This document shows, piece by piece, positions 1-64,000 of a stretch of DNA of 64,000 nt (position 1 is the first letter of the stretch; each line of letters starts with the position of its first letter). The stretch is from NCBI GenBank assembly GCA_032622095.1, contig CP136066.1, positions 10,005,784 to 10,069,783 on the forward strand, given 5' to 3'. The translations under genes were made by a program, and so were the position numbers. The notes under the pieces were generated by a model. It did no database searches, was not told the origin of the DNA, and saw nothing but the letters and a program-made list of their open reading frames with translations. Source of the DNA: Siphonodentalium dalli (taxonomy: Eukaryota; Mollusca; Scaphopoda; Gadilida; Siphonodentaliidae).

Positions 1-332
1 AAAAAGAGGAGCACAGCTGCATGAAGTCCTCAGCAGAATACTATTAATTGATGCAAAAACACAAAACTCAATCAAAGAGGCCAGACTAACAGTGTATACA
101 GAGCAGCAAGATATTAGTATGCATATTCAATGGGTTTTGTCCACATACCAACCAATTTTCAAGCTTGATCTGAGCATCGACGTATATTATATATAGTTCG
201 ATGATCTGAGTTGAGGGACATCTCAATATGCTATTATCATGGCCATTTCGATAAGAAATGAGAACTTGTTAACGAACTCTCATACTGAGTCAGTGCCTCC
301 ATAAATCTGATATACCATATACCTACATGTAT
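1..332. other. diverged duplicate of 738-860; no gene
   Basis: TATTAATTGATGCAAAAACA and AATCAAAGAG words are shared with the stretch at 770-810. Nothing coding seen. 513-660 holds two units of GGTAAAGGTATAAA...CTCACTTCAGTTTGTG. Confidence 0.6.
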
Positions 333-505
333 ATACAGTAATGCTCTAATTAATCGACTCCTTAAACATAGCAGAATTATGGGTAACTTTCTCCCTGAGA
401 GCTTTCCAATGAATGGCAACAATCCATATTTCCGACTAAATCCTGAAAAGTTACCCATAATTATGCTGTGGTTAAGGAGTTGATTAATTAGAGCATTACT
501 GTATA
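333..505. mobile_element. palindromic MITE-P (copy 1)
   Basis: TACAGTAATGCYCTAA...TTAGRGCATTACTGTA ends with the diagnostic words GAATTATGGGTAAC and its inverse. The left arm is shortened. The family is a near-perfect fold-back of about 100-bp arms flanked by TA, as expected for a Tc1/mariner-type MITE. Confidence 0.88.
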
Positions 506-1005
506 TACACAAATGTATGTAGGTAAAGGTATAAATTCCTTTAAACTCACTTCAGTTTGTGAACCAAGTCAGAGAATGTATGGTAACTCTGATATATATG
601 AGGAAGAAGGTAAAGGTATAAACTCACTTAAACTCACTTCAGTTTGTGTACTCCAGCCAGAGAACCTAACTATTAAAAAAACCCACAAGAATGCAATTAA
701 TTCCAAGAACACCACAGAAATGATGGATCCCAGTATAAAACACACAGCCGAGGTGCAGAAGGCTACAGCCTATTAATTGATGCTAAAACACAGGACTCAA
801 TCAAAGAGTCCGCCACTAATAGTGAATACAGAGAAGCTGTTAGCATTTAGATCCTCATATTCAATAAAGCATTAGCAGATAGATCGTAACAATTATCATC
901 AGAGCGCGAAGCATTGTGAGTGATGCAAATAATAAGATAAACCAATCAAAATAGGGATTACGGTGAAATGAAACCCAGACCCACCAAGAAGAGAATGTAT
1001 ACATA

Positions 1006-1230
1006 TACAGTAATGCCCTAAGTAATGGACTCCTTAACCACAGCAGAATTATGGGTAACTTTTCAGGATTTAGTCGGAAATATGGCTTGTTGCCATTCAT
1101 CGGAAAGCTCTCAGTGAGAGCTTTCCGATGAATGGCAACAAGCCACATTTCCGACTAAATCCTGAAAAGTTACCCATAATTCTGCTGTGGTTAAGGAGTT
1201 GATTACTTACAGGTACAGCATTACTGTACA
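1006..1230. mobile_element. palindromic MITE-P (copy 2)
   Basis: Full-length copy; arms meet at AGCTCTCAGTGAGAGCT. It lies in a segment that is duplicated at 1790-2107 together with its left flank. Confidence 0.9.
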
Positions 1231-1237
1231 GTAACAT

Positions 1238-1705
1238 ATACAACTCATTCTCACTCAGTCTGGGATGTGGTGACATGGTGTGGGGGGGGGGGGGGGGTAG
1301 CACAGTAATATATACATGTACAGTAATTTATACAGTAACATATACAGCTCATTCTGCTTCAGTCTGGGATGTGTTGACATGGTGTTGGGGGGGGGGGGGG
1401 GTAGCACAGTAACATATACATGTACAGTAACGTATACAGTAACATATACAGCTCATTCTGTTTCAGTCTGGGGTGTGGTGACATGGTGTGGGGGGGGGGG
1501 GGGGTAGCACAGTAACATATACATGTACAGTAATGTATACAGTAACATATACAATGTACAGCTCATTCTGTTTCAGTCTGGGGTGTGGTGACATGGTGTG
1601 TGGGGGGGGGGGGGGGGGGTAGCACAGTAACATATACATGTACAGTAATGTATACAGTAACATAATCAGTTCATTCTGCCTCAGTCTGGGATGTGGTGAC
1701 ATGGT
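1238..1705 (+). repeat. tandem array of ~110-bp units with poly-G runs
   Basis: Four to five units containing CTCATTCTG, CAGTCTGGGATGTGGTGACA, a 14-18 G run and GTAGCACAGTAACATATACA. Unit copies differ in G-run length. Confidence 0.92.
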
Positions 1706-1915
1706 GTGGGGTAGCGCTTGGGGAATGGGTGCACTAGCAGGTACATGTACATGTTGATAGTATCAATTATCAGCATAGTGCAATGACTTGAGGCTGAGCG
1801 ATGCAAATAATAAGATAAACCAATCAAAATAGGGATTACGGTGAAATGAAACCCAGACCCACCAAGAAGAGAATGGAAACATATACTAGTAAAACTCCTA
1901 CAACACACTAGCATA

Positions 1916-2107
1916 TACAGTAATGCCCAAAGGATATGACCCTTTAACCACTGCATAATTATGGGAAATTTTTCAGAATTTAGTCGGAAATATGGCTTGT
2001 TGCCATCATCGGAAAGCTCTCATAAGCCATATTTCCGACTAAATCCTGAAAAATTTCCCATAATTCTGCTGTGGTTTAGGGGTTGATTATTTAGGACATT
2101 ACTGTAC
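1916..2107. mobile_element. palindromic MITE-P (copy 3)
   Basis: Diverged copy (AGGATATGACCCTTTAACC at the left). The shared left flank with copy 2 shows it spread here by segmental duplication, not new insertion. Confidence 0.85.
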
Positions 2108-2252
2108 AGCTCAGGCCAATTTAGAAAGGGACGTGGCAACGGGGGCAGAGGGACTGTCGGTTGGGATATTGACTTGAGGGTTTGGGGAGGTGGCTCACCC
2201 GACCAATATTTAGTGCAAAATATATCATGTTCAGGTGGTAAATACATGTATG

Positions 2253-2816
2253 CAGGGTCCGCTCTGGCCCGAAATTAACTTTTGCCAAATATTTTGCCAA
2301 ATGAGAATAATTTTTGCCAAATTCTGTTAGAAGTTGCCAAATGCTGTCAGTTTCTACAACAATGTGTCTTTTATTTTGATTATTTCCACAATCGCTGCTT
2401 GAACGACATTTGATATCGATAGGAAAGCAGTTCGTTATTAATAATTCTCGCCTCTATACTTGTGTTTATCATAGAACAATAAACCAACAGCATAACAATG
2501 AACTTGTAGGAGGGTTTCTTCATCAGTAAGGCACATCGAAACAGAAGATTAGCTATGTAAAGATCACCACCAGACATACTAGCAAACCATCTACCCGTCG
2601 ATACTGATGATATCAGATTAAGTGCATCTTGATAGATGTGTTAACTTTTCATTAATGAAAGAGTTTCCTGAAATGAGTGGTATTGATTGACAAATATTAT
2701 TAAACTTTTTTGAGGAATCAAAAGTGACTTGCCAACATTTTTGCCAAATGAAAATATTTTTTGCCAAATGTGAATTATTTTTGCCATCAAATTGGCAAAT
2801 GACAGCGCGAACTATG
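2253..2816. mobile_element. hAT-type MITE with 'TTTGCCAAAT' arms
   Basis: Starts CAGGGTCCGCTCTGG and ends GCGCGAACTATG, flanked by exact 8-bp duplication CATGTATG (2245-2252, 2817-2824). Both arms repeat TTTTTGCCAAAT. It interrupts a short tandem array (TATCATGTTTAGGTGGTAAA units) that continues at 2822-2908. Confidence 0.8.
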
Positions 2817-2821
2817 CATGT

Positions 2822-2908
2822 ATGTCATGTTTAGGTGGTAAAATATATCATGTTTAGGTGGTAAAATATATCAGGCTTAGGTGGTAAAATATGTCATGTT
2901 CAGGTGGT
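2822..2908 (+). repeat. short tandem array, about 27-bp unit
   Basis: About three and a half units of ATATATCATGTTTAGGTGGT; a further unit lies left of the hAT MITE at 2216-2242. Confidence 0.8.
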
Positions 2909-3066
2909 TGCTTTTTGATGGGGGTGGTGACATGGGGGTGGGGGAAGTAGGGGTTTGGGTGGGGGAATTAATGGTCAGGGCCGGGGATGTAACGGAGGTA
3001 CATGTACATGTATGGTGAAAGAAAAGCCACAGACCACAATCTGTAAAGGAATATGGGTTTGCATAG

Positions 3067-3522
3067 TTAACCCTTTACCCAACAAAACAGCCAAAAACGC
3101 CCAAATAAAGCTTCAACAGCCTAAAATATCTTCCGTCTGTTTCAATAACAATATACAAATATGGATATCATTGGAACCGGTTCATTGACCACATTGTGAT
3201 GGTTACAGTTATGCCCTGTGCCAATGCATTCTCTTATATATGCGAGTCGACCATAGGTCGCCTCGCATATATAAGAGAATGCATTGGTCTAAAAAAAATC
3301 TTTTTTTAACACTTTTTACCATTTTTCTTACATTCTTTAACAATTTTATAATTTTTTCTTACATTTTTTAACAATATTTTTTCTACATTCTTTGACAATT
3401 TTATCATTTTTAATATGTGTTAAGCCAATGCATTCTCTTATATATGCGAGGCGACCTATGGTCGACTCGCATATATAAGAGAATGCATTGGCACAGGGCC
3501 GTTCTGTTGGGTAAAGGGTTAA
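3067..3522. mobile_element. piggyBac-type MITE with double-hairpin core (ACCCAACA type)
   Basis: TTAA then CCCTTTACCCAACA, and inverted at the right (TGTTGGGTAAAGGG then TTAA). CCC-ends with TTAA are typical of piggyBac. Inside are two perfect hairpins (3217-3286 and 3423-3493), each with 26-bp arms CCAATGCATTCTCTTATATA..., separated by a T-rich spacer. Confidence 0.9.
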
Positions 3523-3567
3523 ATGGCATCTCTATCTCTATGTATTGTAGTATCAGATTCATGGAGG

Positions 3568-3752
3568 CAATGACTCAGTGTGAGTGTTCATCGGACTCAG
3601 TATGAGTGTTCATCGGACTCAGTGTGAGTGTTCATCGGACTCAGTGTGAGTGTTCATCGGACTCAGTGCGAGTGTTCATCGGACTCAGTGTGCGTGTTCA
3701 TCGGACTCAGTATGAGTGTTCATCAGACTCAGTGTGAGTGTTCATCGCTTCA
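3568..3752 (+). repeat. 22-bp minisatellite, about 8 copies
   Basis: Unit GTGAGTGTTCATCGGACTCA with small variants, just right of the 3067-3522 MITE. Confidence 0.9.
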
Positions 3753-4082
3753 AATGAGCTTGCTGAATGTGAAAGTGAACAAATGTGAGCGTGAACAAAT
3801 TCTCATTTCTTATCGAAATGGCAATGTATCGATCGGAATGGCACATTATTATATGATCCGACTGTTATGCCATTCATTAAATCCATTATATAATAATGAT
3901 ATGATATACAACAGTCATTGTAGAACAGGAAATAGTGCCAGGTGTACCCAAATGTAATATTGTTGCGCAAACGTGCTTCAGAATCGGGGGACGAGGAACA
4001 AAGAATTGGGGGACGAGGAACAAAGAAGAATTGTGACTGATATTGATATAATTTGAAAAGTTATTTAATTAAATTTACACCA

Positions 4083-4415
4083 TTAACCCTTTACCCAACA
4101 AACCAGCCAAAACCGGCCAAATAAAGCTTCAACAGCCTAAAATATCTTCGGTCTGTCTCAATAGAACCATACAAATATGGATATCATTGGAACCGGCTCC
4201 TTGACCACATTGTGATAGTTACAGTTATGCCCTGTGCCAATGCATTCTCTTATATATGCGAGTCGACCATAGGTCGCCTCGCATATATAAGAGAATGCAT
4301 TGGCCTAAAAAAAAATTTTTTTAACACTTTTTACCAATTTTTCTTACATTCTTTAACAATTTTATAATTTTTAATGTGTTAAGCCAATGCATTCTCTTAT
4401 ATATGCGAGGCGACC
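4083..4415. mobile_element. piggyBac-type MITE, truncated right end (ACCCAACA type)
   Basis: Left end and first hairpin intact; the second hairpin stops at GCGAGGCGACC, and the right terminus is missing. Confidence 0.85.
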
Positions 4416-4646
4416 CTCAGTGGGAACCTATGGTAAGAAATCCTTCTATTATACAGGTATCAGACTCTGGAATATATATTGGCTCGACTAAGCCTTTCAC
4501 CATACATGTACATGTAGCTTTGATTATAAACACTGGAAGAAATGTGTAAATGATCACCTTCACAAAATTTTGAAAATACGTGATGAAAACCCCTTTGTAT
4601 ACCTTTAATACCAACTGAGGAAAATTAATTTTATACAACACAAATC

Positions 4647-5268
4647 CACCTGATACAGACCAATGTTACTCTGTAGTAATACAAAACTATTAGTTAAAAT
4701 TCCTCAGTGATAAAGGGTATGTGGCATGCCACGTCAGCCGTTGAGGCATGCCAATATCCCATAATATGTCAAATATAGCGAATTATCGAAATATGAAATA
4801 CCACGAAAAAGCGAAATAGGAAAATACAGCGAAATTGCGGAATAAAAAATGCATCGAAATGACGAAATAGCGCGAATTATGAAATAAGAAATTATTTTTA
4901 TTAACTAAATAACGGAGATATTTGAAGAAGTGTTTTTGACGAAATAACGGGCATATTTGGAGAAGTTTTTTTAAAGAGCGTACCCCAAACCTCCCCCAAG
5001 CCCACCCACCCAAGAGAAGAATTTTACTTATATTTCACCACAGTTGATCTATTGTGGTGTTGTTATTTCTAATACAAATCGCCGTTATTTCGTAAATATA
5101 CATTCTTTATAGAGTTATTACCCTGTGGCAATGTTACGATTTTAGCTTGTCAAAGAACATGTGGCATGCCTCAACGGCTGGCGTGGCATGCTACACACCC
5201 TATATCACTGAGGAATTTTAACTAATAGTTTTGTATTACTACAGAGTAACATTGGTCTGTATCAGGTG
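4647..5268. mobile_element. long-TIR element, 622 bp, 8-bp duplication
   Basis: About 105-bp inverted arms (CACCTGATACAGACCAATG inwards to the GGCATGCC words), flanked by exact CACAAATC (4639-4646, 5269-5276). Interior is made of CGAAATA-type short repeats. Confidence 0.9.
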
Positions 5269-5276
5269 CACAAATC

Positions 5277-5718
5277 AACTTAGGCTTCTGGCTGAGTTCT
5301 CTGTGCAGTGGAGTATGTGTTCATTTAATTGTGATAAGTTGGTGCCCGCCATACCATCCTCAATAGGCTGCTGAACCCATCGCAGAACCCAGAGACTTCA
5401 ATCAGTGTCTATATAACATCTTAACTTTTCCACATTTTACCCCCCCCCTCACTCAACCCTTTATGCACTAAACAAATGATGACCCCCCCCCCCCCCCTTC
5501 CCCTACTCAATTATAACCACCTGGGGTATATCCTCCCCATAATTTTTTGTTTTCTATTATCAATTGAAAGATTTAAATGAAGTAATTTTATACCAATATT
5601 TTTAAACCCAATTTCTGTCATATAATAGTCTCATACTATTTGAAATCACCACAAACTTTAATTGACCAATTGGCCACAGTGGAATTAGTTCAATACTCTT
5701 GTATCACCGGGAGCTTCC
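5277..5718. other. no gene seen
   Basis: AT-rich filler with a C homopolymer at 5483-5498. Confidence 0.6.
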
Positions 5719-6098
5719 TTAACCCTTTACCCAACAAACCGGCCAAATAAAGCTTCAACCGCCTAAAATATCTTCGGTCTGTCTCAATAGAACCATACAA
5801 ATATGGATATCATTGGAACCGGCTCATTGACCACATTGTGATGGTTACAGTTATGCCCTGTGCCAATGCATTCTCTTATATATGCGAGTCGACCATAGGT
5901 CGCCTCGCATATATAAGAGAATGCATTGGCCTAAAAAAAAACTTTTTTTACCATTTTTTCTTACATTCTTTAACAATTTTATAATTTTTAATGTGTTAAG
6001 CCAATGCATTCTCTTATATATGCGAGGCGACCTATGGTCGACTCGCATATATAAGAGAATGCATTGGCACAGGGCCGTTCTGTTGGGTAAAGGGTTAA
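5719..6098. mobile_element. piggyBac-type MITE (ACCCAACA type)
   Basis: Complete copy with TTAA at both ends and both hairpins. Confidence 0.9.
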
Positions 6099-6284
6099 GG
6101 ACCACAATGGAAATACGTCCCTCAGCATTTATCCTCCTATTTTCAATTAGTCTGCCCATCAACTCTCCTCTCTAATATCACTATCTTTACAGCCTGTCAT
6201 AAGCCAATTCATATACCTTCTCATTCAAATTTTCAGCTCTGTCAACTTTATTTATCACTTTTATTAAATGTATTTATCTGTACA

Positions 6285-6335
6285 TGTACAATGCTGATTG
6301 AATTTATCTAAATAAAAATCAATCAATCAGTACTG
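6285..6335 (+). repeat. retroelement-tail-like sequence
   Basis: GATTGAATTTATCTAAATAA followed by AATCAATCAATCAG, resembling 3' ends of non-LTR elements in molluscs. Weak. Confidence 0.35.
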
Positions 6336-6689
6336 GTGCCTACATGTACAGACACATGTATGCTCTAACTAATCGACCCCATAAATGAGGTTGTACAAAG
6401 TTGACTAGTCGGTACCTGTAGCCAAGAATTATATACATGTAGCTACAAAAATATTGGAGAGTACCATATAAGCTTTTTCGCATTCTACTAAACTGGAAGT
6501 ATTTAATCATGTGATTTCGATAAACAAGGGTTCTTCAAAACCAAAGTCTTGTTGAAACAATGAAACTGTGAGTCCCGAATGTCAATTTTACGGTCATGGA
6601 ACTTGGAACACCTGGTGACCCAGTTATCTCATGATTGGTGCACGACTTATGTGCTACATTTTTAACAAACTGAATATGTTGAGTTTATA

Positions 6690-7085
6690 ATAATAATAAT
6701 AATGACCAGTTTTATATAGCGATTAACCAATTACTTGCTCTAACACGCTTGGTACAATAATACCCCAGTCATTTGTACAAGCCAACCAATGAACCGGCTG
6801 CAGTCATTGCAGGCGCTGCTCTAGTTTGATCAGAACATTCTCTGATACTCATCAGTATGACAAGCTGACTGGTACTCTTTTAACGCATGAGTGATGCGAA
6901 GCCGACACAGTACGAACAACCTTGCTCAAGGGTCACAACTTGGCGCGGGTTTTGAAACAGCGAAAATTGCATGTCGCTCAAATCGGCCAAGCCACTGCTG
7001 TGGTGACTCGATGACTGGCGATGCGCTGCGAACCCGTATCGATGTGTTTACAGTGAATACAAGTCCGACACGCTAACCACTGGAC
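6690..7085 (+). mobile_element. SINE-like dispersed repeat
   Basis: Starts AATAATAATAATGACCAG...TTTATATAGCGATT, continues with GCTCAAGGGTCACAAC and ends AAGTCCGACACGCTAACCAC. This word order is typical of a dispersed repeat in marine invertebrates as I remember it. Its ORF is not a gene. Confidence 0.5.
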
Positions 7086-7123
7086 TGTTAAATCAGTGGC
7101 AAGTGTTTGATCAACGTGCCATG

Positions 7124-7314
7124 TACAGTAATGCCCTAAATAATCGACTCCTTAACCTTAATTTTTCAGGATTTAGTCGAAATATGGCTTGTTGTCATTC
7201 ATCGGAACTTGAGAGCTTTCCGATGAAGGCAACAAGCCATATTTCTGACTAAATCCTGAAAAATTACCCATAATTCTGCTGTGATTAAGGAGTCGATTAT
7301 CTAGGGCAATACTC
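7124..7314. mobile_element. palindromic MITE-P (copy 4)
   Basis: Both arms present; the left arm lacks about 20 bp after CCTTAACC. Confidence 0.85.
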
Positions 7315-8019
7315 TACTAGACCAAGACTTCTCAGTTGACAACCGATATCCCAAGCTGTTGTGGACCGAGAACACTTAGTCTAGCCATGTACCTACATTA
7401 TTGTCTCTTAACTCTTATTGTGGGAAGTATATACAATGTACCGACTAGTCAATGGCAAAATACAGAGTTGACAGTGGGAGCTATCAGCATCGACGATAGA
7501 TAGCATGGTATATGTACAACACTATTGGAGGTCAAATTCACATTCAATAGCTACCAGTACATGTAATTATGCTAAAGCGTATAAATGCCTTACACTTAAT
7601 AAGGTGAATGGCATTACCCTAAACTACCTTACAGATGCTAGTAATGGTATCATCTAAGGCAAATACTGCATGGTACCAGTACGTCAAAGGTTACTAGCAT
7701 CGGTAATTGGCTGCATCCGTTTCAGCTTCAGGGGAGTTTGAGAGATGGAAATTGAATTAAGTTCAAGTGTAAATGGCAATATGCTTAAGCTTAATTAGCT
7801 ATTAAATGTGAATTTGGCCTCCCATTCAAAATGGATCGTGCAACAAACTTTTTCATGATTTTATCATTTATGCCATTCAGTCATAATCAATGCATGAGAC
7901 AAATATAGCAACGTGTCATGTATGGTAGACTTCAAAGTGGTCGATCTGGGAAAACCCACACAGTTTATAAATGTAGTGAATATGCTGAATCAGAAAGGTT
8001 GGTGGTTAGCCTGCAAATA
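7315..8019. other. no gene seen; MITE terminal-like words at 7321-7388
   Basis: CTAGACCAAGACTTCTCAG ... GAGAACACTTAGTCTAG is a small inverted unit related to the ends of the 48-51 kb MITE. The rest is unremarkable. Confidence 0.55.
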
Positions 8020-8415
8020 GTGTGCCTGTCATTTGCAGAATGAGTTCCCCAGAGGGTGAATTTAGCTATGGGGGATAGCATCACCAAAGTCACCCTCTTG
8101 GGACCTCCTGCTACGACAGACATTGACTCAGATTGAAGTTCCCCCAATGGTGAATATTGTGATGTACACCCTTTGGGAACCTCGATTATGCAATGTGTCA
8201 TCTGCCAATTTGGGGATATAGAGAAACTAAACTAAAAAAAGAAATAGTATGTGAAGAAGTATCTATAGAAATTTGATAATAAAGAAACTTTCCAGAGAAG
8301 ATGAGGCCTAAGCAGAATTAGGTCCCCAGGACTAAATTTGGTGATGCTAGCCCGCTATGTGGGTAGCATCACTAAATTAACCCTCCTGGGACCTTATTCT
8401 GCAAATGACAGGCAC
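8020..8415. mobile_element. family R3 element (copy 1)
   Basis: GTGYCTGTCATTTGCAGAAT ends with internal inverted blocks (CCCCAGAGGGTGAATTTAG and inverse) at each side, a two-level fold-back of about 400 bp. Middle shares the 'TTCCCAGAAGATGAGGCCTA' block with other copies. Confidence 0.82.
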
Positions 8416-9055
8416 CTTAATTATTCTCAGGCCTGGTTGGTGGAGCGATTTGCGCCAATCAGTCTGGGGCTGCAACGATACACTTGGTCTCGATTCGATA
8501 CGAATCATGATACATGATCAACGATACCATATACTGTATATCACAATACACTAAATTAGTGTTTTCAAATGTATACTGCCTGAATTATCAGAAACAACAA
8601 GCTTATAACTGGAGATAGAGTTCATTTTAAACTCACATGGAGTTTAATTGTTGGCTACATGTAGATGAGTCAAATATACATCTTGAGAGATAATTGCTTC
8701 TTTTTTTGCATCTTCAGATTTCCTGTATCGCAATACACATAAGGCCTAAAAAAATATATACCTTTGTTTCCCCTAACCCGCCCGCACCTATTAAAACCTC
8801 CCGCACCAAATTATTTTTTTTCGGAAATAAAAGAAAAATCGCTGCTGACGCTGTTTGTCTCAGTTAGTCACTTTATAATAGGCCCCGTTTCTAATGACTC
8901 GACTTCCGGACGCATTTCGTAAAACGGTGGCGCCCACGAAAAATTAACGAGAGGCCGATCACGATCGGCAGATGTTTAACCCATACCTTGGCGATAACGA
9001 TTAGCTATTTTCATAAATCCTTACACCAACCTTTTCAACAATTCACACCTTACTA

Positions 9056-10221
9056 TAGTCCAAGTCTTCTTGTACTAAAACCAGCTAAGATATTGGGATG
9101 GCGATGCTGGCGTTTAGTCCAAGCCCGCTTGCATACCAATCCTACCACATGAGTTACGCCCACGATCTGTGGCGGGAATTTGTGGTGTATTTTACTCGAT
9201 TTACCTAGCAAATCAATACATGATGCTATATACATCGGAAAGGCTTACATCTAATGGTCATAATGGTGTATAATAATCTAACTTTAATGTTAAATTACAC
9301 ATAGAATATTCCGGTTGATTGCCACAAACATCGATTTGTTTCTCTGTTTGTTTACGTTTTAACCGAAAGCAGAAGTGGTCCGAATAAGTTCGGCATAATC
9401 CGCTGTTTGTTCTGGGAATTCTACTTTCTGTTTCTATATATAGCGCGGGTTTTCCGAACAAAAATGGCGAAAACCGATCGCCCGAAAGTCCAGTTTTCTA
9501 TGTGCTTTCAGAACAATTCCCGCACTAAAAACTTAATGACATAATGGAGGATCAGAACGGTAGTTTTGTTGACAATTATCGCAAGCAACTTGTCAAAATT
9601 GGAGCAAATTAGATCTCTTGTGTCTGACTTGCCATGCGTGTGGTGTGCATTTTGACATCTGTGTTGATAAAATAATCGGAGAACCGAATCACACAGTTTC
9701 GAAATATAGTTCTTCCGTTTTAGTGGGACTTTTCAAACTTAAGGTTCATTTATTTACTGTATTACATTTATATCTCCAATGTTTAATTAATCTATTTATT
9801 ATTTTATTTATTGACACACATAATTACGATTACAATGGAGAATTCATCGTAATTTGCGTTGTTGTCCAAAATCTACGGAATATTTTCAACGGAAAATGCC
9901 GAACACAGTTCGCGAGGTCAACCGAGTTCGCATACTTTTAAAAAATTGTAAACATTGAGGTAAATGTCTCTTTTCGCATTAAATTACCGTTTTAAATTCA
10001 CAACTGATGTGGGTTTCAGATAAAATAGCATGTCTTCTGCGGAAAATATCCGTTTATTGTCGCAATTGTGATATTTTATTTCATATAATTGTGGTTTTAT
10101 TTGAGCGGGTCACTAACGCTTAAGCCGTGTCATAAGCGAGCATATAGGGCGGTCTTGGACTAAACGCCAGCATCGCCATCCCAATATCTTAGCTGGTTTT
10201 AGTACAAGAAGACTTGGACTA
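9056..10221. mobile_element. Mutator-like (MULE-type) element, 1166 bp
   Basis: Near-identical 66-68 bp inverted repeats (TAGTCCAAGTCTTCTTGTAC inwards to GCGTTTAGTCCAAG) at 9056-9123 and 10154-10221, flanked by an exact 9-bp duplication ACCTTACTA (9047-9055, 10222-10230). Long TIRs plus a 9-bp duplication is the Mutator pattern. The interior has only short frames; one from 9618 contains CLTCHACGVHFDICVD but has no recognised domain. Confidence 0.88.
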
Positions 10222-10839
10222 ACCTTACTATTAAAGCTACTCGATCCGATTAAGCACCCCTCAGTTACTATTTATTTGGCTTCGGGGGTAACAAATATTT
10301 TATTCAAATCGAGGAACCCATTCATCAAATTCAGAGTAAGCAGATATCAATTTTTTAAATCCATTATCTTTAACCACCTGGAATATTTAGTGGCGGTATG
10401 AAAGTCGATGAAGATGGATAACTCTAAAATCAAGTGGCTTTTTTGTGTCAGATATATGACAAAGCAGCAAAATTTCATTGTACAAAATGTTGATAAATAA
10501 CAGGTTTTGGGCAATTTTATACTATAGTGGACTGTGGTTAGCATTATTTTTGGGCAATTAATCGACTCTGATAACTGAAGCGGAATTGTTGTTGGAATTT
10601 GATGATTGAAGCGGAATTGTTGTTGGAATCTGATGATATGGGGACCATCAAATCGGATTGAGTACCTTTAAGTTCACAAGTGGCATAAGCCTTATTGGGC
10701 ACCTTCCATATGAACATGGATATGGCATTTGATTCCAACCTATTAAGTCAGTTTAAAATAGATCTATAGTCTAGTCAGATTGAAAATAGATTCATTACAT
10801 TGGATAGCATACTGTATGACCATGGAATGGGTAGGGTTA

Positions 10840-12110
10840 ATTTTCTTCTAAGCTAAACATTGGAAAGACATAATGTATGTAAACAGTGGAAATATAATTA
10901 AAGTTATGGTTAATATCTTCAAACCAATCGATAACAAAATCTATACAGGTGAAGAATGTATCTGCATTAAAATGGATGCAATTATATATATAGTGATCAT
11001 GTGAAAAATATCTAGTTATCACATTGTGTCAACAGGATTGGTGGAGGATGTTAATATTTTTAAGCAAATAAACCAAAATGACCCTCACTATGCAGGTTAG
11101 GGGTGTGTTATCATAAACTATGCCAAGAACTATAAACATAATCAATGGAAATATTTGAGTTATGAAATCGGATAGAATGGGGTTAATCTTACACAAACTA
11201 ATGAACTGATAAACACAAAAAAGTCTATGAAAAGCATGTCATTGGATTTAGCAAAACCCATACAATAAGCCAGTCCCTTATTTTCATGAACCTATTAGTA
11301 TTACAACAAAGGGGTTAACTCAATATTGCACAGAAAAGCAGAACTAGCCTGAGTGTAATCAATTAGCTTTGACAGGTTATATCAACAGACTCCCCAGAGC
11401 AATGTTATTTATCTCTATGGTATGTAGTGTCCAGTTAAACATTGCCAATAATACACTCTGTGTTATGTGAGATCTTCTCTTCTCACAATGCAGGCTTACT
11501 TAATCAGTCACTTTAATTTTAAATGGCCATAACTCTGTTAAAATATACCCGATCAAACTCAAATTCGAACCTGATCTGTATTTCGGGATGAGGACCATAT
11601 GTACCAAATTTGGTGCTGATCAGATGAAAAATATTTGAGTCAACACAGCTTGGATGAATTCTATTTAAAAACAAGAGCAGAAAGGGTTAACTAAACGATA
11701 CCAAAAACCATACAGATAAAGAACGTACTAAGAAAAACCTAGGTAAGAAATATGAGGCATATCAGAAAAAAATGTTTGACTTAGATGCATCAGATAGCAT
11801 TTGTGTGCAGGGTTAATTATTTTCTAAACCGATCAACCAATCGACACCAAAAACTATACAGGTGAGGGGTGTGTCATTATAAACATACATATCAAATATG
11901 AACACAATCGGACAAAAAATACTTAAGTTATGGCATCGGATAGAACATGACTATGTGTGGATGCAAAGTGTTAATAATTTCTAAACCGATCAACCGATCA
12001 ATACCAAAAACTATACAGGTGAGAAGTGTGTCATCATAAACATGCACATAAAATTTGAACACGATTCGATAAAAAATATTTGAGTAAATGAATCGGATAG
12101 CAAGTGTCTA
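10840..12110 (+). repeat. diverged ~140-bp repeat units
   Basis: Copies with AACCGATCAACC, CCAAAAACTATACAGGTGAG, TGTGTCATCATAAACAT and AAAAATATTTGAGT at about 10840, 11085, 11820 and 11970. Between them lies AT-rich sequence without genes. Confidence 0.7.
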
Positions 12111-12150
12111 CGGACAGACGGACAGACAGACAGACAGACAGACGGACGGA
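12104..12150 (+). repeat. GACAGACAGACG-rich simple repeat
   Basis: (GACA)n-type repeat ending a series of diverged ~140-bp units (words AAAAACTATACAGGTGAG) at 10840-12110. Confidence 0.85.
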
Positions 12151-13670
12151 CGAACGACGGATGGTTGATCTGGACGTCGGCATTATGTGTACCATACATG
12201 GTATGGGTACACATAAAAATACATCGTTTTCGTTTAAAACTTCCATAAAAACAGGAATATTCACCTATGTCATGGCTTCACAAACCATGGTTAATAGCAG
12301 CAGTGTGTTAGGGCTAAAGTTTCTAAAATGTTCTCACATGGACGCGGTAAACAAATTTACCGTAGTTTCACATGCTAAGAAGTTTTTACACGTGTTTCAA
12401 GAACATCATATGGGTTTTACGGACAACGTTGTCGTTAAATGTAGTTTGGACTTGGATTCAAAGGAAACGTTGAAAAGGAGTGTTTTGTTGGCGATGTTTT
12501 AAACACTTTTAAAGTGAAAATGATAGAATTCACATGTAGGCCTACCAGTGACAGTGTTGACATATTAGCAGCCAGAAGTGAGGCGGACATCAGAAATGCC
12601 TTTGAGATTATGATGGCCAGACAGAAAGTGCTCCCAACCCCGAAAACAAGGTAAGTACACGTATAACTGTATGCCCCAAGACTAAACAAAATTTTAATCC
12701 TGTAGGGGGGGGGGGGGGGGGTGTGGCTTGCAGATATTTTTTCCAAACAAACACGTTTTCCTGCCATTTCAAATTTCCCCATGATACGGTCCCAATGCAT
12801 TTGTCACATTGATATATTACCCAACATTTCTGACAGGCAATCCTCTAGTTTATATCAATAAAACTCATGTTTGCCTGCATCCAAGTGTGCCTCCCTGTTA
12901 AATTTTGCTGGAAAAACATGTTTGGTCAACTATTGTACGTAACAATTATGACTTTGTCACCAAAATAAGACCATGAAATTTCACGTTTACTTGTAAACAT
13001 ATGCCCAATAAGGTTCGAGCAAAACGACTCACATCCAATCTTCAACTTGTCCTCAACTTACCTCAAGGTACGCTATTTTATGTATTATGTCATTTAACTT
13101 TAATACTGCCAAGCTTAATATAAGCTACATGTACCCCTATCAATTGAGATACTAACTGGCCTCACTGTCCACAGATCCCTGGTCTACTCACATAAATAAC
13201 CCTTTACACAAAACCAGGTAGAATTTTCTAGATGTTGGCTGGAAACTGCCCAATTTTGTAAATAGTGGCCAGAGGCTATTGTCCATCAACAAGGAGAGCA
13301 ATGCATCATACCATTAAAATTTATATTATTTTCACTTCTAGTAAGGAGGGGGTATTAAATGACAAGGATGACATATACAATGTTCTTGAGCTTCAATGTA
13401 AGATGGGACTCTACTTCATTTCCAAGCCAGATGCGACAACAACAGGAACTTATATAGCTCAGGTATTCCATCTACTAAGTAATTTGTTAAATAGTCTTTG
13501 GCTATTTCAATCTACCAGAAATTTATAGGCATATTAAATGTATTGCAAGATACCTGTCCAACAAACAACAATATTATGCATCTGGCTTGGGTGATGCAGA
13601 CCGTTGCGTGCAGTGTGGAGAGCTGAGCGGTGAAATAAAAAGCTCACTAAGAGCACGTTATAAAACAGTT

Positions 13671-14950
13671 TAGTGTTGAAACGATTAATCGACTAGTCGA
13701 AATTGACGCGATTATTAAATTAGTCGATCCTGAAATCTGCTAGTCGACTAGTCGGGACACACCCACCACCATTATGCCACTGCGAAAGCAGTGCCGTAGC
13801 TGCCGAATTACCAAACAATTTAAACAGTTATGCTATCGAAATACACAATCACAATTAACTTGTTAAAGCCTTCTTTGTTGTCCCTTTGATGCGATGATTG
13901 CTGCTTTCAGTACTCGGTAGTCATGCACGAGTGCGAAACCCGGTGACCTCAACTCAATGTATCTGTCGGCGCGGCGGCGGCTTATTCTTTGAAGTTGATT
14001 GGCTGTCTTTGATAATCAACTTCAAAGAATCAGCGCCTATCGCGACCGTGTCTATTTCGGCGTGACGCAATCGCTCTGAGTGATAACTTGTCAACGCGTT
14101 TGCAGGTGTGCAGGACTCAACTTCACTCAAGTGAGTTGCGAAGTGACATTATTAAGTTTTAAGTTAACAAGTCCAATATACTGGCATAGTGCTTCAGTAA
14201 ACAGGTGTTACATAATTTATTTAACAGAATTTATTAAATAAATTATGTAACACCTGTTTACTGAAGCACTATGTCAGTATGCCTTTAAAGTTTATTTGTC
14301 AAATTGTGTGATATTTTCCCAATTTCCTGCTGTTACAGCTGTTATAACATTTATTTTGTAATTTTTGTTTGACTCTGTCGGAGATTATAAAGTTCGTTTC
14401 TCACAATATCTTGCATTTCTTCATGTATGCACGTTTGTGAAGTCAATCAGTGACAATCACACTGGGCAAGTTTGAAAACAACGATGTTCGATTGGAAGTA
14501 AGAACCGGTACGGGCCGGTAGACCATACCATATCAATTTTAAAGGAGCATTTTTACACAAAACATATAGAATAATGCACCGGTTCCTGGTTGTTGCACGC
14601 GCTCCTGCTCCATAATCCGTGGCGCTTCCTTGACTGATGAGGTGTTTGTCACCACCGTTTAGATACATACATCAACTGTGTGGTAATTTGATTATCATAA
14701 TACATCATATACCTGGGACAAATTAATAACCTAATAACCTTCAGTGATATTAAGCCAAATAATCATGGCAAATAGTGTTAAATCACGTCTTGCTTTGCGT
14801 TCGAAAATGCGAAGTTAGTTACTCAAAACAAACGGCAAATTATGTACGTATATGGGCACAAAACGGTAAATTTCGGAAGGGGTCTGACTAGTAGTCGATT
14901 CACTCTGGCGACTAGTCGATTCCTTAAAACCACTAATCGTTTCAACACTA
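13671..14950. mobile_element. non-autonomous hAT element inserted in gene X
   Basis: Ends are TAGTGTTGAAACGATTA in inverted orientation, with further similarity inwards (CGACTAGTCG). Both sides carry the exact 8-bp duplication AAACAGTT (13663-13670, 14951-14958), the hAT hallmark. It has no transposase frame. It contains a near-perfect palindrome of about 105 bp at 14177-14282 and a small hairpin at 13983-14030. Confidence 0.93.
14177..14282. repeat. long palindrome inside the hAT element
   Basis: Two arms of about 45 bp (CAGTAAACAGGTGTTACATA and its reverse complement) around a short AT-rich loop. It could be a nested fold-back element. Confidence 0.88.
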
Positions 14951-15728
14951 AAACAGTTACCCCAATTTGTAAGACTTGTATCGAAGCCGGACTTACTCCT
15001 GTGGTTGCCAGACCATATGGCAAGCAGTGTAGTTTCCAGTACTTATTTGGGGACACCTGTTTTATATGCCAAAGTCATATCCGAAGGCCGCAGCCCTAAG
15101 GTGGGGAGGGTATGGGGTGGCCTCCCCCTGGAACTACATGTACATACTGCCATAAAATGACAATTTATTGTTTTATTTGATGATTTAGTGTTAGTTGTGT
15201 TTGTTTTCTAGTAATAATGGTCAAAAAACAAATTATCTGAGGAATTGTTTTTTCTTTCTGTTTTTTTTGGGCGCCTGGAGTTTGGGCACCCATACCTGTT
15301 ACAGGTACCAAAACTGGCCTGGAAATTACCCTGATGGCAAGGCATATGGATTTTATAATGTTTGACAACAAACATAATTTACTGTACATCAGCATCTTGT
15401 AGCATATGTTGGTATAGGATATTTCTGATTGAATTGGTATTGAATATTTACTTTTTATTGTACTTTGTGATTTTAAATACAAATAAATACTATGCTATTC
15501 TATGTTATGCCTTGTGTCTTGCTGATCTCCTTCCAATATCATAATATGAAGCTTCCAGCATTCAAATCACACCTGACATGTATATATACATGGGAAAGTG
15601 AGAACTTTTGGGAGATTTCCACAAAAAAAAATTCCCGCTCGCCCGCACCTATATTTTTCAGCTCCGTTATGGGAAACAAAGGTTTTTTTTTTAGGCCTAA
15701 CATGATACGATACACGTATCATGTGATT

Positions 15729-16533
15729 GGGGTCGATTCGGTCCAGGGCTGTTTCGGCCGGGCTGATTCGGCAGGGCTGGTTCGGACCATGGTTTGGGCC
15801 GAATCGTCTCACCTAAACAAAAATTTAATCAATAAATATTCGGATGTTTTATCATGTAAAATGTATATATTCATGTCATTGTTGATGTGTGTTAATTATT
15901 ATGTATATATATCCATTAATATTGTTGCCAATAAAACGTTAAGTACAGTACCGGTACCCTGCTGGACGAAACAAGTGTCCACTTAACCAAGGTGCAGTTA
16001 GCATTGCCACCACGGCTGAAATGCAACTACACCGCGGCTCCACCGGCTAACCACAGTTGGAGCGCGGTGTACTTGCCATTCGGCCATGGTGTAGTTGCCG
16101 CAGTGTGCGTTCATTACACTGAAAAAAGACGATACAAACCAGAAATCTAAACATGGTGTACATTCGGCCGCGTTGTACATGTAGATGCCTTTCGGCCATG
16201 GTGTACTTCCGTTCGGCTGCAGTGTACTTGCTGTTCGGCCGCGGTGTACGGTACTTGCCGTTCGACCACGGTGCTCAACTGCAGTTACAAACTCTGACAC
16301 CACAGCCAAACGGCAAATACACCGCTGTGCCAATGGACACTTGTTTTGTCCGGCGGGGTACATTACAAACATAATCTCCATTGTCATCAAAAGACCGGTC
16401 CCAAATCAAAGGCAATTAACATAAAATGCCGTCCAATTAACACCCACGCTACCTAATTACCCGAATAGGGGCCGAATCGTCCCTGCCGAATCAGCCCGAA
16501 AAGTCCAAGCCCGAATCGACCCTGGGCCTAATC
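15729..16533. mobile_element. inverted-repeat element with 'GGCCGAATCG' arms
   Basis: Arms rich in CGATTCGG/GGGCTG words at 15729-15809 and 16461-16533 face each other. The middle (16020-16320) is a scramble of short direct and inverted copies of words such as CGGCCATGGTGTA. Open frames here in several directions come from this repetition. Confidence 0.6.
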
Positions 16534-16645
16534 GTCCCGTTGTTGTTGACTTCCGCTTTTCACTGTACTTATGTTGACAATAATTGGTATCATTTGAAAG
16601 TGTATCGCGATACTTTGAATTCACGATGAATCGTTGCACAGCCCT

Positions 16646-17299
16646 AATTCATTTCCAGCATTTGATTTTGAATGTCGTGGTGAACTGATCCAAGATCCTC
16701 AGTCTTGCTATATGACATCATTTATTCATAAGAATTTTACAATATAAAAACAAGAAACACTGATAAAATTAAAACACGAACTAAAAGTTAAAACAGTAAA
16801 AGTGAAAAGAGCTAGGGGGGGGGGGGGGACTCACATGGAAATCGCTCGAATTGTCAAACATCGGTGCGGTTCAACGTGGTGCAACACGACATGCTTTACT
16901 AACACAAATAAATCGAAACCACAATGTATACTGTATTACAATGGGAATTGTTAGCCTAATTATAAACGATAACTTTTCTGCATTTTGATACTTCCTTAAC
17001 CCGGAAGTGAAAATTGGGTCAACAGGTGCTCGTTCAGACCGCAGTGAATTTGAATTTCCTCATTTGCCTTTAAACATATATATATTATTAATCCTACTTG
17101 ACAACATTAACATTTTAACAACTATAATTAATTCATTGTTAAATATTTTAGTTTATTAAAAAAAAACTAACAAAAGTTAACGTTTATTTATTTATTGCGA
17201 GACTGCAACATGTCTGCGCCCATAAACACGCACACGAAAGCAGAAAAACTTTTTTAAACGATAAGCTGACAACGTTGGATCGTATACTTGAATGACACG
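16646..17299. other. no gene seen
   Basis: AT-rich, with a G run at 16815-16828. Could hold a promoter for the THADA transcript, but no specific element is visible. Confidence 0.5.
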
Positions 17300-17443
17300 A
17301 TGCCACCGAGAAAAGGAGTGAATCGTAGCATACATTTGCTCGATATGTCCGGCTTATACCGGTCAATTGCCAGTCGGCTGAAAACCAATGGTTTGCATGG
17401 ATTTTCTGTTCTGAAATCGAGGGGGGGGGGGGGGGGGGGGGGG
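17300..17443 (+). CDS. candidate THADA first coding exon, option B
   Basis: The ATG at 17300 opens 48 codons starting MPPRKGVNRSIHLLDMS, followed by a 23-G run and a perfect donor GTAAGT at 17444. A basic start of similar length is compatible with the human N-terminus (MGVKKKK). As written the exon ends in phase 0, whereas exon 1 needs phase 1. A one-base error in the G run would repair this, but so would many things. It lies outside any TE I could delimit. Not proven. Confidence 0.25.
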
Positions 17444-17647
17444 GTAAGTTGGTTGTTGGGTGGTCCGGAAAAAATGGATATGATTGGTTCGAATTATGCA
17501 CGTTAATGTCGTTATTTTTAGTTTGGGTCAAGGGCAGGGGTATCTTTTCAATTGAGTTGTATTCCATCAATTCGTGGGCATACAACACTGATCGATACAC
17601 GGGGAGCTTAATTGAACAGAAAAAATATTTCAAAATATACCTTATAT

Positions 17648-18759
17648 CACAGTCCTAGGAATCACTGTCCATGTAATATTAAATTTGATTAAAATATAAC
17701 AAATAGATCTAGATATATTACCTCTACTATATAGATATAAGCTACAGTTAGGCAACTTCAGATTTTGTTATTATGTAAATCATCACCTCATTGGCTGCAG
17801 ACCACCCCCTGTGCTCTATCACTAAAACGAACAATTCGATTTTTCGTTCGAAAAAAATGCATTTATCTCCCCACATTTGACATGTGACAATTAAGTTAAT
17901 TGTTCTTAATGTGCTCGTCGGGTCATATCAACTGTACCTTGTCTGAGTTGTACATAAATCGTAATTTTCCATCCAATATTCACATTGAATAACTGTCGGC
18001 TAAATTATCAAGTGACGTAATTCTGCAAAATTGTTTAAAACGGGAAGTTATCAATCCAGTTCCCTATTACACATTACTTTTGCAGCCAAACCCAGCACGA
18101 GTTATCTCCCATTGCCATTCTTGAGATGCGGAGTTAACTGGGAGCTTGGAATATAAAATTTGCTTTCACATCTCAAGATATCAACCACCCCCAGGGCCCT
18201 ACTTGAAAATATATAGATATATTAGTTTGAGATGGTCATTTCTACATTTCTCTAGTAATGAGAATGAGTTAAAATGTGTACTTAGTAGTGTACAACAGAG
18301 CCAGTTTTAACACACCCGACGTCTGTTTACTCACATCCGTAATCCCTTTTATTCGGATTATCACCGGTTGGCTATACGCGAACGAACTATTTACAGATTG
18401 GGTGGTTTTCTCAGAAATGATTAGGAATCCCCGAGAGTTGGACTTGAATGAATATTCGAGGAACTAACAGACATTTTTCTGGTAAGTGGGTAAATATAGA
18501 AACAATCTGAATACACCAGCGTTTCAAGAAAAAAATACGGAATATGATGATATAAACTCAGAAAGCGAGAATGTTTGTGTGGCATAAAAATTTGTACTCT
18601 TGTAATTTCGTTCAAATCATCTACCAATGAAAATGCAGAACACAAAATTTTTACTTGCCAAACTGGTATATATATTAATATAATAACTAACTATAATATA
18701 TTGATTTAATATTATTAAATAATATTTTAGTCAACTAACAGTGATTCCTAGGGACTGTG
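17648..18759. mobile_element. hAT-like element, 1112 bp
   Basis: Inverted ends CACAGTCCTAGGAATCACTG and CAGTGATTCCTAGGGACTGTG differ by one base, flanked by CTTATAT (17641-17647 and 18760-18766). The duplication is 7 bp as written, which could be an 8-bp site with one change. No transposase seen. Confidence 0.8.
18448..18481 (+). CDS. THADA: candidate THADA first coding exon, option A
   Basis: An ATG at 18448, directly after an in-frame TGA, gives 11 codons (MNIRGTNRHFS) and one extra base before a strong donor (G|GTAAGT at 18482). That leaves exactly the phase required by exon 1, whose first two bases complete a split codon. Against it: it lies inside the TE at 17648-18759, and its residues do not resemble known THADA N-termini. 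If real, it would be a TE-derived start exon. Confidence 0.2.
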
Positions 18760-18950
18760 CTTATATACATGTACATACCGGTACTACAGGGGGTGACATA
18801 GCGTGGTACAGCCGTCACCGTTGAATTTCTGACTCACTGCAATGATTATTGTCAGGTGAACGGTTTTGTCGCATATATTTCTACTTCCAAAAATGATAGA
18901 AACCCTCCTTTTAATACCATGTAAAATGTTGTGGAATGCCGATTGTCAAT

Positions 18951-19413
18951 ATACAGGTATATAAATAATATACAGGTATATAAATAATATACAGGTATAT
19001 AAATAATATACAGGTATATAAATAATATACACGTATATATAAATAATATACATGTATATAAATAATATACAGGTATATTAATAATATACATGTATATATA
19101 TAATAATACACATATATAAATAATATACAGGTATATAAATAATATACAGGTATATAAATAATATACAGGTACATAAATAATATACAGGTACATAAATAAT
19201 ATGCAGGTATATTAATAATATACATGTATATATATAATAATACACATATATAAATAATATACAGGTATATAAATAATATACAGGTATATAAATAATATAC
19301 AGGTACATATATAATATACAGGTACATAAATAATATACAGGTACATAAATAATATACAAGTATATCAATAATATACAGGTATATAAATAATATACATATA
19401 TATAAATAATATT
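18951..19413 (+). repeat. 19-bp minisatellite, about 24 copies
   Basis: Unit CAGGTATATAAATAATATA with variants; it ends six bases before THADA exon 1. Long Tyr/Ile-rich frames on the minus strand are artefacts of this array. Confidence 0.95.
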
Positions 19414-19419
19414 TTACAG

Positions 19420-19520
19420 TATTATCATGGAGCTCTGAAGGTAGCAGAAAAATGAGAGAGGAATTGTTGAAAGTTACTGAAATTGAAGATAGCAAACTTC
19501 AGATAGCCTCTATGAAACAG
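19420..19520 (+). CDS. THADA: THADA exon 1 of the recognised set
   Basis: 101 nt between TTTTACAG and GTAAAA. Two leading bases complete a split codon; the exon ends in phase 0. It reads LSWSSEGSRKMREELLKV and on to IASMKQ, matching the human stretch before 'QIVPLLEKADKNG'. The acceptor is unusual because the 19-bp minisatellite at 18951-19413 runs up to six bases before the exon, so branch point and pyrimidine tract must lie in or at the end of the array. Confidence 0.82.
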
Positions 19521-22500
19521 GTAAAAATATATTATCAAACCAACCAAGTAATACCCTATTTATTAATTAGATTTCCTCTTAGTAACTGACAACTCTTTCA
19601 GATGAGTGTCATCACAAAAATCTATATCTACAGATTATTTAGCAGTGAAGTAGATTTATGGCATGTCGTAAAACCATATTACTCGGATTTGTTATGTGGT
19701 AAAATGATATTACTCAGATTGGTGAATTGAAGCAATATTCACAGAGTTTATTTCATAGTGGATGTCAATCAAGCATGAATTTAATGTGTCTGACATTTGC
19801 AGAATGAGTTCCCCAGAGGGGGAATTTAGTGATGCTATCCTGCACAGTGGGCTAACATCACCAAATTCACCATCTGGGGACCTCATTCTGCTTAGGCCTC
19901 ATCTTCTGGGAAGTATCTATAGTCTCAACTTGTTTTTAGTTACCTTTTCCCTTCTCTTCAGTTTCTATATACCATAATTTGCAGAAGATTAATTGCATAA
20001 TCGAGGTGACTAATGGGTAAATATCACATCAACTTCAACTGGGGAACTTCAATCTGATCATAGGTCTCCCATAGCAGTTGAGGTCTAAGCAGAATGAGGT
20101 TCCCAGCCGCTGAATTTGGTGGTGCTAGCCTGCTATGCGGGATAGTGTCACTAAATTCACCCTCTGGGGACCTCATTCTGCAAATGTCGGATACATTAAA
20201 TACAGGCTTGATTTCAGTGCTCTTTGGTATGCTTTTGCAGCCCTGTAATTAATTTCGGCTATCAGCTGAGCTGAGGCCAAAGAAAACAATATATGTGGTT
20301 TGGGTTTTCCTACCAACCCTATTGTAAACCCCTACCCTAAAGTTTTTTCATAGTTCTCAAGAAATTCTATTTAATTTTTTCTCAAAATATTTCACAAAAC
20401 ACAAAAAACACATTTAAGTATCTCAGAATAGGTTGATTTCTAAGTAAAAGTTGTGTAATATTAAAATTTATACAAAAATAATCAAAAGTAGTTTTATGTA
20501 AATCTTGCCGAGTACAATACGCACATGAAAAGTCATAAGAATATGTCAAAATAAACAAAATAATTAACAAAATAAAATTTCAAGCCTACCTACCGACACT
20601 AATTTATTTCGGCTTGTAACCCAAACCAGATATTAAATTTTCTTTGGCCTGAGGCAAATGCCTAGATGAAAAGAAATTTTGTCTGCTATTTTTTAGCCAG
20701 GGAAAATTGCCGATGTTTTGTGCAAAATTGAAACAAATTCCTGAAGATATCACCTTAATGTCGCACTGTGGAAGTCTGAAGACAGCAAAAATTCATTGTT
20801 AAATGCCGAGGACTACTGAGATAACTACACAAGGATTATCTAGACAATCATTAATGTTAAACCAGACTTCACCAAAATTTGCTCATGTCTGTGAGGGGCT
20901 CCGTAAGGGTAGTTTAACCCTTCCATGACTGGAGCTTCCTGAAATTTTGCGAAAACTCTGCCAAAGCATTCTCTTTTATATGCAAGTCTTCCATAGGGAG
21001 CCTTGTATACTGTATTTTAGAGAATACATTGGCCTAACAATATTTACCTTGCCCTTGTATGCCAATGCAATCTTATACATGTATAGGAAACTCACATATA
21101 TCAGAGAATGCTCTGGCACAGGATCTTTAATGCTGCACCAGCGCAGCTCCCGTCATGAAAGAGTTAAGGCATGAGAAAAAAATTTGCATAAAAGATACGC
21201 AAATAAAAAAAATTGAGATACGTATAAGAGAATGCACTGGCACAGGATCTTTAATGCTGCACCAGCACAGCTCTCGTCATGAAAGAATTAAGGCATGAGA
21301 AAAAAAAGGGTTAATACTCTGAATCCAAAGTGCTTTACTTGACAGTTCCACTTATCTTCTTCAGGTGCTGGTTGAATTGAGAACTTGTGATATGCTGACA
21401 GATGAGGAGGCTGTTCTTATATTGGAGTCCGTTGTTAATATTTATCTCTCCATTCCAATAACACATCCATTGAAAAGGCTTCTTGCAAGGTTAGTCGTTA
21501 TATGGGTCCCTAGACTGTCCTAGTCCCAGACTCTCTTAATGTTTAACCCTTTGAGTGCCAGGTCCGTTTTTGTATCGACCCATATACCCTGTGCCAATGC
21601 ATTCTCTTATATATAAGAGAATGCATTGGCCTAACAATTTTTCATCATTTGTTATTATTTTTAAACAAATTTTTTACAATTTTAATAATTTTTAAAAATC
21701 TAAAAAAAAAAAAAAAAAAAAAAAGTTTTAGGGCCGATTTTACAGACCGTAAATTATTTATGTTTTTATTTACTTTTTCCCTTCTGTTCAGGTTCTATAT
21801 CCCCTAATTTGCAAAAGATAAAATGCATATTCGAGGTGACTAATGGGTGAACATCACCAACTTCAACTGGGGAACTTTAATCTGATCCTAGGTCTCCCAT
21901 AGCAGTGCAGGATAGCATCACTAAATTCACCCCCTGGGAACCTCATTCTGCAAATGTCAGACACTATAAATTCAGGCTTGCATATGGATCCCAAGACTGT
22001 CCTAAATCCCGGACTCTCTTAATACTTATCTGTCCATTCCAGTAAGTTAAACACATCCATCATATGGGTCCCGAGACTCATTTTATCCTGAACTCTGTTG
22101 TTGATATATATCTTTGCATTTTGATATCACACCCATTAAATGATTTACTGAAACCTTGTCAATCCTGGATATAGTGTTTCTGACATTTGCAGAATGATGT
22201 CCCCAGAGGGTGAATTTAGTGACACCAAATTCACCCTCTGGGAACCTCATTCTGCTTAGGTAGCAGCACACGATTTCACGGGTTGTACTGGGTCTGAAAA
22301 ATAGAAAAATAAGTATCTGGGGGGGGGGGGGGGGGGGGGCATAACAGCCAGTGTAGCCTGTGTTAAATGTGTCATTACTGGTTTGAAGGTTTAATTATTT
22401 TACAAAACGGGGAAAGTTCTCAAAAAAGTGGAAAATTTGGGTACGCAACAGGATTTTCGTATTCAGTGAAGGCCAACTCTGTGTTATTGGTTACAGGAAA

Positions 22501-25500
22501 ATAGCCCGATTTCTCTCCCCTGAATTCTGTGATCTGCGCTTGCAAGACATTTTTTTCAAATTGATACGATAACTTTTTTTCTATTTCAAATATTTCTCAG
22601 CTCTAACATAGCTCTATTACGTGGAAGAAGCTTATTTACTGACATTCGCTCTGTCATGGTCTGTTTTTTGGGTTGAAAATGGTCAATTTGAGTAAAAAAA
22701 ATGGGTAAAATTGAGCGTTTTGTGTGTGCAAACCAAGGGGCATAACTCAATGACAAATTGTACGAAGAAGCTAAAGTACAGACATATGAGTACACCTAAA
22801 ATTTCTGTCGAAACTAAATCATGCTTGATGGGACCTATGCCAAAGATAATGGCTCAGCATTGATTTGATGTACAGTACCCCCTCCAAGGTTGGCCAAAAT
22901 TGCGGAAATCGTGTATTTCTACCTTAAAGAGACTATCAAATTGAATTCCTTGGATACCTGGTCCGAGAAGCCGTATTAATGTTGGTTATTTAGTCTTGGT
23001 CGTGTTTCCGATTGACCGAGTAATGTCAATACGTATATTGGAGAGGGGGTAAAGTCAGCTACTGAGTTATCATGAACAGCGCGTGAGCACCAGCACAATA
23101 CAGATGTGATATAAGATGCTATAAATAATTAAATAGTGTGATTTAAACTTGACAATTAAGTCATTCTTCTTTTTCGTGATACAGTGCAAGTCCTGGCAGA
23201 GGTGTATTTCTGTTGGGACAATATCGCACTATAATGTATTGAATGTACACCGACCGGACAAATAAACATGGTTCACATTTTGGGGGAGGGGGTGATTATA
23301 TATGCATTAGTTATTCCCTACGATTTGTTTGGAGTTTTGCATTGTTATATAACCACATAAAAGTGATTTGCATGTAACGAAATGTGTTGCTAAGGGAACA
23401 TTCCAACAATGGAATTCCTTGGATACCACCTACGAATAGGCATATTAATATTGGTTATTCAGTCTTGGCCGTGTTTGCGAATAACCAAGTATTGTCATTG
23501 TCTTAACATATTGGGCGGGGGGGGGGGGGGGGGGGGGGGGGGGGCTGGCTAGTAAATAATCACAGTGCACATGCTCTGGTCAGCACAATACAGATGTGAT
23601 ATATCAGTTCAGACTGCCTTTTCGACTGGGATGAGATTTAGTTTTAAGGTGGCAGGGCATGATGTCACATTTAGAATTTATCTTTGTTTTTCTCGCTATA
23701 ACCAATAATTTGGGTGAAATAACACTGAAATTGGTTCATTTTATTGAAACCACAGTACTTATATTGACCTAATTTCCCAATCGCACTGAAGAAATACTAT
23801 ATGTGTTATATATCAAAGTTGTCGGTGTATGTCAGAGACTTAACTGGACATTTGCGTGTTGAAGGGGATTAACTCTATTTTTCCTTTAAGGTAGCAGTAC
23901 ACGATTTCACGGGTTGTAATGGGTCTGAAAAATAGAAAAATAAGTATCTGGGGGGGGGGGTATAACAGCCATTGTAGCAGTGTTAAATGTGTCATTACTG
24001 GTTTGAAGGTTTAATTATTTTACAAAACTGGAAAAGTTCTCAAAAAAGAGGAAAATTTGGGTACGCAACAGGATTTTCGTATTCAGTGAAGGCCAACTCT
24101 GTGTTATTGGTTACAGGAAAATAGGCCGATTTCTCTCCCCTGAATTCTGTGATCTGCGCTTGCAAGACATTTTTTTCAAATTGATACGATAACTTTTTTT
24201 CCATTTCAAATATTTCTCAGCTCTAACATAGCTCTATCACGTGGAAGAAGCTTATTTACTGACATTCGCTCTGTCAAGGTCTGTTTTTGGGTTGAAAATG
24301 GTCAATTTGAGTAAAAAAAAAGGGGTAAAATTGAGCATTTTGTGTGTGCAAACCAAGGGGCATAACTCAATGACAAATTGTACGAAGAAGCTAAAGTACA
24401 GACATATGAGTACACCTGAAATTTCTGTCGAAACTAAAACATGCTTGATGGGACTATGCCAAAGATAATGGGTCAGCATTGATTTGAAGTACAGTACCCC
24501 CTCCACAGTACCCCCTCCAAGGTTGGCCAAAATTGCGGAAATCGTGTATTTCTACCTTAGGCCTCAACAGCTATGAGAGACCTAGGATCAGATTGAAGTT
24601 GGTGATGTTCACCCATTAGTCACCTCGATTATGCAATTTACCTTCTGCAAATTAGGGAATACAGAAACTGAACAGAAGGGAAACAGTAACTAAAAACAAT
24701 GTTAATTTGAGATTATAGATACATGTACTTCCCAGAAGATGAGGCCTAATCAGAATTAGGTCCCCCAGAGGGTGAATTTGGTGATGTTAGCCTGCTGTGC
24801 AGGATAGCATCGCAAAATTCACACTCTAGGGACCTCATTATGCAAATGTCAGACACATTATGTGCTTACCACTGGAAACATAATATGAATCGTAAGTGAC
24901 ACATAGTGGAGCAACCACACATGCATGGATTTGGATTTGGATGTGGATTCTGGGCCACAAATCCAAGATGACGTAAATGACGTCATTAACCGTGCCATGA
25001 CGTCTTCTCTGGTTTTCATTAAGCTAAACAACGGAATTGGTATAAATGTAACTAATACGCCTAAATCACATGGAAATTCTTCGGAAGTTGTGAAGTTGAA
25101 AATTTTATGTTCATCTCGTTGGTCCACTGCCGATTCCACAATTTAACGATCTCCAGACAGTTGCTAACTGGAAGTCACATGTCTATTTCACAAAAAAATG
25201 TACACATCACCATAATTTGGCTCATCGCTATAGAAAATATATAAAAAATTATATGACGTCATCATTCACCTGCACCTAAGCCCTAAGGTATAAGCCCAAC
25301 ATGCGCCTCGCACACTAGTGGTTGTTATCATGCGCCTCGCCCACTAGTGGTTGTTATCAGTTGATTTGATGGTGTGAAGAGAATAGAAATAATTGTTACC
25401 AAATGCTGATATAAATCAATGTTTTTAGAAACTAGCAAGTTTCTCCACAACCCACGTTCATTCACTATTGCGTCCAGGATACGGAATTGGAAACCACACG

Positions 25501-28500
25501 AATTTGAGATAAACGGAAGACGTTTGTAATATAAATCCTGTTATGTTTTCAGTGCATTCCAGAACTTTCCAGTTGAGAGGAGACCTGAGACAAAGTCTGC
25601 CATCACAAATCAGCTCAACGATCATATCAAAGCTTTACTCACCTCTCAGCCATGGAATTCAGGGTCAAAGGTCACTCCAGCTGACCTCAGACGAACCATT
25701 GATATGATCAGCGCTTTGATGGAAAACTTTCCTCTTGGTGAGATACATACAGTAACGCTGATACAGTAACGCCCTAAGTAATCAACTCCTTAACCACAGC
25801 AGAATTATGGGTAACTTTTCAGGATTTAGTCGGAAATATGTCTTGTTGCCATTCATCGGGAAGCTCTCAGTGAGACCTTTCCGATGAATGGCAACAAGCC
25901 ATATTTCCGACTAAATCCTGAAAAGTTACCCATAATTCTGCTGTGGTTAAGGAGTCGATGACTTAGGGCATTACTGTATAGTAAATTGCATCTTGCAAGT
26001 TTTAATCTTACAAGGGAATAACCATTTAAAGCCCAAATGGCGATGTGTGCTCCAAAATACACCTACTGTATACACCCGACAGTAAGCCCATCCTCGAAGA
26101 TAAGCCCAGTTTGGGTTTTTACCCTAAATAATACTTGTGGTGGTCATAGATAAGCCCACTCCCATTTTTGAGCATTTGGAAGGTGAATACAATCACGATT
26201 TTCTATCCTGTAGAATATGAGAAGATACTCACAGCGTCAAGCACATTTGTGATTTTATTATTTTTGCCAGTTGTTTTTCTTAAAATATATAGATGTATAA
26301 TAGTATGCACCTGTGTTAATATTCAGACTTGAGCTTATAATTTAAAAAAATAGTAAAATCTTGATCTTATTGTCTGAACATCCCTGCATGACTGAACTTA
26401 AAGCCACATGGCGGTTTCCGCTCCAAAATACAAATAATATTATTTGCTTTTGAATTTTTCCCAGTATCGAAATAGGTCGATAAATATCTTCACTACCTTT
26501 TACGAGCATTCTGTAACCCAAATTGATGCATCGAAGTCATGAAAAATGCAATTATGAACAAGGTGTTTGGGTCCCAAACAAAAAACAACCAGTTGCACGA
26601 CATGGAACAGAAAAGAGCGTTCCGTGCTGTTCTATTCCTTATATGGTAGCAATAAAGAGCGTTTGTCTCACTTCGGGTGAAAAGTTGAAAACGGCTGGAA
26701 AATGGCTATGACTTTGGCAAGTGTTTTTCAAAGCATATGAAGCCGGCATATCAATATTTCGTGTATTTATCGACCTATCGTATCCGTCCCTCGAAATTGC
26801 GTAGACAAAATTTGGAGGGTCGAATGAGCCATGTCCGTTTAATAATTTGTCATTAGAAAAATGTGGACAACGATTTGAATAACCCTGTCGGCTGCTTCAT
26901 GTTGAATGTATCTTATAATGTTATTACATGAATGAATTTAATAACTTGTCATTAGAAAAATGTCAGACTTTCATTTTTAGAAAATGTAGGCACACATAGT
27001 CTCGCTCGCTGGGTTTTGGGCCCAGGCGCGCAGTTTCTATCAAGATAAAATAAACGGCGGATTGCCGGAAACACATTCATAAATGCCGTGTAAATTGAAT
27101 TACCGGTAGTTACATGTAACTCACGATCGATGTCCAGTGAATCTCTTTGATGGTTTAACACTGCTTAATCCACTATCCATAAGCACAAGTGAATGTCACA
27201 CACTATGTTTTATATTGTACATGCTCCTATATTAATTGTAATTCATAATTATTAATAAAGAATCAATTTAATACTCCGATTCCATGCTGACAGAATAATA
27301 TCAACATCTCCCGGCCACGTGGTCTCGCTTTGATCATAAGCCATACATATAAATCATTCAAATGTATTTTTAGCTTAAACGAATCATCCAGACAGATAGT
27401 GCATTCGACACCGTGTGACCTCAAATAATTTACTGGTGTCGGTGTTCAAACATCGGGCGGGTTGATTGACACCGCACTGTGAATGGAAAGTTGTGGAATT
27501 GGTAACTAGGTCGCGGCACCTTTGATCTCGCGACACATCATACAGGCATTCTCGCAACGCGGTAATAAAATGGAAAATGGGACACATTATTAACTAATCT
27601 CGTCTGGGTAGACACTGAAAATAGCGTTATCAGGTTCGGCCAACTTCGCTCTCTGTATTTGACCTAGGTGCGCAATCGATCGCTCGCTGGTTTTCAATTT
27701 CAGGCGCGCGATGGTGCGCAAGAGCGATCGCGTGCCTCAAAAATGAAAGTCTGAAATGTGGACAACGATTTGAATAACCCTGTCGGCTGCTTCATGTTGA
27801 ATGTATCTTATAATGTGATTACATGAATTTCTTTTTCATATATTTCTCCCTCCAAATCTAGTATTTTCTGGAACATGACAAATTCTGTGACAGACTGGTT
27901 CTTACTGCAGTCTGCTAATATTTTTCTCACCAATTTCTTTCAGGGGAAGAATGCTTAGAAGATGTGATCATTGAATGTAAGTAGGCGAAAGTAGTCTGAA
28001 ATAAGAACTGATCATATGTACACCTTTGGCTACAACAATCCACATCTTTACAAATTGATGCAGATCATGATATATTTTATATGATGCGATGCTCATCATG
28101 ATACATAATCTTTATGTATGTAGGACTACAGGATTCAATCTGCCCCCGTAACTATCACAATGTGGTCAAGGAGCCGGTTCCAATGATATCCATATTTGTA
28201 TGGTTCTATTGAGACAGACCGAAGATATTTTAGGCTGTTGAAGCTTCATTTGGCCGTTTTGTTGGGTAAAGGGTTAATTTTCTTGTTGTAAAATCACATG
28301 CATAACAGTTATGCCCTGTGCCAATGCATTCTCTTATATATGCGAGTCGACCATAGGATGATAACTAGTTGGGGATCACCAGCTATGGATTCACTGGGGA
28401 ATTCTTTCCTCTATTCGTTAACTCTTTCTCGCCGAGTTAAATTTACCTAAATTGCCAGAGAATTTATGAGAAAACTGATTTTATTGTGGAATAGTATGAT

Positions 28501-31500
28501 ACAATAAGAGTGTCCATCTTATGAAATAATGTTTCAAATATCAAGGACTTGTATGTAGGTGATTAGCATAATACTTGCTGATAAATATTTGCTGAAAAAT
28601 ATTCACAAAAATCAAGGGGCATAACTCCTTAATTACCACCCAAGGGATAACTCCAGATAATGAAATTTTTGCAATAATCCAATTGAAAAATGGCCAACAG
28701 CCTAGTATATTGGTTTTCTGAGACAAAGTATTTCGATGATCTGATAAATCTTTATCCTGTCTTTCTCCTCAGTTTAAAAAACTTGTGAGAGCAAATTACG
28801 GTCTAGTCCTGGTATAACAGGATCATGTGTGAGGAGGGCTATAAAGCCTAATTGAAGATCAAGTAATTTTCCAGACTTATTCCCCTTTGACCTGCCCCAG
28901 AAAACTAAACTATAAAATATATATTATATATTATATAGTAATATATCTAACTACAAGTTTGTCATCTTTTTGCTACAATTAAAATGAAACATATTCATGG
29001 GGTATAAATTATCACCGAGGCAAGATATGCTGTTTGTTTTCTGTAGTTATGACAATGCAGGAGCCGATTTTGACTTTAGTTATGACTGAGTTTTACAATG
29101 AAAATAGCTACATGATTTAATTGAGGAAAACAGTAATTTTGAGTGCACATTATCTTTATTGTGATATAAAGTGTCCAATTATCATGATTAAATTAATTAA
29201 TGCAACCCATATACCCTGTGCCAATGCATTCTCTTATATATGCGAGTCGACCATACATGTAGGTCACCTCGCATATATAAGAGAATGCATTGGCCTAACA
29301 ATTTTTCATCATTTGTTATTATTTTTTACAATTTTTTACAAATTTAATAATTTTTTCTTATATTCTTCAACAGACATATTTTGTAGGTTTATTGCCAGGG
29401 AATCTTACGTTTTTGCATGGGCATCAAAATTATTACCATGAATACTTGGTGATAGTTTAGAGTTATAACATGCCCCTAAGGTTTTATCCAGTTTGTTTTT
29501 AAATTCGCTATAGCATGCTTAAGCATACCCAAAAAAAAATTCAACCCCAAAAAAAAACAAAAACAATTTTAAATGTTTATTTTTTTTTTATTTTTAGGGC
29601 CACTCTACAGACCGTAAATTAGGGCCGATAAGATCGGCCCCAGACACTGAAAGAGTTAAAATAATTTAAACTCAGATAGATACTGCAGAATTTAATTGGA
29701 AGCAATTAAAAAAAATTTAAAAAATATTTTTATGAAAGTTGAAACACTTTTTTATTACTGTCATACAGTAATGGTCAAAATAATTACCTTGACAATTATG
29801 GCCGATAATATCGGCTCTGGGAATTTTGGGAAATAAAATTTGGGCGGATAATATCGGCCCCTGGCAATCAAATATTTAAAACTATCGCCCTCCCCTGATA
29901 ATTAAGAAACAAAACCTTATTGTTTCCAACTCTTAGAAATCAATCAAGGGTTAAAGGCACGGATGGCCTTCGTTGTAGGTTATGATGTAGAAATAAAACT
30001 TACAAAATTATGACAATTTCCTCAATAATAGACGATTAGTATAGTATAATGATAGTTTGGATGCGATATAATCTATAAAACACACTTCATGTGTGAAATC
30101 ATCAGTTTGATTATGTTATGTTTTCACAAAAATTACGTTGTTTGGTTTATCATCAGAGAGTCACGAAGTTATCTGTAGATTTACGGAAACAACAACCATG
30201 TGTTCGCACAACATCACAATACAGGGTTTAAACCTTCGCTAATCTGGTTCGAGGCGCAAAATTCGCTTGCTATATACGATTTCTCCTTCACAGGATTATC
30301 ATGGACCCAAAAGGCAATCGCCATGTAGTGACACATGTATAATCTATCTAGAAGTCAACAAAAATGGTTAGGATAGTAGAATGGTTGATTATTCATCGGT
30401 TATGTAAATTTTCTTTATTCACGCGATAACAGTATAAGGCAGATACATGTATCTATTAAGTATACAAAGTAGTTACACACCCATGTAGTTACACAAATGT
30501 AGATCAAGGTTATCGTAGTACATTGGATGAGTAGTTCCTCACAAATATAGTTAATTGTGATCGTAGTCCATAGGATGAATATTGTTTGTAAATTCCTAAA
30601 TATATGGTTATGATACGCATGATTGTATTAAATATTTTTTATAATTGTAGGTTTAACATTATTGACTGGTTCCTTGGAATACTTCTTGAGAATGCTCAGG
30701 TATTTATAGATGTTGGCATTACCATGGAAACACAGACTACTGACCAATCAAGTCAAGTCAAGATCCAACTTATAACTCTGTCTGCATCAGCAGAATAGGG
30801 AACAAGATCCAACTTATAACTCTGTCTGCATCAGCAGAATAGGGAACAAGATCCAACTTATAACTCTGTGTGCATCAGCAGAGAATAGGGAATAAGGATA
30901 TTATTAATGACAGAATAAGGATATAATTGATGACAGATTAGATGAAATATCATATATTATGACTATTTACGCCTTTTGCAACTTCCAATTTTTTTTAAAT
31001 TGCTTATCATAGATTCTGTGAATGTGGGAACACCCCTATTATTTGTCCTCTTTTTTTTTTTTTAGTTCTATTTAAAAAATCAAATGAGACACAACTTTCA
31101 GTGTCACAATGTAAGCATGATCACTCCAGCAAACATCTGACTGTCAGTGTCACAATGTAAGCATTATCACTCCAGCAAACATCTGACTGAAATTCAGCAA
31201 ATTTAGTTGATGGCTTCTACACACTAATCTACTAACACTAATATCCACTCCTATCTGCATTTTATTTTATGAGATATGCCTCTTTGATTGATTTCTGTCC
31301 ATGCCTTGAAATAGTGTGTCCGTCATTTGCAGAATGAGGTCCCCAGAGGGTGAATTTAGTGATGCTACCCCACATAGCAGGCTAGCATCACCAAATTCAC
31401 CCTCTAGGGACCTCATTCTGCTTACACCTCAGCAGAATGAGGTCCCCAGATTTGGTGATGCTAGCCCGCTATGTGGGGTAGCATCACTAAATTCACCCTC

Positions 31501-34500
31501 TGGGGACCTCATTCTGCAAATGACAGACACCCTATTTCAAGACTTGTTTCTGTCTGTCCTTTCCACAACATCGTCATGATAAGCTCCAACAGACATTATC
31601 CACATTAGATTTGCGACTTAATTCTCAAGCAACAAGCATGTGGCCAAATTAGGTTCGTGGCTTAATCTCAAGAACAAAATTATTTATGCTACCACAACGC
31701 TACCACGGTATCTCCCTTAGTACGTTTTGTCTCATTATGTTTCAGGGATCATACCGCTCCAGTAGAACAGAATGAGATAATGCATCATTGTTTGTCCGAC
31801 GTGCAGACGGCGAATAAATTACTCCAGAAATGCTGCAATGCTCTGAAAGAAAATATCCATGGTAACCAGAAGTCCCTCGACTATGTCACGCAATCCTTCT
31901 CAAGGTCATTCGCCCTCATTCAGAAACAAGGTAAGATTTTATACAGTAATGCCCTAATTAATCGACTCCCTAACGACAGAAGAATTATGGGTAACTTTTC
32001 AGGATTTAGTCGGAAATATGGCTCTCCCCGAGAGCTTTCCGATGAATGGCAACAAGCCATATTTCCGACTAAATCTTGAAAAGTTACCCATAATTCTGCT
32101 GTTGTTAGGGAGTCGATTAATTAGGGCATTACTGTAGCTTACATTTCCTTTGTCAGCCGTACAATGATCTTACAAAATTAACCTTAATTTTGGGTATCTC
32201 AGGTCTTTATTAACCTTAATTTTGGGTATCTCAGGTCTTTATTAACCTTAATTTTGGGTATCTCAGGTCTTTGGTATTTAAAGATACGGATGTGATGGAT
32301 ATTGCTGTTAAATAAGTCACATTGGTTAAAACTCCCATAAACAGAAAGAATATTAAAATATAGACAGATTTTGTTCTTATATCATATCAATCATAAATAT
32401 CACATAAATAGCATGTTATTCTCAAGATCATTGCATTGTTAGTAAATAAAAACCATATTATGACACAGTACAGTGTGTAAAGTGTGTTGGATACCCAAAA
32501 CACTCAACACCGGGGAGACCCCACCAGGGGAACTTTGGTTAAAATTGACACCATATTGTTTACCAATATAGCGCTCACTAATCCTCGCCACTCAAGATTT
32601 TGGTGTTTAATGGGTCACCGTGGATCACTCTCCCAGAAGATAATCATCATGGTGTTGAGTGTTTTACTTACCCCACACTCTTTACGTGATGTATATAAAC
32701 AAATGCTTCGTTCACACAAAGAGTGTTTTGTGGGTAATATCACATTCATATTATCATACTATTAGAATATTCTTCAGGAAATTCATAATTTGGTAACTTT
32801 GATATCTAAATTATAACATACAACCATATGTGCCTTTAAGTGATAATCTTGGTTAAAAACACATTGATTCTGTTGACAAACCTTTCCCTTCCACAATCCA
32901 CACATTCATAGTTCAGATTAATTTAAAAATATATATATTCATTGTTTGTGAGTCTAAAATGGTCCAAAATTGTTCATATCATTTGAAACCCTATTTAATG
33001 GATTGACCACAGTTATATGATAATGTCATAGCAGGGCCCTGCAAACCGGGTATTTTCAATTTCAAATCGAATCTCGAATCGAATCAGCCAAATGATTCCA
33101 AATCGAATCGAATCATTGCATCAGCCGTAATAATAGTGAAGATGAAGATAATACATGACTCAGAGGCCGTACCAATATTAATTTGTTCAATTTGTAACAA
33201 CGATAAATGATTGTCAGTGTACAATATAGATATCATCTGTAAATAAATCAATGTATGTCTAACCAATTGCATTTTTTGTGGCCATCTCTGTTATACAGTA
33301 ACGAAACATTATCAGAAGTAATATTGAAGCCAGAAAGCAATCGCATTCACAAGTTTGATATATGTGACCCGCCATATCAAATCCAGTCGTAAGTCGGGAT
33401 TTTTTTTACCCTGTGCCAATGCATTCTCTTATATATGCGAGTCGACCATAGGTCGCTCGCATATATAAGAGAATGCATTGGCCTAACAATTTTTTATCAT
33501 TTGTTTTAAATAAATGTTTCTTACAATTGTTAGGACATAAAATAAAAAACATCCATTACCCTGCAGGGAGCCCCACACATATATAGAAGCATATAGAAGA
33601 GTGTCGTCTGCTCGTGTTTGTCTGGGGCTCTGTATGGGTGAAATTATAAAATTGTTAAAGAATACAAGAAAAAATTATTAAAATTGTAAAAAATTGTTAG
33701 GCCAATGCATTCTCTTATATATGCGAGGCGACCTATGGTCAACTCGCATATATAAGAGAATGCATTGGCACAGGGTAAAAAAATCCCGACTTACGACTGG
33801 ATTAGATATGGCGGGTCACATATATGAAATGTTGCTAGATCAGTTGCATAAGTCTTACAATGCTTTGGTGGTCTATGGTATAGCTCAGTCGACAGCAATG
33901 TTATTTATATGCATTGGTTTCATAATATATCTTCAAGAAAAAGCAATGTGGTCCGTTGAAGTAATAAGAATGCAACTGGTGGCTATGATTCAATACAATT
34001 TGAATCAGGACAGCTGATTTCGAATCGAATCAGATGAAAGATTCTGAATCGCATCGAATCAAATCGATTCACAGGGTCCTATGTCTTAGCAAAAAAGATC
34101 ATTATTTTTAATATAAATATACAAGATTGTGATTGTTTTTCATTGAACCACCATAATTTTTTGTTTCATTTAACTCTTCCATGACTGGAGCTTCCTGAAA
34201 TTTTGCGAAAACCCTGTGCCAATGCACTCTCTTATATATGCTAGTCTCCCATAGGGATCCTTGCATATATAACAGAATACATTGGCCTAACAAAATTTAC
34301 CTTGACCTGGTAAGCCAGTACATTCTCTTATATATGTGAGCCTCCCTATGGGAGACTTTGCATATATAAGAGAATGCACTGGCACAGGATCTTTAATGCT
34401 GCACCAGCATAGCTCCCGCCATTAAAGGGTTAACATGCTCTCCTGTTTACAGATAATTTCTTGCTGGATTGTAAGGTTGCCATGGGAATACAACTTGTTT

Positions 34501-37500
34501 TACTTACCCGGCTATTACATGCACAAGACGCTCTCAAAATTGTAAGTAAAAAGTACACAAATCCCAATCTCTTATTGTCAATTTTAGGGTGTGGTTTGAC
34601 TTTAATTGGTAGAACTTGTGATCCAATCCCTTTGTCAATTTTTGGTAAAAATTCTGACAATAGAATATGTTTAAAGTAAAATGTTACAGCGAAATGTAAA
34701 AAGCTTGTGTAATATACTCATGCGTAGGGCCCGACGAAGCTTCGAGATTCGATTCGATTTCGAATCTTACATTCCGATTCGATTCGAAAGCGGTCCTGTG
34801 ATTCGGGATATTTCGAATCGTTGTATACAAGTTCGTTATCACCGGGAATAGACTGCATTATATGTACAATACATTCGTTATATCCCAATACTTAACCTTA
34901 GGCTCCTTCCGTGAACATCTGAGACCTCCGTGGTCCAATGTGTACATGGTAAGTTGTCCAATAGCCCACTGCTCATATATATATATATATTTTGGCCTCC
35001 CAGTCCCAGCGCTGGCTACTCGTGGCAGGTCGGTGGGTTACTCGTGCAACCTGCTGTATACAGTGTTCACGCTGTCGGTAGCCAAATTAGCCAATGGCTA
35101 ATCTTTTTCGAATTTGGCTAATAAAAATTTCATTTGGCTAAACTTTTGGCTAAACTTTTTTTATACCCCAAATGGAGACTGAAAGCATGGAGTCAGAAAG
35201 CTAATTCATAAAAGCGCTCAATAGATCGACATTCAAGACGAAGTTAGGTGACGAAAGTATTTCATTAATTTCGTACTTATGAAATATCATTCCGTAACAG
35301 CAAAAGGTAAGCTCTAACATTTAGTGTACAGTAAACATATTTTTATTTCCAAATCTAACATAAATTTTGGAAAGTGGGTTTTCAATTCTGTGATGTGAAC
35401 GATCTAGTCCGAAAATATCGAAAGTGGGAATATATTGCCGACTGTACAAAGGGAAACCCGATCGCGGACAGTACAAAGGGAAACCCGATCGACAACTCTA
35501 TCAACCAAGCGATCACACAGTGATATGCAATCATCTTTAGTTTTCACAAGACGGACATTCAAAGACGCATGGACATTAAACCGACCGTGGTTGAATCATG
35601 ACAATGTGAAGAAAGCAATATTTTGTAAAGTGTGCATTGACGCTGGTATATAAGCAATTTGTTCGTAACAGGCTGTTTTAATCTGGAGAACAATTACGTC
35701 ATTCTGCACGAAACAGCAAAAAGTTATTATTTTACATTTAATCCCCTAATCCCCATTGTCTGTCTGGTCACTCACGGGACTACCACACAATGCATGTTTA
35801 TGATCACATTGTATTTATGTCGGTCGAGGTTTATGAGCACAAGTGTAAGACAATAGCTTAATCAGCCAAATGTGAATCACGACAGATATTTTGTGGCTAT
35901 TTGTCGTCAATACCGATACGGACAAAATAATATGCATGCTTTTATGACAGATTGTAATTTGATAATGGCGTAACAATATTAAGTTATTAGTTTCCAGATG
36001 TCACTTCGCAAGGATAAATATTTAATGATTTAAAGAAGGACAATCCCGGGTTAATTACCCCCCCCCCCCCCCCAATCACTCTTTCACATAAAGATTAATA
36101 ATTTTTTAATAAATGATATATATAAAAAATACTTCTAGTTCATAAAAATTATTTAAACTAGCGGCTTTTCGAATTCCCGGTGGGAAATTCGTATACTTCC
36201 ATATAATTAAAGGTTTGTAATGATTCTCGTTTACATGTATTGCGCTTCACCACTATCTATTTCTTCTTCCCTCTTCCCATTTCTCGCGTTGATGCTACTT
36301 TTATGTTTTGATTTTTATGGTGTACACCTGTTTGTTTGTTTTCACTGTCATCCGTAGTTGACCAAAGTCTCAGGTACTGTGTTTCTCCGGTACTTTGTGC
36401 ACAAGTACTTTTACCAGTGAATGTTTGAAGTCGAGTTATATCTGGGAAAATTCAAGTTACGTGACTAAATAGTAGCATGTGATTGCCCTATACTTCTGAA
36501 ATATGAGACTGCTTCAATAATTCAATAGAATTAGGTATGTCTGTACACGTACAAAGAATACAGACACGTCTGCCAAATTACAGACATTGTAATTTGTATC
36601 ACAATGCGGACAAGACAATTGAGTACACAAATAGTCATACTATTTGTCTTGATATAAACGGTAAATATTGTTCCATGATCACATACAAGATACGATTAAG
36701 TTAGTGGTACGTACGTTTTACGATATAATTATAGCGTCGTCATGAGTAAACATTTCGCTCCAAAACTCAGGAAATCGCACTCAAGTGGCGCGTTGATACT
36801 CCTAATAACATCCACTCATCAAAAACGTTATATCCCCATGTTTGATTTTTGGAGTATTTTTTCACCTTTCGTTTTCGGTGGAATTTACATATTTGGACCC
36901 ACCCGAATGCGAGCTCTCTGCTGGGCAGGTTGCTTATATAGTAGAATGCTCAAAGTTTGGGAAATTATCTACGGTATATCAAAATACCTGGTCCTGCGTT
37001 AGCTCGCTCTTTCGTTAGTCCGTTTCGATTTGGCAGGAAAAATAGGTTAGTGATACAGCACTTAACTATTCTCATTTAGATTATAAAGCCTCACCAAGAG
37101 TAAACCTTCGGCTTTAGGGCGATTGAAGCAGACATGACTAAGTTGCGCATGATCATTAGCTATCATATCCACTTATCAAATTGTTTTTATCTTGATGTCT
37201 GATTTTTTGAAAAATTTCCCCCCTTTGATTTTCGTTGAAATTTGTAAAAAGTTTGAACCCACCTGAAGCGAGGTCGCTTTTGGACAGGTTGCTTTGATAC
37301 TAGAGTGGTCAATCTTTGGAATTGTAACAAATGGATACCGCCGTATCTGGTACCGTATCAATCTTGCTCAGTAATAAGCCCGTTTAGATTTGATGCTATA
37401 AATAGATAATTTTTTGTCCCGGTCGTAGGTCGGTAATGGTCCGGCCTAAAAACTAAAAAGTGGTATATTCGGGTCCGCATCACTCTTCCCATTCGGAGCA

Positions 37501-37529
37501 TGCAATAAAAAATTGACAGTGCTGGACTT

Positions 37530-37567
<38 letters not shown>

Positions 37568-40500
37568 AAATCTGCCGTTTACATCCGCCAGCGGTCTGCA
37601 TGGTCCCACCACCCGGTCTGGTCTCACAAACCCGGCATGGTCTCACCGCTTTTCTGGGCCTGTTCTCACCCTCTCTTGCGCTCCAGTTCCTCCAACAGCC
37701 ATTTTCCTCCATTAGGGAGAGAAATTAATTATTTTGGACATTCAGGGGTCGGTAACTCTGTCAATTTTCAACCGATTTACAAAATATTCACGGCATCGTT
37801 ATCGGTGTAAACTGTAGACTATGACATGTAAGTTTGGTCGCAATCGAAGAGACTTTATTTTTCACGACTTTGAACACCCGTCCCCCACTCCCCGGGTAAT
37901 ATCGGACAACGTCCATTTTATGGAACTGTACTACATTTAAGTTACTCTGTATCATAAAATGTGTCCGGTTCCGCTGCCTCAATGCTTTCTAGATATACTC
38001 TACAATTGTCGATAAATGTGAGAGGCCGGTTTAAGGGCCATAACTCCAAAAGTCAAGCACGGACAAAATTTTCAATGGCCCGACCGCCATAGAATGTAGA
38101 ATTTGTACACACACCGAAAATTTCAGCGTTGTACATTCAGCGGTTCCTGAGATTAAGCGTACCAATTTTACTCAGAAAAATAATAATAAGAATAATAGAG
38201 AAAAATATTTTTTTTTTTAAAGTGCGATAACCCCTTAAAGAAACGTTGGGCCGAACTTGGAATACCTATATCTTCAGTAACTCTTAGGTGCCTACATTTC
38301 CTGCAAATTTCGCGTTCCTACTGTCATTAGTTTCGGAATACTTGCAATTAAACGGAAAACTGGGTCAACAGAAATACAATATACTCCCATATTAAAATAT
38401 GGAAGTATAATAATATACCTGCTAAAATTGTTTGTGATGGTTATCATAAGTAATATTGGCATTTCTGAGTTCAGTAGAGCCATTTCTATGCGAAAATGCC
38501 ATTACCGCGACAATAGGTGACTTGGTGATAAAACCTCTCTATCTCAGTCGGTTTTTAAGCTAGAGTGTTGCGACCGGTGTCATTGAGTTCGTCTTCGTGA
38601 GATCTACACGACAGGTATATTTGCGTGTGAATATCCACATATATCTTCGAAAAAATGAGCATATCTCAGCTATTCGCCGAAATATTACTTTCAATCTGAC
38701 ATCATTGTATTCGCCTCGATAATCCCCGTCGAATGACACCAACCCTATTTATCTGCATTAAAGGGTTCTAAACTTGTATAAGTTTCAAATTTCAGCACTT
38801 CAATCTGCTCGCATCTAGCCAATTTTTGCCCGATGATGCCCAAATTTCGCGTGCCTGCTCATTCGTGCATACCGATCATTAATTGATAACAACAACCTTT
38901 GTCCGAGCATCGGTCTGGGAGGAGTTGTGGATACATGGATTTTTGCGTCATTTTTGGACATTCAGGGGTCGGTAACTCTGTCAATTTTCAACCGATTTAC
39001 AAAATTTTCACGGCATCGTTATCGGTGTAAACTGTAGACTATGACATGTAAGATTGGTCGCAATCGAAGAGACTTTATTTTTCACGACTTTGAACACCCG
39101 TCCCCCACTCCCCGGGTAATATCGGACAACGTCCATTTTATGGAACTGTACTAAATTTAAGTTACTCTGTATCATAAAATGTGTCCGGTTCCGCTGCCTC
39201 AATGCTTTCTAGATATACTCTACAATTGTCGATAAATGTGAGAGGCCGGTTTAAGGGCCATAACTCCAAAAGTCAAGCACGGACAAAATTTTCAATGGCC
39301 CGACCGCCATAGAATGTAGAATTTGTACACACACCGAAAATTTCAGCGTTGTACATTCAGCGGTTCCTGAGATTAAGCGTACCAATTTTACTCAGAAAAA
39401 TAATAATAAGAATAATAGAGAAAAATATTATTTTTTTTAAAGTGCGATAACCCCTTAAAGAAACGTTGGGCCGAACTTGGAATACTTATATCTTCAGTAA
39501 CTCTTAGGTGCCTACATTTCCTGCAAATTTCGCGTTCCTACTGTCATTAGTTTCGGAATACTTGCAATTAAACGGAAAACTGGGTCAACAGAAATACAAT
39601 ATACTCCCATATTAAAATATGGAAGTATAATTATTGTGTATTTTACCTGTGTCTGTTAGATTTTACGTTTTAGTCATTAATTGTGAACCGACCAGAAAAC
39701 GATGATTTAATTTGGCCAAAAAACATTTGGCTAAAGTTTTTTTCATTTGGCTAATAAAATTTTCATTTGGCTAAATTTTTGGCTAAAGTTTTTTTCGGTC
39801 CAGCGTGAACACTGGCTGTATATAGGTCTGTGATGGATCGCGTGTTCATCACGGTTGCCATTATCGTAGCGCACACAGGTTTCATCCACCACATAAAACC
39901 AACAATGTCGCGATTTTGTCCGGCATCAGCTGTGGAAGCGAGTGAATTTCTTTTGGGACATATCTGTATGTCGGTATTTGACATTCTTACCAGAAAAGCC
40001 AATATTGCGTTACTCAGCTCAATCAAATAATATCTATTTTTTAAATTTAAAACTTAAAGGGGTACTGTACACAGAGATAGGCGATTTTTTTTATTTACTC
40101 CCATTGAAATAACTTTCAAGTTAGATTGTTTTTGTGTTATATGAGTTTCGTATAATTTCACTATAAACCTAATTTAGCGATGAAAATCTTGATCTTGGAA
40201 ACAAAAATATTACGATTTCAAACTACGCGCCATGGTTTGACCTTCACCGGAGAAGACGCATGTCGCAGAAAGAACCGGAAGTTCATTGCTCACAGTTTCG
40301 ATTGATGACTTCAATCTCTTCCATCGAACAATCTCACTCCCTATAAAAATACTTGACGCTTTATGACTCTTGTTTCTTTCTCCTTTTTCCGAATCGGTTA
40401 TAACGGGCCTTCCTTTTGCAGGTAGCATGTTTTGTTTGCACTCAATAATGTTCGCGAACGGCCGTCGATAAAAGACACACAACAGATGCGATTTCAAGAA

Positions 40501-43500
40501 CGGTAACTCGTAATGGCATAATTCTCCATTTTATGACTCCAGCCATAAATTATTTTATATTAAATAATTGAATGTTACTTTTACGATAGCCTGTTAACCG
40601 GAACTTTTTCAGTAGACATCGTCGACTCGAATTAGTTATTTTATAATATAATATTCATATTAGATCGCTATTGTCACCGGGAATTTATTGAAATTGGGGT
40701 ACAGTACCCCTTTAACACGATATAAATATATTACATAAACAGTTTGGGCTCAACATGTCGCGTCCAAATCCGATCAACATCTTTATACAGCATATGTTAT
40801 CTGGGAAATGGAATATGGTTGACCATTTAGCTTTCATGACAACTCAATTGATCCGATGGACAGGCCCAAGTTGGGATACTATACATAGTTCCTGTAATCT
40901 CGTTTGCGTATGCGCCATTCCCAAGTCACTATGCACAATTTTGATATCGCGCGTGCCTGCTGTGCGCGACAGAATGAAGCGTACATGCGCAGGAGAGTGT
41001 CCGTTTGCAATGACTCGAATCAGACTCCATTGAATCCAAAGTTCCAAACTGCTTACTTTCACGAACTTCACGCATATTTCCATATATTAAACTGTTTAAA
41101 ACTGTGATTAAATACTGTTCACATCATGTTATAAAATTAAGTTTCTCCTTCGTAATCTGAGTTATCTCACTGAAGTTATAAAATCATCAGACAGTTGCCT
41201 CCACTTTTGCTTGTAGGCCTACTTCCCACTGACCGGTACCACCAATGATCTACTAAAGTGTTTGAAAAAGATTTGATTCGAGATTCGATTCGATTTCGAA
41301 TCATTATCATTCGATGTTGAAATTGCCGATTCGTCGGGCCCTACTCATGCGAGTATCCATGCCATTTACTCACTCAAGAAATGCACACCCAAAGTATAAT
41401 TCATTTATTGTGTGTGTATACACGGTCTCCCATTGTGTGTGTATACACGGTCTCCCATTGTGTGTGTATACACGGTCTCCCATTGTGTGTGTATACACGG
41501 TCTCCCATTGTGTGTGTATACACGGTCTCCCATTGTGTGTGTATACACGGTCTCCCATTGTGTGTGTATACACGGTCTCCCATTGTGTGTGTATACATGG
41601 TCTCACATTGTGTGTGTATACACGGTCTCCCATTGTGTGTGTATACACGGTCTCCCATTGTGTGTGTATACACGGTCTCCCATTGTGTGTGTATACACGG
41701 TCTCCCATTGTGTGTGTATACACGGTCTCCCATTGTGTGTGTATACACGGTCTCCCATTGCGTTTGATAGGATTATCATTTGGAAACCTCGGGCTTAAAG
41801 GGGTACTGTATGCCATTTTCAATAAATTCACGGTGATAACAACGATCTAATATCAATAATATATAGAAAACTAAGTAATTTGAGTCGAAGATGTATTCTG
41901 TAAACGTTCAGGTTAATAGGTCATCTTAAAATTAAAGTTAATAATTTGATGTAAATTTAATTTATGTGGTCTGTTGAATTAATGAGAATGCAATTGGTGC
42001 CAATGATTCAATACAATTCGAATCGGGACAGCTGATATCGAATTGAATCAAATTGAATCAGATGAAAGATTCCGAATCGCATCAAATCAAATTGATTTGC
42101 AGGACCCTATATAAATGTTGATGGTGATCAGTCAATTAAAATGGAAAACCTTGTCAGTTTGTGTGACCTTGACTGTCATTTGCAGAATGAGGTCCCCAGA
42201 GGGTGAATTTAGTGACGCTATCCTGCATAGTGGGCTAGCGTCACTAAATTCACCCTCTGGGGACCTCATTCTGCTAAGGCCCTCAACTGCTATGGCAGAC
42301 CTAGGTTCAGATTGAACTTCCCCAGTTGAAGTTGGTGATGTTCACCCATTGGGCACCTCAATTATGAATTTTAACTTCTGCAAATTAGGGGATATAGAAA
42401 CTTCCTAGAATGGAAATGTAACTAAATACAATGTTAATTTGATACTATAGATACTTCCCAGAAGATGAGGCCTAAGCAGAATGAGGTCTCCAGAGGATGA
42501 ATTTGGTGATGCTAGCCCGCTATGCGGGATAGCATCAGTAAATTCACCCTCTGGGGACCTCATTCTGCAAATGACAGACACGCTATTTGCAGGCATGCTA
42601 ATGCCTTGATTAGTGGGGACATTTTGCAGGGAAACCCCTTTAATTTCATTTGATTTTCCAGTCTACTGCAACTAAAAATACATGGTAATTTAAAAAATGC
42701 CATTTTATATAAATGGATATAATTTACTATTTTCCTTATGGCATACAACCCTATACTATGCAAACATAAGGATGGCAATGTCATTAAGTGAAGACTTTAA
42801 CATTAAAGATTAAGAGAGATGTATTTTACTGAATTGTGATTGGCTCATTTCTTGCAGATTTCTCAGTTAGTGTTCGCTGATGACGTAAGATCTATCACTA
42901 TGCCCGACTGGCTGACGACGTGCGGTGTTGATCGGCTGAAGGGAGATAACCCTGTCTCCTATACATCAGTCTGCCACAGCATCCTCGCTGTATTAGAACT
43001 GTCTGAGCTTTCAGTCGATGTCAGATGTCATGCGACTGGCGATGATAAAATTAGCAGCAAGGGAGCCAGTCTAGTAGACTGCACTGAAGGCACCAGCCTT
43101 ATAACTCATAAATTATTACCCGAATTTCTATCTATATCTAGAAAGTAAGTCACCTTCGTAACTCATTGAGTGGTAAAACTAAGTTAAATTCCATCGTTTC
43201 ATGCTTCGTGTAAAATGTTCATGATTTTTGTGTCTTTGAATGGAGATAATATTAACCCTTTCAGTGCCAAGTCAGATTTTTGTATCAACCCATATTTCCT
43301 TGATCATTTTTCAAATTTATTGATTATAATAATGTGATACATTAGAGCTCTTCTTAGAGCTCTTTCCATCAATGTATCACATTATTATAATCAATAAATT
43401 TGAAAAATGATCAAGGAAATATGGGTTGATACAAAAATCGGTATTGGCACTGAAAGGGTTTTAAAACAAACTCAGGGACCAGCCGAGAGGGTGACTTGGG

Positions 43501-46500
43501 AGACAGGGACCAGCCGAGAGGGTGACTTGGGAGACAGGGACCAGCCTAGAGGGTGACTTGGGAGACAGGGACCAGCCGAGAGGGTGACTTGGGAGACAGG
43601 GACCAGCCTAGAGGGTGACTTGGGAGACAGGGACCAGCCTAGAGGGCGATGTGCGAGACAGGGACCAGCCGAGAGGGTGACTTGGGAGACAGGGACCAGC
43701 CCAGAGGGCGAGTTGGGAGACAGGGACCAGCCCAGAGGGCGAGTTGGGAGACAGGGACCAGCCTAGAGGGTGACTTGGGAGACAGGGACCAGCCTAAAGG
43801 GTGGATTGGGAGACAGGGATCAGCCTAGAGGGCGACTTGGAGACCAGCCTAGATGGTGACTTGGGGAGACAAGGACCAGCCTAGAGGGTGAATTGGGAGA
43901 CAGGGACCAGCCTAGAGCATGACTTGGGAGACAGGGACCAGCCTAGAGAGTGACTTGGATGACAGGGACCAGCCTAGAGGGTGACTTGGGAGACAGGGAC
44001 CAGCCTAGAGGGTGACTTGGGGGACATTTTCTCCTTAAAATGTGCCATTTCTCCCTATTTTTGTTTCAGAGAGAAGTGACTTCTCTTTAGAATACCAGTA
44101 TTCATATGTCCAAACAGCATATTTGTTGTATATATACTGATTATGATGGTGGTTATTACTCACTATAATGGTTTTATAAATGTGTTATTGTGAATATTTG
44201 TGTTGCATAATACGTATTGGATCATAGAAATGTGATGTTGGGTATAAATTGAATTTCAACCATTGTTACTTCTCCCCGATAACAATCCACTTCTCCCTAA
44301 TAAACAAACACGGAGAAGTAAGTGACTTCTCCAAATTTGAATACTCTTGGCTGGTCCCTGAACAAACTTATGAAGATTTTGAACCATTCTTGTTGATATT
44401 TTGCTGATAACATACTTGTGCTTCCATAGACAGAAGATCTTCATATGAATAATTGTTTAATAATAGTTATTTCAGTTGCATTATATGACCTGTTGTTGGC
44501 TTAATGTGAGAACTTTCCGATGAATGGCAACAAGCCATATCTCCGACTAAATCCTGAAAAATTACCCATAATTCAGCTTTCGTTAAGGAGTCCATTTGTT
44601 AAGTTGTTGGCTTATTATTGTGTTATAAATTGATTCATTGGTATCAAGATACAGTAATGCCCTAAATAATAGACTCCTTAACCACAGCAGAATTATGGGT
44701 AACTTTTCATGATTTAGTCGAAAATATGGCTTGTTGCCATTCATCGGAAAGCTATGTTGCACAATCACCATATACTTGTTTGTTCTTTACATGTAGTTTT
44801 AAATTTTGAACATTTGCAATTAGTTTTGGTGGTGATTATCATTTTATGAGTATATGCCTGGTATATACCTAACATCACAACGTTAAACTCGAATATGTTA
44901 TCTGATCTAAATCAAAGCCATTCGTTCAAAAGGTATATTTTGGCAAATGTTATACAAACTCGCATGCTGAGAATTATTTCCAATCGGTTAGAATTGTTGA
45001 CATGGTAAATATGTTAAAGTGTCTCCGGTTGTGTGGTATAGCATTATGTAAGGCAACTTGGCACCAATACCACCCGACGTGAAGACTTGTATCACACTAT
45101 ACCACCCGACATGAAGCCTTGTATCACACTATACCACACAACTGGAGACACTGTAACATATTTACCATGTCAACAATTCTAATGATTGGAAACAATGCTC
45201 CGTATAATGGGTTTTCTGCCAAATTATTTCCAATTGTTAGAATTGTTGACATGGTAAATACATTACAGTGTCTCCAATTGTGTGATGGAGTGTCATACAA
45301 GGCTTCACATCGGGTGGTATTGGTTCCACTGTAACTTATAATATCGACCATGACAAGTGTCTCACGGAGTGTTCTGTATCACTTTGATGAAAATTGTTAT
45401 TTTGTATTGCAGGCTGACAGATACAAGTAGTAAACTTCTTCTTTCGAAGTCTCTAAACATGTGCACAGCTAAAATCTGGTGAGTTGTTTTTCATTATCTC
45501 ATTGTTTAATTTATTTTGTTCATTTTAGGAGCTAAAAGTAATTAATTCAAGATCAATGTCTTTCAGATTTTTTATTTCAACCCTTTGGTTACTAATTTGT
45601 CATCGCAATCAGTTAAAATGTGTATATTGGAGTGGTCCATTCTCCATGTGTAGGTATGTTCAGATATCATAAGCCGACAAATAGATAATAATTTCATAAA
45701 ACAGGATACTATTTATTCCAAATTTAATCTTCTAGACTCTCAGTTGACACTAACTAATTGTTTCTAACTCTAACGTTGTTTTCTGATGTTTTTAGTGCAA
45801 TTCTTTCTTCTGATGATTTGTGTGGATCTATCCGTGTTCAGTTACACGGTGATGGGCCGATTCTCTCAGGAATACTACGATATGTATGGTCAGCTTGTGA
45901 AGACCAAACTGATGTAAGTATCTAAGATAAGCTTCCTTAGTTATACCTGGACATGAAAACAGCCTGGCTTGGTGGGTAATTATAATTTTATAAAACCTGA
46001 TTTCAAGACAACAAATACCTTTTTCCGTGAATAAAATACATAGAAATATGTATATAGTGTATATTATTTGTCTATAAAGGCATAATAAAGTGGTTTTAAT
46101 CCTGCAAAAAATCTCAATCAAAATAGAATTTTGCCTTGATGGAGGATCCTAAGAAAATCGAAATAAAATGGTCATTGTTTGTGTGTTAGCCGCAAAGAGT
46201 TGTTTTTATAGCCTTTATATTCAGTCACACCATTGTTCAATTAATGTGATTTCATCACGATCAAAACAGTTGAACTGTCAAGTCATTGTTAACCACAATG
46301 AGTTTTTGTATGGCCTTTATAGTCGTTCACACATTTCAGCCAATCAGAATTTAGCTGACATGTGATATCTCAGTTTGAGGCAAAATGAAAACGATGGCAT
46401 ATGATTTATTAATGATCATTAAGCCTTTATTAAATAAAAAATAAAAACTCATACAAACTGGATATTTTTTTTAATCTATTATAACATAATATCAGACGAA

Positions 46501-49500
46501 AACAGAGAGAAGCAATGTTTTAGTATAGAACAATTCGAAACTAGGTTATTGTCTATTTTTTGTATTCTCGTTTGTGGTCCGGGTCACAATTAGTATCAAA
46601 CTGTAATTGTCAAGACTATAAAATTCAAACCTTGATATTGTTATATCCTTGTTATCAAGAGCTACAGTAATGCCCTAAATAATTGACTCGCTAACCACAG
46701 CATAATTATGGGTAATTTTTCAGGGTTTAGTCAGAAATATGGCTTGTTACCACCATTCATCGGAAAGCTCTCAGTGGAAAGCTCTCACTGAGAGCTTTCT
46801 GATGAATGGCAACAAGCCATATTTCCGACTAAATCCTGAAAAGTTACCCATAATTCTGCTGTGGTTAAGGAGCCGATTATTTATGGCATTACTGTATTTT
46901 GCTCCAGCACTCTTAATACCTTGAATCTGTTATTTGAACATTTTTCAGATTGTTAGACTGAATGCAAGACAAATATTTGAAAATGTAATAAAGATCCACG
47001 TACTAGCTTCTAAATGTGGTGAGTTGCCAACTTATTAAACAGACATATACCCTTTAAGCATTAAGTTATGCCTCATGCAATAGGAATGGCTAGCCAGCCA
47101 CCTCATATTCGCACTGTCCAGAAAATACTTTTGGCCATTTACAAGCCTTGAAATAGAGTGTCTGTCATTTGCAGAATGTGGTCCCCAGAGGGTGAATTTA
47201 GGGAAGCTATCACACAGTGGGCTAGCATCAATAAATTCACCCTCTGGGGACCTCATTCTGCTTAAACCTCATCTTCTGGAAAGTATCTATAGTCTCAAAT
47301 TAATATTGTTTTGGTTACTTTTTCCCTTCTGTTCAGTTTCTATATCCCCTAATATGCAGAAGATAAAATGCATAATTGAGTTGACTTTAATGTGTGAACA
47401 TCGCCAACTGGGGAACTTAATCTGATCCAAGATCTCCCATAGCAGTTGAGGCCTCAGCAGAATTAGGTTCGCGGAGGATGAATTTGGTGATGCTACGCCG
47501 CCATGCGGGGGTAGCTTCACTAAATTCACCCTCTAGGGACCTCATTCTGCAAATGACAGACACACTTTCAAGCTTGGTCATTTATTAATTTGTTTTCAGA
47601 AACTCGTTGAACCTGCTTATGGTACGGATTAATAAGTGCATGTCTCCTGCCCATCAGTTTTAGAGTTATTTTCTTTCAATATTTACTTTCATTCACACAG
47701 GGTTGTCAATGATAACTTTTTAAACACAAAAATAAATGATGGAACATTTTATCTAGTTTTTTTTTTATCATTTCAAGATTCAAAAGATGACGATTTCATA
47801 AGACGAATGCTCAGAAGTCTGATGGAACTGAGCTGGACATCGAAGGTGAAATACGGTCCGCTGTGCAGCATGGTGTCTCTCGTCGGAACTTCAGCCATAT
47901 TGGATATGAATCCTGGGATAGCCGGCGATATAATCAGTCGGCTGTCGGAGCAGTCGCTGGCTCAGAATGTAAGATCATATTGATTGTTATTAGCTCATCA
48001 CCATCTCCAATTGACCAAGTCTTCTCGGTCCACAACAGCTTGGTATATCAGTTGGGTTGATGGTTTTTTGGATGAGTCCCATCCCGTTACTCTTCTATAA
48101 CAGACTTTCATTGGATCCCGGGCATACATAAGAACCCATGAATGTGATTAATCATCTGACGCGATTAATCTGCCTTCAAAATGATATATCATTTATCGTG
48201 ATACAAAAAGGTAAAGTGATGATATGATCGTTTATTATTTTGTTAACAACACATTTTCTGAAGAGCCACAAATCAAAATTCTCTGGAAAACAATGTTTTG
48301 TTTACTTATAAATATCGTTGATTGGACATTCAACAGACCTCTGATATACTCATGGTTTACATCATCATGCATGGGAAAGGCTGCCCTCTATGTTCATATA
48401 CACAAAGCTCCATTTGTACTAATCCGAAGACAAACAACAAGATAACTCCCACCCACGATTATGGGCATAAAGTCTGACATAGAAGAGTAACTGGACGGGA
48501 CTCGGTCCAAAACAGCATCAACCCAACTGATATACCAAGCTGTTACAGCATCAACCCAACCGATATACCAAGCTGTTACAGCATCAACCCAACTGATATA
48601 CCAAGCTGTTACAGCATCAACCCGACAGATATCCCAAGCTGTTACAGCATCAACCCAACCGATATACCAAGCTGTTACAGCATCAACCCGACAGATATCC
48701 CAAGCTGTTACAGCATCAACCCAACCGATATACCAAGCTGTTACAGCATCAACCCGACAGATATCCCAAGCTGTTACAGCATCAACCCAACCGATATACC
48801 AAGCTGTTACAGAATCAACCCAACCGATATACCAAGCTGTTACAGCATCAACCCAACCGATATACCAAGCTGTTACAGCATCAACCTAACTGATATACCA
48901 AGCTGTTACAGCATCATCCCAACCGATATACCAAGCTGTTACAGCATCAACCCAACCGATATACCAAGCTGTTACAGCATCAACCCGACAGATATACCAA
49001 GCTGTTACAGCATCAACCCAACCGATATACCAAGCTGTTACAGAATCAACCCAACCGATATACCAAGCTGTTACAGCATCAACCCAACCGATATACCAAG
49101 CTGTTACAGCATCAACCTAACTGATATACCAAGCTGTTACAGCATCATCCCAACCGATATACCAAGCTGTTACAGCATCAACCCAACCGATATACCAAGC
49201 TGTTACAGCATCAACCCGACAGATATCCCAAGCTGTTACAGCATCAACCCAACAGATATCCCAAGCTGTTACAGCATCAACCCAACAGATATCCCAAGCT
49301 GTTACAGCATCAACCCAACCGATATCCCAAGCCGTTACAGCATCAACCCAACCGATATCCCAAGCTGTTACAGCATCAACCCAACAGATATCCCAAGCTG
49401 TTACAGCATCAACCCAACAGATATCCCAAGCCGTTACAGCATCAACCCAACCGATATCCCAAGCTGTTACAGCATCAACCCAACAGATATCCCAAGCTGT

Positions 49501-52500
49501 TACAGCATCAACCCAACCGATATACCAAGCTGTTACAGCATCAACCCAACAGATATCCCAAGCTGTTACAGCATCAACCCAACCGATATACCAAGCTGTT
49601 ACAGCATCAACCCAACCGATATACCAAGCTGTTACAGCATCAACCCAACAGATATCCCAAGCCGTTACAGCATCAACCCAACCGATATACCAAGCTGTTA
49701 CAGCAACAACCCAACCGATATACCAAGCTGTTACAGCATCATCCCAACTGATATACCAAGCTGTTACAGCATCAACCCAACCGATATCCCAAGCTGTTAC
49801 AGCATCAACCCAACCGATATCCCAAGCTGTTACAGCATCAACCCATCCGATATACCAAGCTGTTACAGCATCAACCCAACCGATATACCAAGCTGTTACA
49901 GCATCAACCCAACCGATATCCCAAGCTGTTACAGCATCAACCCGACAGATATCCCAAGCTGTTACAGCATCAACCTAACCGATATCCCAAGCTGTTACAG
50001 CATCAACCCAACCGATATCCCAAGCTGTTACAGCATCAACCCAACCGATATACCAAGCTGTTACAGCATCAACCCAACCAATATCCCAAGCTGTTACAAC
50101 ATCAACCCGACAGATATCCCAAGCTGTTACAGCATCAACCCGACAGATATCCCAAGCTGTTACAGCATCAACCTAACCGATATCCCAAGCTGTTACAGCA
50201 TCAACCCGACAGATATCCCAAGCTGTTACAGCATAAACCTAACCGATATCCCAAGCTGTTACAGCATCAACCCGACAGATATCCCAAGCTGTTACAGCAT
50301 CAACCTAACCGATATCCCAAGCTGTTACAGCATCAACCCGACAGATATCCCAAGCTGTTACAGCATCAACCCGACAGATATACCAAGCTGTTACAGCATC
50401 AACCCAACCGATATCCCAAGCTGTTACAGCATCATCCCAACCGATATCCCAAGCTGTTACAGCATCATCCCAACCAATATACCAAGCTGTTACAGCATCA
50501 TCCCGACCGATATCCCAAGCTGTTACAGCATCAACCCAACAGATATCCCAAGCTGTTACAGCATCATCCCGACCGATATCCCAAGCTGTTACAGCATCAT
50601 CCCAACCGATATACCAAGCTGTTGCAGCATCATCCCAACCCATATCCCAAGCTGTTACAGCATCAACCCGACCGATATCCCAAGCTGTTACAGCATCATC
50701 CCAACCCATATCCCAAGCTGTTACAGCATCATCCCAACCCATATCCCAAGCTGTTACAGCATCATCCCAACCGATATCCCAAGCTGTTACAGCATCAACC
50801 CGACCGATATCCCAAGCTGTTACAGCATCATCCCAAGCCATATCCCAAGCTGTTACAGCATCATCCCAACCCATATCCCAAGCTGTTACAGCATCATCCC
50901 AACCCATATCCCAAGCTGTTACAGCATCATCCCAAACGATATCCCAAGCTGTTACAGCATCATCCCAAACGATATCCCAAGCTGTTACAGCGTCATCCCA
51001 AACGATATCCCAAGCTGTTACAGCGTCATCCCAACCCATATCCCAAGCTGTTACAGCATCATCCCTCCTGATATCCCAAGCTGTTACAGCATCATCCCAA
51101 ACGATATCCCAAGCTGTTACAGCATCATCCCAAACGATATCCCAAGCTGTTACAGCGTCATCCCAACCCATATCCCAAGCTGTTACAGCATCATCACAAA
51201 CGATATCCCAAGCTGTTACTGCATCATCCCAACTGATATCCCAAGCTGTTACAGCGTCATCCCAACCCATATCCCAAGCTGTTACAGCATCATCACAAAC
51301 GATATCCCAAGCTGTTACAGCATCATCCCAACTGATATCCCAAGCTGTTACAGCATCATCCCTCCTGATATCCCAAGCTGTTACAATATCATCCCTCCTG
51401 ATATCCCAAGCTGTTGTGTATCGTGCAGACTTGGTCTACACCGATAACTATCCAAGGAGTCCTCAATGGTTCAGTTGTTATGGTGCATAGTGCATCATCA
51501 CATTCATAAACCTGATTCAGTTATCAATAGTGCATCATCACATTCATGAACCTGATTCAGTTATCAATAGAGCATTATCACATTCATGAACCTGATTCAG
51601 TATCAATAGAGCATTATCACATTCATGAACCTGATTCAGTTATCAATAGAGCATTATCACATTCATGAACCTGATTCAGTTATTAATTGTGCATCATCAC
51701 ATTCATGAACCTGATTCAGTTATCAATAGAGCATTATCACATTCATGAACCTGATTCAGTTATTAATAGTGCATCATCACATTCATGAACCTGATTCAGT
51801 TATCAATAGAGCATTATCACATTCATGAACCTGATTCAGTTATCAATAGATGTAGTTTGCTGTTGCTAACGAGGCCAGGATAACCTGTTTCTATATGTGG
51901 TACTGAAATTAACCCTCTGTCTTTCTGTGCCGTTGTTTCTACATGTGGTACTGAAAATAACGCTCTGTCTTTCTGTGCCGTTTCTGTATGTGATACTGAA
52001 ATTAACCCTTTGAGTGCCAGGTCGATTTTTGTATCAACCCATATACCCTGTGCCAATGCATTCTCTTATATATGCGAGTCGACCATAGGTCGCCTCGCAT
52101 ATATAAGAGAATGCATTGGCCTAACAATTTTTTTTTATTTTTTTTTTACAATTTTTTTACAATTTTAATAATTTATTCTTATATTCTTTAACAGACTTAT
52201 TTTGTAGGTTTAGGGCCGATGAGATCGGCCCCTGGCACTCAAAGGGATAACTATCCTGAGTTTCAAGAGTAAGCCATTAGATTAATTATTTCAGGCAAGT
52301 GAGTTATATGAAAAGCTTTTCACTTTTCACTTAAAACAACATAATGACGAAAGGTCACAGTTATCAGATGTCACAGCCCAGACTCCACCTACCTGTCAAT
52401 CTACCCAGTTATCAGATGTTGCAGCCCAGGCACCGCCTACCTGCCATTCCGCCCCTGACTGGTATAGCTGTTGGCTCAATCCTGTACTAACAGCTCTGTG

Positions 52501-55500
52501 TAATGACAATAAACGACAGAGATTACTTGTCACTGAGGTATGTAGCTTAAAGTTTCATGAAGGTATATTAATTAATGGACATTCCAAGTTATTGTTACTG
52601 CGATATATTGCTAGGCATCTGTCTGTTGCAATTGTGGTCATTCCACTCTTCTCTGAATGACATTTTCTGAATATAATAAACTCGGTAAAATCTCCATTTT
52701 TTTTTTCCACTGATTATTATATGGATTGGACATGTTAAGTTTTATGCTCGAGATAATGGGGGGGGGGGGGGGGGGGGGGGGGGGGGTCATCACTCTTCTG
52801 TATTTGAGGGAAATTGGGAGTCTCACGGCAAATCCGTGAGACTTAACACCTCTGATATGAATATATTTGGATTCAAGATTATACCGCTATAGACATTTTT
52901 AGTTCACTAAATTTCATGATCCAACTTCGACTTTCGGTTTATTTTAGTTCATAATCTCGCCTCTCTTTCAGTATATTTTACCAAAGATTTTAAAAACTGG
53001 GGAAGACAAAGTGCAGTATACCATATCTAAACTATCCAATGGTGAGTTATATTTATAGTTAATTTTTTTTCTGTCCTACCTCCTCCCTCTTTATTCAGAA
53101 ATATCTGGGAAGCAGGTACGTATTTGGCTAAATTATTAATTGGGAGACCTGTTTTCTGCATAAATATTTTTGTTCAATTTCCTGTCATCAATTTAAAACT
53201 TATTCTATTTACGATTCCATTCTATAAACCAGAATACATTTTACATCAGCGGCCAGAGTTTCTGACAACATGCCTTGCATTGTTTACGTTATAGCTCTGA
53301 ATATGTCACCATCAAAACAATAAATAATGTCAGTGGTTCAAATTTGTATTATGTCAGTGTCTTTTTTTAACCCTTCCATAGGGAGCTTTGCATATATAAG
53401 AGACTGCACTGGCTTACAAGGCAAAGGCAAATATTGTATTCTCTTATATATGCGAGGCAGGGAACAAGCTTGAGGTTAAAAACAGAGAGAAGTGACTTCT
53501 CCCTCTGGAGATTTTAGGGAGACTTCAGCCCAAAATAGGGAGAAGTGGGGGAGACTTAAGAAAAACTTATTAATTTTCAAATATCGCTTTATTTATGACA
53601 TCAATAAAAAGATAAAATAACAAGATAAAACGTGTTTAGCAGGAATAAAATACATAGTTTAGATAGATAACCTGACTCTGTATTTCTTCAATTTATAACT
53701 TTTATTTTAAAAATTAAAAATGTTGATATTAGGCCAAAAAAAAAAGGGTTTTGATTCTCGGGCATAGCCGCGTCTGGAAAAAAGGCCCGCGTTGAAGCAT
53801 TTTATTACGATTTTCAAATTGACCGATGCTGTCAAATGATAACACGAAAATAGGAAACTAGAAAACAGAAATTAGTTATGTTTCAAACATCGAATATGAT
53901 AGACATACAATGGTGCATGTGTTGGTATTCAAAAACAGACACTAGGCAACGATAACTACCAGGTATATTGTCACCACAAGCTGCCCAAACCCCAAGTTTA
54001 TTAAGTCTAATGTGTTCAAATATTTCGGTATTTTATCAATTCGAAAAGGTAAACGGTAAACAATTTTGAGATTTACAATTTCTGGAACGCAAACCGGAAA
54101 GAAATATGGTGAGTATTGGTGATGTGTATGCTGGTTTGAAGTTTTTATGGCTAGCATGTATTGAAGTACATAATACTTACTCAGATACGGCAGAATAAAT
54201 CATTCTAGACTTTCTATGAAGATCACTATATATATCTTTTCGTTTTGATTGTATTCACGTTCCGTATTTTTATTTGAGTAATTGAACCGGATATTTAGCT
54301 CTGTTTGTTGTTATTAAACATGCTTGTTACAAAACAATATTAGAAACACAAATATGCTCATCCCATTAAATGTGACAACAGGTGATAAAATGTTTGTAGA
54401 CTGGTCCATCTACAATGTTGAGAACGATCCTATTATGGTCATTCTTTATAGTGGAATACATTAGTTTATAAATTATATCAAAACAATGTTCTCCTTACAT
54501 TTTCTTAACCTGGGAAGGTATAATAACCCATGCTAACTATGGGCATTATCCCCATAACAAAAATAAAAAATAAAAATAAAACCCTCGCTCCCTCATCGAT
54601 TCTCAAAAAAATTTACCCGAGAATCAAAACACTTTTTTTTTTTGGCCTTATCTGAAGAAATTAATTGTTATTATAAATTTGAAATTTTTGGAAATATTTT
54701 GTGTAAAAATCATTTAAGCAAGACAATTAGCAAGTTACATTTTTAACTTAATTGGAAGTAGTATTGTAATTCAATTTTGTAGGATTATATCATTCCAGTA
54801 TTATTTCCTAGACTGGAAGATAGGTTTGTACAGTCTGAACAAGATGATAAAGTTTAATTTGGTCACTGCTGTAATGTGGGTATCCGCTAAAATAAACAAT
54901 AAGGACTAATCAAGGAGTTGTAAAAACTTTTAGTTTTATTTCGGCCATGGTTTAATTTCATTAAAGCAATAAACTTGACAAGTTGGATGCACCTGTTATG
55001 CGTGGGTGTGGCCATTTATTTACGGAAGCGGTATCTCCCAAAAGTGTGACGCGTTGCCGGTAAATCTCAGTTTGATCAAATTTAGTAGGCGACTTCTTTT
55101 TCGCCTCGCGGACATCCGAGGGCGAAGTCGCCGGGTCGAAGGCGAGAACTTCGATCCAGTCGCCTCCTAGCATGAAGCCTGATGCGAGGGTCTCCCTAAT
55201 CGATTATAAAAGATATTGCATTGGCACAGAGTTTTCGCAAAATTTTGGGAAGCTCTAGTCATGAAAGGGTTAACAGCAATTATTGCTCAATGTTAAAATG
55301 AAATTATATTTTTGAGTTACTTCAATCGGATATATTTTTGAATAAATAACTATTCAACCCCTTGTATCATGAAAACCTTTAGAAAGAAAAATTGTATTCT
55401 CAGGTGTATCAGAGAAGAAGCCCGGAAGTCTCGGAGCTTTGGTGACGTGTATGAGGAGAGCGAGGCTCATGGGAATGCTAAATAAAAACGTACTGACAGA

Positions 55501-58500
55501 CAATAACAAGAAGTGGCTCGGAGTCAACACCTCAGTTATCGAAAATGCTATTGCTAGTATGGATGAGCAGGTAGGTTTATCTGTCTATCTGACTATTTAA
55601 CCCTCTTTATACTTAACCCTTTCAGTGCCAGGCGCTGATCTCATTGGCCCTAATTTACTGTCTGTAAAATCGGCCCTAAAATTTTTTAAAAATTGTTGTT
55701 TATTTTTAGATTTTTATTTTTGGTTTAATTTGTTTTGGGTATGCTTAAGCATGCTCTAGCGAATTTAAAAACAAACTGGATAAAACCTTCGGGGCATGTT
55801 ATAACTCAAAAACTATCACCAAGTATTCATAGTAATAATTTTGATGCCCATGAAAAACTTGAGATTCCCTGACACTAAACCTACAAAATAAGTCTGTAAC
55901 AAATAATAACAAATAATAACAATAATGAAAAATTGTTAGGCCAATGCATTCTCTTATATATGCGAGGCGACCTATGGTAGACTCGCATATATAAGAGAAT
56001 GCTTTGGCACAGGGTATATGTGTTGATATAAAAATCGGACTTGGCACTGAAAGGGTTAATGAATTCTCCCACTCAGTATACATATGAATTGTTTATTATT
56101 CCACACCCATTGATGTGAGGCACATGTATTCAACGGAATCCCAGCCATTGAATACATTTTAGTGTATACCTCTAGTGGAATACAAGCCAGAACTATTGTC
56201 ATTGTCACCAAGAAATATGACATTGACAATCCGCTTCGGGTGATGCCCCAATCATTACTGGTTATTCATCAGATTTAAATCAAAATAAAGATAGCTATAG
56301 TATAAATGAAGGCGACAGTCATGGATTGAACGTATCTGATACAACGTTGTAGAATAAATACAGAACAACATCGTCATCTTGAATCTTTTATCAAACTCGG
56401 ACTGTGCATACAGTAATGCTCTAAATAATCGACTCCTTAACCACAGCAGAATTATGGGTAATTTTTCAGTATTTAGTCGGAAATATGGCTTGTTGCCTTC
56501 ATCTGAAAGCTCTCACTTTTTCAGGATTTAGTTGGAAATATGGTTTGTTGCCATTGTTTAAGGAGTCGATTAGTTAGAGCATTACTGTAGTTAAATTTCT
56601 CTCAAGCTGCGCTCTCATGAAATATATCCTTGCGCCATCCACAACTCATTTGATAAAAGATGCTCGATTAATATGTGTTGTGTTCTGTCTATTTATTCAC
56701 ATGGGAGATATTCAAGCAATTTAAGCAGACGACAAACAGGCCAAAAGCTAATACATGTGCTGAAGGATTCATTTTCATTTGTGGGAAATGTATAGATAAT
56801 AAGTTTAACAAAATGGTCGTTTTATGGTGATTTTATCTTCCAGGTGAGATTGGATGCATTCGCACTCCTCTGTGATAACGTGAAGACGACAGAATATCTC
56901 ACAGGATTTGAGTTTTATGGTGATTTTATCTTCCAGGTGAGATTGGATGCATTCGCACTCCTCTGTGATAACGTGAAGACGACAGAATATCTCACAGAAT
57001 TTGAGTTTAAACACTTAACACTGTTCATGGAAAATAATTTGAACAACCAATCAGCTGCCTTCCGACAACAACTCAATGCTTATCTCAAGAAAGTTAGTAT
57101 TTAAATTAATACTGCCTTCAGACAACAACTCATCGCTTATCTCAAGAAAGTAATTCAAATTAATCCTAAATATATCTATATAAGATTGTTTGACAGGTAA
57201 TAATTTTGAGGAAGGTTTTTTAATTCTGCTGACGTCTCGGATGTAGAATGATTATATAAAAGTAGATATAAATAACATCTTAAAGTATGTGTCATTAGGA
57301 TTTAAAATCAATTGTTAACCCTTTCATCAGGAGAGCTGCGCTGTTGCAGCATTAAAGATTCTGCGCCAGTGCATTCTCTTATATATACGAGTCTCCCATA
57401 GGGAACCTCGCATATATAAGAGAATGCACTGGGTTACAAGGTCAATGTAAATATTGTTAAGCCAATGTATTCTCTGAAGTATCCGAAGCTCTGAATGGGA
57501 AACACTCATATATAAGAGAATGCACTGGCACAGGGTTTTCACAAAATTTCAGGAAGCTCCAGTCAAGGGAATTAAGATTTTCTGCTAGGACCAATAAGAC
57601 TTAGTTTTTTTTTTAAATAACTGTGTTTAATAGCAAATATATTAATTGCGAGAAAAAAAGATTTCTTGTAGCTTTTTTATTGACAGCTAATATTATGCAA
57701 ATAATGTAAATGACTAATTAGATGTCTTCTGGTAACAGGTGATTGCTCATCTCAAGAAAGTAAGCATTATATCAATGCTGAGGAAAAATGTTATGTTTTG
57801 TTTTGTTTTTAAATGTATGATGAAGAGAGTGCTTTAGACATAAAATATCGCATGGACAAAGTTAACAACAGAAAGTAACGGATCAGTTTTTCTTATGCTT
57901 GGCACCTGGGTAGCATCGGCGAATGTGTTCACGTCTTGATAAATCAGAATTTCTGTATCTTTTAATGTACCTTTTGATGTCAGGTATTTAATGTTATAGA
58001 GTGATTCCGCTTCTAGCGATTGTGCGTGTGCGGGTGATTGTAACTCTAACGTCACAGGTCACATAATTCTACACGCTTGTTGTCCATAAGTGACTGACTT
58101 GTGCGAGTATGACTTTCTCTACTTGTAAACACTGGGTATAATTCTATTTTTGAAACATTTTGTTCTAACTCTATGATTTTGCATCGATGGAGTATTGATC
58201 AAAACCTCATTTAATAGTTCGACATGACCATTGCATCAGAAATTTGGTTGAATATGTTAAATATTTTACTCTTGGAATCCACAGAGTTTACGCTAAATTT
58301 ATCTATACTATTTATTATAAAACTGAACTATCGGAACTAGTGTCAGTCTCTGTTACAGTCTGAAATTTCGAAATAATCTTGTTTCAGGCATGATACTGAC
58401 CATAATCATCATAATGTGATTATTTTACTAGGACATGGGGTTGTGTGAGATGATAGACACGAAAGCACGCCTGCCCGATACCATGTCCACTTTACTGATA

Positions 58501-60300
58501 ACCACACACATGGACAATGGCTAATTGTTCGGTAGAATTTATGTTACATTGATTATAACAAATTATTATAAAAAACTTAACTTATATTTTATAACCTGAA
58601 TTTTTCAATGGTGTTGGTGTTTTGAGACATGACAATTTTGCTTAGAATTGGGGAGTTTGTTGGTTTTGTTGACAAGAATCGACTCATATAGTATAGAAAA
58701 TCACATGCTGGATTAAAAGTCGCATGTAACAACAATCAACATTTGTGGATCGAGGCATACACAGCGGATTTATGTCAATAATAACAAAAATATATGTTTC
58801 ATCGTCCACATGTATTACACATTTACTGTAACATTATCCACATCTAGCCTCACCCACATAACACACACGAATATCTACGATGTACGCAGTTACCAGGGAT
58901 ACACACTCACAATCCCTACACTCCGTACAAATGCTACAAGCGGATTCACAATCCCTACACTCCGTACAGACATTGCAAGCGGAATCAAAAAGCTACAAGC
59001 AGATCACATTCCCTACACTCCGTACAAACGCTACAAGCGGGTCACAATCCATACACTCCGTACAAACGCTACAAGCAGATCACAATCCCTACACTCCGTA
59101 CAAACGCTACAAGCGGATCACAATCCTTACACTCCGTACAAACGCTACAAGCAGTTCACAATCCCTACACTCCGTACAAACGCTACAAGCAGATCACAAT
59201 CCTTACACTCTGTACAAATGCTACAAGCAGATCACAATCCCTACACTCCGTACAAATGCTACAAGCAGTTCACAATCCCTACACTCCGTACAAATGCTAC
59301 AAGCAGATCACAATCCCTACACTCCGTACAAATGCTACAAGCAGATCACAATCCCTACACTCTGTACAAATGCTACAAGCAGATCACAATCCCTACACTC
59401 CGTACAAATGCTACAAGCAGGTCACAATCCCTACACTCCGTACAAATGCTACAAGCAGATCACAATCCCTACACTCCGTACAAATGCTACAAGCAGATCA
59501 CAATCCCTACACTCCGTACAAATGCTACAAGCAGATCACAATCCCTACACTCTGTACAAACGCTACAAGCGGATAACAATCCCTACACTCTGTACAAATG
59601 CTACAAGCAGATCACAATCCCTACACTCTGTGCAAAAAGCCACAAGCGGAATCACAATCTGTACACTCCATACTCCGTACAAACGTGGAATTTCTCTTTT
59701 CTCTGATAAACCTGAACAAACAGAATGAAATTTTATCTAATCATTTGGTCGTCATTGTTCTGTTTTTAGATCAACTTGACAAAGTTAAGTTTAAGCTATT
59801 GCCATGGGTTGGCATCCATGATCTGTCATGGCACACCTTACAGGCCATATCCCTCATCCGATTGTCACCAATCTTAATATGGGCTGATCACTAGATGAGA
59901 GCCATATTTTTTTTTCTCAAAATTTTGTCAATAAACATGGCGGGTAGTAGCCATCTTGGATTTTACTGTTTGCATGACTAAATACTGATGAAAATAATTT
60001 CATCTACACAATACAATCCCTTCACTGAAACTATTTGACTTTCCATATTCTTTATCAATCCATTGACTGCTCAGCATAAAATTAACGCTTCCCAAAGTTG
60101 AGCTACAGTTTCATTGACACTTTCATTTATTTTGATGGAGATAAAAATAGTCTCTAAATTTGTTTCCGTAATTTAAATTGTATTTTCAGCTGTTCATCAG
60201 AATTCAAGAGAGTAACGTCACCCTGAGGCGGGAGATTAATTCAAAGACAAGGAAGAAACAGGATATAGGCCATCTAAATTCACTTGTGGATAACTATCAG
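19420..60300 (+). CDS. THADA: THADA orthologue, partial gene (17 coding exons)
   Basis: THADA/Trm732 proteins are long HEAT/ARM-repeat scaffolds. They act with the FTSJ1/Trm7 methyltransferase in 2'-O-methylation of tRNA position 32; fly THADA has also been linked to SERCA and energy balance. Seventeen exons were found by reading open frames between AG and GT sites, and every junction from exon 1 to exon 17 keeps phase. The sum is 2246 nt, about 748 codons. The product runs parallel to human THADA as I recall it: 'LMENFPLG' (human CMENFNLG), 'LVTCMRRAR' (LMACLRIAR), 'NLNNQSAAFRQQ' (NLNSQSPGVRQQ), 'LFIRIQES' (LFCRIQES). The N-terminal exon is unresolved and the C-terminal 60% lies off the right edge. 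Introns carry most of the repeats in the window. Family assignment is firm; exact ends of small exons are less so. Confidence 0.93.
19785..20198. mobile_element. family R3 element (copy 2)
   Basis: Complete copy in THADA intron 1; terminal hairpins read GAATTTAGTGATGCTA and TAGCATCACTAAATTC in various forms. Confidence 0.85.
20273..20653. mobile_element. inverted-repeat element, about 380 bp
   Basis: CTGAGGCCAAAGAAAA and TGGTTTGGG at left; CCCAAACCAGATATTAAATT and TTTCTTTGGCCTGAGG at right. Confidence 0.7.
20914..21167. mobile_element. piggyBac-type MITE (CATGACTGGAGC type)
   Basis: TTAACCCTTCCATGACTGGAG at left, inverse CTCCCGTCATGAAAGAGTTAA at right. Hairpins diverged. A partial right end of the same type follows at 21225-21294. 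Confidence 0.8.
21365..21489 (+). CDS. THADA: THADA exon 2
   Basis: 125 nt after CTTCTTCAG, ending AG|GTTAGT, entry phase 0 and exit phase 2. It encodes VLVELRTCDMLTDEEAVLI and ends IPITHPLKRLLA. The motif 'IYLSIPITHPLKRLLA' parallels human 'IYLSLSLKNPLKKVLA' closely; this was the first anchor for the family call. Confidence 0.93.
21543..21755. mobile_element. piggyBac-type MITE (GAGTGCCAGG type), right end lost
   Basis: TTAACCCTTTGAGTGCCAGG left end. The first hairpin has lost its loop (TCTTATATATAAGA). The copy decays after GGGCCGATTTTACAGACC. Confidence 0.8.
21772..21970. mobile_element. family R3 element, right part only
   Basis: Starts in the middle block (CTTCTGTTCAGGTTCTATA) and ends ATTCTGCAAATGTCAGACAC. 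Confidence 0.75.
22258..22926. mobile_element. family R4 element (copy 1)
   Basis: Ends AGGTAGCAGCACACGATTT and AAATCGTGTATTTCTACCTT (imperfect TIR). It carries a G run at 22320-22339 and the motif GGGGCATAACTC. Confidence 0.85.
22936..23610 (+). repeat. diverged duplicate segments between the R4 copies
   Basis: GAATTCCTTGGATACC...GTCAGCACAATACAGATGTG occurs at 22945-23110 and again at 23411-23600, the second with a 29-G run at 23516-23544. Confidence 0.75.
23888..24559. mobile_element. family R4 element (copy 2)
   Basis: Nearly identical to copy 1 in direct orientation; the G run is shorter (10) and CCCCCTCCA is doubled near the end. Confidence 0.85.
24863..25552. other. THADA intron 2, end part
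   Basis: Both strands are open for 73-93 codons at 24858-25146 (plus: MDLDLDVDSGPQIQDDVND). No homology recognised and no splice context linking it to exon 3. A 38-bp direct repeat with CACTAGTGGTTGTTATCA is at 25300-25358. Confidence 0.5.
25553..25737 (+). CDS. THADA: THADA exon 3
   Basis: 185 nt after TGTTTTCAG, ending CTTG|GTGAGA; entry phase 2 and exit phase 1. The split codon AG+T gives S, so the join reads LLASAFQNFPVE. It ends IDMISALMENFPLG, as human THADA has NISSCMENFNLG. A fold-back MITE begins 10 nt after the exon, so the donor sits at the foot of a potential long hairpin. Confidence 0.94.
25748..25980. mobile_element. palindromic MITE-P (copy 5), beside exon 3 donor
   Basis: Its first 14 bases are doubled (TACAGTAACGCTGA then TACAGTAACGCCC at 25762). 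It starts 10 nt after THADA exon 3. Confidence 0.9.
26964..27753. mobile_element. TIR element in THADA intron 3
   Basis: Ends CAGACTTTCATTTTT / AAAAATGAAAGTCTG, flanked by AAATGT (26958-26963, 27754-27759). It interrupts the second copy of a tandem duplicated segment (first copy 26840-26937; remainder resumes at 27754 with TGTGGACAACGATTTGAATA). Confidence 0.85.
27944..27976 (+). CDS. THADA: THADA exon 4 (33-nt microexon)
   Basis: Only 33 nt, between TTTCTTTCAG and GTAAGT, entry phase 1 and exit phase 1. With the base left by exon 3 it encodes GEECLEDVIIE. The human counterpart is around 'NNLLKNVLHF'. Both sites are strong and the phase fits on each side, which makes the small size credible. 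Confidence 0.82.
28146..28358. mobile_element. piggyBac-type MITE fragments, rearranged
   Basis: An inverted end piece (28146-28277, finishing GGGTAAAGGGTTAA) is followed by a half hairpin core (28309-28358) in forward orientation. Confidence 0.75.
28359..29202. other. THADA intron 4, no gene seen
   Basis: AT-rich. Contains CAAGGGGCATAACTCC at 28613, a motif shared with family R4. Confidence 0.6.
29203..29658. mobile_element. piggyBac-type MITE (CAGTGCC type), left terminus lost
   Basis: Begins at AACCCATATACCCTGTGCC with hairpin 1, then the AT-rich middle, GGGCCGATAAGATCGGCCC and CACTGAAAGAGTTAA. Confidence 0.8.
29659..30650. other. THADA intron 4, no gene seen
   Basis: Contains scattered GGCCGATAATATCGGC hairpin words (29800-29865) related to the piggyBac-type MITE interiors. 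Otherwise unremarkable. Confidence 0.6.
30651..30699 (+). CDS. THADA: THADA exon 5 (49 nt)
   Basis: 49 nt between ATAATTGTAG and GTATTT, entry phase 1 and exit phase 2. It reads CLTLLTGSLEYFLRMLR across the joins, parallel to human 'FLQKSLIEILEENRK'. A three-copy 49-bp tandem repeat starts about 60 nt downstream in the intron. Confidence 0.78.
30757..30895 (+). repeat. 49-bp tandem repeat, 3 copies
   Basis: Unit AAGATCCAACTTATAACTCT plus GTCTGCATCAGCAGAATAGG and linker. Confidence 0.9.
31098..31190 (+). repeat. 45-bp tandem repeat, 2 copies
   Basis: GTGTCACAATGTAAGCATNA unit repeated twice. Confidence 0.85.
31313..31533. mobile_element. family R3 element, compact copy
   Basis: Two terminal blocks joined with almost no middle; ends GTGTCCGTCATTTGCAG and CTGCAAATGACAGACAC. 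Confidence 0.85.
31746..31930 (+). CDS. THADA: THADA exon 6
   Basis: 185 nt after TTATGTTTCAG, ending CAAG|GTAAGA; entry phase 2, exit phase 1. It encodes DHTAPVEQNEIMHHCLSD, then NKLLQKCCNALKENIHGNQ and SFALIQKQ. Human THADA has 'NHIIQTQLMNDLLVGIR...LVQKVQDFQGN' at this point. A palindromic MITE starts 11 nt after the exon, the tightest exon-MITE spacing in the gene. Confidence 0.92.
31942..32136. mobile_element. palindromic MITE-P (copy 6), beside exon 6 donor
   Basis: Arms meet at CCCCGAGAGCTTTCC with the middle shortened. It starts 11 nt after THADA exon 6. Confidence 0.9.
32179..32273 (+). repeat. 33-bp tandem repeat, 3 copies
   Basis: TTAACCTTAATTTTGGGTAT then CTCAGGTCTTTA. Confidence 0.9.
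32274..33031. other. THADA intron 6, no gene seen
   Basis: An imperfect inverted pair AAAACACTCAACACC (32499) / GGTGTTGAGTGTTTT (32651) delimits about 170 bp. The 93-codon frame there crosses it and looks random. Confidence 0.5.
33032..34081. mobile_element. hAT-like element with 'AATCGAATCGA' arms
   Basis: Ends CAGGGCCCTG and CAGGGTCCTA with arms of TCGAATCGAATC words; flanks TGTCATAG and TGTCTTAG (33024-33031, 34082-34089) match at 7 of 8. A hairpin-core element (33364-33819) is nested inside. The right end of the same family, without a left end, is at 41965-42111. Confidence 0.75.
33364..33819. mobile_element. double-hairpin core with different termini
   Basis: Termini GTGACCCGCCATATCAAATC and inverse, flanked by ATATAT, not TTAA. 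The interior is the same double hairpin (CCAATGCATTCTCTTATATA) as in the piggyBac-type MITEs, so the core has moved between terminus types. Confidence 0.85.
34170..34433. mobile_element. piggyBac-type MITE (CATGACTGGAGC type), beside exon 7
   Basis: TTAACTCTTCCATGACTGGAG to CATTAAAGGGTTAA. It ends 19 nt before the THADA exon 7 acceptor. Confidence 0.85.
34453..34541 (+). CDS. THADA: THADA exon 7
   Basis: 89 nt after CCTGTTTACAG, ending AAAATT|GTAAGT; entry phase 1, exit phase 0. It encodes DNFLLDCKVAMGIQLVLL and TRLLHAQDALKI, parallel to human 'VQSTSGLAIILFIKTMFHPSEKI'. A piggyBac-type MITE ends at 34433, 19 nt before the exon, so it occupies the usual branch-point zone. Confidence 0.9.
35435..35653 (+). 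pseudogene. hAT-type zinc-finger transposase N-terminal remnant
   Basis: 72 codons. The diagnostic part is 'WLNHDNVKKAIFCKVCID', like the TTF/ZMYM-type zinc finger at the start of many hAT and hAT-derived proteins. It stops directly after 'DAGI'. A relative ('GAMSCKVCINAGI') is encoded on the minus strand near 63610-63660. Confidence 0.6.
37531..37564 (+). repeat. 34-nt T homopolymer
   Basis: Uninterrupted T run inside the inner hAT; length is likely unreliable in any assembly. Confidence 0.9.
37732..39631. mobile_element. two 680-bp direct repeats around a 540-bp core
   Basis: 37732-38411 and 38952-39631 have the same length and differ at about five positions by eye (around 99% identity). 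Direct orientation around a unique core resembles a small LTR-type (TRIM-like) element, but the repeats do not start TG or end CA. An 8-bp AT-rich word TAATTATT occurs just outside both outer edges and may be a target duplication. A 64-codon minus-strand frame is repeated in both copies and is probably not coding. Confidence 0.75.
40058..40711. mobile_element. piggyBac-like element with TTAA flanks, 654 bp
   Basis: Inverted ends AGGGGTACTGTA / TACAGTACCCCT flanked by TTAA (40054-40057, 40712-40715), nested in the right arm of the outer hAT. A left end of the same family (TTAAAGGGGTACTGTA) recurs at 41796, just after the 25-bp array. Confidence 0.85.
41411..41760 (+). repeat. 25-bp minisatellite, 14 copies
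   Basis: Unit TGTGTGTATACACGGTCTCC plus CATTG; thirteen copies identical, one (about 41586-41610) with two changes. Because 25 is not a multiple of 3 and no unit frame has a stop, all six frames stay open. Confidence 0.97.
41965..42111. mobile_element. solo right end of the 33-kb hAT-like family
   Basis: Closely matches 33949-34081 (GGTCTGTTGAATTAATGAGA inwards, ending AGGACCCTAT). The left part is absent, so this is a truncated copy. Confidence 0.7.
42172..42585. mobile_element. family R3 element
   Basis: Complete copy in THADA intron 7, 270 bp before exon 8. Confidence 0.85.
42858..43144 (+). CDS. THADA: THADA exon 8
   Basis: 287 nt after TTCTTGCAG, ending TAGAAA|GTAAGT; entry phase 0, exit phase 2. 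It starts ISQLVFADDVRSITMPDWLT, parallel to human 'ISSVLLRSVDCTSVPEWFMSS', and ends THKLLPEFLSISRK. It follows the largest intron (8.3 kb), which holds the nested hAT elements and the 25-bp array. Confidence 0.93.
43252..43464. mobile_element. piggyBac-type MITE with an alternative single-stem core
   Basis: Ends TTAACCCTTTCAGTGCC and GGCACTGAAAGGGTT as in the family. The core is replaced by one near-perfect stem of about 70 bp per arm (CCTTGATCATTTTTCAAATT) meeting at AGAGCTC words. Confidence 0.88.
43475..44026 (+). repeat. 31-bp minisatellite, about 18 copies
   Basis: Unit GGGACCAGCCTAGAGGGTGA plus CTTGGGAGACA, with point changes and a shortened unit near 43837. Confidence 0.95.
44508..44754. 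mobile_element. MITE-P halves in outward order
   Basis: A right half (44508-44600) is followed by about 50 bp and a left half (44650-44754), opposite to the normal order. Two truncated copies or a rearranged one. Confidence 0.75.
44981..45325. repeat. inverted and direct copies of an 85-bp unit
   Basis: TTGTTGACATGGTAAATA ... GTGTCTCCGGTTGTGTG occurs forward at 44995, inverted at 45140, and forward again at 45240, making a cruciform-capable palindrome. Confidence 0.85.
45413..45478 (+). CDS. THADA: THADA exon 9
   Basis: 66 nt after GTATTGCAG, ending ATCTG|GTGAGT; entry and exit phase 2. It encodes LTDTSSKLLLSKSLNMCTA and KI, leaving TG to join exon 10 as TGT (Cys). Human counterpart near 'EMFLSRILASW'. 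Confidence 0.85.
45796..45913 (+). CDS. THADA: THADA exon 10
   Basis: 118 nt after GTTTTTAG, ending ACTGAT|GTAAGT; entry phase 2, exit phase 0. It encodes AILSSDDLCGSIRVQLHGDG and then PILSGILRYVWSACEDQTD, matching the human layout 'LNGNSSIVGRLLEYVYTHWEHPLD'. Confidence 0.9.
45914..46662. other. THADA intron 10, no gene seen
   Basis: Two diverged direct copies of a segment with TAGCCTTTATATTCAGTCAC at 46205 and 46312. Nothing else supported. Confidence 0.55.
46663..46896. mobile_element. palindromic MITE-P (copy 9)
   Basis: Full-length; centre has a short extra repeat GGAAAGCTCTCA. It ends 52 nt before exon 11. Confidence 0.9.
46949..47018 (+). CDS. THADA: THADA exon 11
   Basis: 70 nt after ATTTTTCAG, ending ATGTG|GTGAGT; entry phase 0, exit phase 1. 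It encodes IVRLNARQIFENVIKIHVLA and SKC, parallel to human 'LRHQTKIMFKNLLQMHRLTVEG'. A palindromic MITE ends 52 nt upstream. Confidence 0.9.
47156..47568. mobile_element. family R3 element
   Basis: Complete copy in THADA intron 11; ends GTGTCTGTCATTTGCAG and CTGCAAATGACAGACAC. Confidence 0.85.
47778..47968 (+). CDS. THADA: THADA exon 12
   Basis: 191 nt after TTATCATTTCAAG, ending CAGAAT|GTAAGA; entry phase 1, exit phase 0. It encodes DSKDDDFIRRMLRSLMELSW, then KVKYGPLCSMVSLVG and ISRLSEQSLAQN. Human THADA has 'PFFVELTESLLRLEWHIKGKY' and 'LEVMGDQSLVPY' here. The MITE-derived 33-bp array follows in the next intron. Confidence 0.94.
48013..51436. mobile_element. MITE whose right terminal repeat expanded into a minisatellite
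   Basis: Left end GACCAAGTCTTCTCGGTCC continues into AACAGCTTGGTATATCAGTT and on to GTTACTCTTCTAT; the inverse of this stretch is at 48476-48543 and leads straight into the array. The array finally exits into GTGCAGACTTGGTC at 51423-51436, a diverged inverse of the left tip. Words of the same family (GATATCCCAAGCTGTTGTGG, ACCGAGAA) occur at 7321-7388. Confidence 0.8.
48511..51420 (+). repeat. 33-bp minisatellite, about 88 copies
   Basis: Unit GATATCCCAAGCTGTTACAG plus CATCAACCCAACC. The left two-thirds mostly has CATCAACCC, the right third CATCATCCC. Periodic length 33 (11 codons) keeps a 321-codon minus-strand frame (DDAVTAWDIGW repeats) open; it lies in THADA intron 12 and has no other coding signs. 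Confidence 0.97.
51488..51851 (+). repeat. 40-bp minisatellite, about 9 copies
   Basis: Unit GCATCATCACATTCATGAAC plus CTGATTCAGTTATCAATAGT with GCATTATCAC variants. Confidence 0.95.
51882..52001 (+). repeat. short tandem repeat, 3 imperfect units
   Basis: GTTTCTATATGTGGTACTGA with TCTGTCTTTCTGTGCCG linkers. Confidence 0.75.
52002..52250. mobile_element. piggyBac-type MITE (GAGTGCCAGG type), one hairpin
   Basis: TTAACCCTTTGAGTGCCAGG to CCTGGCACTCAAAGGGATAA with only the left hairpin retained. Confidence 0.88.
52295..52537 (+). CDS. THADA: THADA exon 13 with duplicated coding segment
   Basis: 243 nt (81 codons), phase 0 at both ends, after TTATTTCAG and before GTATGT. It starts ASELYEKLFTFHLKQH (human ASDLLETMFRNH) and ends WLNPVLTALCNDNKRQRLL (human WVSPLLFILCEGNLDQKS). 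In the middle a 48-bp segment is repeated in tandem (52358-52405, 52406-52453), giving two copies of a 16-residue unit of the form QLSDVxAQxPPTCxSx. The repeat lies in the linker between two conserved helices, where human THADA is short and unrelated. Confidence 0.94.
52358..52453 (+). repeat. in-frame 48-bp tandem coding duplication in exon 13
   Basis: Two adjacent 48-bp units differ at a few positions and preserve the reading frame. Copy 1 reads QLSDVTAQTPPTC, copy 2 QLSDVAAQAPPTC. The differences suggest it is not an assembly stutter. Confidence 0.9.
52758..52786 (+). repeat. 29-nt G homopolymer
   Basis: One of many G runs (others at 12706-12722, 16815-16828, 17421-17444, 22320-22339, 23516-23544) and C runs (5483-5498, 36059-36074). 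Confidence 0.9.
52972..53041 (+). CDS. THADA: THADA exon 14
   Basis: 70 nt after CTCTTTCAG, ending CAATG|GTGAGT; entry phase 0, exit phase 1. It encodes YILPKILKTGEDKVQYTISK and LSN. Human: 'YYLPKLLSYSPESLQYMVKILQ'. Strong family anchor. Confidence 0.93.
53367..53460. mobile_element. piggyBac-type MITE fragment
   Basis: TTAACCCTTCCATAGGGAGC then two diverged hairpin halves; right terminus absent. Confidence 0.6.
53720..54651. mobile_element. TIR element, about 930 bp
   Basis: Left TTAGGCCAAAAAAAAAAGGG then TTTTGATTCTCGGG; inverse at 54613-54651. Resembles the 'AGGCCTAAAAAAA' ends of the 8.7-15.7 kb unit. Confidence 0.7.
55216..55273. mobile_element. piggyBac-type MITE right-end fragment
   Basis: GCATTGGCACAGAGTTTTCG to TCATGAAAGGGTTAA. 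Confidence 0.65.
55404..55570 (+). CDS. THADA: THADA exon 15
   Basis: 167 nt after TATTCTCAG, ending GAGCAG|GTAGGT; entry phase 1, exit phase 0. It encodes GVSEKKPGSLGALVTCMRRA, then KKWLGVNTSVIENAIASMDEQ. Human: 'SRGALGALMACLRIARAHG' and 'IKQGLIHQHCQ'. A piggyBac-type MITE starts 43 nt downstream. Confidence 0.95.
55613..56058. mobile_element. piggyBac-type MITE (CAGTGCC type), beside exon 15
   Basis: TTAACCCTTTCAGTGCCAGG to GGCACTGAAAGGGTTAA; GGCCGAT words, AT-rich middle and one hairpin on the right. It starts 43 nt after exon 15. Confidence 0.88.
56409..56589. mobile_element. palindromic MITE-P (copy 10), scrambled right arm
   Basis: Left arm normal. The right part carries a second left-type piece (TTTTTCAGGATTTAGTTGG) before the normal end, so the fold-back is partly lost. 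Confidence 0.8.
56844..57029 (+). repeat. 93-bp tandem duplication spanning an intron-exon boundary
   Basis: Unit 1 is 56844-56936, unit 2 starts at 56937; similarity also extends a little upstream of unit 1 (TTTTATGGTGATTTTATC). The copies differ at one site in the overlap (GGA versus GAA), so the event looks recent. Confidence 0.92.
56844..57092 (+). CDS. THADA: THADA exon 16 with duplicated 5' part and splice site
   Basis: The conserved exon is 56937-57092 (156 nt, 52 codons): VRLDAFALLCDNVKTTEYLT, then FMENNLNNQSAAFRQQLNAYLKK with donor AAA|GTTAGT. A 93-bp segment carrying its first 22 codons plus the upstream acceptor is also present at 56844-56936, so there are two acceptors (ATCTTCCAG|GTGAGA) 93 bp apart. 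Using the upstream acceptor adds 31 residues in frame, reading through the copied intron end as FYGDFIFQ. The second acceptor is also a near-consensus donor. Human THADA has only one copy of this stretch ('VRIDTLGLLCESNRSTEI'). Confidence 0.93.
57113..57166 (+). repeat. degenerate copies of the exon 16 3' end
   Basis: CTGCCTTCAGACAACAACTC followed by a copy of the exon's TATCTCAAGAAAG end, directly downstream of exon 16. A third, weaker echo with its own GTAAGC donor-like end is at 57738-57765. Neither keeps a recognisable acceptor with correct spacing. Confidence 0.75.
57315..57575. mobile_element. piggyBac-type MITE (CATGACTGGAGC type)
   Basis: TTAACCCTTTCATCAGGAGAG to GGAAGCTCCAGTC...TTAA; both hairpins present but diverged. 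Confidence 0.85.
57576..58904. other. THADA intron 16, no gene seen
   Basis: AT-rich; holds the exon-16-end echo at 57738-57765. Random short frames only. Confidence 0.55.
58905..59650 (+). repeat. 38-bp minisatellite, about 19 copies
   Basis: Unit CACAATCCCTACACTCCGTA plus CAAATGCTACAAGCAGAT. Three frames read long Tyr/Thr-rich products (up to 298 codons), which are array artefacts. Confidence 0.95.
59651..60189. other. THADA intron 16, end part, no gene seen
   Basis: Includes the words GGCATCCATGATCTGTCATG and AACATGGCGGGTAGTAGCCA. No structure identified. Confidence 0.5.
60190..60300 (+). CDS. THADA: THADA exon 17
   Basis: 111 nt (37 codons) after GTATTTTCAG, before GTAAAA; phase 0 at both ends. 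It encodes LFIRIQESNVTLRREI and ends HLNSLVDNYQ. Human: 'LFCRIQESSQVLYKLEQ'. A palindromic MITE begins 14 nt after the exon. Confidence 0.94.
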
Positions 60301-60314
60301 GTAAAATCAGTGAT

Positions 60315-60475
60315 TACAGTAATGCCCTAAATAATCGACTCCTCAACCACAGCAGAATTATGTGTAACATTTCAGGATTTACTCGGAAATATGGCTTGTT
60401 GCCATTCATCGGAAGCTCGCAGTGACCCATAATTCTGCTGTGGTTAATGAGTCGATTATTTAGGGCATTACTGCA
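60315..60475. mobile_element. palindromic MITE-P (copy 11), beside exon 17 donor
   Basis: Starts 14 nt after THADA exon 17; right arm shortened to GACCCATAATTCTGC and the terminal 40 bp. Confidence 0.9.
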
Positions 60476-60671
60476 GTTTCACATAAACTATAGGTAATTT
60501 ACATGTAAGCAGATTACATGGAGAATGTTCGAAGTAGGCTAATTATACATTCAAACAGAAAGAATATTGTATAAGCAATGCACTTGGGAATGTTAAAGTT
60601 TACAAATTGATATAAGATAAAAAAATACATTTATTTTAATGACCTAAATATAAAATGTTAAAACTAAATGC

Positions 60672-62767
60672 AGAGACTGCAGTGCAAATTATACCCTGTT
60701 GATTTCTGTTGCTCCGAAGACTGTTGCATGAACTGCAGATCTTGTCTGATTCAGGGCTTCATGCATGGACTGCAGATCTTGTCTAATTCAGGGCTTCATG
60801 CATGGACTGCAGATCTTGTCTGATTCAGGGCTTCATGCATGGACTGCAGATCTTGTCTAATTCAGGGCTTCATGCATGGACTGCAGATCTTGTCTAATTC
60901 AGGGCTTCATGCATGGACTGCAGATCTTGTCTGATTCAGGGCTTCATGCATGGACTGCAGATCTTGTCTGATTCAGGGCTTCATGCATGGACTGCAGATC
61001 TTGTCTAATTCAGGGCTTCATGCATGGACTGCAGATCTTGTCTAATTCAGGGCTTCATGCATGGACTGCAGATCTTGTCTAATTCAGGGCTTCATGCATG
61101 GACTGCAGATCTTGTCTAATTCAGGGCTTCATGCATGGACTGCAGATCTTGTCTAATTCAGGGCTTCATGCATGGACTGCAGATCTTGTCTGATTCAGGG
61201 CTTCATGCATGGACTGCAGATCTTGTCTAATTCAGGGCTTCATGCATGGACTGCAGATCTTGTCTGATTCGGGGCTTCATGCATGGACTGCAGATCTTGT
61301 CTGATTCAGGGCTTCATGCATGGACTGCAGATCTTGTCTAATTCAGGGCTTCATGCATGAACTGCAGATCTTGTCTGATTCGGGGCTTCATGCATGGACT
61401 GCAGATCTTGTCTAATTCAGGGCTTCATGCATGAACTGCAGATCTTGTCTAATTCAGGGCTTCATGCATGGACTGCAGATCTTGTCTAATTCAGGGCTTC
61501 ATGCATGAACTGCAGATCTTGTCTAATTCAGGGCTTCATGCATGGACTGCAGATCTTGTCTAATTCAGGGCTTCATGCATGAACTGCAGATCTTGTCTAA
61601 TTCAGGGCTTCATGCATGGACTGCAGATCTTGTCTAATTCAGGGCTTCATGCATGGACTGCAGATCTTGTCTAATTCAGGGCTTCATGCATGGACTGCAG
61701 ATCTTGTCTAATTCAGGGCTTCATGCATGGACTGCAGATCTTGTCTAATTCAGGGCTTCATGCATGGACTGCAGATCTTGTCTGATTCAGGGCTTCATGC
61801 ATGAACTGCAGATCTTGTCTAATTCAGGGCTTCATGCATGGACTGCAGATCTTGTCTAATTCAGGGCCTCATGCATGGACTGCAGTGCAAATAATATCTT
61901 GTTGATTTCTGTTGCTCCGAAGACTGATTCAGGGCTTCATGCATGGACTGCAGATCTTGTCTAATTCAGGGCCTCATGCATGGACTGCGGTGCAAATAAT
62001 ATCTTGTTGATTTCTGTTGCTCCGAAGACTGATTCAGGGCTTCATGCATGGACTGCAGATCTTGTCTAATTCAGGGCTTCATGCATGGACTGCAGATCTT
62101 GTCTAATTCAGGGCTTCATGCATGGACTGCAGATCTTGTCTAATTCAGGGCTTCATGCATGGACTGCAGATCTTGTCTAATTCAGGGCTTCATGCATGGA
62201 CTGCAGATCTTGTCTAATTCAGGGCTTCATGCATGGACTGCAGATCTTGTCTGATTCAGGGCTTCATGCATGAACTGCAGATCTTGTCTAATTCAGGGCT
62301 TCATGCATGGACTGCAGATCTTGTCTAATTCAGGGCCTCATGCATGGACTGCAGTGCAAATAATATCTTGTTGATTTCTGTTGCTCCGAAGACTGATTCA
62401 GGGCTTCATGCATGGACTGCAGATCTTGTCTAATTCAGGGCCTCATGCATGGACTGCGGTGCAAATAATATCTTGTTGATTTCTGTTGCTCCGAAGACTG
62501 ATTCAGGGCTTCATGCATGGACTGCAGATCTTGTCTAATTCAGGGCCTCATGCATGGACTGCAGTGCAAATAATATCTTGTTGATTTCTGTTGCTCCGAA
62601 GACTGATTCAGGGCTTCATGCATGGACTGCAGATCTTGTCTAATTCAGGGCCTCATACATGGACTGCAGTGCAAATAATATCTTGTTGATTTCTGTTGCT
62701 CCGAAGACTGTTGTCTGATTCAGGGCTTCATGCATGGACTGCAGATCTTGTCTAATTCAGGGCTTTT
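60672..62767 (+). repeat. 37-bp minisatellite with a second, longer unit
   Basis: Basic unit CATGGACTGCAGATCTTGTC plus TAATTCAGGGCTTCATG, about 50 copies. A second segment (GTGCAAATAATATCTTGTTG to TGCTCCGAAGACTG) recurs several times at the right side and once, as GTGCAAATTATACCCTGTTG, at the left edge, forming a higher-order pattern. Confidence 0.96.
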
Positions 62768-63162
62768 TCCCTGTGGATAAAATTAATTGAAAACAAATTC
62801 CATTTTTGGTAGTGATATCAAAATTTATTAATATAACGAGACATATATATATAATAAACAAACATAACTTATGCATACATTATAAAATAATACGTTAGCA
62901 GTTAACAGGAACACTTTTACATTTCGACAATTACATGTGAACTTTGCTGTTAATTCTTTGACAGTTAGAACTGGACCAATGATGTACAATCTCGAACAAT
63001 ACATACAGCTGCAATGTGCGAATTAACACCTGAAAGAATTCAAATAAAGCCTTAATTAGTATTCTAAATTAGAACTTCTGGTTCAACAAAGTTGTAATAG
63101 GTAACTGGATGTAACCTTTTGCCTCTTGGTCATGTGATCTTACCTATAAATTGTATTCACAG
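62768..63162. other. no gene seen before possible exon 18
   Basis: AT-rich sequence; searched for a missing small exon with phase 0 entry and phase 1 exit and found no convincing one. Confidence 0.5.
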
Positions 63163-63209
63163 GTAATATACTGTCCTTCTTCTCCTTTATGGAGTCGTGT
63201 CTATCGGAT
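63163..63209 (+). CDS. THADA: possible THADA exon 18
   Basis: After TATTCACAG, one frame reads NILSFFSFMESCLSD before a GTACAG donor-like site, resembling human 'QYKNFMSSICNSLFE', which is the expected next segment. However, it needs entry phase 1, while exon 17 leaves phase 0. Either a small exon is missing, one base is wrong, or the match is chance. Confidence 0.3.
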
Positions 63210-63484
63210 GTACAGGGAAGAATTTTGTCCCTATTTAACCTTGATAAAATTTACAATTCAAAAACTTACAATGTCTTGTCTCGCTTGCGGTCACAGTAAA
63301 TTTGACTTTGACAACCACACACCTTATGTGTTGTGCACGGGATACTCACCGATTTATCAAAATAGCATTTTTAGTAAATGGGTGCATGGTGATTTATCAT
63401 TCAGATGATCGCCGTCTGCATTTGCTATTAAATGTGTGTCAAAAAACAATGCCATGTGTAAAATCAATAAATCAGGTGTTTTAG

Positions 63485-63901
63485 ATATTCATGTCCCACT
63501 GCAGTGTATTAGTGATATTGACGATTGACTTACCTTTGGATGTTTCATGTTTAACGAGTAGATCTTGCTTGATAGTTGTGCAACCAGTAACATACTTTTA
63601 ACTAATATACCAGCATTTATGCAAACCTTACAAGACATGGCACCTGTAACTGTGTCATATTTCATGATGAAACTGATATCAATCTTAACATTGCCCACCT
63701 TTTTATTAAAAACCTAAAACAACAACATTTTACTTAAATAAACATAATAAACACAGTTCAGTGATTGGCGATGATGTCCGCTCACGCATCTACGTTGTTA
63801 AAAAACTTTGGCCAATTATTTTTGCTAATCATGATTTTTTTTAGCCAAATTGAATTTTTTTTACCAATTTGCTAATTTGGCTCCTGCAAGCACGATCCCT
63901 G
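63485..63901 (-). mobile_element. hAT element end with zinc-finger coding remnant
   Basis: Terminates GCACGATCCCTG at 63901, the inverse of the element starting at 63906, leaving four bases between two head-to-head ends. The minus strand encodes KYDTVTGAMSCKVCINAGI, the same zinc-finger motif as at 35600. Confidence 0.55.
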
Positions 63902-63905
63902 AACA

Positions 63906-64000
63906 CAGGGTCCGTGCTGGACTGAAAGTTTACTTTTGCCAAATAATTTGCCAAATGAAAATATTTTTTGCCAAATTATTTTAGAATTTGCCAAATGTGA
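63906..64000. mobile_element. left end of a hAT element, cut by window edge
   Basis: CAGGGTCCGTGCTGGAC followed by TTTTGCCAAAT words, the same family as the element at 2253-2816. Confidence 0.65.

Follow-up and report, generated by a model that had tools for sequence, protein, structure and literature searches.

MITE families usually take their names from their tips, and the element that moves them is assumed to be their ancestor. The closest described counterparts of the elements analyzed here are the CMITEs of Acropora, small TTAA MITEs in which differing CC[C/T]T piggyBac tips enclose a single interior of 75 bp, whose conservation across families exceeds that of the tips themselves (Wang et al. 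2010, PMC2872659). One CMITE joins the tips of one family to the interior of another, and one CMITE family is linked through its tips to a piggyBac element devoid of the interior; the question whether an internal palindrome contributes to multiplication was asked for CMITEs in 2010 and left open there (PMC2872659). In Drosophila mojavensis, one central region of Galileo is found with the TIRs of three subfamilies, for which exchange between copies has been proposed (Marzo et al. 2013, PMC3573991). Finally, for animal Pack-TIR elements, a mechanism has been proposed in which template switching (gap filling and FoSTeST) puts foreign sequence between TIRs and transposition multiplies the product (PMC8277862).

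Here, we explored a 64-kb stretch of DNA (hereinafter, the window) and the genome assembly to which it belongs (2.23 Gb, nine contigs), in which four kinds of tips, A through D, surround one hairpin core. As in the CMITEs, different piggyBac-like tips enclose one conserved interior, the two interiors being compared by description. Unlike the CMITEs, which are about 100 bp long, all of the TTAA type and present in about 1,600 copies, the core reported here is a perfect hairpin, occurs also in a family that targets ATAT and is represented by more than 120,000 exact 33-mer copies. Galileo is one transposon of the P superfamily, with long repetitive TIRs, 170 copies and 7-bp target duplications, whereas the tips described below are unrelated to each other and use two target sites; the filler of Pack-TIR elements is host DNA, whereas here it is the interior of other MITEs. 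Thus, a common interior under differing ends is of a kind already known from corals and Drosophila, and the claim, made in a preliminary description of the window, that there was no earlier report of such a pattern has to be withdrawn in view of the CMITEs and Galileo. As far as we could find, what is new is the crossing of the core from TTAA to ATAT families, the presence of one tip on two interiors, and a scale that fixes the junctions beyond doubt; no paper describing a core that crosses between target-site systems was found in the open-access literature.

Tip types and the hairpin core in the window

The tips read ACCCAACA in type A, GAGTGCCAGG in B, CATGACTGGAGC in C and GTGACCCGCC in D, of which A, B and C are TTAA types and D is a non-TTAA type with the target ATAT. 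In extended form, the ends are TTAA-CCCTTTACCCAACA for A, TTAA-CCCTTT[C/G]AGTGCCAGG for B, TTAA-CCCTTTCATGACTGGAGC for C, with CATGACGGGAGCTGCGC at the opposite end, and, for D, GTGACCCGCCATATCAAATCCAGTCGTAAGTCGGG, which TTAA does not adjoin. In all types, the core starts with CCCTGTG and forms a stem with almost perfect pairing; the reference 74-bp unit, CCCTGTG plus the hairpin, at 3214-3287 (+), is identical to the consensus of A, B and D. Types A, C and D carry two inverted hairpins, as expected from the double-hairpin core of the preliminary description, but B has only one, at one end, and its opposite end bears a small palindrome of its own, GGGCCGATCTCATCGGCCC. The elements range from 230 to 675 bp (median 258-466 bp by type), lengths too short to accommodate a piggyBac transposase. 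These lengths, the inverted tips and the high copy number (exact tip copies numbering from hundreds to tens of thousands) are those of MITEs, and the tips of A, B and C all start with CCCTTT, in agreement with the CC[C/T] signature of piggyBac. Within the window, TTAACCCTT has 19 matches compared to 0.83 expected, a count reached in 0 of 100 shuffles, and the hairpin arm CCAATGCATTCTCTTATATA, at up to 3 mismatches, has 37 matches compared to 0.03 expected from shuffles. The common core under different ends is thereby confirmed. The previous description is also accurate with regard to the three TTAA tip types, the arm length of 26 bp and the position of the non-TTAA element, exactly 33364-33819.

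Type A is represented by complete elements at 3067-3522 (+) and 5719-6098 (+), each with TTAA at both ends. In the former, the parts are arranged in the order TTAA-CCCTTTACCCAACA, a left arm of ~150 bp, hairpin 1, an AT-rich spacer, hairpin 2, a short right end, and TTAA. An additional A element at 4083-4416 (+) has a break within hairpin 2, and a left-arm fragment at 28130-28277 (-) is accompanied by a separate core fragment at 28304-28357 (+). Type B includes one complete element, at 55613-56059 (-), with a single hairpin (55941-56007) and TTAA on both sides, and three reduced ones: 21543-21755 (+), with the hairpin shortened at the left tip and the right tip gone; 29205-29659 (+), which has lost the left tip and retains the core and the right tip CAGACACTGAAAGAGTTAA; and 52002-52250 (+), with the core at the left end and the right tip CTGGCACTCAAAGGG followed by ATAA, a decayed TTAA. 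Among the C elements, that at 20914-21167 (+) is an older copy with the tip CATGACTGGAGC, followed by another C right-end copy up to about 21291; that at 34170-34433 (+) has two hairpins and a decayed left tip, TTAACTCTTCC; and that at 57315-57575 (+) has its ends in inverted order and a decayed right tip, AAGGGAATTAA. Two C fragments complete the set, one with decayed hairpins at 53367-53467 (+), the other a left end with half a hairpin at 55205-55273 (-). The type D element at 33364-33819 (+) has GTGACCCGCC tips, two hairpins and a central module, M, and is bounded by ATAT target-site duplications at 33360-33363 and 33820-33823. Thus, of the at least ten copies initially credited with TTAA ends, only 3067-3522, 5719-6098 and 55613-56059 are clean, with both exact ends of one type, the remainder including truncated or decayed elements.

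At 43252-43464 (+), the B tip continues to CAACCCATAT and then into an unrelated stem. That this stem is unrelated was correctly recognized, although its arms are 90 bp long and 97% complementary, rather than 70 bp, and the element belongs to a core-less B family with 8,176 exact tip-stem junctions genome-wide. This core-less state, previously taken to result from the core being swapped out, may equally well be the one that preceded capture.

The window contains further large inverted repeats, with arms of about 107-141 bp, at 390-1119, 4647-5268, 19767-20213, 25761-25979 and 42170-42580, which apparently belong to other MITE families; some of these are targets of A elements. A search of the 64-kb window against Rfam yielded zero family matches.

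Genome-wide copies, target sites and piggyBac relatives

Across the assembly, counted as exact patterns with reversed patterns as a control (0 throughout), the core 33-mer has 124,021 copies. The tips number 26,356 for A, 23,528 for B, 10,482 for D and 635 for the left end of C, and exact tip-core junctions number 17,886 for A, 12,117 for B and 10,973 for D. The C tip is joined to the A/B/D form of the hairpin at 288 exact junctions. Most of 20 sampled core copies without an exact tip are A, B, C or D elements with a mutated tip; in two duplicated-locus pairs, L074/L076 and L080/L085, the core has no known tip beside it. As expected, there were zero matches to the core among bacterial and archaeal contigs. 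The copy-level comparisons reported below draw on about 340 kb of DNA, a sample biased to A and C baits plus one end of one contig.

Among copies recovered with non-TTAA baits, TTAA lies outside the tip in 19 of 22 A and 14 of 20 B elements; C copies were mostly fetched with a TTAA bait, so that the TTAA target of this type rests on the window copies. Outside the D tip, ATAT is found in 24 of 31 cases, and 10 of the 12 D elements fetched whole have ATAT flanks on both sides, at odds with the TTAA signature of piggyBac. Empty relatives, recognized by joined flanks in a comparison that covered A and D (no clean B case), contain a single TTAA for A (L009/L010 vs L045/L063) and a single ATAT for D (L095 vs L064 and L055), as is to be expected if these motifs are duplicated targets. 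The empty relative of L031 reads TCAA where the A element has TTAA, and the A case L043 is ambiguous, its relatives being without TTAA. Because of the ATAT flanks and the empty relatives with one ATAT, D is not piggyBac by target; no paper describing an ATAT-target MITE was found in the open-access literature. In L093, a D element sits in the ATAT of a C-type hairpin, so that the core itself serves as a target for D.

The genome contains more than 100 matches to piggyBac transposases, many with long open frames. In 42 sampled piggyBac loci, the readable 5′ tips fall into at least nine types, each of which combines a CCCTTT-like hexamer with a distinctive stretch of 10-20 bases; in most of them, a short palindrome lies within about 35 bp. 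Given this diversity, distinct bases after CCCTTT are normal for distinct piggyBac families and, alone, are no sign of exchange. One complete piggyBac (C6:111403397-111407660; 4.26 kb, with a 671-aa frame) has TTAACACGTTGAGTGCC at both ends, tips close to those of B, and lacks the core. Together with the TTAA target and the CCC tips, this autonomous relative supports the assignment of the B MITEs to the piggyBac type, and their mobilization would be due to a transposase of this kind. Likewise, one piggyBac 5′ tip resembles that of C (permutation P about 0.004-0.015) and supports a piggyBac affiliation of the C MITEs. No autonomous partner of A was found among the 42 sampled loci (best tip match, P 0.16), no autonomous partner of D was found, and there is no hairpin core near piggyBac transposases in the stretches examined. 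Thus, the attribution to piggyBac is supported by autonomous relatives or their tips for B and C and by the TTAA target and the CCCTTT start of the tips for A, and it is not supported for the ATAT-targeting element at 33364. Most of the autonomous piggyBac tips (L003, L101, L104, L109, L114, L134, L136) are also followed, at a distance of about 12-18 bp, by a palindrome 16-26 bases in length; a similar palindrome is present at the B right end and, more weakly, at the C right end.

Conserved cores under unalignable tips

Over 74 positions, A, B and D have the same hairpin consensus (0 differences), whereas the tips of these types cannot be aligned; an interior more conserved than the tips is the hallmark of the CMITE-like pattern. 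The identical 74-mer, letter for letter, is present in 17 hairpins of A, 3 of B and 9 of D. Divergence from the own hairpin consensus is 1.1-1.6% in A, 0.8% in B and 1.3% in D, compared to 9% in C, and the C consensus differs from that of A/B/D at 5 (left) or 9 (right) of 79 columns. Hence, A, B and D have young hairpins and those of C form an older, diverged lineage, so that the earlier view of the same hairpin in all types is accurate for A, B and D but not for C. In a tree of 140 hairpins built from 79 columns, with low support and mostly unresolved forks, the C ends separate, and A, B and D intermix with 18 label changes; complete agreement between tip and core phylogenies was not obtained. 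The AT-rich spacer next to the hairpin is 72-82% identical among A, B and D over 49-67 columns, and because it is recognizably common to the three types, more than the hairpin was passed on. Furthermore, one B element (L033) contains the right spacer and the central module M of D, and B tips are found on two unrelated interiors, the hairpin core and the stem of the 43252-43464 type. Thus, tips and cores have been re-assorted, as the modular exchange postulated in the preliminary description implies, rather than tips having drifted from one ancestor.

Three double substitutions that preserve pairing (A-T/G-C, G-C/T-A and A-T/C-G) separate the hairpin lineages, which indicates that the source elements retained the palindrome even as its sequence changed. 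In individual copies of A, B and D, arm-to-arm compensation amounts to 0 double hits, so that copies decay neutrally after insertion, and homogenization between the two hairpins of one element does not reach significance (0 shared in A; 1 shared in D, P 0.18). The pairing-preserving changes leave room for a function of the palindrome, without proving one.

Module M (ACCCTGCAGGGAGCCCCA...GTGTCGTCTGCTCATG...TGGGGCTCTGTATGGGT; 33540-33640) occurs in the middle of D elements, in the B element L033 and in other contexts (L074, L076). A variant of it lies within a family carrying CATTCTGCAAATGACAG (L031; window positions 47155-47566).

Origin of the tip-core combinations

We consider it fairly likely that these are chimeric MITEs, that is, a few chimeras made by repair, each amplified by a transposase recognizing its tips. 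Under this scenario, the palindromic module (CCCTGTG plus the hairpin with 26-bp arms) would have been first part of the old TTAA family C and would have subsequently come inside the ends of A and B (TTAA, piggyBac type) and of D (ATAT), each combination most likely arising once or a few times. The direction from C to A, B and D is suggested by the greater divergence of C in a low-support tree of 79 columns. When a break or an excision gap in a MITE was repaired, the interior of another MITE could have been copied into it, through template switching or ectopic conversion, with stalling at the palindromes perhaps aiding the formation of chimeras; hairpins may indeed provoke template switching. 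Each chimera would then have been cut and pasted to thousands of copies, in trans, via the transposase of its own tips. For animal TIR elements, template switching and then multiplication of the product have been put forward (PMC8277862). The sample of about 340 kb yielded neither a single-copy intermediate nor a donor locus, and there is no clear microhomology at the tip-core junctions.

The most abundant internal sequence thus crosses families that differ in tips and even in target sites. Annotation based on internal sequence would merge families that are unrelated, and annotation based on tips would separate elements with a common core. Types A, B and D, which are young and have an identical core under unrelated tips, provide a natural experiment on whether a palindrome inside a MITE aids its multiplication.

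A different view of the same re-assortment, which we regard as possible albeit unlikely, is that the core is a selfish functional module that hops between unrelated transposon families across target-site systems, its pairing maintained by selection; it may act, for example, as a transposition enhancer or as a hot spot of replication or repair, while tips and spacers change. Somewhat less plausible still, the core could have been a hairpin transposon in its own right, which inserted into A, B and D and was then amplified within them. Such an insertion would account for the TA that precedes the core in D, in B and in one other context, for the bounds CCCTGTG...CACAGGG, and for the D-type core that, in L080/L085 (one duplicated locus), lies between sequences without a known tip. 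The core, however, has no flanking duplicated target site, the junctions in A differ (TTATG on the left vs GAACGG on the right), B contains only half of the structure, and no core-free A or D was recognized among the copies examined.

Descent of all types from one ancestral core-bearing MITE, the tips of which diverged whereas a function in transposition preserved the core, is the reading nearest to that of the CMITE authors (PMC2872659) and, in our assessment, improbable here. The CCCTT retained by all TTAA types, the absence of differences in the hairpin consensus of A, B and D next to spacers that are only about 72-82% identical, the pairing-preserving double substitutions between lineages and the similar tip-to-core distance (about 40-45 bp in B, C and D) are all compatible with common ancestry, but in this genome the piggyBac elements matched by B tips are not those matched by C tips, and the unalignable tips and ATAT target of D, along with the B tips on two unrelated interiors, strongly disfavor it. 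The chance that the pattern reflects random similarity or an assembly artifact is negligible: duplicated copies, tandem and segmental, in the first megabase of contig C1 do inflate counts taken from there, but the shuffle controls, the zero matches to reversed patterns, the tens of thousands of copies and the spread of the listed C-type junctions over several contigs argue against such an origin.

Two tandem structures were observed in this part of C1. The segment 735542-779582 (L011-L018) is a tandem duplication in which the unit measures about 14.6 kb and the same A element appears 4 times. The segment 794086-920823 is an array of tandem units, mostly about 11.2 kb long, each with one B-type core copy.
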